Shown here: positions 1-64,000 of the stretch, one piece after another
How positions within the stretch are numbered: position 1 is the stretch's first letter
How the letters are laid out: the number at the start of each line of letters is the position of its first letter
Origin: Neoarius graeffei
Lineage: Eukaryota; Chordata; Actinopteri; Siluriformes; Ariidae
Assembly (NCBI RefSeq): GCF_027579695.1
Contig: NC_083586.1
Span: 1,317,001-1,381,000 of the forward strand
Direction: 5' to 3'
Length of the DNA: 64,000 bases
The notes under the pieces: model-generated
The model's input: the letters and a program-made list of their open reading frames with translations, nothing else
Told to the model about the DNA's origin: nothing
Database searches by the model: none
Position numbers and translations under genes: made by a program

Positions 1-1100
1 ATCATCTAAACTCCATAGACAAGACAGGCAACATCAAATTCACACACGAAGAGGAAACGGATAAGACAATAGCATTTCTGGACCTAAAAATACACCACAC
101 AGAAGAAGGGAACATCAGAATTACAACATACAGAAAACCTACACATACCGACCAATATCTTCTCTGGACATCTGAACATACCATCGCACACAAAATGTCA
201 GTAATCAGAACACTATACGACCGAATACAGAACATCACGGAGGAGAAAGACAGACAGGAGGAGGAACAACACATCCAACAGGCATTAAAAAACTGCCAAT
301 ATCCACCGTGGGCAATTCAAAAAGGAAAATCACAGACACAAAAAAAGGAAAGAAACAAACAAACAAGAAAAAACAAACCGGGGCTTTGTCACATTACCAT
401 ACATAAAAGGAGTTACAGAACGCATCCAACGATCCATGAGGAAATACCACATCAACACCCCGGTCAAACCATACAAGAACCTCCGACAGCTGCTAGTTCA
501 CCCCAAAGATAAAATACAACTGGACAATAAATGCAATATCATATATGAAATCCCTTGCCGTTCATGCAATAAAGTCTATATTGGTGAAACGGGCAGATGC
601 TTCCACACTCGCAGGAAAGAACACCAATTAGAATGTGAAAAAGAAACAACAAAAAGACTCACAAGATCCGAAAAAGAAAAAGCACACCAAGAAAACTTAA
701 AATCAGCCATTTCAGACCACTGCAAACGACATAATCATATTATGAATTGGGAAGAGGCCAGAGTCATTCGCGCTGAAGAGAATAGATACCAGCATTGGAT
801 TTTAGAGGCAGTGGAGATACGTAAGCGGGCGCAGAGGACCATGAACCGGGATGAGGGAGTGTACACGCTGTCACACACCTGGAGCGCAGTCCTGGGGCAG
901 CGACCTGACAGCAGGAGGCGTGGACTACCTGTCAAATTGGGCGGGACGTTCACGCCTCCATAGAGTAACATCAGCTGATAAGGCACGTCACCACTCGACA
1001 TCTGGTGACTGTTTTGAAGAAGGCGGAAGTGTTCGCCGAAACTGTCAACAAGCGAGGTAACATACTTAAAAATACGTGTCTTAAGAAACGAACTTAAAAG
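1..1100 (+). mobile_element. Penelope-like retroelement, 3' part, frameshifted
   Basis: This is the downstream end of a Penelope-like element (PLE), entered from the left window edge. PLEs encode a reverse transcriptase joined to a GIY-YIG endonuclease, and both parts are visible. The non-coding tail after the stop at 963 (to about 1100) includes a stretch of the type TGAAGAAGGCGGAAGTGTTC, which I associate with PLE 3' regions. The right border is approximate, because a separate LINE-like tail starts close by. The exact clade (Neptune or Poseidon type) is not settled. The copy is inactive because of a frameshift and because its 5' half is outside the window. Confidence 0.85.
3..963 (+). pseudogene. 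Penelope-like RT / GIY-YIG protein, C-terminal part, one frameshift
   Basis: The reading frame is open from base 3 in frame 3 and carries the end of the RT: FLDLKI, then TTYRKPTHTDQYL, then HKMSVIRTLYDRI, a conserved PLE thumb-region pattern. In the A-rich stretch around 310-370 the coding sense moves to frame 1, which reads GFVTLPYIKGVTERIQRSMR and then the GIY-YIG domain (IIYEIPCRSCNKVYIGETGR at about 538-597), ending in MNRDEGVYTLSHTW before the stop at 961-963. The enzyme would prime reverse transcription from nicks made by its GIY-YIG nuclease. The frame change means it cannot be translated as one protein. Family assignment is firm; clade is not. Confidence 0.85.
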
Positions 1101-1178
1101 AATAGTTATAATTATCAGACATAATGAATTTTCACTACATACATGTATAGCATATTTGACAATAAAGTTGACTTGACT
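1100..1178 (+). repeat. Non-LTR retrotransposon 3' tail
   Basis: The sequence ends in TTGACAATAAAGTTGACTTG followed by another short TTGAC copy. Many fish LINE 3' ends finish this way, with an AATAAA-like signal and short direct repeats. It lies between the Penelope-like tail and a LINE coding fragment and probably belongs to a separate truncated insertion. Confidence 0.5.
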
Positions 1179-1470
1179 TGAGACGGCATGCAGAGAGGAA
1201 GTGAAGGCGTTAGCCAGCTGGTGCCAGAACAACAACCTCTCTCTCAACGTCAGGAAAACTAAGGAGATGATAGTGGACTACAGGAGACAGCAAGGGAGGA
1301 CACACTAGGCCATCTACATCAACGAAGATGAGGTCGAAAGGGTCAGCAACTTTAAGTTCCACACTGTGGTCAGGAAAGCTCGCCAGCGGCTGTGCTTCCT
1401 GAGGAGGCTGAAGAAGTTTGGCATGAAGCCAAACATCATTTCAAACTAATACAGGTCCACAATCGACATA
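1174..1470 (+). pseudogene. LINE reverse transcriptase C-terminal fragment
   Basis: The plus strand reads REEVKALASWCQNNNLSLNV, then KTKEMIVDYRR, then a stop, then INEDEVERVSNFKF, RKARQRLCFLRRLKKF and, after a stop, YRSTID. This is the region after the FADD motif in fish non-LTR retrotransposons of the Jockey/L2/Rex type (compare WCKDNNLCLNMAKTKEIVVY in the LINE at 2777-4870). There are in-frame stops and an internal deletion after SNFKF. It is a dead fragment. Confidence 0.75.
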
Positions 1471-1645
1471 TCACAAGACTCTGTTTATATCAGAACATAT
1501 CAAAAGACTCTGTTTATATCACAAGACTCCATTTACATATCACCAACATATCTCAAGACTCTGTTTACATATCACCAAAACATTTACATATTTACTGTTT
1601 CCACATTTACCAACACATATCAAAACTTTGTTTACATGGTCAGTA
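1455..1645. repeat. Degenerate tandem repeat, about 30 bp unit
   Basis: Diverged copies of a unit built around ACATATCA plus AAGACTCTGTTTA recur at uneven spacing, roughly every 25-40 bases. The unit is not related to the 31-bp satellite further right. No gene is seen in it. Confidence 0.6.
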
Positions 1646-1834
1646 CTTAATTTGTCTTCAAAAAAGTGCAATTACTGGTAGCCGCACATGTCAAATTTTC
1701 CCAATGTACAATACAGGTGCTTGTGCTACACCCCCTCCCCACACTACCCCCTGAGACAATGCATGCATACATCTCAGTTATTTCTATTTTCACTTGAATT
1801 TAACTTCTGTTTTTTTCATCTTTATGACTTCGAA

Positions 1835-2162
1835 GCTATGGTGGTGTAGTGGTTAGTGCTGCTGTCTCATAATAAGAAGGTCTGTGGCCGGCGAGTGCCT
1901 TTCTGTGTGGAGTTTGCATGTTGTTCGTGTGGGTTTTCTCTGGGTGCTCTGATTTCCCCCACAGTCCAAAGACATGCAGGTTAGGTTAACTGGTGACTCT
2001 AAATTGACTGTAGGTGTGAATGGTTGTCTGTGTCTATATGTCAGCCCTGTGATGACCTGACGACTTGTCCAGGGTGTACCTTGCCTGTAGTCAGCTAGGA
2101 TAGGCTCCAGCTTGCCTGTGACCCTGTAGAACAGGATAAAGCGGCTAGAGATAATGAGATGA
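1835..2162 (+). mobile_element. tRNA-derived SINE, full-length type
   Basis: The head GTGGTGTAGTGGTTAGTGCT looks like a tRNA A-box region. The body has the familiar fish SINE blocks GGAGTTTGCATGTT, CCCACAGTCCAAAGACATGC and GGATAGGCTCCAGCTTGCC, and the tail is GATAATGAGATGAGA. The expected B-box region is partly lost. Imperfect 9-base flanks GACTTCGAA (1826-1834) and GACTTTGAA (2163-2171) may be the target duplication. I recall similar SINEs from catfish (Mermaid-like) and other teleosts; that name is tentative. Confidence 0.8.
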
Positions 2163-2289
2163 GACTTTGAAACTTTTTTTTAACTGATATTCTGTTAAAC
2201 TCCTGTCAGGCTCCAATGCTGAGAGACTTGTTTCTGGTTCTTATCTCGGTCACTGCATTTCATTGCAAGTTGGCCATGTGTTAACAGAA

Positions 2290-2325
2290 AATGAGTAATG
2301 AAATTGAACTGAACTGAACTAAAAA
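2290..2325 (+). repeat. Short LINE-type tail remnant
   Basis: GAAATTGAACTGAACTGAAC is a short 3'-tail-like direct repeat similar in style to the TTGACTTGAC tail near 1160. Nothing else of an element is recognisable around it. Confidence 0.3.
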
Positions 2326-2436
2326 GCTGACTGTTCTCACAACACCAGGCCAAAAGTGGGCCGGCATGGCCCAATCCATGTCCAGCCACTGAGTTTGTGG
2401 CAACCTGATCACATACTCTGCCTTAGGCAAGGGAGT

Positions 2437-2508
2437 GCTGTGATAGTATAGTGGTTAATACTCTGCATTGTGACTGCAGTGACCCTGGTTTGAATCTGGG
2501 ATATGGTG
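2437..2508 (+). pseudogene. tRNA-His (GTG)-like pseudogene
   Basis: The sequence follows tRNA-His along most of its length: TAGTATAGTGGTTAATACTC (A box and D arm), then a perfect 5-bp anticodon stem CTGCA/TGCAG around the loop TTGTGAC with anticodon GTG, then a T arm with GGTTTGAATC. The acceptor ends pair poorly (several wobbles and one mismatch) and the B box is altered, so it is probably not functional. It could also be the head of an old tRNA-His-derived SINE. Confidence 0.65.
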
Positions 2509-2590
2509 TTGCATTTTCCATCTCACTATTGAACAGTGACTAAATGGAAAATCATACGTAGTTTGGATCTCACTTACCATTGCTCTGCTT

Positions 2591-2668
2591 GGGCCAGTGG
2601 CGCAATGGATAATCGGTTTGATAACAGATTAGAAGTTTTTCTGTTAGATGCTTGGCTGACCACAAAAT
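2591..2668 (+). pseudogene. tRNA-Arg-like pseudogene, 3' half decayed
   Basis: The 5' half GGGCCAGTGGCGCAATGGAT matches eukaryotic tRNA-Arg D-arm sequence closely. The anticodon stem survives as TTTGA/TTAGA, but the loop TAACAGA has lost the T33 and Arg anticodon pattern. The T arm is unrecognisable. It lies about 80 bases after the tRNA-His-like sequence in the same orientation. Confidence 0.6.
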
Positions 2669-2814
2669 GCTTCAACCAGCAGTTGTTTTTCTGGTAGGGG
2701 AACACAGATAACTCCGATTTAGGAGAACTGTAATCAGGGAAGCGATTGAATTCCTGTCCCGACAGAATGGTGTTTTTTGTGTTTTAAAACAGTGTGTATC
2801 TGTTCATCTTTGTC

Positions 2815-3345
2815 ACGTCCATCAGTTTCAAGGCGCACATACTCCCGTGAGTTTCTGCTCGACATCTGCAGAACTATATTCACGGATATAAATCCAGCTG
2901 GCGTGGAAGTGTTATGCGACTACAGTTTGCTCCAGAGGCCTGCTCAATCACTGACCCCCACTCCTGCATCCAGCCCACAGTGGAAGCGCCACCGGCGGAA
3001 CATGCGGAAGCAGAAAAGGGGCAAGCGAGGTGGTATCCGGGCTAGGCTAGCGGCTAGCCCTCACCGGCCAGCTATCCCTACCATCATTCTGGCCAACGTA
3101 CACTCGCTGGACAACAAGCTGGATTATGTCCACCTACTCCGCTCATCTTTTAAGTCTGTGAGTGAATGTTGTTTCCTCGTGTTTGGAAACATGGCTTAAC
3201 AACAGCGTCCCGGACTGTGCAATTCAGCTAGCCCGGCTAGCATGCTACCGGTCAGACAGAGCACTAGTCGAGGGGGGGAAGACTCGCAGCGGAGGACTCT
3301 GTTTTCATCAGTGATGCCTGGTGCCGCGATGCTGTTGTGGTCTGG
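2815..3345 (+). pseudogene. LINE apurinic-like endonuclease N-terminal remnant
   Basis: The frame starting near 2815 reads SRRTYSREFLLDIC, a basic stretch RRNMRKQKRGKRGGIRARL, and IPTIILANVHSLDNKLDYVH, the start of the LINE endonuclease domain. It breaks after about 3199 (stop at 3197-3199). The continuation in other frames reads VPDCAIQLARLACYRSDRA and GGKTRSGGLC up to about 3330. The catalytic second half of the endonuclease, up to ASDHSTVML (about 3406), is mostly deleted. It cannot make an active nuclease. Confidence 0.7.
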
Positions 3346-4520
3346 ACAATGTTTACACCATGCATAAAGACGCCTACAAAGCCCTACTCCTCCCCCATGT
3401 TGGGGCCTCAGATCACTCCACTGTTATGCTAATGCCAGCATGTATGCCGCTGGTTAAAGTCACCAAACCAGCTACAAAGCAGATACGTGTGTGGCCAGAG
3501 GGGTCCTCAGAGGCAGTCCAGGACTGTTTTTCCACCACTGACTGGAGCATGTTCAGACAGGCGGCCACCTACAACAACATCATAGATCTCCAGGAGTACA
3601 TGGAGACCGTCACTGCCTACATGAAGAAGTGCATGGACGACGTTATGGTCACCAGAACCATCTCCATTCGGGCCAATCAGAAGCCATGGCTGACAGGGGA
3701 AGTCCACAGGCTCCTGTGGGCTCGGAACGGTGCCTTCAGAGCTGGGCACAAGGTGGGCCTGAGGACAGCTAGGGCCAACTTGTCACAAGGCATCAGGGTG
3801 GCCAAGAGACAGTGTTCCAGGTACATTGCTGACTATTTCAACAACAGCAGAGACACCAGGAACCTGTGGCAGGGGATTCAGACCATCACAGACTACAAGC
3901 CCTCACTGCAGACCTGTGACAACTCCATGTCTCTGCTGAATCAGTTGAATGACTTCTTCACTTGCTTTGAGGCAGACAACAGCACCACGGCACAGAAGAC
4001 CCCACCACCTCCCAGCAACCAGGTGTTGATGCTGTCCCCAGACAGCGTGAGGAGAGCTCTCAGGATGACAAATGCACTAAAAGCCCTGGGTCCTGATAAC
4101 ATTCCTGGTTGTGTCCTGAGAGACTATGCTGAGGAGCTCACAGATGTCTTTACAGACATCTTCAACATCTCGTTGAGCCAGGCTGTTGTCCCCACGTGCC
4201 TCAAAGCCACCACCATCATCCCAGTCCCAAAGAAGCCATCTCCCTCCTGCTTCAATGACTACCACCCTGTCGCACTCACTCCCATCCTCATGAAGTGCTT
4301 TGAGCGGTTAGTCATGCGGCATATCAAGTCTGCCATCCCCCCCAACCTGGACCCTTTCCAGTTTGCATATCAGTCCAACCGTTTGACTGATGACACCATC
4401 TCCACTGCCCTCCACTCAGCCCTCACCCACCTGGAGACAAAAGACTCATATGTCAGAATGCTGTTCATAGACTTTAGCTCAGCATTCAACACAATCATTC
4501 CTCCATGGCTCATTCGGCAG
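3345..4520 (+). pseudogene. LINE reverse transcriptase, N-terminal and palm part
   Basis: One open frame (nominal start 3321, real homology from about 3345) reads the end of the endonuclease (PHVGASDHSTVMLMP), a linker (FSTTDWSMF; QKPWLTGEVHRLLWARNGAF), and the RT fingers and palm: ALGPDNIPGCVLRDYAEEL, TTIIPVPKKP, YHPVALTPILMKCFERLV and LFIDFSSAFNTI. The first catalytic aspartate is in LFIDFSSAF, coded at about 4461-4487. Between about 4515 and 4530 roughly 40 codons are missing relative to the family, and the frame shifts. The predicted open frame after that (to 4631) is out of frame and meaningless. Confidence 0.8.
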
Positions 4521-4527
4521 CAACTCC

Positions 4528-4884
4528 TCCAGCACCATCACATTGAACACGGGGGCCCCCCAAGGATGTGTGCTAAGCCCCCTCCTCTTCACTCTGCTGA
4601 CCCACGATTGCATACCAACATCCAACTCTAATCTCTTCATTAAGTTTGCGGATGACACGACTGTGGTGGGTCTCATCAACAATGGTGATGAGACAATCTA
4701 CAGGAGTGAGGTGAGCCACTTGGCCATGTGGTGCAAGGACAACAATCTCTGCCTGAACATGGCGAAGACAAAGGAGATTGTTGTGTACTTCAGGAGAGCG
4801 CACACCCAGCATGTTCCACTATCTATCGACGGTGCTGCAGTGGAGAGGGTGAGCAGCACTGTGACTGAAATAAAAAAATACAAT
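4528..4884 (+). pseudogene. LINE reverse transcriptase, catalytic FADD part
   Basis: This frame continues the RT after the deletion: STITLNTGAPQGCVLSPLLF, then FADDTTVVG (FADD coded at 4645-4656, two catalytic aspartates), then SHLAMWCKDNNLCLNMAKTK, EIVVYFRRAHTQ and VERVSSTVTE. It ends where the expected FKFLGV continuation should come, so the element is truncated at its 3' end. The catalytic residues are present but the protein is split over frames. Confidence 0.8.
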
Positions 4885-6161
4885 TAACAAATTAAAGCAA
4901 ATAGCAGAAGTTTGATATCGCCTTCTCAATCTATCTGCCAAAAAGCTAAAAAAAAAAAACCTTACAAAACCTGTCATTTGACCTTTCAGAAGGACCAAAC
5001 AAAAGCCGTGTTAATCAAAAAGGTAAATTTTCTTAAAATGAACACCACTTACTCGATATCGAATCAGTAGCCTTGGGGAACCACGAGGTGAATTTCGTTT
5101 ATCTTTTCATCTGCCGATTATCTTATGACACTACGAAGTTATAACGAGGTTTCTCTTATTCCATTTCTAAAAGTTTTGCTATTGTTACACTCATTCTTAC
5201 AGCACGATGACATAGTGGCTACTGCCTCGCTTCGCCTTTATGAGGCAGTAGCCACAAAAAACCCCCAAAACAAACAGTGGATTAAATGCTGAGCTGCAGA
5301 GCAGGAGTGTCTATGAGCCAGATGTTGGTGTGCGTTTTTTTTGTGCATGTATGAGCATGCGGTGTTACTGAGTGCTAGCAGCGGTCCCCTGGTGTAAACA
5401 ATAGCCCCATGGCTATACGCTGGCTGCCCCAATATGAGTGCGAACAGAAGTCCCCAAACAAGCAGAAAAAACACGAGTGTTCTGAACATAGTTCATGTAG
5501 TAAAATAAATAGCAGTTCAAAGAAACTAAGCAAACTGTGAAAAACTGTGTACCACAGTCACATTGGGAGAGGAAGCTTTGACCAGGTCAAGTATTGGGGA
5601 TAGATGGGTCCATATGGCTGCGGGGCCATTTTCTTTTGATGAGCTGATTGTGCCAAAGCAGACATGTTCTTCCACTCCACCAACACTTGATGGGTAACAT
5701 GACATTTCTTTCATTTTAGGCCCTTGTGCTAGCCGCTAGGTGCTAACATGTCACCTCATGACCTTGATCAACATCTGTTTAAACAATCTTTCTCTACAGT
5801 GTTGTAAATATAATATCTAAATCAAGTGCACACGAACATGTTGATAACACAGTTGACGAGCAATTAACCCACTCTATGTGCAGACAATAATATTGATGAA
5901 ATATTGAGGAGGAGGAGAAAAGACGGACCATGCTGAAGTTAAAATTTCCTCCACTAAAGGAAGTGACATCACATGCTGTTGGACAGGTGACTTTGGAGCA
6001 AACCATTGCTGAGTTAAAGAGGTTTTGCCAGTGGCTAACACTGTTGACAGAGATTTCTCGGACACATGCAATAATTGAATATGTAGTGAGTCAAATAGAT
6101 TTAAAAACACCTTTATCGTGTTTTAATGGTTATTTTCAACAAAAATGATGAAAATAATATA
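4871..6161. other. Intergenic stretch without recognisable gene
   Basis: Only short chance frames are present on both strands. The one clear structure is the perfect inverted repeat at 5215-5255. The stretch may be old transposon sequence, but I recognise no family. Confidence 0.5.
5215..5255. repeat. Perfect 14-bp inverted repeat (hairpin)
   Basis: GTGGCTACTGCCTC at 5215-5228 and its exact reverse complement at 5242-5255 flank a 13-base loop. Hairpins like this occur inside many small transposons. No terminal repeats or target duplication were found around it. Confidence 0.8.
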
Positions 6162-6173
6162 CAAAAACATGCA

Positions 6174-6436
6174 AAGCAAAGAGAGCCCCATATACATTTT
6201 TCACACATTGGGGAGTGCCTGTTAGAAAGCACACTTGTCCTGGGCCATCGGCATAGTGAGGTAGGGTGGCCAGTTCCTTTCCTCACCACCTTAGCTTCCC
6301 CAGTGTTTCCACCAGGTCCCCATTCACTGCTGGGTGGACAGGAGGCGAGCCCCAGATCACCGTCCGAGACGAGGCTCGAACTGGGGACCATTCGCTTAGC
6401 GGTCAAGCGCTCTAACCACTTGGCCACCTCGCCTCG
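6174..6436 (-). mobile_element. tRNA-derived SINE with 12-bp target site duplication
   Basis: On the minus strand a tRNA-like head (about 6436 to 6362) has an A box in GAGGTGGCCAAGTGGTTAGA and a B box in CAGTTCGAGCC. It resembles tRNA-Ser-type heads, but the anticodon loop is not decisive. The body runs to 6174. The 12 bases CAAAAACATGCA occur exactly at 6162-6173 and again at 6437-6448, immediately outside the element, as expected for LINE-mediated SINE integration. The exact duplication points to a fairly young insertion. Confidence 0.85.
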
Positions 6437-6914
6437 CAAAAACATGCATCCTACTGTTAATTTGGAGAGCAAACCTTGACCTTTAACAAATCAGACAGCA
6501 CAAAAAAAAATTCCAATGTACTCTACGCAATTTCTGCAAAATAAACAATGGGACTTGCTGACGTTTTGTATTAAATTAAAAAAGAATGTGTACCAATGTA
6601 AAATTGATAATTTTTTGAAGTGAATATTTTGTAAAATGTATAAATACAACCTGTGGACATGACATGTACCCCTAATTATTGAATGAACTGAATAAGTTAG
6701 GACAATGGATTAAAAAGATCAACGTGAGTATTAAAATAGAACATCTCCAAAAGACTGCCTTGTTAGAAACAGCAAGAATATTGCGGAAAGTTTTGGGAAA
6801 ATGAAAATGATGCTTATGAAGAAACAATTAAATTCCTTTGGACCTTCGGCTACTAGTTGTAGCTCGCTCCTGAGGACAAATCCGGTTTAACATCTATATA
6901 CTGAGAAATGTAGA

Positions 6915-6957
6915 AACACATATAATAATAATTATAATAACAATAATAATAATAAAT
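6915..6957. repeat. (AAT)n-type microsatellite, imperfect
   Basis: Runs of ATAATAATAATT and AACAATAATAATAAT are visible. It is a simple repeat. Confidence 0.85.
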
Positions 6958-7027
6958 TAACTAAGTAGGGAAATACTAGGAGAAATGCTAAAGATTGATG
7001 AATAATGTAAATAATAATGGGTGTGTG

Positions 7028-7323
7028 AGACAGCGCTGTGTGTTCTGCGTGGCTCTTGACTGCCATTGTGTGGCCACGTTTAGGAAGTACACGTTCCCTT
7101 TGTTGATTAAAGTCACAGCGTTTCAGCAATAAATCTGTAGGAAATAGCTGGGGGGGGGGGGCTTATCAGTGCGAGGCTTGTTGCCTGTTAGAAAATGTAT
7201 TTAATAATAATAATAATAATAATAATAACTTATGTTGTACTGGATGGCTGTTGGTTTCCCTCATGTGGCCACATTTGGAACCTTGACTCGCTGCATTTTC
7301 AGTCAATAAATTGGTTGAAATAA
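7028..7323. repeat. Two diverged copies of an unnamed interspersed repeat around an (AAT)n tract
   Basis: Copy 1 (about 7045-7146) and copy 2 (about 7240-7323) share blocks such as TGTGGCCACRTTT-GGAA and CAATAAAT followed by GAAATA. Between them, 7202-7229 is an (AAT)n tract. The blocks look like two decayed copies of one retroposon 3' end, but I cannot name it. Confidence 0.4.
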
Positions 7324-8448
7324 TGAAATGATCCAATAATTGTAATGTAGGATATGGATGCATGCCACTCCCATCCCATTCATCCATGAGAGATGTGAAG
7401 AGCGTGGGTTTATTTGTCACCATTGTGTATTAATGCCTGCGTTCAACCCACTGTACTGCATGGCAGTTTGATCAACACTGGAGTGTGAATTGAGGAATAC
7501 TGTAGACATGTAATAAATTAAGTAGTTAGATCAAAAATAATCAAAATAAATAATCACAAAACTAAATAAAAACATCAATCTGGTCAAAACAGAGTGTAGA
7601 TGTATATACATTTACTGTAACCCAGATTGGGAAGATGATGGGCCTTAAACCCCCATTTACTGTGAGCATTGTGTTTATAGACCCTTTTCACTCACGTGAC
7701 CTTCGTAAACGCGATCGCCATTTTGGACATGAAGAAATAACGGTTTATGGCACAGACCCTTTCGGTTCTCGCTCATCTAGCTGCTACAATGACTGCTTAG
7801 ACTGCAACAATAATACCTAACACACATTTAAGTATCCGTCGTAAAGACGTGAAACTCGTCGAGTGACGAGTGTGTTCACTGATAAGCTAACACAATCTAA
7901 AAGTAGACATACCATCACACTGCCCTGGCACTGTGTACAGTTTACCTTCTATGGTTTGTGCACTCACTATTTGCCATTACTTTCTCCAACCCAGTGTTCG
8001 AAGTATGCCGATATTTTTGGGGCGGTCCCTTTTTTTCCCTTGGGGGGGTGCTTGCGCTCTGAGGAGCGCGGATCTCCAAACACATGAGAAGCCTATCTTA
8101 CGCACATATCACGCGGACTCTACACCTCCACACATGCATCGCATCTGAAGTCATAACTCATTAGGGGAAATCGTGTCCGCATTAGCATGTTCAAAAAAAC
8201 AACCTCGCGTCAACAATGATACCACACACAAGAAAAAAAAAAAACAGTCAGGCTACTCAACACATCTGATCCACAGCAGCACCCACCAAAGCATCACTGG
8301 AAATCATGTCAACAACCAATCTTCCATTTCAACACGCGTCAACAAACAAATGGCACCACAAACATGAACGAATCGGTCAGGCTACCGATTCCAAACCCAC
8401 AGCAGACGAATAATTAAATGCATCTTACCTTAAAGCAGAATCGACCAC

Positions 8449-8485
8449 AAAGGAAGTGTGTTGGCACTGTTGGCACACTTCCTTT
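8449..8485. repeat. Perfect 12-bp inverted repeat inside the transposon
   Basis: AAAGGAAGTGTG (8449-8460) and CACACTTCCTTT (8474-8485) form a hairpin with a 13-base loop. It lies in the interior of the 1.2-kb inverted-repeat element. Confidence 0.8.
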
Positions 8486-8615
8486 CTACTAGTTTGTGTC
8501 CCCAACCTGGCAGCAGCAGTCGTTGTCATATCGGTTTATTTTATCTTTGATGTAAACACAACACTTCGGATATGCAAATGCTTCCCATTACACATGATTG
8601 CTATGTCAATAAACA

Positions 8616-8747
8616 TCATTCTGCCAATATTTTAGAGACCATCCATCTTCTCCGTCGGTCAGCATCTGTCGGGATCCGATAAAATGATAAATCTTGCCTT
8701 GTGTGTTGATGGTTACTACATCCAGGTGCACAACAATATAATGGCAT
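8616..8747 (-). pseudogene. THAP zinc-finger domain fragment (transposase exon remnant)
   Basis: Reading from the ATG at 8747 on the minus strand gives 43 residues with the start of a THAP domain: MPLYCCAPGCSN, then LSFYRIP, then RRRRW. This matches the family pattern M-P-x-x-C-x-A-x-x-C-x-N, a short loop, SFH-x-FP-like strand and the invariant tryptophan. The distal C-x2-H pair of the C2CH zinc site is missing, because a stop follows eight residues after the tryptophan. THAP domains of transposases bind the element ends, and this one sits about 100 bp inside the right terminal repeat. An intron may have followed, but I cannot locate the rest. The piece is too short to be functional. Confidence 0.75.
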
Positions 8748-9254
8748 GATGGAAGTCTTGCTGAAAGTAAAAACTTTCTTTGATGGCTATATTCCTTTCG
8801 ATGCTTCGCCGTCATTCCTCGTTGTTGGCTGTGGTAGACTACTGGTAGTTCATGTCCAAAATGACGGCCGCGTTTGTCGTGACGTCACGTGAAAAGGGTC
8901 TATAGAGAAGAAAAGGCCTGGGAGTAGACAGTGCTGAGTGTGTTCATTAGAGCGCTGGCTTAATTTTTACAAATGGGTTTGATGTTCTGCATGTTGGTTT
9001 ATTTTGCCCAACTGGTGAAATGAATAAGATTTCCCTGTAAATGAAACTTGGTGTAAGAATGAGGTTAGTGTTGGTGAAAATGCAGCGAATTTAGAACTTT
9101 ATAGATTCTGTATTAAATGTTGCATTTGTGAGAGCTGATAAAGTAAGGTCTGATATTTGTTATTGCATTCCTTTCTGTGCTGCTGCTGGTAACTTAGATA
9201 AATTAGTGCCATGTTTATTGACATTTATATAACTATTTTGTCTATTTTTAAATT

Positions 9255-9348
9255 ATTTTATCTTAACCATTCAAGCACCAACCACCAAAGCAAATTCCTT
9301 GTATGTGAGAACCAACTTGGCAATAAACTCAATTCTGATTCAGATTCA
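9255..9348 (+). repeat. LINE 3' tail fragment
   Basis: AAATTCCTTGTATGTGAGAA, then CTTGGCAATAAACTCAATTC and TGATTCAGATTC, is the typical end of fish L2/Rex-like LINEs: an AATAAA-like signal followed by short TGATTC repeats. Confidence 0.65.
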
Positions 9349-9355
9349 TGAGTCT

Positions 9356-9379
9356 CACACACACACACACACACACACA
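9356..9379. repeat. (CA)n microsatellite
   Basis: An uninterrupted CA dinucleotide run follows the LINE tail. Confidence 0.9.
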
Positions 9380-10844
9380 GAGGGTAAACATTGAGTGACG
9401 TGCACTTCTTAAACTTGTCCATACGATGGTAGTCAAGATCTACACAGAACAACACGCAGCACTGCCAAAAACAAAACAACAAACAAACAAAAAACCAAAC
9501 AAAAACGTTTATTTTATTCATCACTTTTTAATCTTCCTCCAATTATTTCTTTAAATGACCTATTATTATTATTTTTTTAACATAAAAATATTTGAATATT
9601 TTGATATAAGTGTCCCTTGTGACAATGTCATTACTATGTAGTTTTAGAAATTGTGATCGGAGGGCAATTTTGGGAATGAGACTCGCAATGGGGCCCTCAT
9701 CTAAAAGAAGAAAACTCTCCTCATCTACTGCCTCACCTGAAACACAGAAAACAGTAGTTGTACGTTGTGGGTCTTATAATGGCACAAATTATATAGCTAA
9801 CCCACTGCCATCCCAGCCCTTATCCACAGACACACAGTACACATTTTACTGTGTATTATATTGGATACTATTGTTGATAAATATAAGTATTGTAGTTTTC
9901 CATTGCAGAAACTTCCAGCAATTACACGCTTACCTCCAAAACCATCTGTGAGCTCGTGAAGCTGCTATTTTGCAAGTTTGTTTTTGACACAGCTGTCCGT
10001 TTATATGCATACAAAGGCTGCAGGAAAAACACACATCTGTCAAAACAAAATCAACATGTCTGTCTCAATGAAGAAAAGCAGCAGCAACATGTAACATTTG
10101 ATGATATCTGTGCCAATACGAATAAGGATTGACATTCACCACTTGTATCACCATGCAACCTGGCTAACTGTGAATAAATTTTTCCATGTAATTTTGCTGC
10201 CTTTACAGCAGGGAGAGTTTGTATAAGCACATCATAATATTACAACCCTTAATCTGTGTAGCTTTAAACTGCCCCCTTGCCAGTCGTCGTCTTCCCGGGC
10301 ACAAAGACTGTTCATTGGGGAAAAAACAGTGCTTTTAAATGTAGTGTGACCCAGCGGCTGGGGTGTTTCGACTCAACAGCAGCCCAACAGCTGCGCAAGG
10401 TTAGAAGTGACCATGCCTGAGCACACTGGACAATGCCTAGCTGTTAAAACTACACAACACTACACAACATGGTCGTCACAAACAAAGCATTATTTGTTTA
10501 CGTTAATTAATCAGATCATTCACAATCATTGCTGAAAATCAGCAGGGGAAGGAGCTTAGAAACAGCTGGTTACGGCTTGCGGCTCCTTGTCCCATTGACT
10601 GTCCATTCCCTTCCCTGTCGGTTCCCTTCTGTCTGTGGATCGCCACTCTGATGATCCGCTGAAACCACTTTGTTTATTGCCCTCCAAAATCAGCCCTTTT
10701 CCAGTGCATTTTGAAAGATACTGGACGGGACAGTTGGAAGAATAGATTTTTTTTAATTGTTATGTAACTCAAATACTATAACGACCGATTTAAATGGACG
10801 CAGCTGCTGGGTAGATTGCGTCATATCTGACTGTCCTCAACTAC

Positions 10845-10945
10845 TAAGCCAGCAGCTGGGTTATAGAAAGCAACTCAGAATGAGTTAAAATAACCCAAGA
10901 ATATGACCCCACAGCCTCGACCCAGCGTTTAGGTTGGGGGAGGAA
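10845..10945. repeat. Decayed GGGTTA/TAACCC interspersed repeat
   Basis: AGCAGCTGGGTTATAG, GAGTTAAAATAACCCAAG and GACCCAGCGTTTAGGTTGGG have the alternating CCCAGC/GGGTTA/TAACCC blocks common in short teleost repeats. They are strongly diverged here. Confidence 0.35.
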
Positions 10946-11425
10946 GAAAAACAAGGCAGAGTTTTTTTCGAGGGTGCTTGTGTGGTGAAGCGTCGGCTCT
11001 GTTCACAGTGTACACAGACATCGGTGTGGATCAGAGCTGAGTGCCGGGCCGAGTAATAAGGCGATGTTCTGCGTTCTGTGACCTGTAGCTGTAGTGGACC
11101 GAGGAGTTTAAAATCCGGGCCTTGAAGCCACAGATGGGCTCAAAAGGGAACGCCAATGTTGCACAAACACAGAGTGCTTTTACTAACCTCATTACAGTGA
11201 TGGCTGTTTGTTGACAGGGAGTAACTGCGCATGAGCAGACCATGATCTGTCGGCAGTTGTTTGCAGTTCGCTCAGCCGATCAAAACGGCGTAAAAAATAA
11301 TGTGAATGATAATGTTGGATGAAGAATGCGCTCGCCAGTGAAAAGCTGTGGCGTTCTGTTTCTTTTTGAATGTGTTTTACTGCAGAACCGTTGTTCTTAG
11401 GCCTGAGGCCCGCCCACTCCGGGTC

Positions 11426-11455
11426 TCAACTCGGTCCTGTAGAGAGTGTATAAAG
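11426..11455 (+). promoter_or_regulatory. Histone H4 promoter: H4-specific site and TATA box
   Basis: TCAAC (11426-11430) followed by GGTCCTG (11433-11439) fits the H4 subtype-specific element (TCAAnnnGGTCCG type). TATAAAG at 11449-11455 is a good TATA box, 58 bases before the start codon. Confidence 0.75.
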
Positions 11456-11495
11456 GCTGTGGGTGCTGCGCAGTGACATGAACTGAGCGGCTTGA

Positions 11496-11825
<330 letters not shown>

Positions 11826-11856
11826 ACGCTCCGACACTGAACCGCACCAACGCAAC

Positions 11857-11872
11857 GGCTCTTTTAAGAGCC
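11857..11872 (+). terminator. Histone mRNA 3' stem-loop (H4)
   Basis: GGCTCTTTTAAGAGCC followed by ACCC is the canonical 6-bp stem, 4-base loop element bound by SLBP. AAAGAGCT at 11887-11894 fits the histone downstream element that pairs with U7 snRNA. Confidence 0.97.
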
Positions 11873-11899
11873 ACCCAAACATCCACAAAGAGCTCTTTC

Positions 11900-12300
11900 T
11901 CCATGAGTGTGTGTGAGAGGGAGGGGGAAGAATAACAACATCTGTGTATGTGTATATACAATTTTTTTTTTTTTAATTCTCAGGTAATATACTTGCTGTT
12001 TCGTTCTGCACTACACTGAGCCACAGCAACGAAATCTCATTCTAATGTGTATTGTTTGATTCAAATCTGAATGAAAATAAAATCTATTTATAATGAAGCA
12101 AAGAACAGGAAACTGCAGACACGAGTAACATCAGTAATACTTAACCATTTCTATATGAAAGCTGTGTGAGAGAGAAACGTTTCAGATGGTGGTAATAGAA
12201 ATATAAGAATGGAATGAATTCTATAAAATTCTTCCATCAGTGATGTGAATATAAAACGGCGGGAAGGGAGACAAAGCGAGGCGGAGGGGAAGGAAGTGGG
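11900..12300. other. H4-H2B intergenic spacer
   Basis: An AT-rich spacer with a T run near 11,961 and no gene. AATAAA-like hexamers occur near 12,073. From about 12,255 the sequence becomes GC-rich towards the H2B promoter. Confidence 0.6.
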
Positions 12301-12344
12301 CGGAGCGGTAGGAGGCTCCCCGTATGAGGAGGTTTGGAACTCTG

Positions 12345-12398
12345 GCCAATAAAATATGTTCCTGCGTCGTGTTTAATTACACTGCGGACCTGTAAATA
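12345..12398 (+). promoter_or_regulatory. Histone H2B promoter: CCAAT and TATA-like box
   Basis: CCAAT at 12345-12349 (context CTCTGGCCAATAAAA) and TAAATA at 12393-12398 lie 112 and 64 bases upstream of the H2B start. No perfect octamer ATTTGCAT, usual for H2B promoters, was found. Confidence 0.6.
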
Positions 12399-12399
12399 G

Positions 12400-12831
<432 letters not shown>

Positions 12832-12868
12832 AGCGCGCTGCTGCTGCGGCCGCCTTCAGCAACCCAAC

Positions 12869-12884
12869 GGCTCTTTTAAGAGCC
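12869..12884 (+). terminator. Histone mRNA 3' stem-loop (H2B)
   Basis: GGCTCTTTTAAGAGCC plus ACCC, identical to that of H4. A purine-rich AGAAGAGCAAA follows about 15 bases later as a possible U7 site. Confidence 0.97.
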
Positions 12885-12946
12885 ACCCACTTTCTCATAG
12901 AAGAGCAAATTCGTGTTTCTCTCTGTGTGCTGTTCCCTTGTTTTAT

Positions 12947-12968
12947 AATAAATGCAGAATTGAATAAA
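12947..12968 (+). promoter_or_regulatory. Possible backup polyadenylation signals after H2B
   Basis: AATAAA occurs at 12947-12952 and 12963-12968, about 65-85 bases beyond the stem-loop. Some replication-dependent histone genes use such sites for polyadenylated transcripts in non-dividing cells. Use here is inferred. Confidence 0.35.
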
Positions 12969-12969
12969 A

Positions 12970-13520
12970 ATTTATTTACGGGAGATACAGCGAGAAAAGT
13001 TGCCACATCAAGAAAACCAACCTCTATCAATGAGTAAATAAAGTTATTTTACTTACAAAGCGAAAATAACCGAGTAAAAATTATATGGGTGCTGCACTGA
13101 GTTATTTAAAATGTTTTATTTGTATCTGCGGATAAATGGAAATCTGCCTTGTGACAATGTCCATTGTTAAAAACACAAAACGTGTGTGAAGTGATAAATG
13201 TATTGAAATACGCACAAGGTTTTGCATATAGACCTATACATATAGACCAATTATTAAATACATTACCTTTGCTCATTTCCAAGCAGCGGAGAAAACTTTC
13301 TGCTTCTCTTCTGATTACTGAAGCGGCGCTCAGACACCACAATATTTAAAAGGACGGGGACAAAAACCTGTCAGTCAAACGGCGAGGAGTTCTAGAACTC
13401 TGGCCAGTGTGTCCTAACAGCTGTTCTGTTTCACTGCTCCGACTCCACTCGAACCGTGAGCTCAAACAGAACGGTGTTCCGTGCAGGGGATGGAGACGGG
13501 CTCGTTTCTGTGAGACAGTG
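12970..13520. other. H2B-H3 convergent spacer
   Basis: No gene is seen. At about 13,341-13,420 it has ATATTTAAAAGG and GAACTCTGGCCAGT. The latter copies the core of the H2B promoter (GAACTCTGGCCAAT at 12,336-12,349) and may be the relic of a lost histone promoter. Confidence 0.4.
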
Positions 13521-13524
13521 AGGT

Positions 13525-13540
13525 GGCTCTTAAAAGAGCC
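13525..13540 (-). terminator. Histone mRNA 3' stem-loop (H3)
   Basis: On the minus strand this reads GGCTCTTTTAAGAGCC followed by ACCT, 27 bases after the H3 stop. It has the same stem and loop as the other four genes. Confidence 0.97.
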
Positions 13541-13567
13541 TTTGTGTGCGTTAGACGGAGTCCGCGT

Positions 13568-13996
<429 letters not shown>

Positions 13997-14068
13997 TCAC
14001 AGATGAGAAACAGAATAAACGGCACCGGCGGACGCTGGCTTTTTCAACTCTAACAGCGCCCTGCGCTC

Positions 14069-14135
14069 ATTGGGCGTCTTGAACGCGGTCGCCTGTCATT
14101 GGAGAGAACACGCTGCGTCACCTATTCGCTATTGG
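14069..14135 (-). promoter_or_regulatory. H3 promoter with three CCAAT boxes
   Basis: CCAAT on the minus strand occurs at 14069-14073, 14098-14102 and 14131-14135, which is 91-157 bases upstream of the H3 start. This is typical of NF-Y-driven S-phase histone promoters. No strong TATA box is visible. Confidence 0.65.
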
Positions 14136-14139
14136 ACCG

Positions 14140-14497
14140 TCTTTTCCCGCCGACACAGTTTGAAACAGCCACACCCGTCCCTAATTTATTGCCGCTCGCG
14201 CAGCTCCGCAGAGCCAACAGCGCAGCTTAGCGCGTTTTGTAGGTTCAATCGCCGCACGGACAGCGCCGTCATAATCTATTTTCACCCATCAACCTTCCTT
14301 TATAGCCAGCACACTACTGTTATTATTAGTGTTACTAATTAGTTACCATTACGGCTAAAATGCGTTATAAATAAAATGCATCATTATTAATACCACTTGA
14401 TTATATTGTTTATGAATTCCTTTTATGCTCGAGCTATGAAATACCCCAAAACCTGGGAAAGGATTTAAAAAAAGTGCACTTTTTGAGCATAGATGGT
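14140..14497. other. H3-H2A spacer
   Basis: The GC-rich upstream part of the H3 promoter fades into AT-rich sequence. No gene is seen. Confidence 0.5.
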
Positions 14498-14513
14498 GGC
14501 TCTTAAAAGAGCC
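14498..14513 (-). terminator. Histone mRNA 3' stem-loop (H2A)
   Basis: The minus strand reads GGCTCTTTTAAGAGCC then ACCA, 33 bases after the H2A stop. Confidence 0.97.
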
Positions 14514-14546
14514 TTTGAGAACTGACGAACGCAGTAGTGGGTGAAT

Positions 14547-15068
<522 letters not shown>

Positions 15069-15356
15069 TCAAATTCCAGCGTCAGCCTGCGTGACAACCA
15101 TCCCACTGGTGTGTGTGAGAGAGAGAGATATGAAAAAGGAAAGAAGGGAATATAGGCATATATATTATAAAGTTTATATATCGATGTACAGAAATGTAAA
15201 TTGTTATTAGTTCCATCAGCCCTGACTCAGTTCATGTTCTCCCAGCGCCCTCCTGTCACCGTTTTGTAAAGCAGGAATCAACTCCACCACAACAATCAGC
15301 AGCATCTGATATCATGAGTGAATATGGAATACTGCTCTTTCAACGAAAACATGGGT

Positions 15357-15372
15357 GGCTCTTAAAAGAGCC
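15357..15372 (-). terminator. Histone mRNA 3' stem-loop (H1)
   Basis: The minus strand reads GGCTCTTTTAAGAGCC then ACCC, 36 bases after the H1 stop. AAAGAGCAG on the minus strand (about 15332-15340) fits the U7-pairing downstream element. Confidence 0.97.
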
Positions 15373-15408
15373 GTTTAGGGAAAGAAAACATTAGTCAATC
15401 AAACACGT

Positions 15409-16014
15409 TCACTTCTTTTTGGGGGCCGCCTTTTTCGCCTTGGCCGTATTGGGCTTTACGGCTTTGGGCTTGGCAGTTTTTGTCTTCTTCGCGCTGTTGG
15501 CAGCCTTTTTGGGGGTCGACGGTTTTTTCGCCTTCTTCGGGCTCTTGGTGGATTTCTTGGCGGCGGCGGGGGGCTTCTTCGCCTTCTTAGGAGACTTCTT
15601 GGCGGCGGGTTTCTTGGCCGCTACCTTCTTGAGCTTCTTAGCCGCGGTTGGCTTTTTAGCGGCCGCCTTTCTGGCTTTGGGCGCTGCTTTCTTGGCGGGC
15701 TTCTTGCCTGCGGTCTGCGTCTTGTTCAGCTTGAAAGAGCCAGACGCACCGGTACCTTTGGTCTGCACCAGGACGCTTTTCCTCACAAGGTTCTTGACGG
15801 CGATTTTGACGCGGGAGTTGTTCTTCTCCACATCGTATCCGGCGGCCTGTAAAGCTTTCTTCAAGGCGGAGAGGGACACGCCGCTCCTCTCCTGCGACGC
15901 AGAAACCGCTTTGATGATGAGCTCGCCGACGCTCGGACCTGATTTCTTGCTCTTTGAAGCTGCTTTCTTCTTGGGCGCTTTGGCCGGCGCGGCGGCGGGA
16001 GCGAGTTCTGCCAT
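15409..16014 (-). CDS. h1: Linker histone H1
   Basis: This is a complete 201-residue H1, which binds the nucleosome dyad and linker DNA and compacts chromatin. A short Ala/Lys N-tail leads into the winged-helix globular domain at about residues 24-97 ([45 protein letters not shown]). The long Lys/Ala/Pro C-tail has two SPKK motifs and one TPKK motif, cyclin-dependent kinase targets. The tail is poorly conserved between fish, so only the class is certain, not the subtype. It is intronless and the last gene of the cluster. An H1-type AAACACA box lies upstream. Confidence 0.98.
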
Positions 16015-16073
16015 CTGTCTCAGAGCTCAGTAGCGGAAGCGAGTGAAACGCTGTGTGGAAAGCCGGGAGCGGG

Positions 16074-16160
16074 GCTTAAAAGCGCGCATGAGAACGTTTG
16101 AGACTCAACCGCGCTGCCGCTGAGTGAGCGCGCTGCCGTCACACACTCGCACTTGTGTTT
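16074..16160 (-). promoter_or_regulatory. H1 promoter: AAACACA box and TATA-like element
   Basis: The minus strand has AAACACA (16154-16160), the H1-specific AC box, 140 bases upstream of the start codon, and GCTTTTAAGC (16074-16083) in the TATA position. The sequence between them is GC-rich. Confidence 0.7.
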
Positions 16161-16808
16161 TCTCACGGCGTTTCTCGGCGAAAATAAGACTCGGAAGACA
16201 AGATCCAAAGCGATCGAGCACACGATTAGCGAGAGCGGGCTTTCTCGTTCCTCCCGAGCTCCAGCAGGCCCGGGTACAGACCGAGCGTGTCGCGCAGTGG
16301 CCATAAAACAGCACGGTGCGGCTCGAGCCGGCGGGCTGCGCGCTTTGTGCGATGCCGTGTGTAAAAACGGGCTGAGAAACGGCGTGGCCGCTGTAAGCGC
16401 TCTGGGCTGAGTGGAAGGAAGGAGAGCCCTGTCAATGACCCTGATGGATTTCCACTGTCCGAGTGTAGTGTGCAGTTTTGGAAACGGAGCCGCTTTTGTG
16501 CTGTGGAAAGCACAGCTTTGGAGTGAGTGTGCGCGCCTGGGTGTCAGGTGTGTGTGTGTGTGTGTGTGTCCATCTATGTGGGTGAGTTGTGGTGTTGGAT
16601 TTGGTGGAATTTTATGTGCCAACAGGAAGACTAGGCCAGGCGGAGACTCTGCTGCAGCCTTTTGGTTATTTTATTCCACAATCCTGGAGCTCTACTCGGA
16701 CGACATCAAAAGAGATGTGGACCCACATAACCGTAACCCTAATTCCTTCCTGATGCTATAATCCTAAAAAATAATCACTTTGATTATTCATGTTGTTTCA
16801 ACGTTCAG
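16161..16808. other. Spacer between H1 promoter and satellite
   Basis: A GC-rich sequence becomes AT-rich towards the array. It holds a GT microsatellite (16548-16569). Open frames of up to 200 codons exist on both strands here, but they have no recognisable domain and overlap each other, as expected by chance in GC-rich DNA. Confidence 0.5.
16548..16569. repeat. (GT)n microsatellite
   Basis: A nearly pure run of GT dinucleotides. Confidence 0.85.
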
Positions 16809-16989
16809 TTTCATAGCTGCACCACGTGATTCGTATTTGGGTGATAGCTGCACAAAGTGAGTCAGGTTAGCTTCATAGCTGCACAAAGTGAGTCATGTTA
16901 GCTTCATGGCTGCACAAAGTGAGTCATGTTAGCTTCATGGCTGCACAAAGTGAGTCATGTTAGCTTCATGGCTGCACAAAGTGAGTCAT

Positions 16990-19240
16990 GTTAGCTTTGT
17001 ACCTGCACAAAGTGAGTCATGTTAGCTTCATGGCTGCACAAAGTGAGTCATGGTAGCTTCATGGCTGCTCAAAGTGAGTAATGTTAGCTTCATACCTGCA
17101 CTAAGTGATTCATGTTAGCTTCATGGCTGCACAAAGTGAGTCCTGCGAGCTTCATAGCTGCACATAGTGATTCATGTTAGCTTTAACGCTGCACAAAGTG
17201 ATTCATGTTTGATTCACGTTAGCTTCATGGCTGCACAAAGTGAGTCATGGTAGCTTCATGGCTGCACAAAGTGAGTCATGTTCGCTTCATGGCTGCACAA
17301 AGTGAGTCCTGCGAGCTTCATGGCTGCACAAAGTGAGTCATGTTAGCTTCATGGCTGCACAAAGTGAGTCATGTTAGCTTCATGGCTGCACAAAGTGAGT
17401 CATGTTAGCTTCGTGGCTGCACAAAATGATTCATGTTAGCTTCATGGCTGCACAAAGTGAGTCATGTTAGCTTCATAGCTGCACAAAGTGATTCATGTTA
17501 GCTTCATGGCTGCACAAAGTGATGCATGTTAGCTTCATAGCTGCACAAAGTGATTCATGTTAGCTTCGTGGCTGCACAAAGTGATTCATGTTAGCTACAT
17601 AGCTGCACAAAGTGATTCATGTTAGCTTCATAGGCTGCACAAAGTGAGTAATGTTAGCTTCATACCTGCACTAAGTGATTCATGTTAGCTTCATGGCTGC
17701 ACAAAGTGAGTCCTGCGAGCTTCATAGCTGCACATAGTGATTCATGTTAGCTTTAACGCTGCACAAAGTGATTCATGTTTGATTCATGTTAGCTTCATGG
17801 CTGCACAAAGTGAGTCATGGTAGCTTCATGGCTGCACAAAGTGAGTCATGTTCGCTTCATGGCTGCACAAAGTGAGTCATGTTCGCTTCATGGCTGCACA
17901 AAGTGAGTCCTGCGAGCTTCATGGCTGCACAAAGTGAGTCATGTTAGCTTCATGGCTGCACAAAGTGAGTCATGTTAGCTTCATGGCTGCACAAAGTGAG
18001 TCATGTTAGCTTCATGGCTGCACAAAGTGAGTCATGTTAGCTTCATAGCTGCACAAAGTGAGTCATGTTAGCTTCATGGCTGCACAAAGTGAGTCATGTT
18101 AGCTTCATGGCTGCACAAAGTGAGTCATGTTAGCTTCATAGCTGCACAAAGTGAGTCATGTTAGCTTCATGGCTGCACAAAGTGAGTCATGTTAGCTTTG
18201 TACCTGCACAAAGTGAGTCATGTTAGCTTCATGGCTGCACAAAGTGAGTCATGGTAGCTTCATGGCTGCTCAAAGTGAGTAATGTTAGCTTCATACCTGC
18301 ACTAAGTGATTCATGTTAGCTTCATGGCTGCACAAAGTGAGTCCTGCGAGCTTCATAGCTGCACATAGTGATTCATGTTAGCTTTAACGCTGCACAAAGT
18401 GATTCATGTTTGATTCACGTTAGCTTCATGGCTGCACAAAGTGAGTCATGGTAGCTTCATGGCTGCACAAAGTGAGTCATGTTCGCTTCATGGCTGCACA
18501 AAGTGAGTCCTGCGAGCTTCATGGCTGCACAAAGTGAGTCATGTTAGCTTCATGGCTGCACAAAGTGAGTCATGTTAGCTTCATGGCTGCACAAAGTGAG
18601 TCATGTTAGCTTCGTGGCTGCACAAAATGATTCATGTTAGCTTCATGGCTGCACAAAGTGAGTCATGTTAGCTTCATAGCTGCACAAAGTGATTCATGTT
18701 AGCTTCATGGCTGCACAAAGTGATTCATGTTAGCTTCATAGCTGCACAAAGTGATTCATGTTAGCTTCGTGGCTGCACAAAGTGATTCATGTTAGCTACA
18801 TAGCTGCACAAAGTGATTCATGTTAGCTTCATAGGCTGCACAAAGTGAGTAATGTTAGCTTCATACCTGCACTAAGTGATTCATGTTAGCTTCATGGCTG
18901 CACAAAGTGAGTCCTGCGAGCTTCATAGCTGCACATAGTGATTCATGTTAGCTTTAACGCTGCACAAAGTGATTCATGTTTGATTCACGTTAGCTTCATG
19001 GCTGCACAAAGTGAGTCATGGTAGCTTCATGGCTGCACAAAGTGAGTCATGTTCGCTTCATGGCTGCACAAAGTGAGTCATGTTCGCTTCATGGCTGCAC
19101 AAAGTGAGTCCTGCGAGCTTCATGGCTGCACAAAGTGAGTCCTGCGAGCTTCATGGCTGCACAAAGTGAGTCATGTTAGCTTCATGGCTGCACAAAGTGA
19201 GTCATGTTAGCTTCATGGCTGCACAAAGTGAGTCATGTTA
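16990..19240 (+). repeat. Higher-order repeat, 1201 bp (570 + 631)
   Basis: Marker variants recur at fixed spacing. TTAGCTTTGTACCTG is at 16,991 and 18,192. The marker GTAATGTTAGCTTCATACCTG, read in pieces, starts at 17,078, 17,648, 18,279 and 18,849. Spacing alternates 570 and 631, giving 1201 bp. This equals 38 units of 31 plus two 11-bp insertions plus 1 base. Copy 2 stops matching near 19,240. Confidence 0.85.
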
Positions 19241-20779
19241 GCTTCGTAGCTGCCCAAAGTGATTCATGTTAGCTTTGTAGCTGCACAAAGTGATTCATGT
19301 TAACTTCATGGCTGCACAAAGTGAGTCTTGTTAGCTTCAACGTTGCACAAAGTGATTCATGTTTGATTCACGTTAGCTTCATGGCTGCACAAAGTGAGTC
19401 ATGGTAGCTTCATGGCTGCACAAAGTGAGTCATGTTCGCTTCATGGCTGCACAAAGTGAGTCATGTTAGCTTCATGGCTGCACAAAGTGAGTCATGTTAG
19501 CTTCATGGCTGCACAAAGAGAGTCATGTTAGCTTCATGGCTGCACAAAGTGATTCATGTTAGCTTCATGGCTGCACAAAGTGATTCATGTTAGCTTCATG
19601 GCTGCACAAAGTGAGTCCTGCGAGCTTCATGGCTGCACAAAGTGAGTCATGTTAGCTTCATGGCTGCACAAAGTGATTCATGTTAGCTTCATGGCTGCAC
19701 AAAGTGATTCATGTTAGCTTCATGGCTGCACAAAGTGATTCATGTTAGCTTCATGGCTGCACAAAGTTACTCATGTTAGCTTCATGGCTGCACAAAGTTA
19801 CTCATGTTAGCTTCATGGCTGCACAAAGTGAGTCATGTTAGCTTCATGGCTGCACAAAGTGATTCATGTTAGCTTCGTGGCTGCACAAAATGATTCATGT
19901 TAGCTTCATGGCTGCACAAAGTGAGTCATGTTAGCTTCGTGGCTGCACAAAATGATTCATGTTAGCTTCGTGGCTGCACAAAGTGATTCATGTTAGCTTC
20001 GTGGCTGCACAAAGTGATTCATGTTAGCTTCATGGCTGCACAAAGTGAGTCCTGCGAGCTTCATGGCTGCACATAGTGATTCATGTTAGCTTCAACGCTG
20101 CACAAAGTGATTCATGTTTGATTCACGTTAGCTTCGTGGCTGCACAAAGTGAGTCATGTTAGCTTCGTGGCTGCACAAAATGATTCATGTTAGCTTCGTG
20201 GCTGCACAAAGTGATTCATGTTAGCTTCATAGCTGCACAAAGTGATTCATGTTAGCTTCATAGCTGCACAAAGTGATTCATGTTAGCTTCATGGCTGCAC
20301 AAAGTGAGTCATGTTAGCTTCATGACTGCACAAAGTGAGTCATGTTAGCTTCATGGCTGCACAAAGTGAGTCATGTTAGCTTCATGGCTGCACAAAGTGA
20401 GTCATGTTAGCTTCGTGGCTGCACAAAGTGAGTCATGTTAGCTTCATAGCTGCACAAAGTGATTCATGTTAGCTTCATAGCTGCACAAAGTGATTCATGT
20501 TAGCTTCATGGCTGCACAAAGTGAGTCATGTTAGCTTCATGACTGCACAAAGTGAGTCATGTTAGCTTCATGGCTGCACAAAGTGAGTCATGTTAGCTTC
20601 GTGGCTGCACAAAATGATTCATGTTAGCTTCATAGCTGCACAAAGTGATTCATGTTAGCTTCATAGCTGCACAAAGTGAGTCATGTTAGCTTCATGACTG
20701 CACAAAGTGAGTCATGTTAGCTTCATGGCTGCACAAAGTGAGTCATGTTAGCTTCGTGGCTGCACAAAATGATTCATGT

Positions 20780-23591
20780 TAGCTTCGTGGCTGCACAAAG
20801 TGAGTCATGTTAGCTTCGTGGCTGCACAAAATGATTCATGTTAGCTTCGTGGCTGCACAAAGTGATTCATGTTAGCTTCATAGCTGCACAAAGTGATTCA
20901 TGTTAGCTTCATGGCTGCACAAAGTGATTCATGTTAGCTTCATAGCTGCACAAAGTGATTCATGTTTGATTCACGTTAGCTTCATGGCTGCACAAAGTGA
21001 GTCATGTTAGCTTCATGGCTGCACAAAGTGAGTCATGTTCGCTTCATGGCTGCACAAAGAGAGTCATGTTAGCTTCATGGCTGCACAAAGTGATTCATGT
21101 TAGCTTCATGGCTGCACAAAGTGATTCATGTTAGCTTCATGGCTGCACAAAGTGAGTCCTGCGAGCTTCATGGCTGCACAAAGTGAGTCATGTTAGCTTC
21201 ATGGCTGCACAAAGTGAGTCATGTTAGCTTCATGGCTGCACAAAGTGTGTCATGTTAGCTTCATGGCTGCACAAAATGAGTCATGTTAGCTTCATGGCTG
21301 CACAAAGTGAGTCATGTTAGCTTCGTGGCTGCACAAAATGATTCATGTTAGCTTCGTGGCTGCACAAAGTGATTCATGTTAGCTTCGTGGCTGCACAAAG
21401 TGATTCATGTTAGCTTCTTGGCTGCACAAAGTGATTCATGTTAGCTTCATGGCTGCACAAAGTGATTCATGTTAGCTTCATAGCTGCACAACATGATTCA
21501 TGTTAGCTTCATGGCTGTACAAAGTGAGTCATGTTAGCTTCATGGCTGCACAAAGTGAGTCATGTTAGCTTCATGGCTGCACAAAGTGATTCATGTTAGC
21601 TTCGTGGCTGCACAAAATGATTCATGTTAGCTTCATGGCTGCACAAAGTGAGTCATGTTAGCTTCGTGGCTGCACAAAATGATTCATGTTAGCTTCGTGG
21701 CTGCACAGAGTGATTTATGTTAGCTTCATAGCTGCACAAAGTGATTCATGTTAGCTTCATGGCTGCACAAAGTGATTCATGATAGCTTCATAGCTGCACA
21801 AAGTGATTCATGTTAGTTTCATGGCTGCACAAAGTGAGTCATGTTAGCTTCATGGCTGCACAAAGTGAGTCATGTTAGCTTCATGGCTGCACAAAGTGAG
21901 TCATGTTAGCTTCATGGCTGCACAAAGAGAGTCATGTTAGCTTCATGGCTGCACAAAGCGATTCATGTTAGCTTCATGGCTGCACAAAGTGATTCATGTT
22001 AGCTTCATGGCTGCACAATGTGTGTCCTGCGAGCTTCATGGCTGCACAAAGTGAGTCATGTTAGCTTCATGGCTGCACAAAATGAGTCATGTTAGCTTCA
22101 TGGCTGCACAAAGTGAGTCATGTTAGCTTCATGGCTGCACAAAGTGAGTCATGTTAGCTTCGTGGCTGCACAAAATGATTCATGTTAGCTTCGTGGCTGC
22201 ACAAAGTGAGTCATGTTAGCTTCGTGGCTGCACAAAATGATTCATGTTAGCTTCGTGGCTGCACAAAGTGATTCATGTTAGCTTCATAGCTGCACAAAGT
22301 GATTCATGTTAGCTTCATGGCTGCACAAAGTGATTCATGTTAGCTTCATAGCTGCACAAAGTGATTCATGTTTGATTCACGTTAGCTTCATGGCTGCACA
22401 AAGTGAGTCATGTTAGCTTCATGGCTGCACAAAGTGAGTCATGTTCGCTTCATGGCTGCACAAAGAGAGTCATGTTACCTTCATGGCTGCACAAAGTGAT
22501 TCATGTTAGCTTCATGGCTGCACAAAGTGATTCATGTTAGCTTCATGGCTGCACAAAGTGAGTCCTGCGAGCTTCATGGCTGCACAAAGTGAGTCATGTT
22601 AGCTTCATGGCTGCACAAAGTGAGTCATGTTAGCTTCATGGCTGCACAAAGTGTGTCATGTTAGCTTCATGGCTGCACAAAATGAGTCATGTTAGCTTCA
22701 TGGCTGCACAAAGTGAGTCATGTTAGCTTCGTGGCTGCACAAAATGATTCATGTTAGCTTCGTGGCTGCACAAAGTGATTCATGTTAGCTTCGTGGCTGC
22801 ACAAAGTGATTCATGTTAGCTTCTTGGCTGCACAAAGTGATTCATGTTAGCTTCATGGCTGCACAAAGTGATTCATGTTAGCTTCATAGCTGCACAACAT
22901 GATTCATGTTAGCTTCATGGCTGTACAAAGTGAGTCATGTTAGCTTCATGGCTGCACAAAGTGAGTCATGTTAGCTTCATGGCTGCACAAAGTGATTCAT
23001 GTTAGCTTCGTGGCTGCACAAAATGATTCATGTTAGCTTCATGGCTGCACAAAGTGAGTCATGTTAGCTTCGTGGCTGCACAAAATGATTCATGTTAGCT
23101 TCGTGGCTGCACAAAGTGATTTATGTTAGCTTCATAGCTGCACAAAGTGATTCATGTTAGCTTCATGGCTGCACAAAGTGATTCATGATAGCTTCATAGC
23201 TGCACAAAGTGATTCATGTTAGCTTCATGGCTGCACAAAGTGAGTCATGTTAGCTTCATGGCTGCACAAAATGAGTCATGTTAGCTTCATGGCTGCACAA
23301 AATGAGTCATGTTAGCTTCATGGCTGCACAAAGTGAGTCATGTTAGCTTCGTGGCTGCACAAAATGATTCATGTTAGCTTCATGGCTGCACAAAGTGAGT
23401 CATGTTAGCTTCGTGGCTGCACAAAATGATTCATGTTAGCTTCGTGGCTGCACAAAGTGATTCATGTTAGCTTCATAGCTGCACAAAGTGATTCATGTTA
23501 GCTTCATGGCTGCACAAAGTGATTCATGTTAGCTTCATAGCTGCACAAAGTGATTCATGTTAGCTTCATGGCTGCACAAAGTGAGTCATGT
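20780..23591 (+). repeat. Higher-order repeat, two tandem copies of 1406 bp
   Basis: GTTTGATTCACG occurs at 20,964 and 22,370, TTCTTGGCTG at 21,415 and 22,821, and CACAACATG at 21,487 and 22,893, all 1406 bp apart. This is 45 units of 31 plus one 11-bp insertion. The hAT element inserted just after the end of copy 2. Confidence 0.85.
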
Positions 23592-23594
23592 TAG

Positions 23595-23602
23595 CTTCAT
23601 GG
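23595..23602. other. hAT target site duplication, left
   Basis: CTTCATGG, part of the satellite unit, is repeated exactly at 27438-27445 on the other side of the element. Removing the element and one copy restores a normal satellite unit. Confidence 0.95.
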
Positions 23603-23767
23603 TAAGGTATTAGGCAGAGACCCGTCCACCCGTAAATTTGACGGGCGATTGCCGATTTCAACGGGCAAGTATACACACAGACGGATACTGAAACGGACGA
23701 TAATGCCGAAAATTTTCGCACATGAATACTCCCACATGTCATCCGATAAATCCAGTTATGTTCCGCC

Positions 23768-24121
23768 CACATACGGACTGGCCATCGGGAGTAGCGGGAG
23801 TTTTCCCGGTGGGCCGGTGGTTCAGTGTGGGCCGGCGTAGGAAAAAAAAAAAAAAAAAACAGTTGCGCGCTGGCCTTTAATATGATAAGCAATGTTAACA
23901 GTTTCTTTAAGAAACTGTTAACATTGTTTATTACAGTTGCGCGCTGGCCTTTAATATGATAAGCAATGTTAACAGTTTCTTAAAGAAACTGTTAACATTG
24001 CTTATCATATTAAAGGCCAGCGCGCAACTGTTTTTTTTTTTTTTTTTCCTCCGCCGGCCCACGCTGAACCACCGGCCCACCGGGAAAACTCCCGCTACTC
24101 CCGATGGCCAGTCCGTGTGTG
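23768..24121. mobile_element. 354-bp fold-back element nested in the hAT
   Basis: Ends CACATACGGACTGGCC (23768-23783) and its inverted copy ending at 24121 (15 of 16 identical) are flanked by the exact 8-bp duplication GTTCCGCC (23760-23767 and 24122-24129). Each arm is a GC-rich block of about 75 bp, then an A (or T) run, then palindromic core sequence, so nearly the whole element folds on itself. It has no coding capacity. The 8-bp duplication suggests mobilisation by a hAT-type transposase, but its ends differ from those of the host hAT, so a different helper is likely. Confidence 0.9.
23860..24030. repeat. Double palindrome core: one partial and one perfect 97-bp copy
   Basis: 23934-24030 is a perfect palindrome with 48-bp arms around a single central A. 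23860-23933 repeats its left half and centre (with a central T) but is truncated after ACATTG on the right. The pair looks like a hairpin that was copied once and partly lost. Confidence 0.9.
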
Positions 24122-24272
24122 GTTCCGCCATCATTTACAAATCGTAAGAAACACAGTTTAATACAAAAAATACTGAAAACTTGAAATGAAAAATCAGAAT
24201 ATTTCATCGCTTCCGCCATTTTGGCCCGCACTGAATCTTGTAACATGCGGACTGAATAAATCGCGAATTCTG

Positions 24273-24354
24273 ATTGGTCGAAAATTGCCAAACACCCTGC
24301 GTTGTAGTTTCCTCTTTCTTGGCGGGAGAACTGCATTTTTTTTTTGCTGACTCA
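24273..24354 (+). promoter_or_regulatory. Possible promoter elements of the hAT transposase
   Basis: A reversed CCAAT (24273-24277), an E2F-like TTGGCGGGA (24319-24327) and an AP-1 core TGACTCA (24348-24354) lie within 100 bases upstream of the likely start codon at 24370. These are motif matches only. Confidence 0.4.
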
Positions 24355-24369
24355 CTCTTCTGGATCAAG

Positions 24370-26914
24370 ATGAATCCCAACAAACGCCCCAAATTGAATG
24401 TTACAAAAATTGATTCGTTTTTCCACAAAAAGACAGAAAAGGTATGTGTGATACATTGATTAACAAGGGGGTTTCATGGGGGTATGTGGCTGTATTCCTG
24501 AGAATACAATAACATAGGACTCAAAGTATTCACCTGGAAAATGAGGTGCAGTTTTCAAATATCTGTAGGCCCTAACAGTACAACATTTGATATTTCAGAA
24601 AACTGCAGAACCATCAGTCCCAAATAGTAATGCAGGTGTTACAGCACATTTGGCCTTGGATACTGATGGAGGTGGTGGAGAAGTACAGGCATGCCATTCT
24701 AAAGACTCAACACCAATTGAAACAGACATACTACCAGATATACCAATAGCTCATAAGTTCGCAGCTAATCAGTCATCAGCTACATGTATGGAAGCTGTGC
24801 TTGAGGAACAGCAGGTAGATCCTGCTATCACCTGTGTGTCTTCATCTGGAATTGACACTGAAATACACACTGCTCCTGTTAAAACTACAAAACCCAAGAC
24901 AGCCAAAGTTTATGCTAAAAAGTTTCAGGATTCTTGGTGCACAACATTTCCATGGGTGAAACATGATATGTCATCTGATGTCATGTTCTGTACAATTTGT
25001 CGACAGTGCAAGAATGATACAGTTCTGAGCTCTGGAACACAAAATTATAGGATCAAGACCCTTGAGGACCATGCCAAGAGTAAAGGTCATTTGGCTGCAG
25101 TGGCAGCTGCAGATCCTAAACAAGGCCAAGTGTTGGTGGGATTCAGTAAAGCCGCACAGACCAGGAAAGCTGCAGTCATATTAGCTCTAAAAACAGTGCA
25201 CTGGTTGTCGGTTGAAGAAATAGCTAATAAGAAATATAGTAGTCTTCTCCACTTCCTTCGTGACATTGATGTGAAAGATGCAGTTCATCTTCAGAAAGGT
25301 GCGAATGCTACCCATGATAGCCCAGATATATTTAACCAGCTTCTTGAATGCCTCAACTTTGTCCTAGAAAGAAATCTCAAGACCGATCTCAGAAAATCAC
25401 CATTTGTGGGCATTGGAGTTGATGAGAGCACTGATCGAGCACAAGAAAAGCATGTGGTGATTGTTGTTCGGTATATTCAAAAGCAGTCAGCTACACCAAA
25501 GACCACATTTTTATCTTGCGTTTCTGTACGTGATGGAACAGCTGCCACTGTACTGGAAGCAATTAGAACCAGCCTAAACCACTTTGGAGTGCCAATTAGG
25601 AAAGTTGTTGGCCTGGGTACGGATGGAGCAAGCTCCATGGCTAGTTCTCAGAATGGTCTCAATGGGCTTATGAAAAACCTCAACCCCTTCACAGTACATG
25701 TGCACTGTGTCTGCCATAGATTGGCATTGTCAGTGAGTCAGGCATGTAAGGATATTCAGCTGGCACAGGCTGTTACCACTATGATATCCACAGTTTATAC
25801 GTATATCCAACTTTCCCCTAATCGTCTAGAAAGATTTAAGGATGTTGCAGCAATACTTGAGAGTGACACAGTGAAATTTCGGCGTCTCTTTGAGATAAGG
25901 TGGTTATGTCTTGGTGAGGCAGTTGTTGCACTGATCCGCAACTATGAGCCCCTAATGATCATGGTTGGCCAACATGCTGCTGAAGGTGATCTGACAGCAG
26001 CCAGTATTGAAAACCACATGTCTCAGTACAAATTTGTTGCAATGTTAAATTTGCTGGCAGACATTTTGGCTGCCACAAATCACCTCAGTAAACTATTCCA
26101 ATACCAAGATGTGTCATTTGGGTCCATCAGGACAAATCTCCAAAACTGCCTCACAATATTAGAGGACTATCAGGCCAATGATGGTGTTTATATGCATCAG
26201 ATGGAAGACATGCTTCATGAACACGGCTCGTACAAGGGTCAGGTACTGTCAGAAGCACCAGGAAGGGGCGAGAGGCAAGACCAGAGGGAAACTTTCATAG
26301 CAGCAAGGACTCAGATACTTGAAAACCTCCTTGCAAACATCAGGCAAAGGTTTCCTCGTGTGGATCTGCTGGATGCCATGCAAATCTTTGACCCCAGTGC
26401 CTATCCCATCGAAGTAGGCCTTCCTCTATGGGGCATTAACCATCTTGAAACCCTCCTGGCCCATTATGGTGCACATCATGACAACAGAGAGGGGGAAAGG
26501 TTTGCTGCTCTTGTTGATGCTGACCAGGCAAGAGGAGAATTTCTTGTCTTCAAGCGACTAGTATACCAGAACAGGTTCTCAACAGATGGTGATGATGAAT
26601 GGCAGGAAGAGGGTCATTTTGCAAGACCAACTCAGCTCATGAAGAAGATATTTGGAGGTCCAAACATGCCAAATCAGCGGCTCTATCCAAGCATGTTTCA
26701 CCTCATGTCAATGGCAATATGTGTGCTTGTTGGCAATGCAGAGGCTGAGCGAGTCTTTTCTGTTCAGAACAGGATCAAAACCAAGTTGAGAACAAAATTA
26801 AGTATAGTTAGGCTGGAGCAGCTTATCAGACAAAGCTACGAAAAGTTAGATCGTCAGGAATTTGACTTTGATGCAGCAGCAGACCGATTCTTGCAGGCCC
26901 CTAGACGTCTGTAA
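24370..26914 (+). CDS. hAT transposase (ZNF862-like), two exons
   Basis: Exon 1 is 24370-24441 (24 codons, containing TKIDSFFHKK). A 157-bp intron (24442 GTATGT to TTTCAG 24598) joins it in phase to exon 2, 24599-26914, giving about 795 residues. The order is a TTF/BED-like zinc finger at about 133-190 (W, FPW, MFCTICRQC, then H-x-KSKGH) and an RNase H-like core with GIGVDEST (D299), GLGTDGASS (D366) and VHCVCHRLAL (C394, H397). The hAT C-terminal dimerisation region follows, with GNAEAERVFS (E741) and KTKLRTKLS. All three acidic residues are present and the frame is open. The protein would cut and rejoin the element ends in the nucleus. A simple start at 24587 inside the intron is possible but less likely. 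ATTAAA at 27072 may be its poly(A) signal. Confidence 0.92.
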
Positions 26915-27071
26915 TCTTTGTGTAAACCAAAGAAACTCAGTTCCCGTTCTTTCAAAGTTAATTTTCATTTTTGAGTAGTTTGGTCAAAATATTATGGATG
27001 ACAGTCAGTGACAGACATTCTGCGATTTAATTTGTGCCACGTAAAATAGAATACTGTTGGTTTTTTTTTTT

Positions 27072-27077
27072 ATTAAA
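27072..27077 (+). terminator. Possible poly(A) signal of the transposase gene
   Basis: ATTAAA follows a T run about 158 bases after the transposase stop. It is the nearest good hexamer. Confidence 0.4.
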
Positions 27078-27300
27078 TACTGTAACTAGATCAAAAGATT
27101 ATATACAATTCATTGTTGTTTATTTTCTTTTCACTTTTGTTACCAAATCAAACACCATACATACATCTGATACATTCAGGAGTGAAACTGAAAAAAAATA
27201 CAAAGTAAAAATATGCAATATTTCTGATCAAAAATTACACGCCATTTCACCCTGAAAATGTCCTAGAATGCAGGAAATGAAGTCTAAATTTCAAAAATTT

Positions 27301-27372
27301 TCTGGGGGGGCATGCCCCCAGACCCCCCTAGAGGGACTTCACGCCTGCGGCGCTCGTCTTCACGCCTGCGGC
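27301..27372. repeat. hAT 3' subterminal palindrome and direct repeats
   Basis: TCTGGGGGGGCATG followed by CCCCCAGA (27301-27322) is a near-perfect G/C palindrome. CTTCACGCCTGCGGC is directly repeated at 27337-27351 and 27358-27372. Short repeats of this kind near hAT ends usually serve as transposase binding sites; that role is inferred. Confidence 0.6.
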
Positions 27373-28840
27373 AGTCATCAGGATTATATAAAATATTATT
27401 TTTGACTGGTAATTTTCTTTTTCTGCCTAATACCCTACTTCATGGCTGCACAAAATGAGTCATGTTAGCTTCATGGCTGCACAAAGTGAGTCATGTTAGC
27501 TTCGTGGCTGCACAGAATGATTCATGTTAGCTTCGTGGCTGCACAAAGTGAGTCATGTTAGCGTCGTGGCTGCACAAAATGATTCATGTTAGCGTCGTGG
27601 CTGCACAAAATGATTCATGTTAGCTTCGTGGCTGCACAAAGTGATTCATGTTAGCTTCATAGCTGCACAAAGTGATTCCTGTTAGCTTCATGGCTGCACA
27701 AAGTGATTCATGTTAGCTTCACAGCTGCACAAAGTGATTCATGTTAGCTTCGTAGCTGCACAAAGTGATTTCATGTTAGCTTCATAAGCTGCACAAAGTG
27801 ATTTATGTTAGCTACATAGCTGCACAAAGTGTTAGCTTCATAGGCTGCACAAAGTGAGTCATGTTAGCTTCATTATTGCTCAAAGTGAGTAATGTTAGCT
27901 TCATAGCTGCACTAAGTAATTCATGTTAGCTTCATGGCTGCACAAAGTGAGTCCTGCGAGCTTCATAGCTGCACATAGTGATTCATGTTAGCTTCAACGC
28001 TGCACAAAGTGATTCATGTTTGATTCACGTTAGCTTCATGGCTGCACAAAGTGAGTCATGGTAGCTTCATGGCTGCACAAAGTGAGTCATGGTAGCTTCA
28101 TGGCTGCACAAAGTGAGTCATGTTCGCTTCATGGCTGCACAAAGTGAGTCATGTTAGCTTCATGGCTGTACAAAGAGAGTCATGTTAGCTTCATGGCTGC
28201 ACAAAGTGATTCATGTTAGCTTCATGGCTGCACAAAGTGATTCATGTTAGCTTCATGGCTGCACAAAGTGATTCCTGCGAGCTTCATGGCTGCACAAAGT
28301 GAGTCATGTTAGCTTCATGGCTGCACAAAGTGAGTCATGTTAGCTTCATGGCTGCACAAAGTGAGTCATGTTAGCTTCATGGCTGCACAAAGTGAGTCAT
28401 GTTAGCTTCATGGCTGCACAAAGTGAGTCATGTTCGCTTCATGGCTGCACAAAGTGAGTCATGTTAGCTTCATGGCTGCTCAAAGTGAGTCATGTTAGCT
28501 TCATGGCTGCATAAAGAGACTCATGTTAGCTTCATGGCTGCACAAAGTGTGTCATGTTAGCTTCATGGCTGCACAAAATGAGTCATGTTAGCTTCATGGC
28601 TGCACAAAGTGAGTCATGTTAGCTTCGTGGCTGCACAAAGTGATTCATGTTAGCTTCATAGCTGCACAAAGTGAGTCCTGCGAGCTTCATGGCTGCACAA
28701 AGTGAGTCATTTTAGCTTCATGGCTGCACAAAGTGAGTCAGGTTAGCTTCATGGCTGCACAAAGTGAGTCCTGTTAGCTTCATGGCTGCACAAAATGAGT
28801 CATGTTAGCTGCATGGCTGCACAAAGTGAGTCATGTTAGC

Positions 28841-31800
28841 TTCGTGGCTGCACAAAGTGATTCATGTTAGCTTCGTGGCTGCACAAAGTGATTCATGTTA
28901 GCTTCGTGGCTGCACATAGTGATTCATGTGAGCTTCTTGGCTGCACAAAGTGATTCATGTTAGCTTCACGGCTGCACAAAGTGATTCATGTTAGCTTCAT
29001 GGCTGCACAAAGTGAGTCCTGCGAGCTTCATGGCTGCACAAAGTGAGTCATTTTAGCTTCATGGCTGCACAAAGTGAGTCATTTTAGCTTCATGGCTGCA
29101 CAAAGTGAGTCCTGTTAGCTTCTTGGCTGCACAAAATGAGTCATGTTAGCATCATGGCTGCACAAAGTGAGTCATGTTAGCTTCATAGCTGCACAAAGTG
29201 AGTCATGTTAGCTTCGTAGCTGCCCAAAGTGATTCATGTTAGCTTTGTAGCTGCACAAAGTGATTCATGTTAACTTCATGGCTGCACAAAGTGAGTCTTG
29301 TTAGCTTCAACGTTGCACAAAGTGATTCATGTTTGATTCACGTTAGCTTCATGGCTGCACAAAGTGAGTCATGTTAGCTTCATGGCTGCACAAAGTGAGT
29401 CCTGCGAGCTTCATGGCTGCACAAAGTGAGTCATTTTAGCTTCATGGCTGCACAAAGTGAGTCATGTTAGCTTCATGGCTGCACAAAGTGAGTCATGTTA
29501 GCTTCATGGCTGCACAAAATGAGGCATGTTAGCTTCATGGCTGCACAAAGTGAGTCATGTTAGCTTCGTGGCTGCACAAAATGATTCATGTTAGCTTCGT
29601 GGCTGCACAAAGTGATTCATGTTAGCTTCATGGCTGCACAAAGTGAGTCATGTTAGCTTCATGGCTGCACAAAGAGAGTCCTCCGAGCTTCATGGCTGCA
29701 CAAAGTGATTCATGTTAGCTTCATGGCTGCACAAAGTGAGTCATGTTAGCTTCATGGCTGCACAAAGTGAGTCATTTTAGCTTCATGGCTGCACAAAGTG
29801 ATTCATGTTAGCTTCATGGCTGCACAAAGTGAGTCATGTTAGCTTCATGGCTGCACAATGTGAGTCATTTTAGCTTCATGGCTGCACAAAGTGAGTCATG
29901 TTAGCTTCATGGCTGCACAAAGTGATTCATGTTAGCTTCATGGCTGCACAAAGTGATTCCTGCGAGCTTCATGGCTGCACAAAGTGAGTCATGTTAGCTT
30001 CATGGCTGCACAAAGTGAGTCATGTTAGCTTCATGGCTGCACAAAGTGAGTCATGTTAGCTTCATGGCTGCACAAAGTGAGTCATGTTAGCTTCATGGCT
30101 GCACAAAGTGAGTCATGTTCGCTTCATGGCTGCACAAAGTGAGTCATGTTAGCTTCATGGCTGCTCAAAGTGAGTCATGTTAGCTTCATGGCTGCATAAA
30201 GAGACTCATGTTAGCTTCATGGCTGCACAAAGTGTGTCATGTTAGCTTCATGGCTGCACAAAATGAGTCATGTTAGCTTCATGGCTGCACAAAGTGAGTC
30301 ATGTTAGCTTCGTGGCTGCACAAAGTGATTCATTTTAGCTTCATAGCTGCACAAAGTGAGTCCTGCGAGCTTCATGGCTGCACAAAGTGAGTCATTTTAG
30401 CTTCATGGCTGCACAAAGTGAGTCATGTTAGCTTCATGGCTGCACAAAGTGAGTCCTGTTAGCTTCATGGCTGCACAAAATGAGTCATGTTAGCTTCATG
30501 GCTGCACAAAGTGAGTCATGTTAGCTTCGTGGCTGCACAAAGTGATTCATGTTAGCTTCGTGGCTGCACAAAGTGATTCATGTTAGCTTCGTGGCTGCAC
30601 ATAGTGATTCATGTTAGCTTCTTGGCTGCACAAAGTGATTCATGTTAGCTTCACGGCTGCACAAAGTGATTCATGTTAGCTTCATGGCTGCACAAAGTGA
30701 GTCCTGCGACCTTCATGGCTGCACAAAGTGAGTCATTTTAGCTTCATGGCTGCACAAAGTGAGTCATGTTAGCTTCATGGCTGCACAAAGTGAGTCATGT
30801 TAGCTTCATAGCTGCACAAAGTGAGTCATGTTAGCTTCGTAGCTGCCCAAAGTGATTCATGTTAGCTTTGTAGCTGCACAAAGTGATTCATGTTAACTTC
30901 ATGGCTGCACAAAGTGAGTCTTGTTAGCTTCAACGTTGCACAAAGTGATTCATGTTTGATTCACGTTAGCTTCATGGCTGCACAAAGTGAGTCATGTTAG
31001 CTTCATGGCTGCACAAAGTGAGTCATGTTAGCTTCATGGCTGCACAAAGTGAGTCCTGCGAGCTTCATGGCTGCACAAAGTGAGTCATTTTAGCTTCATG
31101 GCTGCACAAAGTGAGTCATGTTAGCTTCATGGCTGCACAAAGTGAGTCATGTTAGCTTCATGGCTGCACAAAATGAGGCATGTTAGCTTCATGGCTGCAC
31201 AAAGTGAGTCATGTTAGCTTCGTGGCTGCACAAAATGATTCATGTTAGCTTCGTGGCTGCACAAAGTGATTCATGTTAGCTTCATGGCTGCACAAAGTGA
31301 GTCATGTTAGCTTCATGGCTGCACAAAGAGAGTCCTCCGAGCTTCATGGCTGCACAAAGTGATTCATGTTAGCTTCATGGCTGCACAAAGTGAGTCATTT
31401 TAGCTTCATGGCTGCACAAAGTGAGTCATTTTAGCTTCATGGCTGCACAAAGTGATTCATGTTAGCTTCATGGCTGCACAAAGTGAGTCATGTTAGCTTC
31501 ATGGCTGCACAATGTGAGTCATTTTAGCTTCATGGCTGCACAAAGTGAGTCATGTTAGCTTCATGGCTGCACAAAGTGAGTCATGTTAGCTTCATGGCTG
31601 CACAATGTGAGTCATGTTAGCTTCATGGCTGCACAAAGTGAGTCATGTTAGCTTCATTGCTGCACAAAGTGAGTCATGTTAGCTTCATAGATGCACAAAG
31701 TGATTCATGTTAGCTTCATCGCTGCACACAGTGATTCATGTTGGCTTCATGGCTGCACAAAGTGATTCATGTTAGCTTCAACGCTGCACAAAGTGATTCA

Positions 31801-34800
31801 TGTTTGATTTAAGTTAGCTTCATGGCTGCACAAAGTGAGTCATGGTAGCTTCATGGCTGCACAAAGTGAGTCATGTTCGCTTCAAGGCTGCACAAAGTGA
31901 GTCATGTTAGCTTCATGGCTGCACAAAGTGAGTCATGTTAGCTTCATGGCTGCACAAAGAGAGTCATGTTAGATTCATGGCTGCACAAAGTGAGTCATGG
32001 TAGCTTCATGGCTGCACAAAGTGAATCATGTTAGCTTCATGGCTGCACAAAGTGATTCATGTTTGATTCACATTAGCTACATAGCTGCACAAAGTAATTC
32101 ATGTTATCTTCATGGCTGCACAAAGTGAGTCATGTTAGCTTCATGGCTGCACAAAGTGATTCATGTTAGCTTCATGGCTGCACAAAGTGAATCATGTTAG
32201 CTTCATAGCTGCACAAAGTGATTCATGTTTGATTCACATTAGCTACATAGCTGCACAAAGTAATTCATGTTAGCGTCATGGCTGCACAAAGTGAGTCATG
32301 TTAGCTTCATGGCTGCACAAAGTGATTCATGTTAGCTTCATGGCTGCACAAAGTGATTCATGTTAGCTTAATGGCTGCACAAAGTGATTCATGTTAGCTT
32401 CATGGCTGCACAAAGTGATTCATGTTACCTTCATGGCTGCACTAAGTGAGTCATGTTAGCTTCATGGCTGCACTAAGTGAGTCATGTTAGCTTCTTGGCT
32501 GCACAAAGTGAGTCATGTTAGCTTCATGGCTGCACAAAGTGAGTCATGTTTGCTTCATTGATGCACAAAGTGATTCATGTTAGCTTCATGGCTGCACAAA
32601 GTGATTCATGTTAGCTTCATAGCTGCACACAGTGATTCATGTTGGCTTCGTGGCTGCACAAAGTGATTCATGTTAGCTTCGTGGCTGCACAAAGTGATTC
32701 ATGTTAGCTTCGTGGCTGCACATAGTGATTCATGTGAGCTTCTTGGCTGCACAAAGTGATTCATGTTAGCTTCACGGCTGCACAAAGTGATTCATGTTAG
32801 CTTCATGGCTGCACAAAGTGAGTCCTGCGAGCTTCATGGCTGCACAAAGTGAGTCATTTTAGCTTCATGGCTGCACAAAGTGAGTCATTTTAGCTTCATG
32901 GCTGCACAAAGTGAGTCCTGTTAGCTTCTTGGCTGCACAAAATGAGTCATGTTAGCATCATGGCTGCACAAAGTGAGTCATGTTAGCTTCATAGCTGCAC
33001 AAAGTGAGTCATGTTAGCTTCGTAGCTGCCCAAAGTGATTCATGTTAGCTTTGTAGCTGCACAAAGTGATTCATGTTAACTTCATGGCTGCACAAAGTGA
33101 GTCTTGTTAGCTTCAACGTTGCACAAAGTGATTCATGTTTGATTCACGTTAGCTTCATGGCTGCACAAAGTGAGTCATGTTAGCTTCATGGCTGCACAAA
33201 GTGAGTCCTGCGAGCTTCATGGCTGCACAAAGTGAGTCATTTTAGCTTCATGGCTGCACAAAGTGAGTCATGTTAGCTTCATGGCTGCACAAAGTGAGTC
33301 ATGTTAGCTTCATGGCTGCACAAAATGAGGCATGTTAGCTTCATGGCTGCACAAAGTGAGTCATGTTAGCTTCGTGGCTGCACAAAATGATTCATGTTAG
33401 CTTCGTGGCTGCACAAAGTGATTCATGTTAGCTTCATGGCTGCACAAAGTGAGTCATGTTAGCTTCATGGCTGCACAAAGAGAGTCCTCCGAGCTTCATG
33501 GCTGCACAAAGTGATTCATGTTAGCTTCATGGCTGCACAAAGTGAGTCATGTTAGCTTCATGGCTGCACAAAGTGAGTCATTTTAGCTTCATGGCTGCAC
33601 AAAGTGATTCATGTTAGCTTCATGGCTGCACAAAGTGAGTCATGTTAGCTTCATGGCTGCACAATGTGAGTCATTTTAGCTTCATGGCTGCACAAAGTGA
33701 GTCATGTTAGCTTCATGGCTGCACAAAGTGATTCATGTTAGCTTCATGGCTGCACAAAGTGATTCCTGCGAGCTTCATGGCTGCACAAAGTGAGTCATGT
33801 TAGCTTCATGGCTGCACAAAGTGAGTCATGTTAGCTTCATGGCTGCACAAAGTGAGTCATGTTAGCTTCATGGCTGCACAAAGTGAGTCATGTTAGCTTC
33901 ATGGCTGCACAAAGTGAGTCATGTTCGCTTCATGGCTGCACAAAGTGAGTCATGTTAGCTTCATGGCTGCTCAAAGTGAGTCATGTTAGCTTCATGGCTG
34001 CATAAAGAGACTCATGTTAGCTTCATGGCTGCACAAAGTGTGTCATGTTAGCTTCATGGCTGCACAAAATGAGTCATGTTAGCTTCATGGCTGCACAAAG
34101 TGAGTCATGTTAGCTTCGTGGCTGCACAAAGTGATTCATTTTAGCTTCATAGCTGCACAAAGTGAGTCCTGCGAGCTTCATGGCTGCACAAAGTGAGTCA
34201 TTTTAGCTTCATGGCTGCACAAAGTGAGTCATGTTAGCTTCATGGCTGCACAAAGTGAGTCCTGTTAGCTTCATGGCTGCACAAAATGAGTCATGTTAGC
34301 TTCATGGCTGCACAAAGTGAGTCATGTTAGCTTCGTGGCTGCACAAAGTGATTCATGTTAGCTTCGTGGCTGCACAAAGTGATTCATGTTAGCTTCGTGG
34401 CTGCACATAGTGATTCATGTTAGCTTCTTGGCTGCACAAAGTGATTCATGTTAGCTTCACGGCTGCACAAAGTGATTCATGTTAGCTTCATGGCTGCACA
34501 AAGTGAGTCCTGCGACCTTCATGGCTGCACAAAGTGAGTCATTTTAGCTTCATGGCTGCACAAAGTGAGTCATGTTAGCTTCATGGCTGCACAAAGTGAG
34601 TCATGTTAGCTTCATAGCTGCACAAAGTGAGTCATGTTAGCTTCGTAGCTGCCCAAAGTGATTCATGTTAGCTTTGTAGCTGCACAAAGTGATTCATGTT
34701 AACTTCATGGCTGCACAAAGTGAGTCTTGTTAGCTTCAACGTTGCACAAAGTGATTCATGTTTGATTCACGTTAGCTTCATGGCTGCACAAAGTGAGTCA

Positions 34801-36483
34801 TGTTAGCTTCATGGCTGCACAAAGTGAGTCATGTTAGCTTCATGGCTGCACAAAGTGAGTCCTGCGAGCTTCATGGCTGCACAAAGTGAGTCATTTTAGC
34901 TTCATGGCTGCACAAAGTGAGTCATGTTAGCTTCATGGCTGCACAAAGTGAGTCATGTTAGCTTCATGGCTGCACAAAATGAGGCATGTTAGCTTCATGG
35001 CTGCACAAAGTGAGTCATGTTAGCTTCGTGGCTGCACAAAATGATTCATGTTAGCTTCGTGGCTGCACAAAGTGATTCATGTTAGCTTCATGGCTGCACA
35101 AAGTGAGTCATGTTAGCTTCATGGCTGCACAAAGAGAGTCCTCCGAGCTTCATGGCTGCACAAAGTGATTCATGTTAGCTTCATGGCTGCACAAAGTGAG
35201 TCATTTTAGCTTCATGGCTGCACAAAGTGAGTCATTTTAGCTTCATGGCTGCACAAAGTGAGTCATTTTAGCTTCATGGCTGCACAAAGTGATTCATGTT
35301 AGCTTCATGGCTGCACAAAGTGAGTCATGTTAGCTTCATGGCTGCACAATGTGAGTCATTTTAGCTTCATGGCTGCACAAAGTGAGTCATGTTAGCTTCA
35401 TGGCTGCACAAAGTGAGTCATGTTAGCTTCATGGCTGCACAATGTGAGTCATGTTAGCTTCATGGCTGCACAAAGTGAGTCATGTTAGCTTCATTGCTGC
35501 ACAAAGTGAGTCATGTTAGCTTCATAGATGCACAAAGTGATTCATGTTAGCTTCATCGCTGCACACAGTGATTCATGTTGGCTTCATGGCTGCACAAAGT
35601 GATTCATGTTAGCTTCAACGCTGCACAAAGTGATTCATGTTTGATTTAAGTTAGCTTCATGGCTGCACAAAGTGAGTCATGGTAGCTTCATGGCTGCACA
35701 AAGTGAGTCATGTTCGCTTCAAGGCTGCACAAAGTGAGTCATGTTAGCTTCATGGCTGCACAAAGTGAGTCATGTTAGCTTCATGGCTGCACAAAGAGAG
35801 TCATGTTAGATTCATGGCTGCACAAAGTGAGTCATGGTAGCTTCATGGCTGCACAAAGTGAATCATGTTAGCTTCATGGCTGCACAAAGTGATTCATGTT
35901 TGATTCACATTAGCTACATAGCTGCACAAAGTAATTCATGTTATCTTCATGGCTGCACAAAGTGAGTCATGTTAGCTTCATGGCTGCACAAAGTGATTCA
36001 TGTTAGCTTCATGGCTGCACAAAGTGAATCATGTTAGCTTCATAGCTGCACAAAGTGATTCATGTTTGATTCACATTAGCTACATAGCTGCACAAAGTAA
36101 TTCATGTTAGCGTCATGGCTGCACAAAGTGAGTCATGTTAGCTTCATGGCTGCACAAAGTGATTCATGTTAGCTTCATGGCTGCACAAAGTGATTCATGT
36201 TAGCTTCATGGCTGCACAAAGTGATTCATGTTAGCTTCATGGCTGCACAAAGTGATTCATGTTACCTTCATGGCTGCACTAAGTGAGTCATGTTAGCTTC
36301 ATGGCTGCACTAAGTGAGTCATGTTAGCTTCTTGGCTGCACAAAGTGAGTCATGTTAGCTTCATGGCTGCACAAAGTGAGTCATGTTTGCTTCATTGATG
36401 CACAAAGTGATTCATGTTAGCTTCATGGCTGCACAAAGTGATTCATGTTAGCTTCATAGCTGCACACAGTGATTCATGTTGGC
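28841..36483 (+). repeat. Higher-order repeat, two tandem copies of about 3.8 kb
   Basis: CTCCGAG occurs at 29,681 and 33,487, and at 31,335 and 35,141. GCATAAAGAG occurs at 30,194 and 34,000, and CATAGTGATTCATGTGAGC at 28,915 and 32,721. All are 3806 bp apart. After about 35.2 kb the spacing is 3837 because copy 2 has one extra 31-bp unit (GAGTCATTTT three times instead of twice). A 1654-bp inner spacing (29,681 to 31,335; 33,487 to 35,141) shows an older duplication inside each copy. Confidence 0.88.
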
Positions 36484-39400
36484 TTCGTGGCTGCACAAAG
36501 TGATTCATGTTAGCTTCAACGCTGCACAAAGTGATTCATGTTTGATTCACGTTAGCTTCATGGCTGCACAATGTGAGTCATGTTAACTTCATGGCTGCAC
36601 AAAGTGATTCATGTTAGCTTCATAGCTGCACAAAGTGATTCATGTTAGATCATAGCTGCACAAAGTGATTCATGTTTGATTCACGGTAGCTACATAGCTG
36701 CACAAAGTAATTCATGTTAGCTTCATGGCTGCACAAAGTGAGTCATGTTAGCTTCATGGCTGCACAAAGTGAGTCATGTTAGCTTCATGGCTGTAAAAAG
36801 TGAGTCATGTTAGCTTCATGGCTGCACAAAGTGAGTCTTGTAAGCTTCATGGCTGCACAAAGTAAGTCATGTTAGCTTCATGGCTGCACAAAGTAAGTCA
36901 TGTTAGCTTCATGGCTGCACAAAGTGAGTCATGTTAGCTTCATGGCTGCACAAAGTGAGTCATGTTAGCTTCATGGCTGCACAAAGTGAGTCATGTTAGC
37001 TTCGTAGCTGCCCAAAGTGATTCATTTTAGCTTTGTAGCTGCACAAAGTGATTCATGTTAACTTCATGGCTGCACAAAGTGAGTCTTGTTAGCTTCAACG
37101 TTGCACAAAGTGATTCATGTTTGATTCACGTTAGCTTCATGGCTGCACAAAGTGAGTCATGGTAGCTTCATGGCTGCACAAAGTGAGTCATGTTCGCTTC
37201 ATGGCTGCACAAAGTGAGTCATGTTAGCTTCATGGCTGCACAAAGTGATTCATGTTAGCTTCATGGCTGCACAAAGTGAGTCCTGCGAGCTTCATGGCTG
37301 CACAAAGTGAGTCATGTTAGCTTCATGGCTGCACAAAGTGAGTCATGTTAGCTTCATGGCTGCACAAAGTGATTCATGTTAGCTTCATGGCTGCACAAAG
37401 TGAGTCATGTTAGCTTCATGGCTGCACAAAATGAGTCATGTTAGCTTCATGGCTGCACAAAGTGAGTCATGTAAGCTTCGTGGCTGCACAAAATGATTCA
37501 TGTTAGCTTCGTGGCTGCACAAAGTGATTCATGTTAGCTTCATAGCTGCACAAAGTGATTCATGTTAGCTTCATGGCTGCACAAAGTGATTCATGTTAGC
37601 TTCATAGCTGCACAAAGTGATTCATGTTAGCTTCATGGCTGCACAAAGTTACTCATGTTAGCTTCATGGCTGCACAAAGTTACTCATGTTAGCTTCATGG
37701 CTGCACAAAGTTACTCATGTTAGCTTCATGGCTGCACAAAGTGAGTCATGTTAGCTTCATGGCTGCACAAAGTGATTCATGTTAGCTTCATGGCTGCACA
37801 AAGTGAGTCATGTTAGCTTCGTGGCTGCACAAAATGATTCATGTTAGCTTCGTGGCTGCACAAAGTGATTCATGTTAGCTTCATGGCTGCACAAAGTGAG
37901 TCCTGCGAGCTTCATGGCTGCACATAGTGATTCATGTTAGCTTCAACGCTGCACAAAGTGATTCATGTTTGATTCACGTTAGCTTCATGGCTGCACAAAG
38001 TGAGTCATGTTCGCTTCATGGCTGCACAAAGTGAGTCATGTTCGCTTCATGGCTGCACAAAGTGAGTCATGTTCGCTTCATGGCTGCACAAAGTGAGTCA
38101 TGTTCGCTTCATGGCTGCACAAAGTGAGTCATGTTAGCTTCATGGCTGCACAAAGAGAGTCATGTTAGCTTCATGGCTGCACAAAGTGATTCATGTTAGC
38201 TTCATGGCTGCACAAAGTGAGTCCTGCGAGCTTCATGGCTGCACAAAGTGAGTCATGTTAGCTTCATGGCTGCAGAAAGTGAGTCATGTTAGCGTCATGG
38301 CTGCACACAGTGAGTCATGTTAGCTTCATGGCTGCACAAAGTGAGTCATGTTAGCTTCGTAGCTGCACAAAGTGATTCATGTTAGCTTCGTAGCTGCACA
38401 AAGTGATTCATGTTAACTTCATGGCTGCACAAAGTGATTCATGTTTGATTCACGTTAGCTTCTTGGCTGCACAAAGTGAGTCATGGTAGCTTCATCGCTG
38501 CACAAAGTGAGTCATGTTCGCTTCATGGCTGCACAAAGTGAGTCATGTTAGCTTCATGGCTGCACAAAGTGAGTCATGTTAGCTTCATGGCTGCACAAAG
38601 AGAGTCATGTTAGCTTCATGGCTGCACAAAGCGATTCATGTTAGCTTCATGGCTGCACAAAGCGATTCATGTTAGCTTCATGGCTGCACAAAGCGATTCA
38701 TGTTAGCTTCATGGCTGCACAAAGTGATTCATGTTAGCTTCATGGCTGCACAATGTGAGTCCTGCGAGCTTCATGGCTGCACAAAGTGAGTCATGTTAGC
38801 TTCATGGCTGCACAAAGTGAGTCATGTTAGCTTCATGGCTGCACAAAATGAGTCATGTTAGCTTCATGGCTGCACAAAGTGAGTCATGTTAGCTTCGTGG
38901 CTGCACAAAATGATTCATGTTAGCTTCGTGGCTGCACAAAGTGAGTCATGTTAGCTTCATGACTGCACAAAGTGAGTCATGTTAGCTTCATGGCTGCACA
39001 AAGTGAGTCATGTTAGCTTCATGACTGCACAAAGTGAGTCATGTTAGCTTCATGGCTGCACAAAATGAGTCATGTTAGCTTCATAGCTGCACAAAGTGAT
39101 TCATGTTAGCTTCATGGCTGCACAAAGTGAGTCATGTTAGCTTCATGACTGCACAAAGTGAGTCATGTTAGCTTCATGGCTGCACAAAGTGAGTCATGTT
39201 AGCTTCGTGGCTGCACAAAATGATTCATGTTAGCTTCGTGGCTGCACAAAGTGAGTCATGTTAGCTTCGTGGCTGCACAAAATGATTCATGTTAGCTTCG
39301 TGGCTGCACAAAGTGATTTATGTTAGCTTCATAGCTGCACAAAGTGATTCATGTTAGCTTCATGGCTGCACAAAATGATTCATGTTAGCTTCGTGGCTGC

Positions 39401-39944
39401 ACAAAGTGATTTATGTTAGCTTCATAGCTGCACAAAGTGATTCATGTTAGCTTCATAGCTGCACAAAGTGATTCATGTTAGCTTCATGGATGCACAAAGT
39501 GAGTCATGTTAGCTTCATGGCTGCACAAAATGAGTCATGTTAGCTTCATGGCTGCACAAAGTGAGTCATGTTAGCTTCGTGGCTGCACAAAATGATTCAT
39601 GTTAGCTTCATGGCTGCACAAAGTGAGTCATGTTAGCTTCGTGGCTGCACAAAATGATTCATGTTAGCTTCGTGGCTGCACAAAGTGATTCATGTTAGCT
39701 TCATAGCTGCACAAAGTGATTCATGTTAGCTTCATGGCTGCACAAAGTGATTCATGTTAGCTTCATAGCTGCACAAAGTGATTCATGTTAGCTTCATGGC
39801 TGCACAAAGTGAGTCATGTTAGCTTCATGGCTGCACAAAATGAGTCATGTTCGCTTCATGGCTGCACAAAGTGAGTCATGTTAGCTTCGTGGCAGCACAG
39901 AATGATTCATGTTAGCTTCGTGGCTCACAAAGTGAGTCATGTTA

Positions 39945-41088
39945 GCGTCGTGGCTGCACAAAATGATTCATGTTAGCGTCGTGGCTGCACAAAATGATTC
40001 ATGTTAGCTTCGTGGCTGCACAAAGTGATTCATGTTAGCTTCATAGCTGCACAAAGTGATTCATGTTAGCTTCATGGCTGCACAAAGTGATTCATGTTAG
40101 CTTCACAGCTGCACAAAGTGATTCATGTTAGCTACGTAGCTGCACAAAGTGATTTCATGTTAGCTTCATAAGCTGCACAAAGTGATTTATGTTAGCTACA
40201 TAGCTGCACAAAGTGATTCATGTTAGCTTCATAGGCTGCACAAAGTGAGTCATGTTAGCTTCATTATTGCTCAAAGTGAGTAATGTTAGCTTCATAGCTG
40301 CACTAAGTGATTCGTGTTAGCTTCATGGCTGCACAAAGTGAGTCCTGCGAGCTTCATAGCTGCACATAGTGATTCATGTTAGCTTCAATGCTGCACAAAG
40401 TGATTCATGTTTGATTCACGTTAGCTTCATGGCTGCACAAAGTGAGTCATGGTAGCTTCATGGCTGCACAAAGTGAGTCATGTTCGCTTCATGGCTGCAC
40501 AAAGTGAGTCATGTTAGCGTCGTGGCTGCACAAAATGATTCATGTTAGCGTCGTGGCTGCACAAAATGATTCATGTTAGCTTCGTGGCTGCACAAAGTGA
40601 TTCATGTTAGCTTCATAGCTGCACAAAGTGATTCATGTTAGCTTCATGGCTGCACAAAGTGATTCATGTTAGCTTCACAGCTGCACAAAGTGATTCATGT
40701 TAGCTACGTAGCTGCACAAAGTGATTTCATGTTAGCTTCATAAGCTGCACAAAGTGATTTATGTTAGCTACATAGCTGCACAAAGTGATTCATGTTAGCT
40801 TCATAGGCTGCACAAAGTGAGTCATGTTAGCTTCATTATTGCTCAAAGTGAGTAATGTTAGCTTCATAGCTGCACTAAGTGATTCGTGTTAGCTTCATGG
40901 CTGCACAAAGTGAGTCCTGCGAGCTTCATAGCTGCACATAGTGATTCATGTTAGCTTCAATGCTGCACAAAGTGATTCATGTTTGATTCACGTTAGCTTC
41001 ATGGCTGCACAAAGTGAGTCATGGTAGCTTCATGGCTGCACAAAGTGAGTCATGTTCGCTTCATGGCTGCACAAAGTGAGTCATGTTA
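39945..41088 (+). repeat. Tandem duplication of 572 bp in the satellite
   Basis: GCGTCGTGGCTGCAC starts at 39,945 and 40,517, and TCATTATTGCTC at 40,261 and 40,833, both 572 bp apart, with near-identical sequence between. An older relative of this block lies right after the hAT (from 27,561). Confidence 0.85.
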
Positions 41089-43689
41089 GCTTCATGGCTG
41101 TACAAAGAGAGTCATGTTAGCTTCATGGCTGCAGAAAGTGATTCATGTTAGCTTCATGGCTGCACAAAGTGATTCATGTTAGCTTCATGGCTGCACAAAG
41201 TGATTCCTGCGAGCTTCATGGCTGCACAAAGTGAGTCATGTTAGCTTCATGGCTGCACAAAGTGAGTCATGTTAGCTTCATGGCTGCACAAAGTGAGTCA
41301 TGTTAGCTTCATTGCTGCACAAAGTGAGTCATGTTAGCTTCATGGCTGCACAAAGTGAGTCATGTTCGCTTCATGGCTGCACAAAGTGAGTCATGTTAGC
41401 TTCATGGCTGCTCAAAGTGAGTCATGTTAGCTTCATGGCTGCATAAAGAGACTCATGTTAGCTTCATGGCTGCACAAAGTGTGTCACGTTAGCTTCATGG
41501 CTGCACAAAATGAGTCATGTTAGCTTCATGGCTGCACAAAGTGAGTCATGTTAGCTTCGTGGCTGCACAAAATGATTCATGTTAGCTTCGTGGCTGCACA
41601 AAGTGATTCATGTTAGCTTCGTTGCTGCACAAAGTGATTCATGTTAGCTTCTTGGCTGCACAAAGTGATTCATGTTAGCTTCATGGCTGCACAAAGTGAT
41701 TCATGTTAGCTTCATAGCTGCACAAAGTGAGTCCTGCGAGCTTCATGGCTGCACAAAGTGAGTCATTTTAGCTTCATGGCTGCACAAAGTGAGTCATGTT
41801 AGCTTCATGGCTGCACAAAATGAGTCATGTTAGCTTCATGGCTGCACAAAGTGAATCATGTTAGCTTCGTGGCTGCACAAAGTGATTCATGTTAGCTTCG
41901 TGGCTGCACAAATTGATTCATGTTAGCTTCGTGGCTGCACAAAGTGATTCATGTTAGCTTCTTGGCTGCACAAAGTGATTCATGTTAGCTTCACGGCTGC
42001 ACAAAGTGATTCATGTTAGCTTCATGGCTGCACAAAGTGAGTCCTGCGAGCTTCATGGCTGCACAAAGTGAGTCATTTTAGCTTCATGGCTGCACAAAGT
42101 GAGTCATTTTAGCTTCATGGCTGCACAAAGTGAGTCCTGTTAGCTTCATGGCTGCACAAAATGAGTCATGTTAGCTTCATGGCTGCACAAAGTGAGTCAT
42201 GTTAGCTTCATAGCTGCACAAAGTGAGTCATGTTAGCTTCGTAGCTGCCCAAAGTGATTCATGTTAGCTTTGTAGCTGCACAAAGTGATTCATGTTAACT
42301 TCATGGCTGCACAAAGTGAGTCTTGTTAGCTTCAACGTTGCACAAAGTGATTCATGTTTGATTCACGTTAGCTTCATGGCTGCACAAAGTGAGTCATGTT
42401 AGCTTCATGGCTGCACAAAGTGAGTCCTGCGAGCTTCATGGCTGCACAAAGTGAGTCATGTTAGCTTCATGGCTGCACAAAATGAGGCATGTTAGCTTCA
42501 TGGCTGCACAAAGTGAGTCATGTTAGCTTCGTGGCTGCACAAAATGATTCATGTTAGCTTCGTGGCTGCACAAAGTGATTCATGTTAGCTTCATGGCTGC
42601 ACAAAGTGAGTCATGTTAGCTTCATGGCTGCACAAAGAGAGTCCTGCGAGCTTCATGGCTGCACAAAGTGATTCATGTTAGCTTCATGGCTGCACAAAGT
42701 GAGTCATGTTAGCTTCATGGCTGCACAAAGTGAGTCATTTTAGCTTCATGGCTGCACAAAGTGATTCATGTTAGCTTCATGGCTGCACAAAGTGAGTCAT
42801 GTTTGCTTCATGGCTGCACAATGTGAGTCATTTTAGCTTCATGGCTGCACAAAGTGAGTCATGTTAGCTTCATGGCTGCACAAAGTGAGTCATGTTAGCT
42901 TCATGGCTGCACAATGTGAGTCATGTTAGCTTCATGGCTGCACAAAGTGAGTCATGTTAGCTTCATTGCTGCACAAAGTGAGTCATGTTAGCTTCATAGA
43001 TGCACAAAGTGATTCATGTTAGCTTCATCGCTCCACACAGTGATTCATGTTGGCTTCATGGCTGCACAAAGTGATTCATGTTAGCTTCAACGCTGCACAA
43101 AGTGATTCATGTTTGATTTAAGTTAGCTTCATGGCTGCACAAAGTGAGTCATGGTAGCTTCATGGCTGCACAAAGTGAGTCATGTTCGCTTCAAGGCTGC
43201 ACAAAGTGAGTCATGTTAGCTTCATGGCTGCACAAAGTGAGTCATGTTAGCTTCATGGCTGCACAAAGAGAGTCATGTTAGATTCATGGCTGCACAAAGT
43301 GAGTCATGTTAGCTTCATGGCTGCACAAAGTGAATCATGTTAGCTTCATGGCTGCACAAAGTGATTCATGTTTGATTCACATTAGCTACATAGCTGCACA
43401 AAGTAATTCATGTTAGCTTCATGGCTGCACAAAGTGAGTCATGTTAGCTTCATGGCTGCACAAAGTGAGTCATGTTAGCTTCATGGCTGTAAAAAGTGAG
43501 TCATGTTAGCTTCATGGCTGCACAAAGTGAGTCTTGTAAGCTTCATGGCTGCACAAAGTAAGTCATGTTAGCTTCATGGCTGCACAAAGTGAGTCATGTT
43601 AGCTTCATGGCTGCACAAAGTGAGTCATGTTAGCTTCATGGCTGCACAAAGTGAGTCATGTTAGCTTCATGGCTGCACAAAGTGATTCA

Positions 43690-46600
43690 TGTTCGCTTCA
43701 TGGCTGCACAAAGTGATTCTTGTTAGCTTCATGGCTGCACAAAGTGATTCATGTTCGCTTCATGGCTGCACAAAGTGAGTCATGTTAGCTTCATGGCTGT
43801 ACAAAGTGAGTCATGTTAGCTTCATGGCTGCACAAAGTGAGTCTTGTAAGATTCATGGCTGCACAAAGTAAGTCATGTTAGCTTCATGGCTGCACAAAGT
43901 GAGTCATGTTAGCTTCATGGCTGCACAAAGTGAGGCATGTTAGCTTCATGGCTGCACAAAGTGATTCATGTTAGCTTCATGGCTGCACAAAGTGAGTCTT
44001 GTAAGATTCATGGCTGCACAAAGTAAGTCATGTTAGCTTCATGGCTGCACAAAGTGAGGCATGTTAGCTTCATGGCTGCACAAAGTGATTCATGTTAGCT
44101 TCATGGCTGCACAAAGTGAGTCATGTTAGCTTCGTGGCTGCACAAAGTGATTCTTGTTAGCTTCGTGGCTGCACAAAGTGATTCATGTTTGATTCACATT
44201 AGCTACATAGATGCACAAAGTAATTCATGTTAGCTTCATGGCTGCACAAAGTGAGTCATGTTAGCTTCATGGCTGCACAAAGTGATTCATGTTAGCTTCA
44301 TAGATGCACAAAGTGAGTCATGTTAGCTTCTTGGCTGTAGGTAGTGAGTCATGTTAGCTTTATGGCTGCACAAAGTGATTCATGTTAGCTTCACAGATGC
44401 ACAAAGTGATTCATGTTCGCTTCATGGCTGCACAAAGTGAGTCATGTTAGCTTCATGGCTGCACAAAGTGAGTCATGTTAGCTTCATGGCTGCACAAAGT
44501 GATTCATGTTAGCTTCATGGCTGCACAAAGTGAGTCATGTTAGCTACTTGTCTGTAGGTATTGAGTCATGTTAGCTTTATGGCTGCACAAAGTGAGTCAT
44601 GTTAGCTTCACAGATGCACAAAGTGATTAATGTAAGCTTCATGGCTGCACAAAGAGAGTCATGTTAGCTTCATGGCTGCACAAAGTGAGTCTTGTTAGCT
44701 TCATGGCTGCACAAAGTGAGTCATGTTAGCTTCATGGCTGCACAAAGTGAGTCATGTTAACTTCATGGCTGCACAAAGTGATTCATGTTAACTTCATGGC
44801 TGCACAAAGTGATTCGTATTATCTTCATGGCTGCACAAAGTGATTCGTGTTGGCTTCATGGCTGCACAAAGTGAGTCATGTTAGCTTAATCGCTGCACAA
44901 AGTGAGTCATGTTAGCTTCATTATTGCACAAAGTGAGTCATGTTAGCTTCATAGCTGCACAAAGTGATTCCTGTTAGCTTCATAGCTGCACAAAGTGATT
45001 CATGTTAGCTTCATAGCTGCACAAAGTGATTCATGTTTGATTCACGTTAGCTACATAGCTGCACAAAGTGATTAACGTTAGCTGCATAGCTGCACAAAGT
45101 GATTCATGTTATCTTCATGGCTGCACAAAGTGATTCATGTCAGCTTCATGGCTGCACAATGTGAGTCATGTTAGCTTCATGGCTGCACAAAGTGAGTCAT
45201 GTTAGCTTTATGGCTGCACAAAGTGAGTCATGTTAGCTTCATGGCTGCACAAAGTGAGTCATGTTAGCTTCATTGATGCACAAAGTGAGTCATGTTAGGT
45301 TCATAGATGCACAAAGTGATTCATGTTAGCTTCATCGCTGCACACAGTGATTCATGTTGGCTTCATGGCTGCACAAAGTGATTCATGTTAGCTTCAACGC
45401 TGCACAAAGTGATTCATGTTTGATTCACGTTAGCTTCATGGCTGCACAAAGTGAGTCATGTTAGCTTCTTGGCTACACAAAGTGAGTCATGTTAGCTTCA
45501 TGGCTGCAGAAATTGATTCATGTTAGCTTCATGGCTGCACAAAGTGAGTCATGTTAGCTTCATGGCTGCACAAAGTGAGTCATGTTAGCTTCGTGGCTGC
45601 ACAAAATGATTCATGTTAGCTTCGTGGCTGCACAAAGTGATTCATGTTAGCTTCATAGCTGCACAAAGTGATTCATGTTAGCTTCGTAGCTGCACAAAGT
45701 GATTTCATGTTAGCTTCATAAGCTGCACAAAGTGATTCATGTTAGCTTCATAGCTGCACAAAGTGATTCATGTTAGCTTCATGGCTGCACAAAGTGAGTC
45801 ATGTTAGCTTCATGGCTGCACAAAGTGAGTCATGTTAGCTTCATGGCTGCACAAAGTGATTCATGTTAGCTTCATGGCTGCACAAAGTGATTCATGTTCG
45901 CTTCATGGCTGCACAAAGTGATTCTTGTTAGCTTCATGGCTGCACAAAGTGATTCATGTTCGCTTCATGGCTGCACAAAGTGAGTCATGTTAGCTTCATG
46001 GCTGTACAAAGTGAGTCATGTTAGCTTCATGGCTGCACAAAGTGAGTCTTGTAAGATTCATGGCTGCACAAAGTAAGTCATGTTAGCTTCATGGCTGCAC
46101 AAAGTGAGTCATGTTAGCTTCATGGCTGCACAAAGTGAGGCATGTTAGCTTCATGGCTGCACAAAGTGATTCATGTTAGCTTCATGGCTGCACAAAGTGA
46201 GTCTTGTAAGATTCATGGCTGCACAAAGTAAGTCATGTTAGCTTCATGGCTGCACAAAGTGAGTCATGTTAGCTTCATGGCTGCACAAAGTGAGGCATGT
46301 TAGCTTCATGGCTGCACAAAGTGATTCATGTTAGCTTCATGGCTGCACAAAGTGAGTCATGTTAGCTTCGTGGCTGCACAAAGTGATTCTTGTTAGCTTC
46401 GTGGCTGCACAAAGTGATTCATGTTTGATTCACATTAGCTACATAGATGCACAAAGTAATTCATGTTAGCTTCATGGCTGCACAAAGTGAGTCATGTTAG
46501 CTTCATGGCTGCACAAAGTGATTCATGTTAGCTTCATAGATGCACAAAGTGAGTCATGTTAGCTTCTTGGCTGTAGGTAGTGAGTCATGTTAGCTTTATG

Positions 46601-48010
46601 GCTGCACAAAGTGATTCATGTTAGCTTCACAGATGCACAAAGTGATTCATGTTAGCTTCATGGCTGCACAAAGTGAGTCATGTTAGCTTCATGGCTGCAC
46701 AAAGTGAGTCATGTTAGCTTCATGGCTGCACAAAGTGATTCATGTTAGCTTCATGGCTGCACAAAGTGAGTCATGTTAGCTACTTGTCTGTAGGTATTGA
46801 GTCATGTTAGCTTTATGGCTGCACAAAGTGAGTCATGTTAGCTTCACAGATGCACAAAGTGATTAATGTAAGCTTCATGGCTGCACAAAGAGAGTCATGT
46901 TAGCTTCATGGCTGCACAAAGTGAGTCTTGTTAGCTTCATGGCTGCACAAAGTGAGTCATGTTAGCTTCATGGCTGCACAAAGTGAGTCATGTTAACTTC
47001 ATGGCTGCACAAAGTGATTCATGTTAACTTCATGGCTGCACAAAGTGATTCGTATTATCTTCATGGCTGCACAAAGTGATTCGTGTTGGCTTCATGGCTG
47101 CACAAAGTGAGTCATGTTAGCTTAATCGCTGCACAAAGTGAGTCATGTTAGCTTCATTATTGCACAAAGTGAGTCATGTTAGCTTCATAGCTGCACAAAG
47201 TGATTCCTGTTAGCTTCATAGCTGCACAAAGTGATTCATGTTAGCTTCATAGCTGCACAAAGTGATTCATGTTTGATTCACGTTAGCTACATAGCTGCAC
47301 AAAGTGATTAACGTTAGCTGCATAGCTGCACAAAGTGATTCATGTTATCTTCATGGCTGCACAAAGTGATTCATGTCAGCTTCATGGCTGCACAATGTGA
47401 GTCATGTTAGCTTCATGGCTGCACAAAGTGAGTCATGTTAGCTTTATGGCTGCACAAAGTGAGTCATGTTAGCTTCATGGCTGCACAAAGTGAGTCATGT
47501 TAGCTTCTTTGATGCACAAAGTGAGTCATGTTAGGTTCATAGATGCACAAAGTGATTCATGTTAGCTTCATCGCTGCACACAGTGATTCATGTTGGCTTC
47601 ATGGCTGCACAAAGTGATTCATGTTAGCTTCAACGCTGCACAAAGTGATTCATGTTTGATTCACGTTAGCTTCATGGCTGCACAAAGTGAGTCATGTTAG
47701 CTTCTTGGCTACACAAAGTGAGTCATGTTAGCTTCATGGCTGCAGAAATTGATTCATGTTAGCTTCATGGCTGCACAAAGTGAGTCATGTTAGCTTCATG
47801 GCTGCACAAAGTGAGTCATGTTAGCTTCGTGGCTGCACAAAATGATTCATGTTAGCTTCGTGGCTGCACAAAGTGATTCATGTTAGCTTCATAGCTGCAC
47901 AAAGTGATTCATGTTAGCTTCGTAGCTGCACAAAGTGATTTCATGTTAGCTTCATAAGCTGCACAAAGTGATTCATGTTAGCTTCATAGCTGCACAAAGT
48001 GATTCATGTT
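43690..48010 (+). repeat. Higher-order repeat, two copies of about 2.24 kb
   Basis: TACTTGTCTGTAGGTATTG occurs at 44,545 and 46,781, and TAGGTTCATAGATGC at 45,296 and 47,532, 2236 bp apart. At the left end the spacing is 2205 (GTTCGC at 43,691 and 45,896), one unit less. Unit forms with CTGTAGGTA are the most divergent seen in the array. Confidence 0.82.
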
Positions 48011-51000
48011 AGCTTCATGGCTGCACAAAGTGAGTCCTGCGAGCTTCATGGCTGCACAAAGTGAGTCATGTTAGCTTCATGGCTGCACAAAGTGAGTCAT
48101 GTTAGCTTCATGGCTGCAGAAATTGATTCATGTTAGCTTCATGGCTGCACAAAGTGAGTCATGTTAGCTTCATGGCTGCACAAAGTGAGTCATGTTAGCT
48201 TCGTGGCTGCACAAAATGATTCATGTTAGCTTCGTGGCTGCACAAAGTGATTCATGTTAGCTTCGTAGCTGCACAATGTGATTCATGTTAGCTTCATAAC
48301 TGCACAAAGTGAGTCATGTTAGCTTCATTGTTGCACAAAGTGAGTCATGTTAGCTTCATAGCTGCACTGTGATTCCTGTTAGCTTCATAGCTGCACAAAG
48401 TGATTCATGTTAGCTTCATAGCTGCACAAAGTGATTCATGTTTGATTCACGTTAGCTACATAGCTGCACAAAGTGATTAACGTTAGCTACATAGCTGCAC
48501 AAAGTGATTCATGTTATCTTAATGGCTGCACAAAGTGATTCATGTTAGCTTCATGGCTGCACAAAGTGAGTCATGTTAGCTTCATGGCTGCACAAAGTGA
48601 GTCATGTTAGCTTCGTGGCTGCACAAAGTGATTCATGTTAGCTTCATGGCTGCACAAAGTGAGTCATGTTAGCTTCTTGTCTGTAGGTAGTGAGTCATGT
48701 TAGCTTTATGGCTGCACAAAGTGAGTCATGTTAGCTTCACAGATGCACAAAGTGATTCATGTTAGCTTCATAGGCTGCACAAAGTGAGTCATGTTAGCTT
48801 CATTATTGCTCAAAGTGAGTAATGTTAGCTTCATAGCTGCACTAAGTGCTTCATGTTAGCTTCATGGCTGCACAAAGTGTGTCCTGCGAGCTTCATAGCT
48901 GCACATAGTGATTCGTGTTAGCTTCATGGCTGCACAAAGTGAGTCTTGTTAGCTTCATGGCTGCACAAAGTGATTCATGTTAACTTCATGGCTGCACAAA
49001 GTGATTCATGTTAACTTCATGGCTGCACAAAGTGATTCGTGTTATCTTCATGGCTGCACAAAGTGATTCGTGTTAGCTTCATGGCTGCACAAAGTGAGTC
49101 ATGTGTGCTTCAAAGATGCACAAAGTGATTCATGTTAGCTTCATAAGCTGCACAAAGTGATTCATGTTAGCTTCATAGCTGCACAAAGTGAGTCATGTTA
49201 GCTTCATTATTGCACAAAGTGAGTCATGTTAGCTTCATAGCTGCACTAAGTGATTCCTGTTAGCTTCATAGCTGCACAAAGTGATTCATGTTAGCTTCAT
49301 AGCTGCACAAAGTGATTCATGTTTGATTCACGTTAGCTACATAGCTGCACAAAGTGATTAACGTTAGCTACATAGCTGCACAAAGTGATTCATGTTATCT
49401 TAATGGCTGCACAAAGTGATTCATGTTAGCTTCATGGCTGCACAAAGTGAGTCATGTTAGCTTCATGGCTGCACAAAGTGAGTCATGTTAGCTTCGTGGC
49501 TGCACAAAGTGATTCATGTTAGCTTCATGGCTGCACAAAGTGAGTCATGTTAGCTTCTTGTCTGTAGGTAGTGAGTCATGTTAGCTTTATGGCTGCACAA
49601 AGTGAGTCATGTTTGCTTCACAGATGCACAAAGTGATTCATGTTAGCTTCGTGGCTGCACAAAGTGAGTCATGTTAGCTTCGTGGCTGCACAAAGTGAGT
49701 CATGTTAGCTTCGTGGCTGCACAAAGTGATTCATGTTAGCTTCGTGGCTGCACAAAGTGATTCATGTTATCTTCGTGGCTGCACAAAGTGAGTCCTGCGA
49801 GCTTCATAGCTGCACATAGTGATTCATGTTAGCTTCATGGCTGCACAAAGTGAGTCATGTTAGCTTCATGGCTGCACAAAGTGAGTCATGTTAGCTTCAT
49901 GGCTGCCCAAAGTGAGTCATGTTAGCTGCATGGCTGCACAAAGTGAGTCTTGTTAGCTTCATGGCTGCACAATGTGAGTCATGTTAGCTTCATGGCTGCA
50001 CAAAGTGAGTCATGTTAGCTTCGTGGCTGCACAAAGTGAGTCATGTTAGCTTCATGGCTGCACAAAGTGAGTCATGTTAGCTTCATGGCTGCACAAAGTG
50101 AGTCATGTTAGCTTCATGGCTGCACAAAGTGAGTCTTGTTAGCTTCATGGCTGCACAATGTGAGTCATGTTAGCTTCATGGCTGCACAAAGTGAGTCATG
50201 TTAACTTCATGGCTGCACAAAGTGAGTCATGTTAGCTTCATGGCTGCACAAAGTGAGTCATGTTAGCTTCATGGCTGCACAAAGTGAGTCTTGTTAGCTT
50301 CATGGCTGCACAAAGTGAGTCATGTTAGCTTCATGGCTGCAGAAAGTGAGTCATGTTAGCTTCATGGCTGCACAAAGTGAGTCATGTTAGCTTCGTGGCT
50401 GCACAAAGTGAGTCATGTTAGCTTCGTGGCTGCACAAAATGATTCATGTTAGCTTCGTGGCTGCACAAAGTGATTCATGTTAGCTTCATAGCTGCACAAA
50501 GTGATTCATTTTAGCTTCATGGCTGCACAAAGTGATTCATGTTAGCTTTATAGCTGCACAAAGTGATTCATGTTAGCTTCATAGGCTGCACAAAGTGAGT
50601 CATGTTAGCTTCATTATTGCTCAAAGTGAGTAATGTTAGCTTCATAGCTGCACTAAGTGATTCATGTTAGCTTCATGGCTGCACAAAGTGAGTCATGTTA
50701 GCTTCATGGCTGCAGAAAGTGAGTCATGTTAGCTTCTTGTCTGTAGGTAGTGAGTCATGTTAGCTTTATGGCTGCACAAAGTGAGTCATGTTAGCTTCAC
50801 AGATGCACAAAGTGATTCATGTAAGCTTCATGGCTGCACAAAGTGATTCATGTTAGCTTCATGGCTCCACAAAGTGAGTCATATTAGCTTCATGGCTGCA
50901 GAAAGTGAGTCATGTTAGCTTTCTAGATGCACAAAGTGATTCATGTTATCTTCATGGCTGCACAATGTGAGTCATGTTAACTTCATGGCTGCACAAAGTG

Positions 51001-53399
51001 AGTCATGTTAGCTTCATGGCTGCACAAAGTGAGTCATGTTAGCTTCATGGCTGCACAAAGTGAGTCATTTTAGCTTCATTGATGCACAAAGTGAGTCATG
51101 TTAGCTTCATAGATGCACAAAGTGATTCATGTTAGCTTCATCGCTGCACACAATGATTCATGTTGGCTTCATGGCTGCACAAAGTGATTCATGTTAGCTT
51201 CAACGCTGCACAAAGTGATTCATGTTTGATTCACGTTAGCTTCATGGCTGCACAAAGTGAGTCATGGTAGCTTCATGGCTGCACAGAGTGAGTCATGTTA
51301 GCTTCATGGCTGCACAAAGTCAGTCATGTTAGCTTCATGGCTGCACAAAGTGAGTCATGTTAGCTTCATGGCTGCAGAAAGTGAGTCATGTTAGCTTCTT
51401 GTCTGTAGGTAGTGAGTCATGTTAGCTTTATGGCGGCACAAAGTGAGTCATGTTAGCTTCACAGATGCACAAAGTGATTCATGTAAGCTTCATGGCTGCA
51501 CAAAGTGAGTCATGTTAGCTTCATGGCTGCACAAAGTGAGTCATGTTAGCTTCATGGCTGCACAAAGTGAGTCATGTTAGCTTCATGGCTGCACAAAGTG
51601 AGTCTTGTTAGCTTCATGGCTGCACAAAGTGAGTCATGTTAACTTCAGGGCTGCACAAAGTGATTCATGTTAACTTCAGGGCTGCACAAAGTGATTCATG
51701 TTAACTTCATGGCTGCACAAAGTGATTCGTGTTAACTTCATGGCTGCACAAAGTGATTCGTGTTATCTTCATGGCTGCACAAAGTGATTCGTGTTAGCTT
51801 CATGGCTGCACAAAGTGAGTCATGTTAGCTTAATCGCTGCACAAAGTGAGTCATGTTTGCTTCAAAGATGCACAAAGTGAGTCATGTTAGCTTCATAAGC
51901 TGCACAAAGTGATTCATGTTAGCTTCATAGCTGCACAAAGTGAGTCATGTTAGCTTCATTATTGCACAAAGTGAGTCATGTTAGCTTCATAGCTGCACAA
52001 AGTGCTTCCTGTTAGCTTCATAGCTGCACAAAGTGATTCATGTTAGCTTCATAGCTGCACAAAGTGATTCATGTTTGATTCACGTTATCTACAAAGCTGC
52101 ACAAAGTGATTAACGTTAGCTACATAGCTGCACAAAGTGATTCATGTTAGCTTCATGGCTGCACAAAGTGATTCATGTTAGCTTCATGGCAGCACAAAGT
52201 GAGTCATGTTAGCTTCATGGCTGCACAAAGTGAGTCATGTTAGCTTTATAGATGCACAAAGTGATTCATGTTATCTTCATTGATGCACAAAGTGATTCAT
52301 GTTAGCTTCATGGCTGCACAAAGTGAGTCATGTTAGCTTCATGGCTGCACAAAGTGAGTCATGTTAGCTTCATGGCTGCACAAAGTGAGTCATGTAAGAT
52401 TCATTGATGCACAAAGTGAGTCATGTTAGCTTCATAGATGCACAAAGTGATTCATGTTAGCTTCATCGCTGCACACAGTGATTCATGTTGGCTTCATGGC
52501 TGCACAAAGTGATTCATGTTAGCTTCAACGCTGGACAAAGTGATTCATGTTTGATTCACGTTAGCTTCATGGCTACACAAAGTGATTCATGTTAGCTTCA
52601 TAGCTGCACAAAGTGATTCATTTTTGATTCACGTTAGCTACATAACTGCACAAAGTGATTCATGTTTGCTTCATGGCTGCACAAAGTGAGTCATGTTAGC
52701 TTCATGGCTGCACAAAGTGAGTCATGTTACCTTCATAGCTGCACAAAGTGATTCATGTTAACTTCATGGCTGCACAAAGTGAGTCAAGTTTGCTTCATGG
52801 CTGCACAAAGTGAGTCATGTTAGCTTCATGATTGCACAAGTGAGTCATGTTAGCTTCATAGCTGCACAAAATGATTCATGTTAACTTCATGGCTGCACAA
52901 AGTGATTCATGTTAACTTCATGGCTGCACAAAGTGATTCATGTTAACTTCATGGCTGCACAAAGTGATTCATGTTAGCTTCATGGCTGCACAAAGTGATT
53001 CGTGTTAGCTTCATGGCTGCAAAAATTGAGTCATGTTAGCGTCATGGCTGCGCAAATTGAGTCATGTTATCTTGATGGCTGCGCAAAGTGAGTCATGTTA
53101 GCTTCATGATTGCACAAGTGAGTCATGTTAGCTTCATCGCTGCACAAAGTGATTCATGTTATCTTCATGGCCGCACAAAGTGATTCATGTTAACTTCATG
53201 GCTGCACAAAGTGATTCATGTTAGCTTCATGGCTGCGCAAAGTGAGTCATGTTAGCTTCATAGCTGCACAAAGTGATTCATGTTAGCTTCATAGCTGCAC
53301 AAAGTGATTCATTTTTGATTCACGTTAGCTACATAGCTGCACAAAGTGATTCATGTTAACTTCATGGCTGCCCAAAGTGATTCGTGTTAGCTTCATGGC

Positions 53400-56300
53400 T
53401 GCGCAAAGTGAGTCATGTTAGCTTCATGGCTGCACAAAGTGATTCGTGTTACCTTCATGGCTGCACAAAGTGAGTCATGTTAGCTTCATGGCTGCGCAAA
53501 GTGAGTCGTGTTAGCTTCATGGCTGCGCAAAGTGAGTCGTGTTAGCTTCATGGCTCCGCAAAGTTAGTCATGTTAGCTTCATGATTGCACAAGTGAGTCA
53601 TGTTAGCTTCATTGCTGCACAAAGTGATTCGTGTTAGCTTCATGGCTGCAAAAAGTGACTCATGTTAGCTTCATGGCTGCGCAAAGTGAATCATGTTAGC
53701 TTCATGGCTGCACAAAGTGAGTCATGTTAGCTTCATGATTGCCCAAGTGAGTCATGTTAGCTTCATAGCTGCACAAAGTGATTCATGTTAACTTCATGGC
53801 TGCGCAAAGTGAGTCATGTTAGCTTCATGGCTGCACAAAGTGATTCGTGTTACCTTCATGGCTGCACAAAGTGAGTCATGTTAGCTTCATGGCTGCGCAA
53901 AGTGAGTCGTGTTAGCTTCATGGCTGCGCAAAGTGAGTCGTGTTAGCTTCATGGCTCCGCAAAGTTAGTCATGTTAGCTTCATGATTGCACAAGTGAGTC
54001 ATGTTAGCTTCATTGCTGCACAAAGTGATTCGTGTTAGCTTCATGGCTGCAAAAAGTGACTCATGTTAGCTTCATGGCTGCGCAAAGTGAATCATGTTAG
54101 CTTCATGGCTGCACAAAGTGAGTCATGTTAGCTTCATGATTGCCCAAGTGAGTCATGTTAGCTTCATAGCTGCACAAAGTGATTCATGTTAACTTCATGG
54201 CTGCACAAAGTGATTCATGTTAGCTTCATGGCTGCACAAAGAGATTCGTGTTAGCTTCATGGCTGCACAAAGTGATTCATGTTAGCTTCATAGCTGCACA
54301 AAGTGAGTCCTACAAGCTTCATAGCTGCACAAAGTGATTCATGTTAGCTTCATGGCTGCACAAAGTGAGTCATGTTAGCTTCATGGCTGCACAAAGTGAG
54401 TCATGTTAGCTTCATGGCTGCACAAAGTGAGTCATGTTAGCTTCATGGATGCACAAAGTGATTCGTGTTAGCTTCATGGCTGCACAAAGTGAGTCATGTT
54501 AGCTTAATCGCTGCACAAAGTGAGTCATGTTTGCTTCAAAGATGCACAAAGTGATTCATGTTAGCTTCATAAGCTGCACAAAGTGATTCATGTTAGCTTC
54601 ATGGCTGCACAAAGTGAGTCATGTTAGCTTCCTGGCTGCACAAAGTGATTCATGTTAGCTTCATGGCTGCACAAATTGAGTCATGTTAGCTTCATGGCTG
54701 CACAAAGTGAGTAATGTTAGCTTCATGATTGCCCAAGTGAGTCATTTTAGCTTCATAGCTGCACAAAGTGATTCATGTTAACTTCATGGCTGCACAAAGT
54801 GATTCATGTTAACTTCATGGCTGCACAAAGTGATTCATGTTAGCTTCATGGCTGCACAAAGAGATTCGTGTTAGCTTCATGGCTGCACAATGTGATTCAT
54901 GTTAGCTTCATAGCTGCACAACGTGAGTCCTACAAGCTTCATAGCTGCACAAAGTGATTCATGTTAGCTTCATGGCTGCACAAAGTGAGTCATGTTAGCT
55001 TCAAGGCTGCACACAGTGAGTCATGTTAGCTTCATTGCTGCACAAAGTGAGTCATGTTAGCTTCATGGCTGCTCAAAGTGAGTCATGTTAGCTTCATGGC
55101 TGCACAAAGTGAGTCATGTTAGCTTCATGGCTGCGCAAAGTGAGTCATGTTAGCTTCATGGCTGCACAAAGTGAGTCATGTTAGCTTCATGGCTGCACAA
55201 AGTGATTCATGTTAACTTCATGGCTGCACAAAGTGATTCATGTTAACTTCATGGCTGCACAAAGTGATTCATGTTAACTTCATGGCTGCACAAAGTGATT
55301 CATGTTAACTTCATGGCTGCACAAAGTGATTCGTGTTATCTTCATGGATGCACAAAGTGATTCGTGTTAGCTTCATGGCTGCACAAAGTGAGTCATGTTA
55401 GCTTAATCGCTGCACAAAGTGAGTCATGTTTGCTTCAAAGATGCACAAAGTGATTCATGTTAGCTTCATAAGCTGCACAAAGTGATTCATGTTAGCTTCA
55501 TGGCTGCACAAAGTGAGTCATGTTAGCTTCATGGCTGCACAAAGTGATTCATGTTAGCTTCATGTCTGCACAAAGTGATTCATGTTAGCTTCATGGCTGC
55601 ACAAATTGAGTCATGTTAGCTTCATGGCTGCACAAAGTGAGTCATGTTAGCTTCATGGCTACACAAAGTGAGTCATTTTAGCTTCATGGCTGCACAAAGT
55701 GATGCATGTTAGCTTCATGGCTGCACAAAGTGATTCATGTTTGTTTCATGTTAGCTTCGTAGGTGCACAAAGTGATTCATGTTTGTTTCATGTTAGCTTC
55801 ATGGCTGAACAGAGTGATTCATGTTCGGTTCATGATTGCACAAAGAGATTCATGTTAGCTTGATAGCTGAACAAAATCATTCCTGTTAGCTTCATAGCTG
55901 CACAAAGTGATTCATGTTAGCTTCATAGCTGCACAATGTGATTCATTTTTGATTCACGTTAGCTACATAACTGCACAAAGTGATTCATGTTAGCTTCATG
56001 GCTGCACAAAGTGAGTCATGTTAGCTTCATGGCTGCACAAAGTGAGTCATGTTACCTTCATAGCTGCACAAAGTGATTCATGTTAACTTCATGGCTGCAC
56101 AAAGTGATTCGTGTTATCTTCATGGATGCACAAAGTGATTCGTTTTAGCTTCATGGCTGCACAAAGTGAGTCATGTTAGCTTAATCGCTGCACAAAGTGA
56201 GTCATGTTTGCTTCAAAGATGCACAAAGTGATTCATGTTAGCTTCATAAGCTGCACAAAGTGATTCATGTTAGCTTCATGGCTGCACAAAGTGAGTCATG

Positions 56301-59300
56301 TTAGCTTCATGGCTGCACAAAGTGAGTCAAGTTTGCTTCATGGCTGCACAAAATGATTCATGTTATCTTCATGGCTGCACAAAGTGATTCATGTTAACTT
56401 CATGGCTGCACAAAGTGATTCATGTTAGCTTCATGGCTGCACAAAGTGATTCGTGTTAGCTTCATGGCTGCAAAAAGTGAGTCATGTTAGCGTCATGGCT
56501 GCGTAAATTGAGTCATGTTAGCTTGATGGCTGCGCAAGGTGAGTCATGTTAGCTTCATGATTGCACAAGTGAGTCATGTTAGCTTCATCGCTGCACAAAG
56601 TGATTCATGTTATCTTCATGGCCGCACAAACTGATTCATGTTAACTTCATGGCTGCACAAAGTGATTCATGTTAGCTTCATGGCTGCACAAAGTGATTCG
56701 TGTTAGCTTCATGGCTGCACAAAGTGAGTCATGTTAGCGTCATGGCTGCGCAAAGTGAGTCATGTTAGCTTCATGGCTGCTCAAATTGAGTCATGTTAGC
56801 TTCATAGCTGCACAAAGTGATTCATGTTAGCTTCATAGCTGCACAAAGTGATTCATTTTTGATTCACGTTAGCTACATAGCTGCACAAAGTGATTCATGT
56901 TAGCTTCATGGCTGCACAAAGTGATTCGTGTTAGCTTCATGGCTGCACAAAGTGAGTCATGTTAGCTTCATGGCTGCGCAAAGTTAGTCATGTTAGCTTC
57001 ATGATTGCACAAGTGAGTCATGTTAGCTTCATTGCTGCACAAAGTGTTTCATGTTAGCTTCATGGCTGCACAAAGTGAGTCATGTTAGCTTCTTGTCTGT
57101 AGGTAGTGAGTCATGTTAGCTTTATGGCTGCACAAAGTGAGTAATGTTAGCTTCACAGATGCACAAAGTGATTCATGTAAGCTTCATGGCTGCACAAAGT
57201 GAGTCGTGTTAGCTTCATGGCTGCGCAAAGTGAGTCATGTTAGCTTCATGGCTGCACAAAGTGATTCGTGTTACCTTCATGGCTGCACAAAGTGAGTCAT
57301 GTTAGCTTCATGGCTGCGCAAAGTGAGTCGTGTTAGCTTCATGGCTGCGCAAAGTGAGTCGTGTTAGCTTCATGGCCCCGCAAAGTTAGTCATGTTAGCT
57401 TCATGATTGCACAAGTGAGTCATGTTAGCTTCATTGCTGCACAAAGTGATTCGTGTTAGCTTCATGGCTGCAAAAAGTGACTCATGTTAGCTTCATGGCT
57501 GCGCAAAGTGAATCATGTTAGCTTCATGGCTGCACAAAGTGAGTCATGTTAGCTTCATGATTGCCCAAGTGAGTCATGTTAGCTTCATAGCTGCACAAAG
57601 TGATTCATGTTAACTTCATGGCTGCACAAAGTGATTCATGTTAGCTTCATGGCTGCACAAAGAGATTCGTGTTAGCTTCATGGCTGCACAAAGTGATTCA
57701 TGTTAGCTTCATAGCTGCACAAAGTGAGTCCTACAAGCTTCATAGCTGCACAAAGTGATTCATGTTAGCTTCATGGCTGGACAAAGTGAGTCATGTTAGC
57801 TTCATGGCTGCACAAAGTGAGTCATGTTAGCTTCATGGCTGCACAAAGTGAGTCATGTTAGCTTCATGGCTGCACAAAGTGAGTCATGTTAGCTTCATGG
57901 CTGCGCAAAGTGAGTCATGTTAGCTTCATGGCTGCGCAAAGTGAGTCATGTTAGCTCAATGGCTGCACAAAGTGAGTCATGTTAGCTTCATGGCTGCACA
58001 AAGTGAGTCATGTTAGCTTCATGGCTGCACAAAGTGAGTCATGTTAACTTCATGGCTGCACAAAGTGATTCATGTTAACTTCATGGCTGCACAAAGTGAT
58101 TCGTGTTATCTTCATGGATGCACAAAGTGATTCGTTTTAGCTTCATGGCTGCACAAAGTGAGTCATGTTAGCTTAATCGCTGCACAAAGTGAGTCATGTT
58201 TGCTTCAAAGATGCACAAAGTGATTCATGTTAGCTTCATAAGCTGCACAAAGTGATTCATGTTAGCTTCATGGCTGCACAAAGTGAGTCATGTTAGCTTC
58301 ATGGCTGCACAAAGTGATTCATGTTAGCTTCATGGCTGCACAAATTGAGTCATGTTAGCTTCATGGCTGCACAAAGTGAGTAATGTTAGCTTCATGATTG
58401 CCCAAGTGAGTCATTTTAGCTTCATAGCTGCACAAAGTGATTCATGTTAACTTCATGGCTGCACAAAGTGATTCATGTTAACTTCATGGCTGCACAAAGT
58501 GATTCATGTTAGCTTCATGGCTGCACAAAGAGATTCGTGTTAGCTTCATGGCTGCACAATGTGATTCATGTTAGCTTCATAGCTGCACAACGTGAGTCCT
58601 ACAAGCTTCATAGCTGCACAAAGTGATTCATGTTAGCTTCATGGCTGCACAAAGTGAGTCATGTTAGCTTCAAGGCTGCACACAGTGAGTCATGTTAGCT
58701 TCATTGCTGCACAAAGTGAGTCATGTTAGCTTCATGGCTGCACAAAGTGAGTCATGTTAGCTTCATGGCTGCGCAAAGTGAGTCATGTTAGCTTCATGGC
58801 TGCTCAAAGTGAGTCATGTTAGCTTCATGGCTGCACAAAGTGAGTCATGTTAGCTTCATGGCTGCGCAAAGTGAGTCATGTTAGCTTCATGGCTGCACAA
58901 AGTGAGTCATGTTAGCTTCATGGCTGCACAAAGTGATTCATGTTAACTTCATGGCTGCACAAAGTGATTCATGTTAACTTCATGGCTGCACAAAGTGATT
59001 CATGTTAACTTCATGGCTGCACAAAGTGATTCATGTTAACTTCATGGCTGCACAAAGTGATTCATGTTAACTTCATGGCTGCACAAAGTGATTCGTATTA
59101 TCTTCATGGATGCACAAAGTGATTCGTGTTAGCTTCATGGCTGCACAAAGTGAGTCATGTTAGCTTAATCGCTGCACAAAGTGAGTCATGTTTGCTTCAA
59201 AGATGCACAAAGTGATTCATGTTAGCTTCATAAGCTGCACAAAGTGATTCATGTTAGCTTCATGGCTGCACAAAGTGAGTCATGTTAGCTTCATGGCTGC

Positions 59301-60100
59301 ACAAAGTGATTCATGTTAGCTTCATGTCTGCACAAAGTGATTCATGTTAGCTTCATGGCTGCACAAATTGAGTCATGTTAGCTTCATGGCTGCACAAAGT
59401 CAGTCATGTTAGCTTCATGGCTGCACAAAGTGAGTCATGTTAGCTTCATGGCTACACAAAGTGAGTCATTTTAGCTTCATGGCTGCACAAAGTGATGCAT
59501 GTTAGCTTCATGGCTGCACAAAGTGATTCATGTTTGTTTCATGTTAGCTTCGTAGGTGCACAAAGTGATTCATGTTTGTTTCATGTTAGCTTCATGGCTG
59601 AACAGAGTGATTCATGTTCGGTTCATGATTGCACAAAGAGATTCATGTTAGCTTGATAGCTGAACAAAATCATTCCTGTTAGCTTCATAGCTGCACAAAG
59701 TGATTCATGTTAGCTTCATAGCTGCACAATGTGATTCATTTTTTAATTCACGTTAGCTACATAACTGCACAAAGTGATTCATGTTAGCTTCATGGCTGCA
59801 CAAAGTGAGTCATGTTAGCTTCATGGCTGCACAAAGTGAGTCATGTTACCTTCATAGCTGCACAAAGTGATTCATGTTAGCTTCATGGCTGCACAAAGTG
59901 AGTCAAGTTTGCTTCATGGCTGCACAAAGTGAGTCATGTTAGCTTCATGATTGCACAAGTGAGTCATGTTAGCTTCATGGCTGCTCAAATTGAGTCATGT
60001 TAGCTTCATAGCTGCACAAAGTGATTCATGTTAGCTTCATAGCTGCACAAAGTGATTCATTTTTGATTCACGTTAGCTACATAGCTGCACAAAGTGATTC
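53400..60100 (+). repeat. Higher-order repeat, two copies of 3.4-3.8 kb, with a 401-bp inner duplication
   Basis: The marker GCAAAGTTAGTCATG (53,559, 53,960 and 57,380 region) shows 401-bp and then 3.42-kb spacing. CCTACAAGCTTC occurs near 54,309, 54,929, 57,730 and 58,598. GTTTGTTTCATG occurs near 55,740 and 59,533 (3.79 kb). The growth in spacing from 3.42 to 3.79 kb equals 12 extra units in copy 2. Confidence 0.75.
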
Positions 60101-61679
60101 ATGTTAGCTTCATGGCTGCACAAAGTGATTCGTGTTAGCTTCATGGCTGCACAAAGTGAGTCATGTTAGCTTCATGGCTGCGCAAAGTTAGTCATGTTTG
60201 ATTCACGTTAGCTTCATGGCTGCACAAAGTGAGTCATGTTAGCTTCATGGCTGCACAAAGTGAGTCATGTCAGCTTCGTGATTGCACAAAGTGATTCATG
60301 TAAGCTTCATGGCTGCACAAAGTGATTCATGTTAGCTTCATAGATGCACAAAGTGATTCATGTTAGCTTCATTGCTGCACAAAGTGAGTCATGTTAGCTT
60401 CATCGCTGCACAAAGTGAGTCATGTTAGCTTCGTAGCTGCCCAAAGTGATTCATGTTAGCTTCGTAGCTGCCCAAAGTGATTCATGTTACCTTCGTAGCT
60501 GCCCAAAGTGATTCATGTTAGCTTCATGATTGCAAAAGTGATTCATGTTAGCTTCTTGGCTGCACAAAGTGAGTCATGTTAGCTTCATGGCTGCACAAAT
60601 TGAGTCATGTTAGCTTCATGGCTGCACAAAGTGAGTCATGTTAGCTTCATGGCTGCACAAAATGATTCCTGTTAGCTTCATGGCTGCACAAAGTGAGTCA
60701 TGTTAGCTTCATGGCTGCACAAATTGAGTCATGTTAGCTTCATGGCTGCACAAAGTGAGTCATGTTAGCTTCATGGCTGCACAAAATGATTCCTGTTAGC
60801 TTCATGGCTGCACAAATTGAGTCATGTTATCTTCATGGCTGCACAAAGTGAGTCATGTTAGCTTCATGGCTGCACAAAATGATTCCTGTTAGCTTCATGG
60901 CTGCACAAAGTGAGTCATGTTAGCTTCATAGCTGCACAAAGTGATTCGTGTTAGCTTCATAGCTGCTCAAAGTGAGTCATGTTAGCTTCATGGCTGCACA
61001 AACTGATTCATGTTATCTTCATGGCTGCACTAACTGAGTCGGGTAAACTTCACGGCTGCACAAAGTGAGTCATGTTAGCTTCATAGCTGCACAAAGTGAT
61101 TCCTGTTAGCTTCATGGCTTCATGGCTGCACAAAGTGAGTCGAGTTAGCTTCATGGCTGCACAAAGTGAGTCATGTTAGCTTCATGGCTGCACACAATGA
61201 TTCCTGTTAGCTTCATGGCTGCACAAAGTGAGTCATGTTAGCTTCATAGCTGCTCAAAGTGAGTCATGTTAGCTTCATGGCTGCACAAACTGATTCATGT
61301 TAGCTTCATAGCTGCACAAAGTGAGTCATGTTAGCTTCATGGCTGCACTAAGTGAGTCGTGTAAACTTCATGGCTGCACAAAGTGAGTCATGTTAGCTTC
61401 ATGTCTGCACAAAGTGATTCATGTTAGCTTCATGGCTGCACAAAGTGAGTCATGTTAGCTTCTTGATTGCACAAAGTGAGTCATGTTAGCTTCATAGCTG
61501 CACAAAGTGATGCATGTTAAATTCATGGCTGCACAAAGTGATTCATGTTACCTTCATGGCTGCACTAAGTGAGTCATGTTAGCTTCATGGCTGCACTAAG
61601 TGAGTCATGTTAGCTTCATGGCTGCACAAAGTTAGTCATGTTAGCTTCATGGTTGCACAAATTGAGTCATGTTAGCTTC

Positions 61680-63760
61680 ATGGCTGCACAAAGTGAGTCA
61701 TGTTAGCTTCATGGCTGCACAAAATGATTTCTGTTCGCTTAATGGCTGCACAAAATGATTCCTGTTAGCTTCATGGCTGCACAAAGTGAGTCATGTTAGC
61801 TTCATGGCTCCACAAATTGAGTCATGTTAGCTTCATTGCTGCACAAATTGAGTCATGTTAGCTTCATGGCTGCACAAAGTGAGTCATGTTAGCTTCATGG
61901 CTGCACAAAATGATTCCTGTTAGCTTCATGGCTGCACAAAGTGAGTCATGTTAGCTTCATGGCTGCACAAATTGAGTCATGTTAGCTTCATGGCTGCACA
62001 AAGTGAGTCATGTTAGCTTCATGGCTGCACAAAATGATTCCTGTTAGCTTCATGGCTGCACAAATTGAGTCATGTTATCTTCATGGCTGCACAAAGTGAG
62101 TCATGTTAGCTTCATGGCTGCACAAAATGATTCCTGTTAGCTTCATGGCTGCACAAAGTGAGTCATGTTTGCTTCATGGCTGCACAAAGTGAGTAGTGTA
62201 AACTTCATGTCTGCACAAAGTGAGTCATGTTAGCTTCATAGCTGCACAAAGTGATTCGTGTTAGCTTCATAGCTGCTCAAAGTGAGTCATGTTAGCTTCA
62301 TGGCTGCACAAACTGATTCATGTTATCTTCATGGCTGCACTAAGTGAGTCGTGTAAACTTCACGGCTGCACAAAGTGAGTCATGTTAGCTTCATAGCTGC
62401 ACAAAGTGATTCATGTTAGCTTCATAGCTGCACAAAGTGATTCATGTTAGCTTCATAGCTGCACAAAGTGATTCATGTTAGCTTCATAGCTGCCCAAAGT
62501 GATTCATCTTAGCTTTGTAGCTGCACAAAGTGATTCATGTTAGCTTCGTAGCTGCACAAAGTGATTCATGTTAGCTTCGTAGCTGCACAAAGTGAATCAT
62601 GTTAGCTTCGTAGCTGCACAAAGTGATTCATGTTAGCTTCAAAGCTGCACAAAATGATTCATGTTTGATTCATGTTAGATTCATAGCTGCACAAAGTGAT
62701 TCATGTTAGCTTCATGACTGCCCAAAGTGATTCATGTTAGCTTCGTAGCTGCCCAAAGTGATTCATGTTAGCTTCGTAGCTGCACAAAGTGATTCATGTT
62801 AACATCATGGCTGCACAAAGTGAGTAATGTTAGCTTCAAGGCTGCACAAAGTGAGTCACGTTAGCTTCATGATTGCACAAAGTGAGTCATGTTAGCTTCA
62901 TGATTGCACAAAGTGAGTCATGTTAGCTTCATCACTGTACAAATTGAGTCATGTTAGCTTCATGGCTGCACAAAATGATTCCTGTTAGCTTCATGGCTGC
63001 ACAAAGTGAGTCATGTTAGCTTCATCACTGTACAAATTGAGTCATGTTAGCTTTATGGCTGCACAAAGTGAGTCATGTTAGCTTCATGGCTGCACAAAAT
63101 GATTTCTGTTCGCTTCATGGCTGCACAAAATGATTCCTGTTAGCTTCATGGCTCCACAAATTGAGTCATGTTAGCTTCATGGCTGCACAAATTGAGTCAT
63201 GTTAGCTTCATGGCTGCACAAAGTGAGTCATGTTACCTTCATGGCTGCACAAAATGATTCCTGTTAGCTTCATGGCTGCACAAAGTGAGTCATGTTAGCT
63301 TCATGGCTGCACAAAGTGAGTCATGTTAGCTTCATGGCTGCACAAAATGATTCCTGTTAGCTTCATGGCTGCACAAATTGAGTCATGTTATCTTCATGGC
63401 TGCACAAAGTGAGTCATGTTAGCTTCATGGCTGCACAAAATGATTCCTGTTAGCTTCATGGCTGCACAAAGTGAGTCATGTTTGCTTCATGGCTGCACAA
63501 AGTGAGTAGTGTAAACTTCATGTCTGCACAAAGTGAGTCATGTTAGCTTCATAGCTGCACAAAGTGATTCGTGTTAGCTTCATAGCTGCTCAAAGTGAGT
63601 CATGTTAGCTTCATGGCTGCACAAACTGATTCATGTTAGCTTCATAGCTGCACAAAGTGAGTCATGTTATCTTCATGGCTGCACTAAGTGAGTCGTGTAA
63701 ACTTCACGGCTGCACAAAGTGAGTCATGTTAGCTTCATAGCTGCACAAAGTGATTCATGT
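61680..63760 (+). repeat. Higher-order repeat of about 1.3-1.4 kb
   Basis: AAAATGATTTCTGTTCGCTT at 61,721-61,726 matches the copy at 63,096 (about 1375 bp). GAGTAGTGTAAACTTCATG is at 62,191 and 63,504 (1313 bp), and GTGTAAACTTCACGG at 62,351 and 63,695 (1344 bp). The differences are whole numbers of units. Confidence 0.7.
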
Positions 63761-64000
63761 TAGCTTCATAGCTGCACAAAGTGATTCATGTTACCTTCAT
63801 GGCTGCACTAAGTGAGTCATGTTAGCTTAATGGCTGCACAAAGTAAATCATGTTAGCTTCATGGCTGCACAAAGTGAGTCATGTTAGCTTCATGGCTGCA
63901 CAAAGTGAGTCATGTTAGCTTCATGGCTGCACAAATTGAGTCATGTTAGCTTCATGGCTGCACAAATTGAGTCATGTTAGCTTCATGGCTGCACAGAGTG

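Follow-up and report, generated by a model that had tools for sequence, protein, structure and literature searches.

The main replication-dependent histone loci of the catfish Neoarius graeffei appear to include, as a linked component, a satellite with a unit of 31 bp, which occupies the spacer 5′ of H1, often between two clusters in mirror image, both H1 genes being directed away from the repeat. We consider it highly probable that this repeat is a spacer satellite linked to histone genes, which segmental duplication and unequal exchange would have dispersed; as a structure, the histone-linked spacer satellite is well supported. Its position and polarity, the mirror pairs of clusters and the one common junction can be read directly in the assembly (2.34 Gb, 38 contigs), and the units listed in our searches lie almost entirely on three contigs that bear histone clusters, C17, C18 and C20. 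The point of departure is a stretch of 64,000 nucleotides of C18, here called the window, whose coordinates are used below unless a contig is named.

A satellite array beside a histone gene cluster

A single array, with a period of 31 and multiples thereof, was delineated by TRF at 16847-64000. Scanning the window for the unit core CTGCACAAAGTGA, with at most two substitutions allowed, gave 1,347 sites on the forward strand and none on the reverse strand, the leftmost at 16817, and the spacing between cores is exactly 31 in 1,244 of the 1,346 intervals. The single orientation reported in the earlier note thus holds throughout the window, and its figure of at least 43 kb is correct for the satellite alone: the repeat stretch in the window covers about 47.2 kb, of which 3.8 kb belong to an inserted hAT-type transposon that the note did not describe. 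The array, which had been seen to run out of the window, was traced on to C18:1,393,414, where it ends, the full stretch amounting to about 59.6 kb with the insert. Long head-to-tail arrays of one unit (here 47.2 kb in the window and 59.6 kb in total) are a mark of satellite DNA, and so are arrays found at several places with a common consensus, as is the case for eight arrays of this repeat, which show few column changes.

Two subfamilies can be distinguished, identical at 13 of the first 14 unit positions: A, GCTGCACAAAGTGAGTCATGTTAGCTTCATG, composes the window array, while B, GCTGCGCAAAGTGATAATTTTTAGGGTTATA, adjoins H1 at most other loci. The unit had not been recognised as a named satellite, and its letters occur in no satellite paper of the literature searched: only the 13-mer CTGCACAAAGTGA was matched, in papers with titles unrelated to satellites. 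No description of the satellite, or of a link between it and histone genes, was found in the titles and abstract openings listed from that literature, and the exact unit is present neither in viral contigs nor in a prokaryote genome collection.

The histone cluster to the left of the array comprises five genes, recognised as open reading frames (H1 also by Pfam Linker_histone), each followed by a 3′ stem-loop found with Rfam (Histone3): H4 (11514-11825, forward strand, stem-loop 11852-11897), H2B (12457-12831, forward, 12864-12908), H3 (13568-13978, reverse, 13500-13545), H2A (14547-14930, reverse, 14473-14518) and H1 (15409-16014, reverse, 15331-15377). Since all five carry the histone stem-loop, the cluster is of the replication-dependent type, as had been proposed. 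Transcription of H1, whose protein has 97% identity to an H1 of Neoarius graeffei, leads away from the array. Upstream of the H1 start codon comes a non-repetitive block (16015-16766, reverse strand), common to H1 loci on C17, C18 and C20 when 16015-16860 is compared by blastn with 21 other H1 upstream stretches. Alignment then places the array edge at 16767-16846 (forward strand), with a remnant of B, an inversion junction and the first, degenerate A units. Subfamily A follows on the forward strand, as located by TRF and the core scan, in a first part at 16847-23602 and a second at 27438-64000, which continues to C18:1,393,414. Some 0.8 kb separate the start of the array from the H1 start codon, on the upstream side of the gene, and the closeness to H1 pointed out in the earlier note is borne out. 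Farther left, the window contains fragments of a LINE reverse transcriptase in two frames (RVT_1, 3321-4887) and a tRNA match at 2437-2508.

What the earlier note had missed is that the array is flanked by mirror-image clusters, and that its edge recurs elsewhere. Past the array end, 1393.4-1401.9 kb of C18 are mostly other DNA; there follow a short array (C18 1401863-1402491) and an H1 gene on the forward strand from 1403281. Window 4865-16767 aligns, inverted, with the cluster to which this gene belongs, in nine pieces of together about 10.2 kb and 82-98% identity, a count that excludes a same-orientation piece at 1840-2164. The array is therefore the spacer between two H1 genes pointing away from it. 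The excluded piece, which recurs at two places of the C20 start, has the look of a dispersed repeat. In the mirror cluster, at C18 1404.3-1406.9 kb, H2A is frameshifted, occupying two frames, and about 1.2 kb separate the parts of a split H3; H1, H2B and H4 read through, and the window cluster is intact.

Distribution and polarity in the genome

Counts of one exact 28-mer taken from the unit came to 2,770 + 1,674 over the whole genome, the reversed control giving 0 + 0, and 668 of the forward occurrences fall in C18 1297001-1481000. Among the 28-mer places listed, seemingly in contig order, only two, on C9, come before C17, and all listed matches of searches with the A unit (327 matches, 40 of 105 candidates scored) and the B unit (181 matches, 40 of 192 candidates scored) are on C17, C18 and C20. 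Grouping these listed matches into blocks reveals a marked polarity. Leaving the window array aside, nine of the ten A blocks lie on the H1 side of an H1 gene, no more than 40 kb from it, and none on the opposite side; blocks placed at random over the first 7.65 Mb of these contigs fell there in 0.36 of 10 cases on average, and 0 of 20,000 placements were as high. With A and B taken together, again among the matches listed, the nearest cluster within 60 kb presents its H1 side to 23 of the 27 blocks and its H4 side to two, the last two having no cluster; these blocks were merged by hand, once across about 16 kb, and the 35 clusters, broken ones included, were likewise compiled by hand.

The same picture emerges from the spacers, 11 of the 12 that face H1 containing units as compared with none of the four that face H4 (Fisher p 0.003); blocks and clusters are related by duplication, and the p-values therefore overstate their independence. 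Of 18 pairs of neighbouring clusters at most 120 kb apart, 16 are in inverted arrangement. This association of the repeat with histone clusters extends over the first 7.7 Mb of C17, C18 and C20. Exceptions are found: units at C17 5.29 Mb and C20 12.34 Mb have no H1, H2A, H2B or H3 match nearby, the blocks at C18 45 kb and C18 6.673 Mb are on the H4 side of the nearest cluster, and C9 has a fragment of about three units. Units can therefore occur apart from histone genes.

Five H3 matches, at C17 997 kb, C17 1383 kb, C18 5940 kb, C20 217 kb and C20 553 kb, have a common internal stop; they cover residues 26 or 31 to 136 at 86-89%, and four of them are without H1 alongside, among the matches listed. 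The common stop suggests one broken H3 that was copied along with its cluster.

Units upstream of H1 genes and a common junction

The 2.5 kb upstream of 22 H1 genes were surveyed, the two of the window locus and 20 fetched from among 48 H1 matches (19 on C17, C18 and C20, and one of the four on C23); the set does not include the second of the matches at C18 94 kb, the divergent H1 matches of C17 6.6-7.6 Mb or any from other contigs. In the classified scan at least three units are found within this distance at 16 of the 21 H1 loci on C17, C18 and C20, and none at the other five, at two of which a looser scan picked up one core. The number of units near H1 ranges from three to more than 50. The nearest unit is at -754 to -832 from the H1 start codon at 14 of the 16 unit-bearing loci; subfamily B has the H1-sense orientation at 14 of the 16. 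Stretches of 10 or more A units run antisense to H1 at five loci and in the sense direction at one. The C23 locus surveyed, with a promoter 77% similar, has no units in its 2.5 kb upstream. Four of the five empty loci have in common a different sequence upstream of about -560, which is probably an insertion. At C20 2.1024 Mb and C18 5.8230 Mb the orientation switches within the array, a few forward units being directly followed by reverse ones.

It is worth emphasizing that one and the same edge junction is found at four loci: in the window, at C17 1.04 Mb, at C17 1.44 Mb and at C20 3.55 Mb. In alignment, the succession of H1 upstream block, B or a remnant of B, and antisense A corresponds at almost every base among these loci, which belong to three chromosomes and are told apart by private unit insertions. 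This argues for descent from one arrangement, makes independent insertions beside each H1 an unfavoured account, and speaks against an assembly join. Two other ideas were abandoned: the state of the array does not mark a promoter clade, as loci do not group by array state on a promoter tree that is poorly resolved and whose bootstrap had not settled, and a 42-bp form cannot serve as a marker of all arrays, the patterns that contain it (p1, p2, p4) being absent from five other array stretches.

Alternative explanations

The earlier note had worried that the neighbourhood might be an artefact, the array and the histone cluster having been wrongly joined. Long tandem arrays often break assemblies, and a false inverted join could yield a mirror pair; yet three contigs carry the junction, at four loci that show private differences, the arms of the mirror pair diverge by 2-18%, there is no N in the window, and fNeoGra1 is reported as a VGP assembly built on HiFi reads, optical maps and Hi-C (PMC11579386). 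The worry is largely answered by the common junction, and we regard such an artefact as extremely improbable. The same note had asked whether the array is pericentromeric, in which case histone genes and satellite would be neighbours only because both reside in the centromere-near chromatin of three chromosomes. Part of this stands. At least the first 10 kb of C17 and of C18 consist of a 293-bp satellite, about 34 copies on each and 83% alike, which is not in the first 10 kb of C20; telomere repeats are at the far ends of C18 and C20 and not at that of C17. Among the matches listed, with 10 of 634 candidates scored, further copies of the 293-bp unit are at C19 0.11 Mb, and others lie within C22 (17.25-17.31 Mb). 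The window, 1.3 Mb from the satellite end of C18, the other end of which is telomeric, is thus probably centromere-near, and some blocks of the 31-bp unit are without histone genes. The 31-bp unit is a different repeat, which follows histone clusters on three contigs: no array of it is present in the first 10 kb of C17 and C18, and among the matches listed it does not have the spread over most or all chromosomes expected of a centromeric satellite. It is not the likely centromeric satellite, for which the 293-bp repeat is a fair candidate, and a better one. Nor would mere cohabitation lead one to expect nine of ten listed A blocks on the H1 side within 40 kb, as against 0.36 at random and 0 of 20,000 placements as high, or a one-sidedness of 23 to 2, a fixed distance to H1 and a common junction. 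This explanation is already disfavoured, and we hold it to be very unlikely.

Function offers another way to account for the fixed position. The units might act as an enhancer, a boundary or a platform for protein binding, either for the H1 promoter or for the histone locus body, for instance by way of AP-1-like TGAGTCA sites. Such a role would agree with the H1-sense orientation of B at 14 of 16 unit-bearing loci, about 0.8 kb before the start codon, with the 817 TGAGTCA motifs of the window array and its extension (C18 1333.8-1393.4 kb), and with the near-identity of A and B over their first 14 positions, of which 13 agree. Yet the share of units bearing TGASTCA varies from 0.03 to 0.48 across eight arrays, so that the AP-1 idea was set aside as unproven; the copy number near H1 goes from three to more than 50, with five of 21 loci having none within 2.5 kb, and a common origin explains the fixed position without function. 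A regulatory array is in our opinion quite unlikely. A broader version is also unlikely, in which the satellite contributes to the working of the histone locus, keeping mirror clusters apart and promoting exchange between them or organising the histone locus body, with H1-proximal B as a boundary or promoter element; were this true, it would represent a repeat-spacer architecture of which no description was found for a vertebrate histone locus in the literature searched.

Growth and spread of the array

We are led back to the histone-linked spacer satellite. Exact recurring 300-mers cover 57% of the 59.6-kb stretch, the hAT insert included, and the longest exact copy (among those of at least 800 bp) measures 2,617 bp and lies 3,806 bp from its counterpart; unit variants are private to individual arrays. 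Private variants and long exact copies would follow from local unequal exchange or slippage, and arrays may have grown by these processes in blocks of up to a few kb. Segmental duplication and ectopic exchange would have produced further copies of the clusters together with the array edge, both inside single centromere-near regions of C17, C18 and C20 and from one such region to another. Behind H1 promoters, the array would be tolerated because no histone transcript must cross the DNA there. It may in turn aid sequence exchange between inverted clusters, any selected role being putative. Counted against this scenario are two blocks free of clusters, two on the H4 side, the C9 fragment, the five of 21 H1 loci without array within 2.5 kb in the classified scan, and the promoter tree, with its lack of grouping by array state.

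Relation to known systems

Newts offer the obvious comparison. In the work of Stephenson, Erba, Diaz, Gall and colleagues (1981-86), satellite 1 of Notophthalmus is said to lie between histone clusters; the 1981 literature reportedly has satellite tracts separating newt histone clusters, with a unit said to be of 222 bp. The newt satellite is reported to be present at centromeres as well. In both animals histone clusters sit within long tandem satellite arrays, and the satellite is part of the locus architecture: as in the newt, satellite tracts are found between clusters in the catfish, in 11 of 12 H1-facing spacers, that of the window measuring 59.6 kb. The catfish unit differs by its length, 31 bp as against the 222 bp reported for the newt, and its array faces the H1 5′ ends of mirror-image clusters. 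The case is comparable, and would be of the same kind with another unit and another geometry. On newt lampbrush chromosomes, according to a review that cites papers on histone loci, satellite transcripts are read-through from upstream genes (PMC5615363). With H1 5′ ends turned towards the catfish array, read-through from gene ends would not apply on the H1 side, and transcription would reach the array only by running upstream from H1 promoters.

Centromeric and pericentromeric satellites resemble the catfish array in being long and homogeneous, with variants private to arrays, in a region that is here probably centromere-near. They differ in that the listed catfish units are, with few exceptions, confined to three contigs and to one side of a single gene family, and the better centromere candidate of this fish has a different, 293-bp unit. 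Ribosomal RNA gene units, for their part, carry spacer subrepeats, which are short and tandem, travel with multicopy genes and vary in number. The catfish repeats are likewise short, tandem, located in the spacer of a multicopy gene family and moving with its genes; unlike rRNA genes, the clusters form dispersed pairs and not a head-to-tail gene array, and an enhancer or terminator role of the repeat is only putative. What the catfish provides, with its sequence known, is a satellite that is bound to a single gene family and keeps the same side, distance and orientation at many loci. Questions that become testable with it are how satellites move together with gene clusters, whether sequence passes between inverted clusters on either side of a satellite (concerted evolution), and whether histone locus bodies respond to spacer repeats, as was already asked in work on newt lampbrush chromosomes.

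A transposon within the array

The insert that interrupts the window array, at 23603-27437 (forward strand), was recognised by its ends, an open joined frame and Pfam matches in its second exon. It is bounded by a perfect 8-bp target duplication, CTTCATGG (23595-23602 and 27438-27445), and its terminal inverted repeats, TAAGGTATTAGGCAG and TAGGGTATTAGGCAG, match each other; an 8-bp duplication with matching terminal repeats is what characterizes hAT elements. Two transposase exons, 24370-24441 and 24599-26914, give a stop-free frame when joined without one intron, and the only Pfam matches of the second are zf-C17orf113 and DUF4371, which we take to be linked to hAT proteins. The element is complete-looking, and it looks young because its ends are near-identical, its target duplication is perfect and its transposase frame is without stops.
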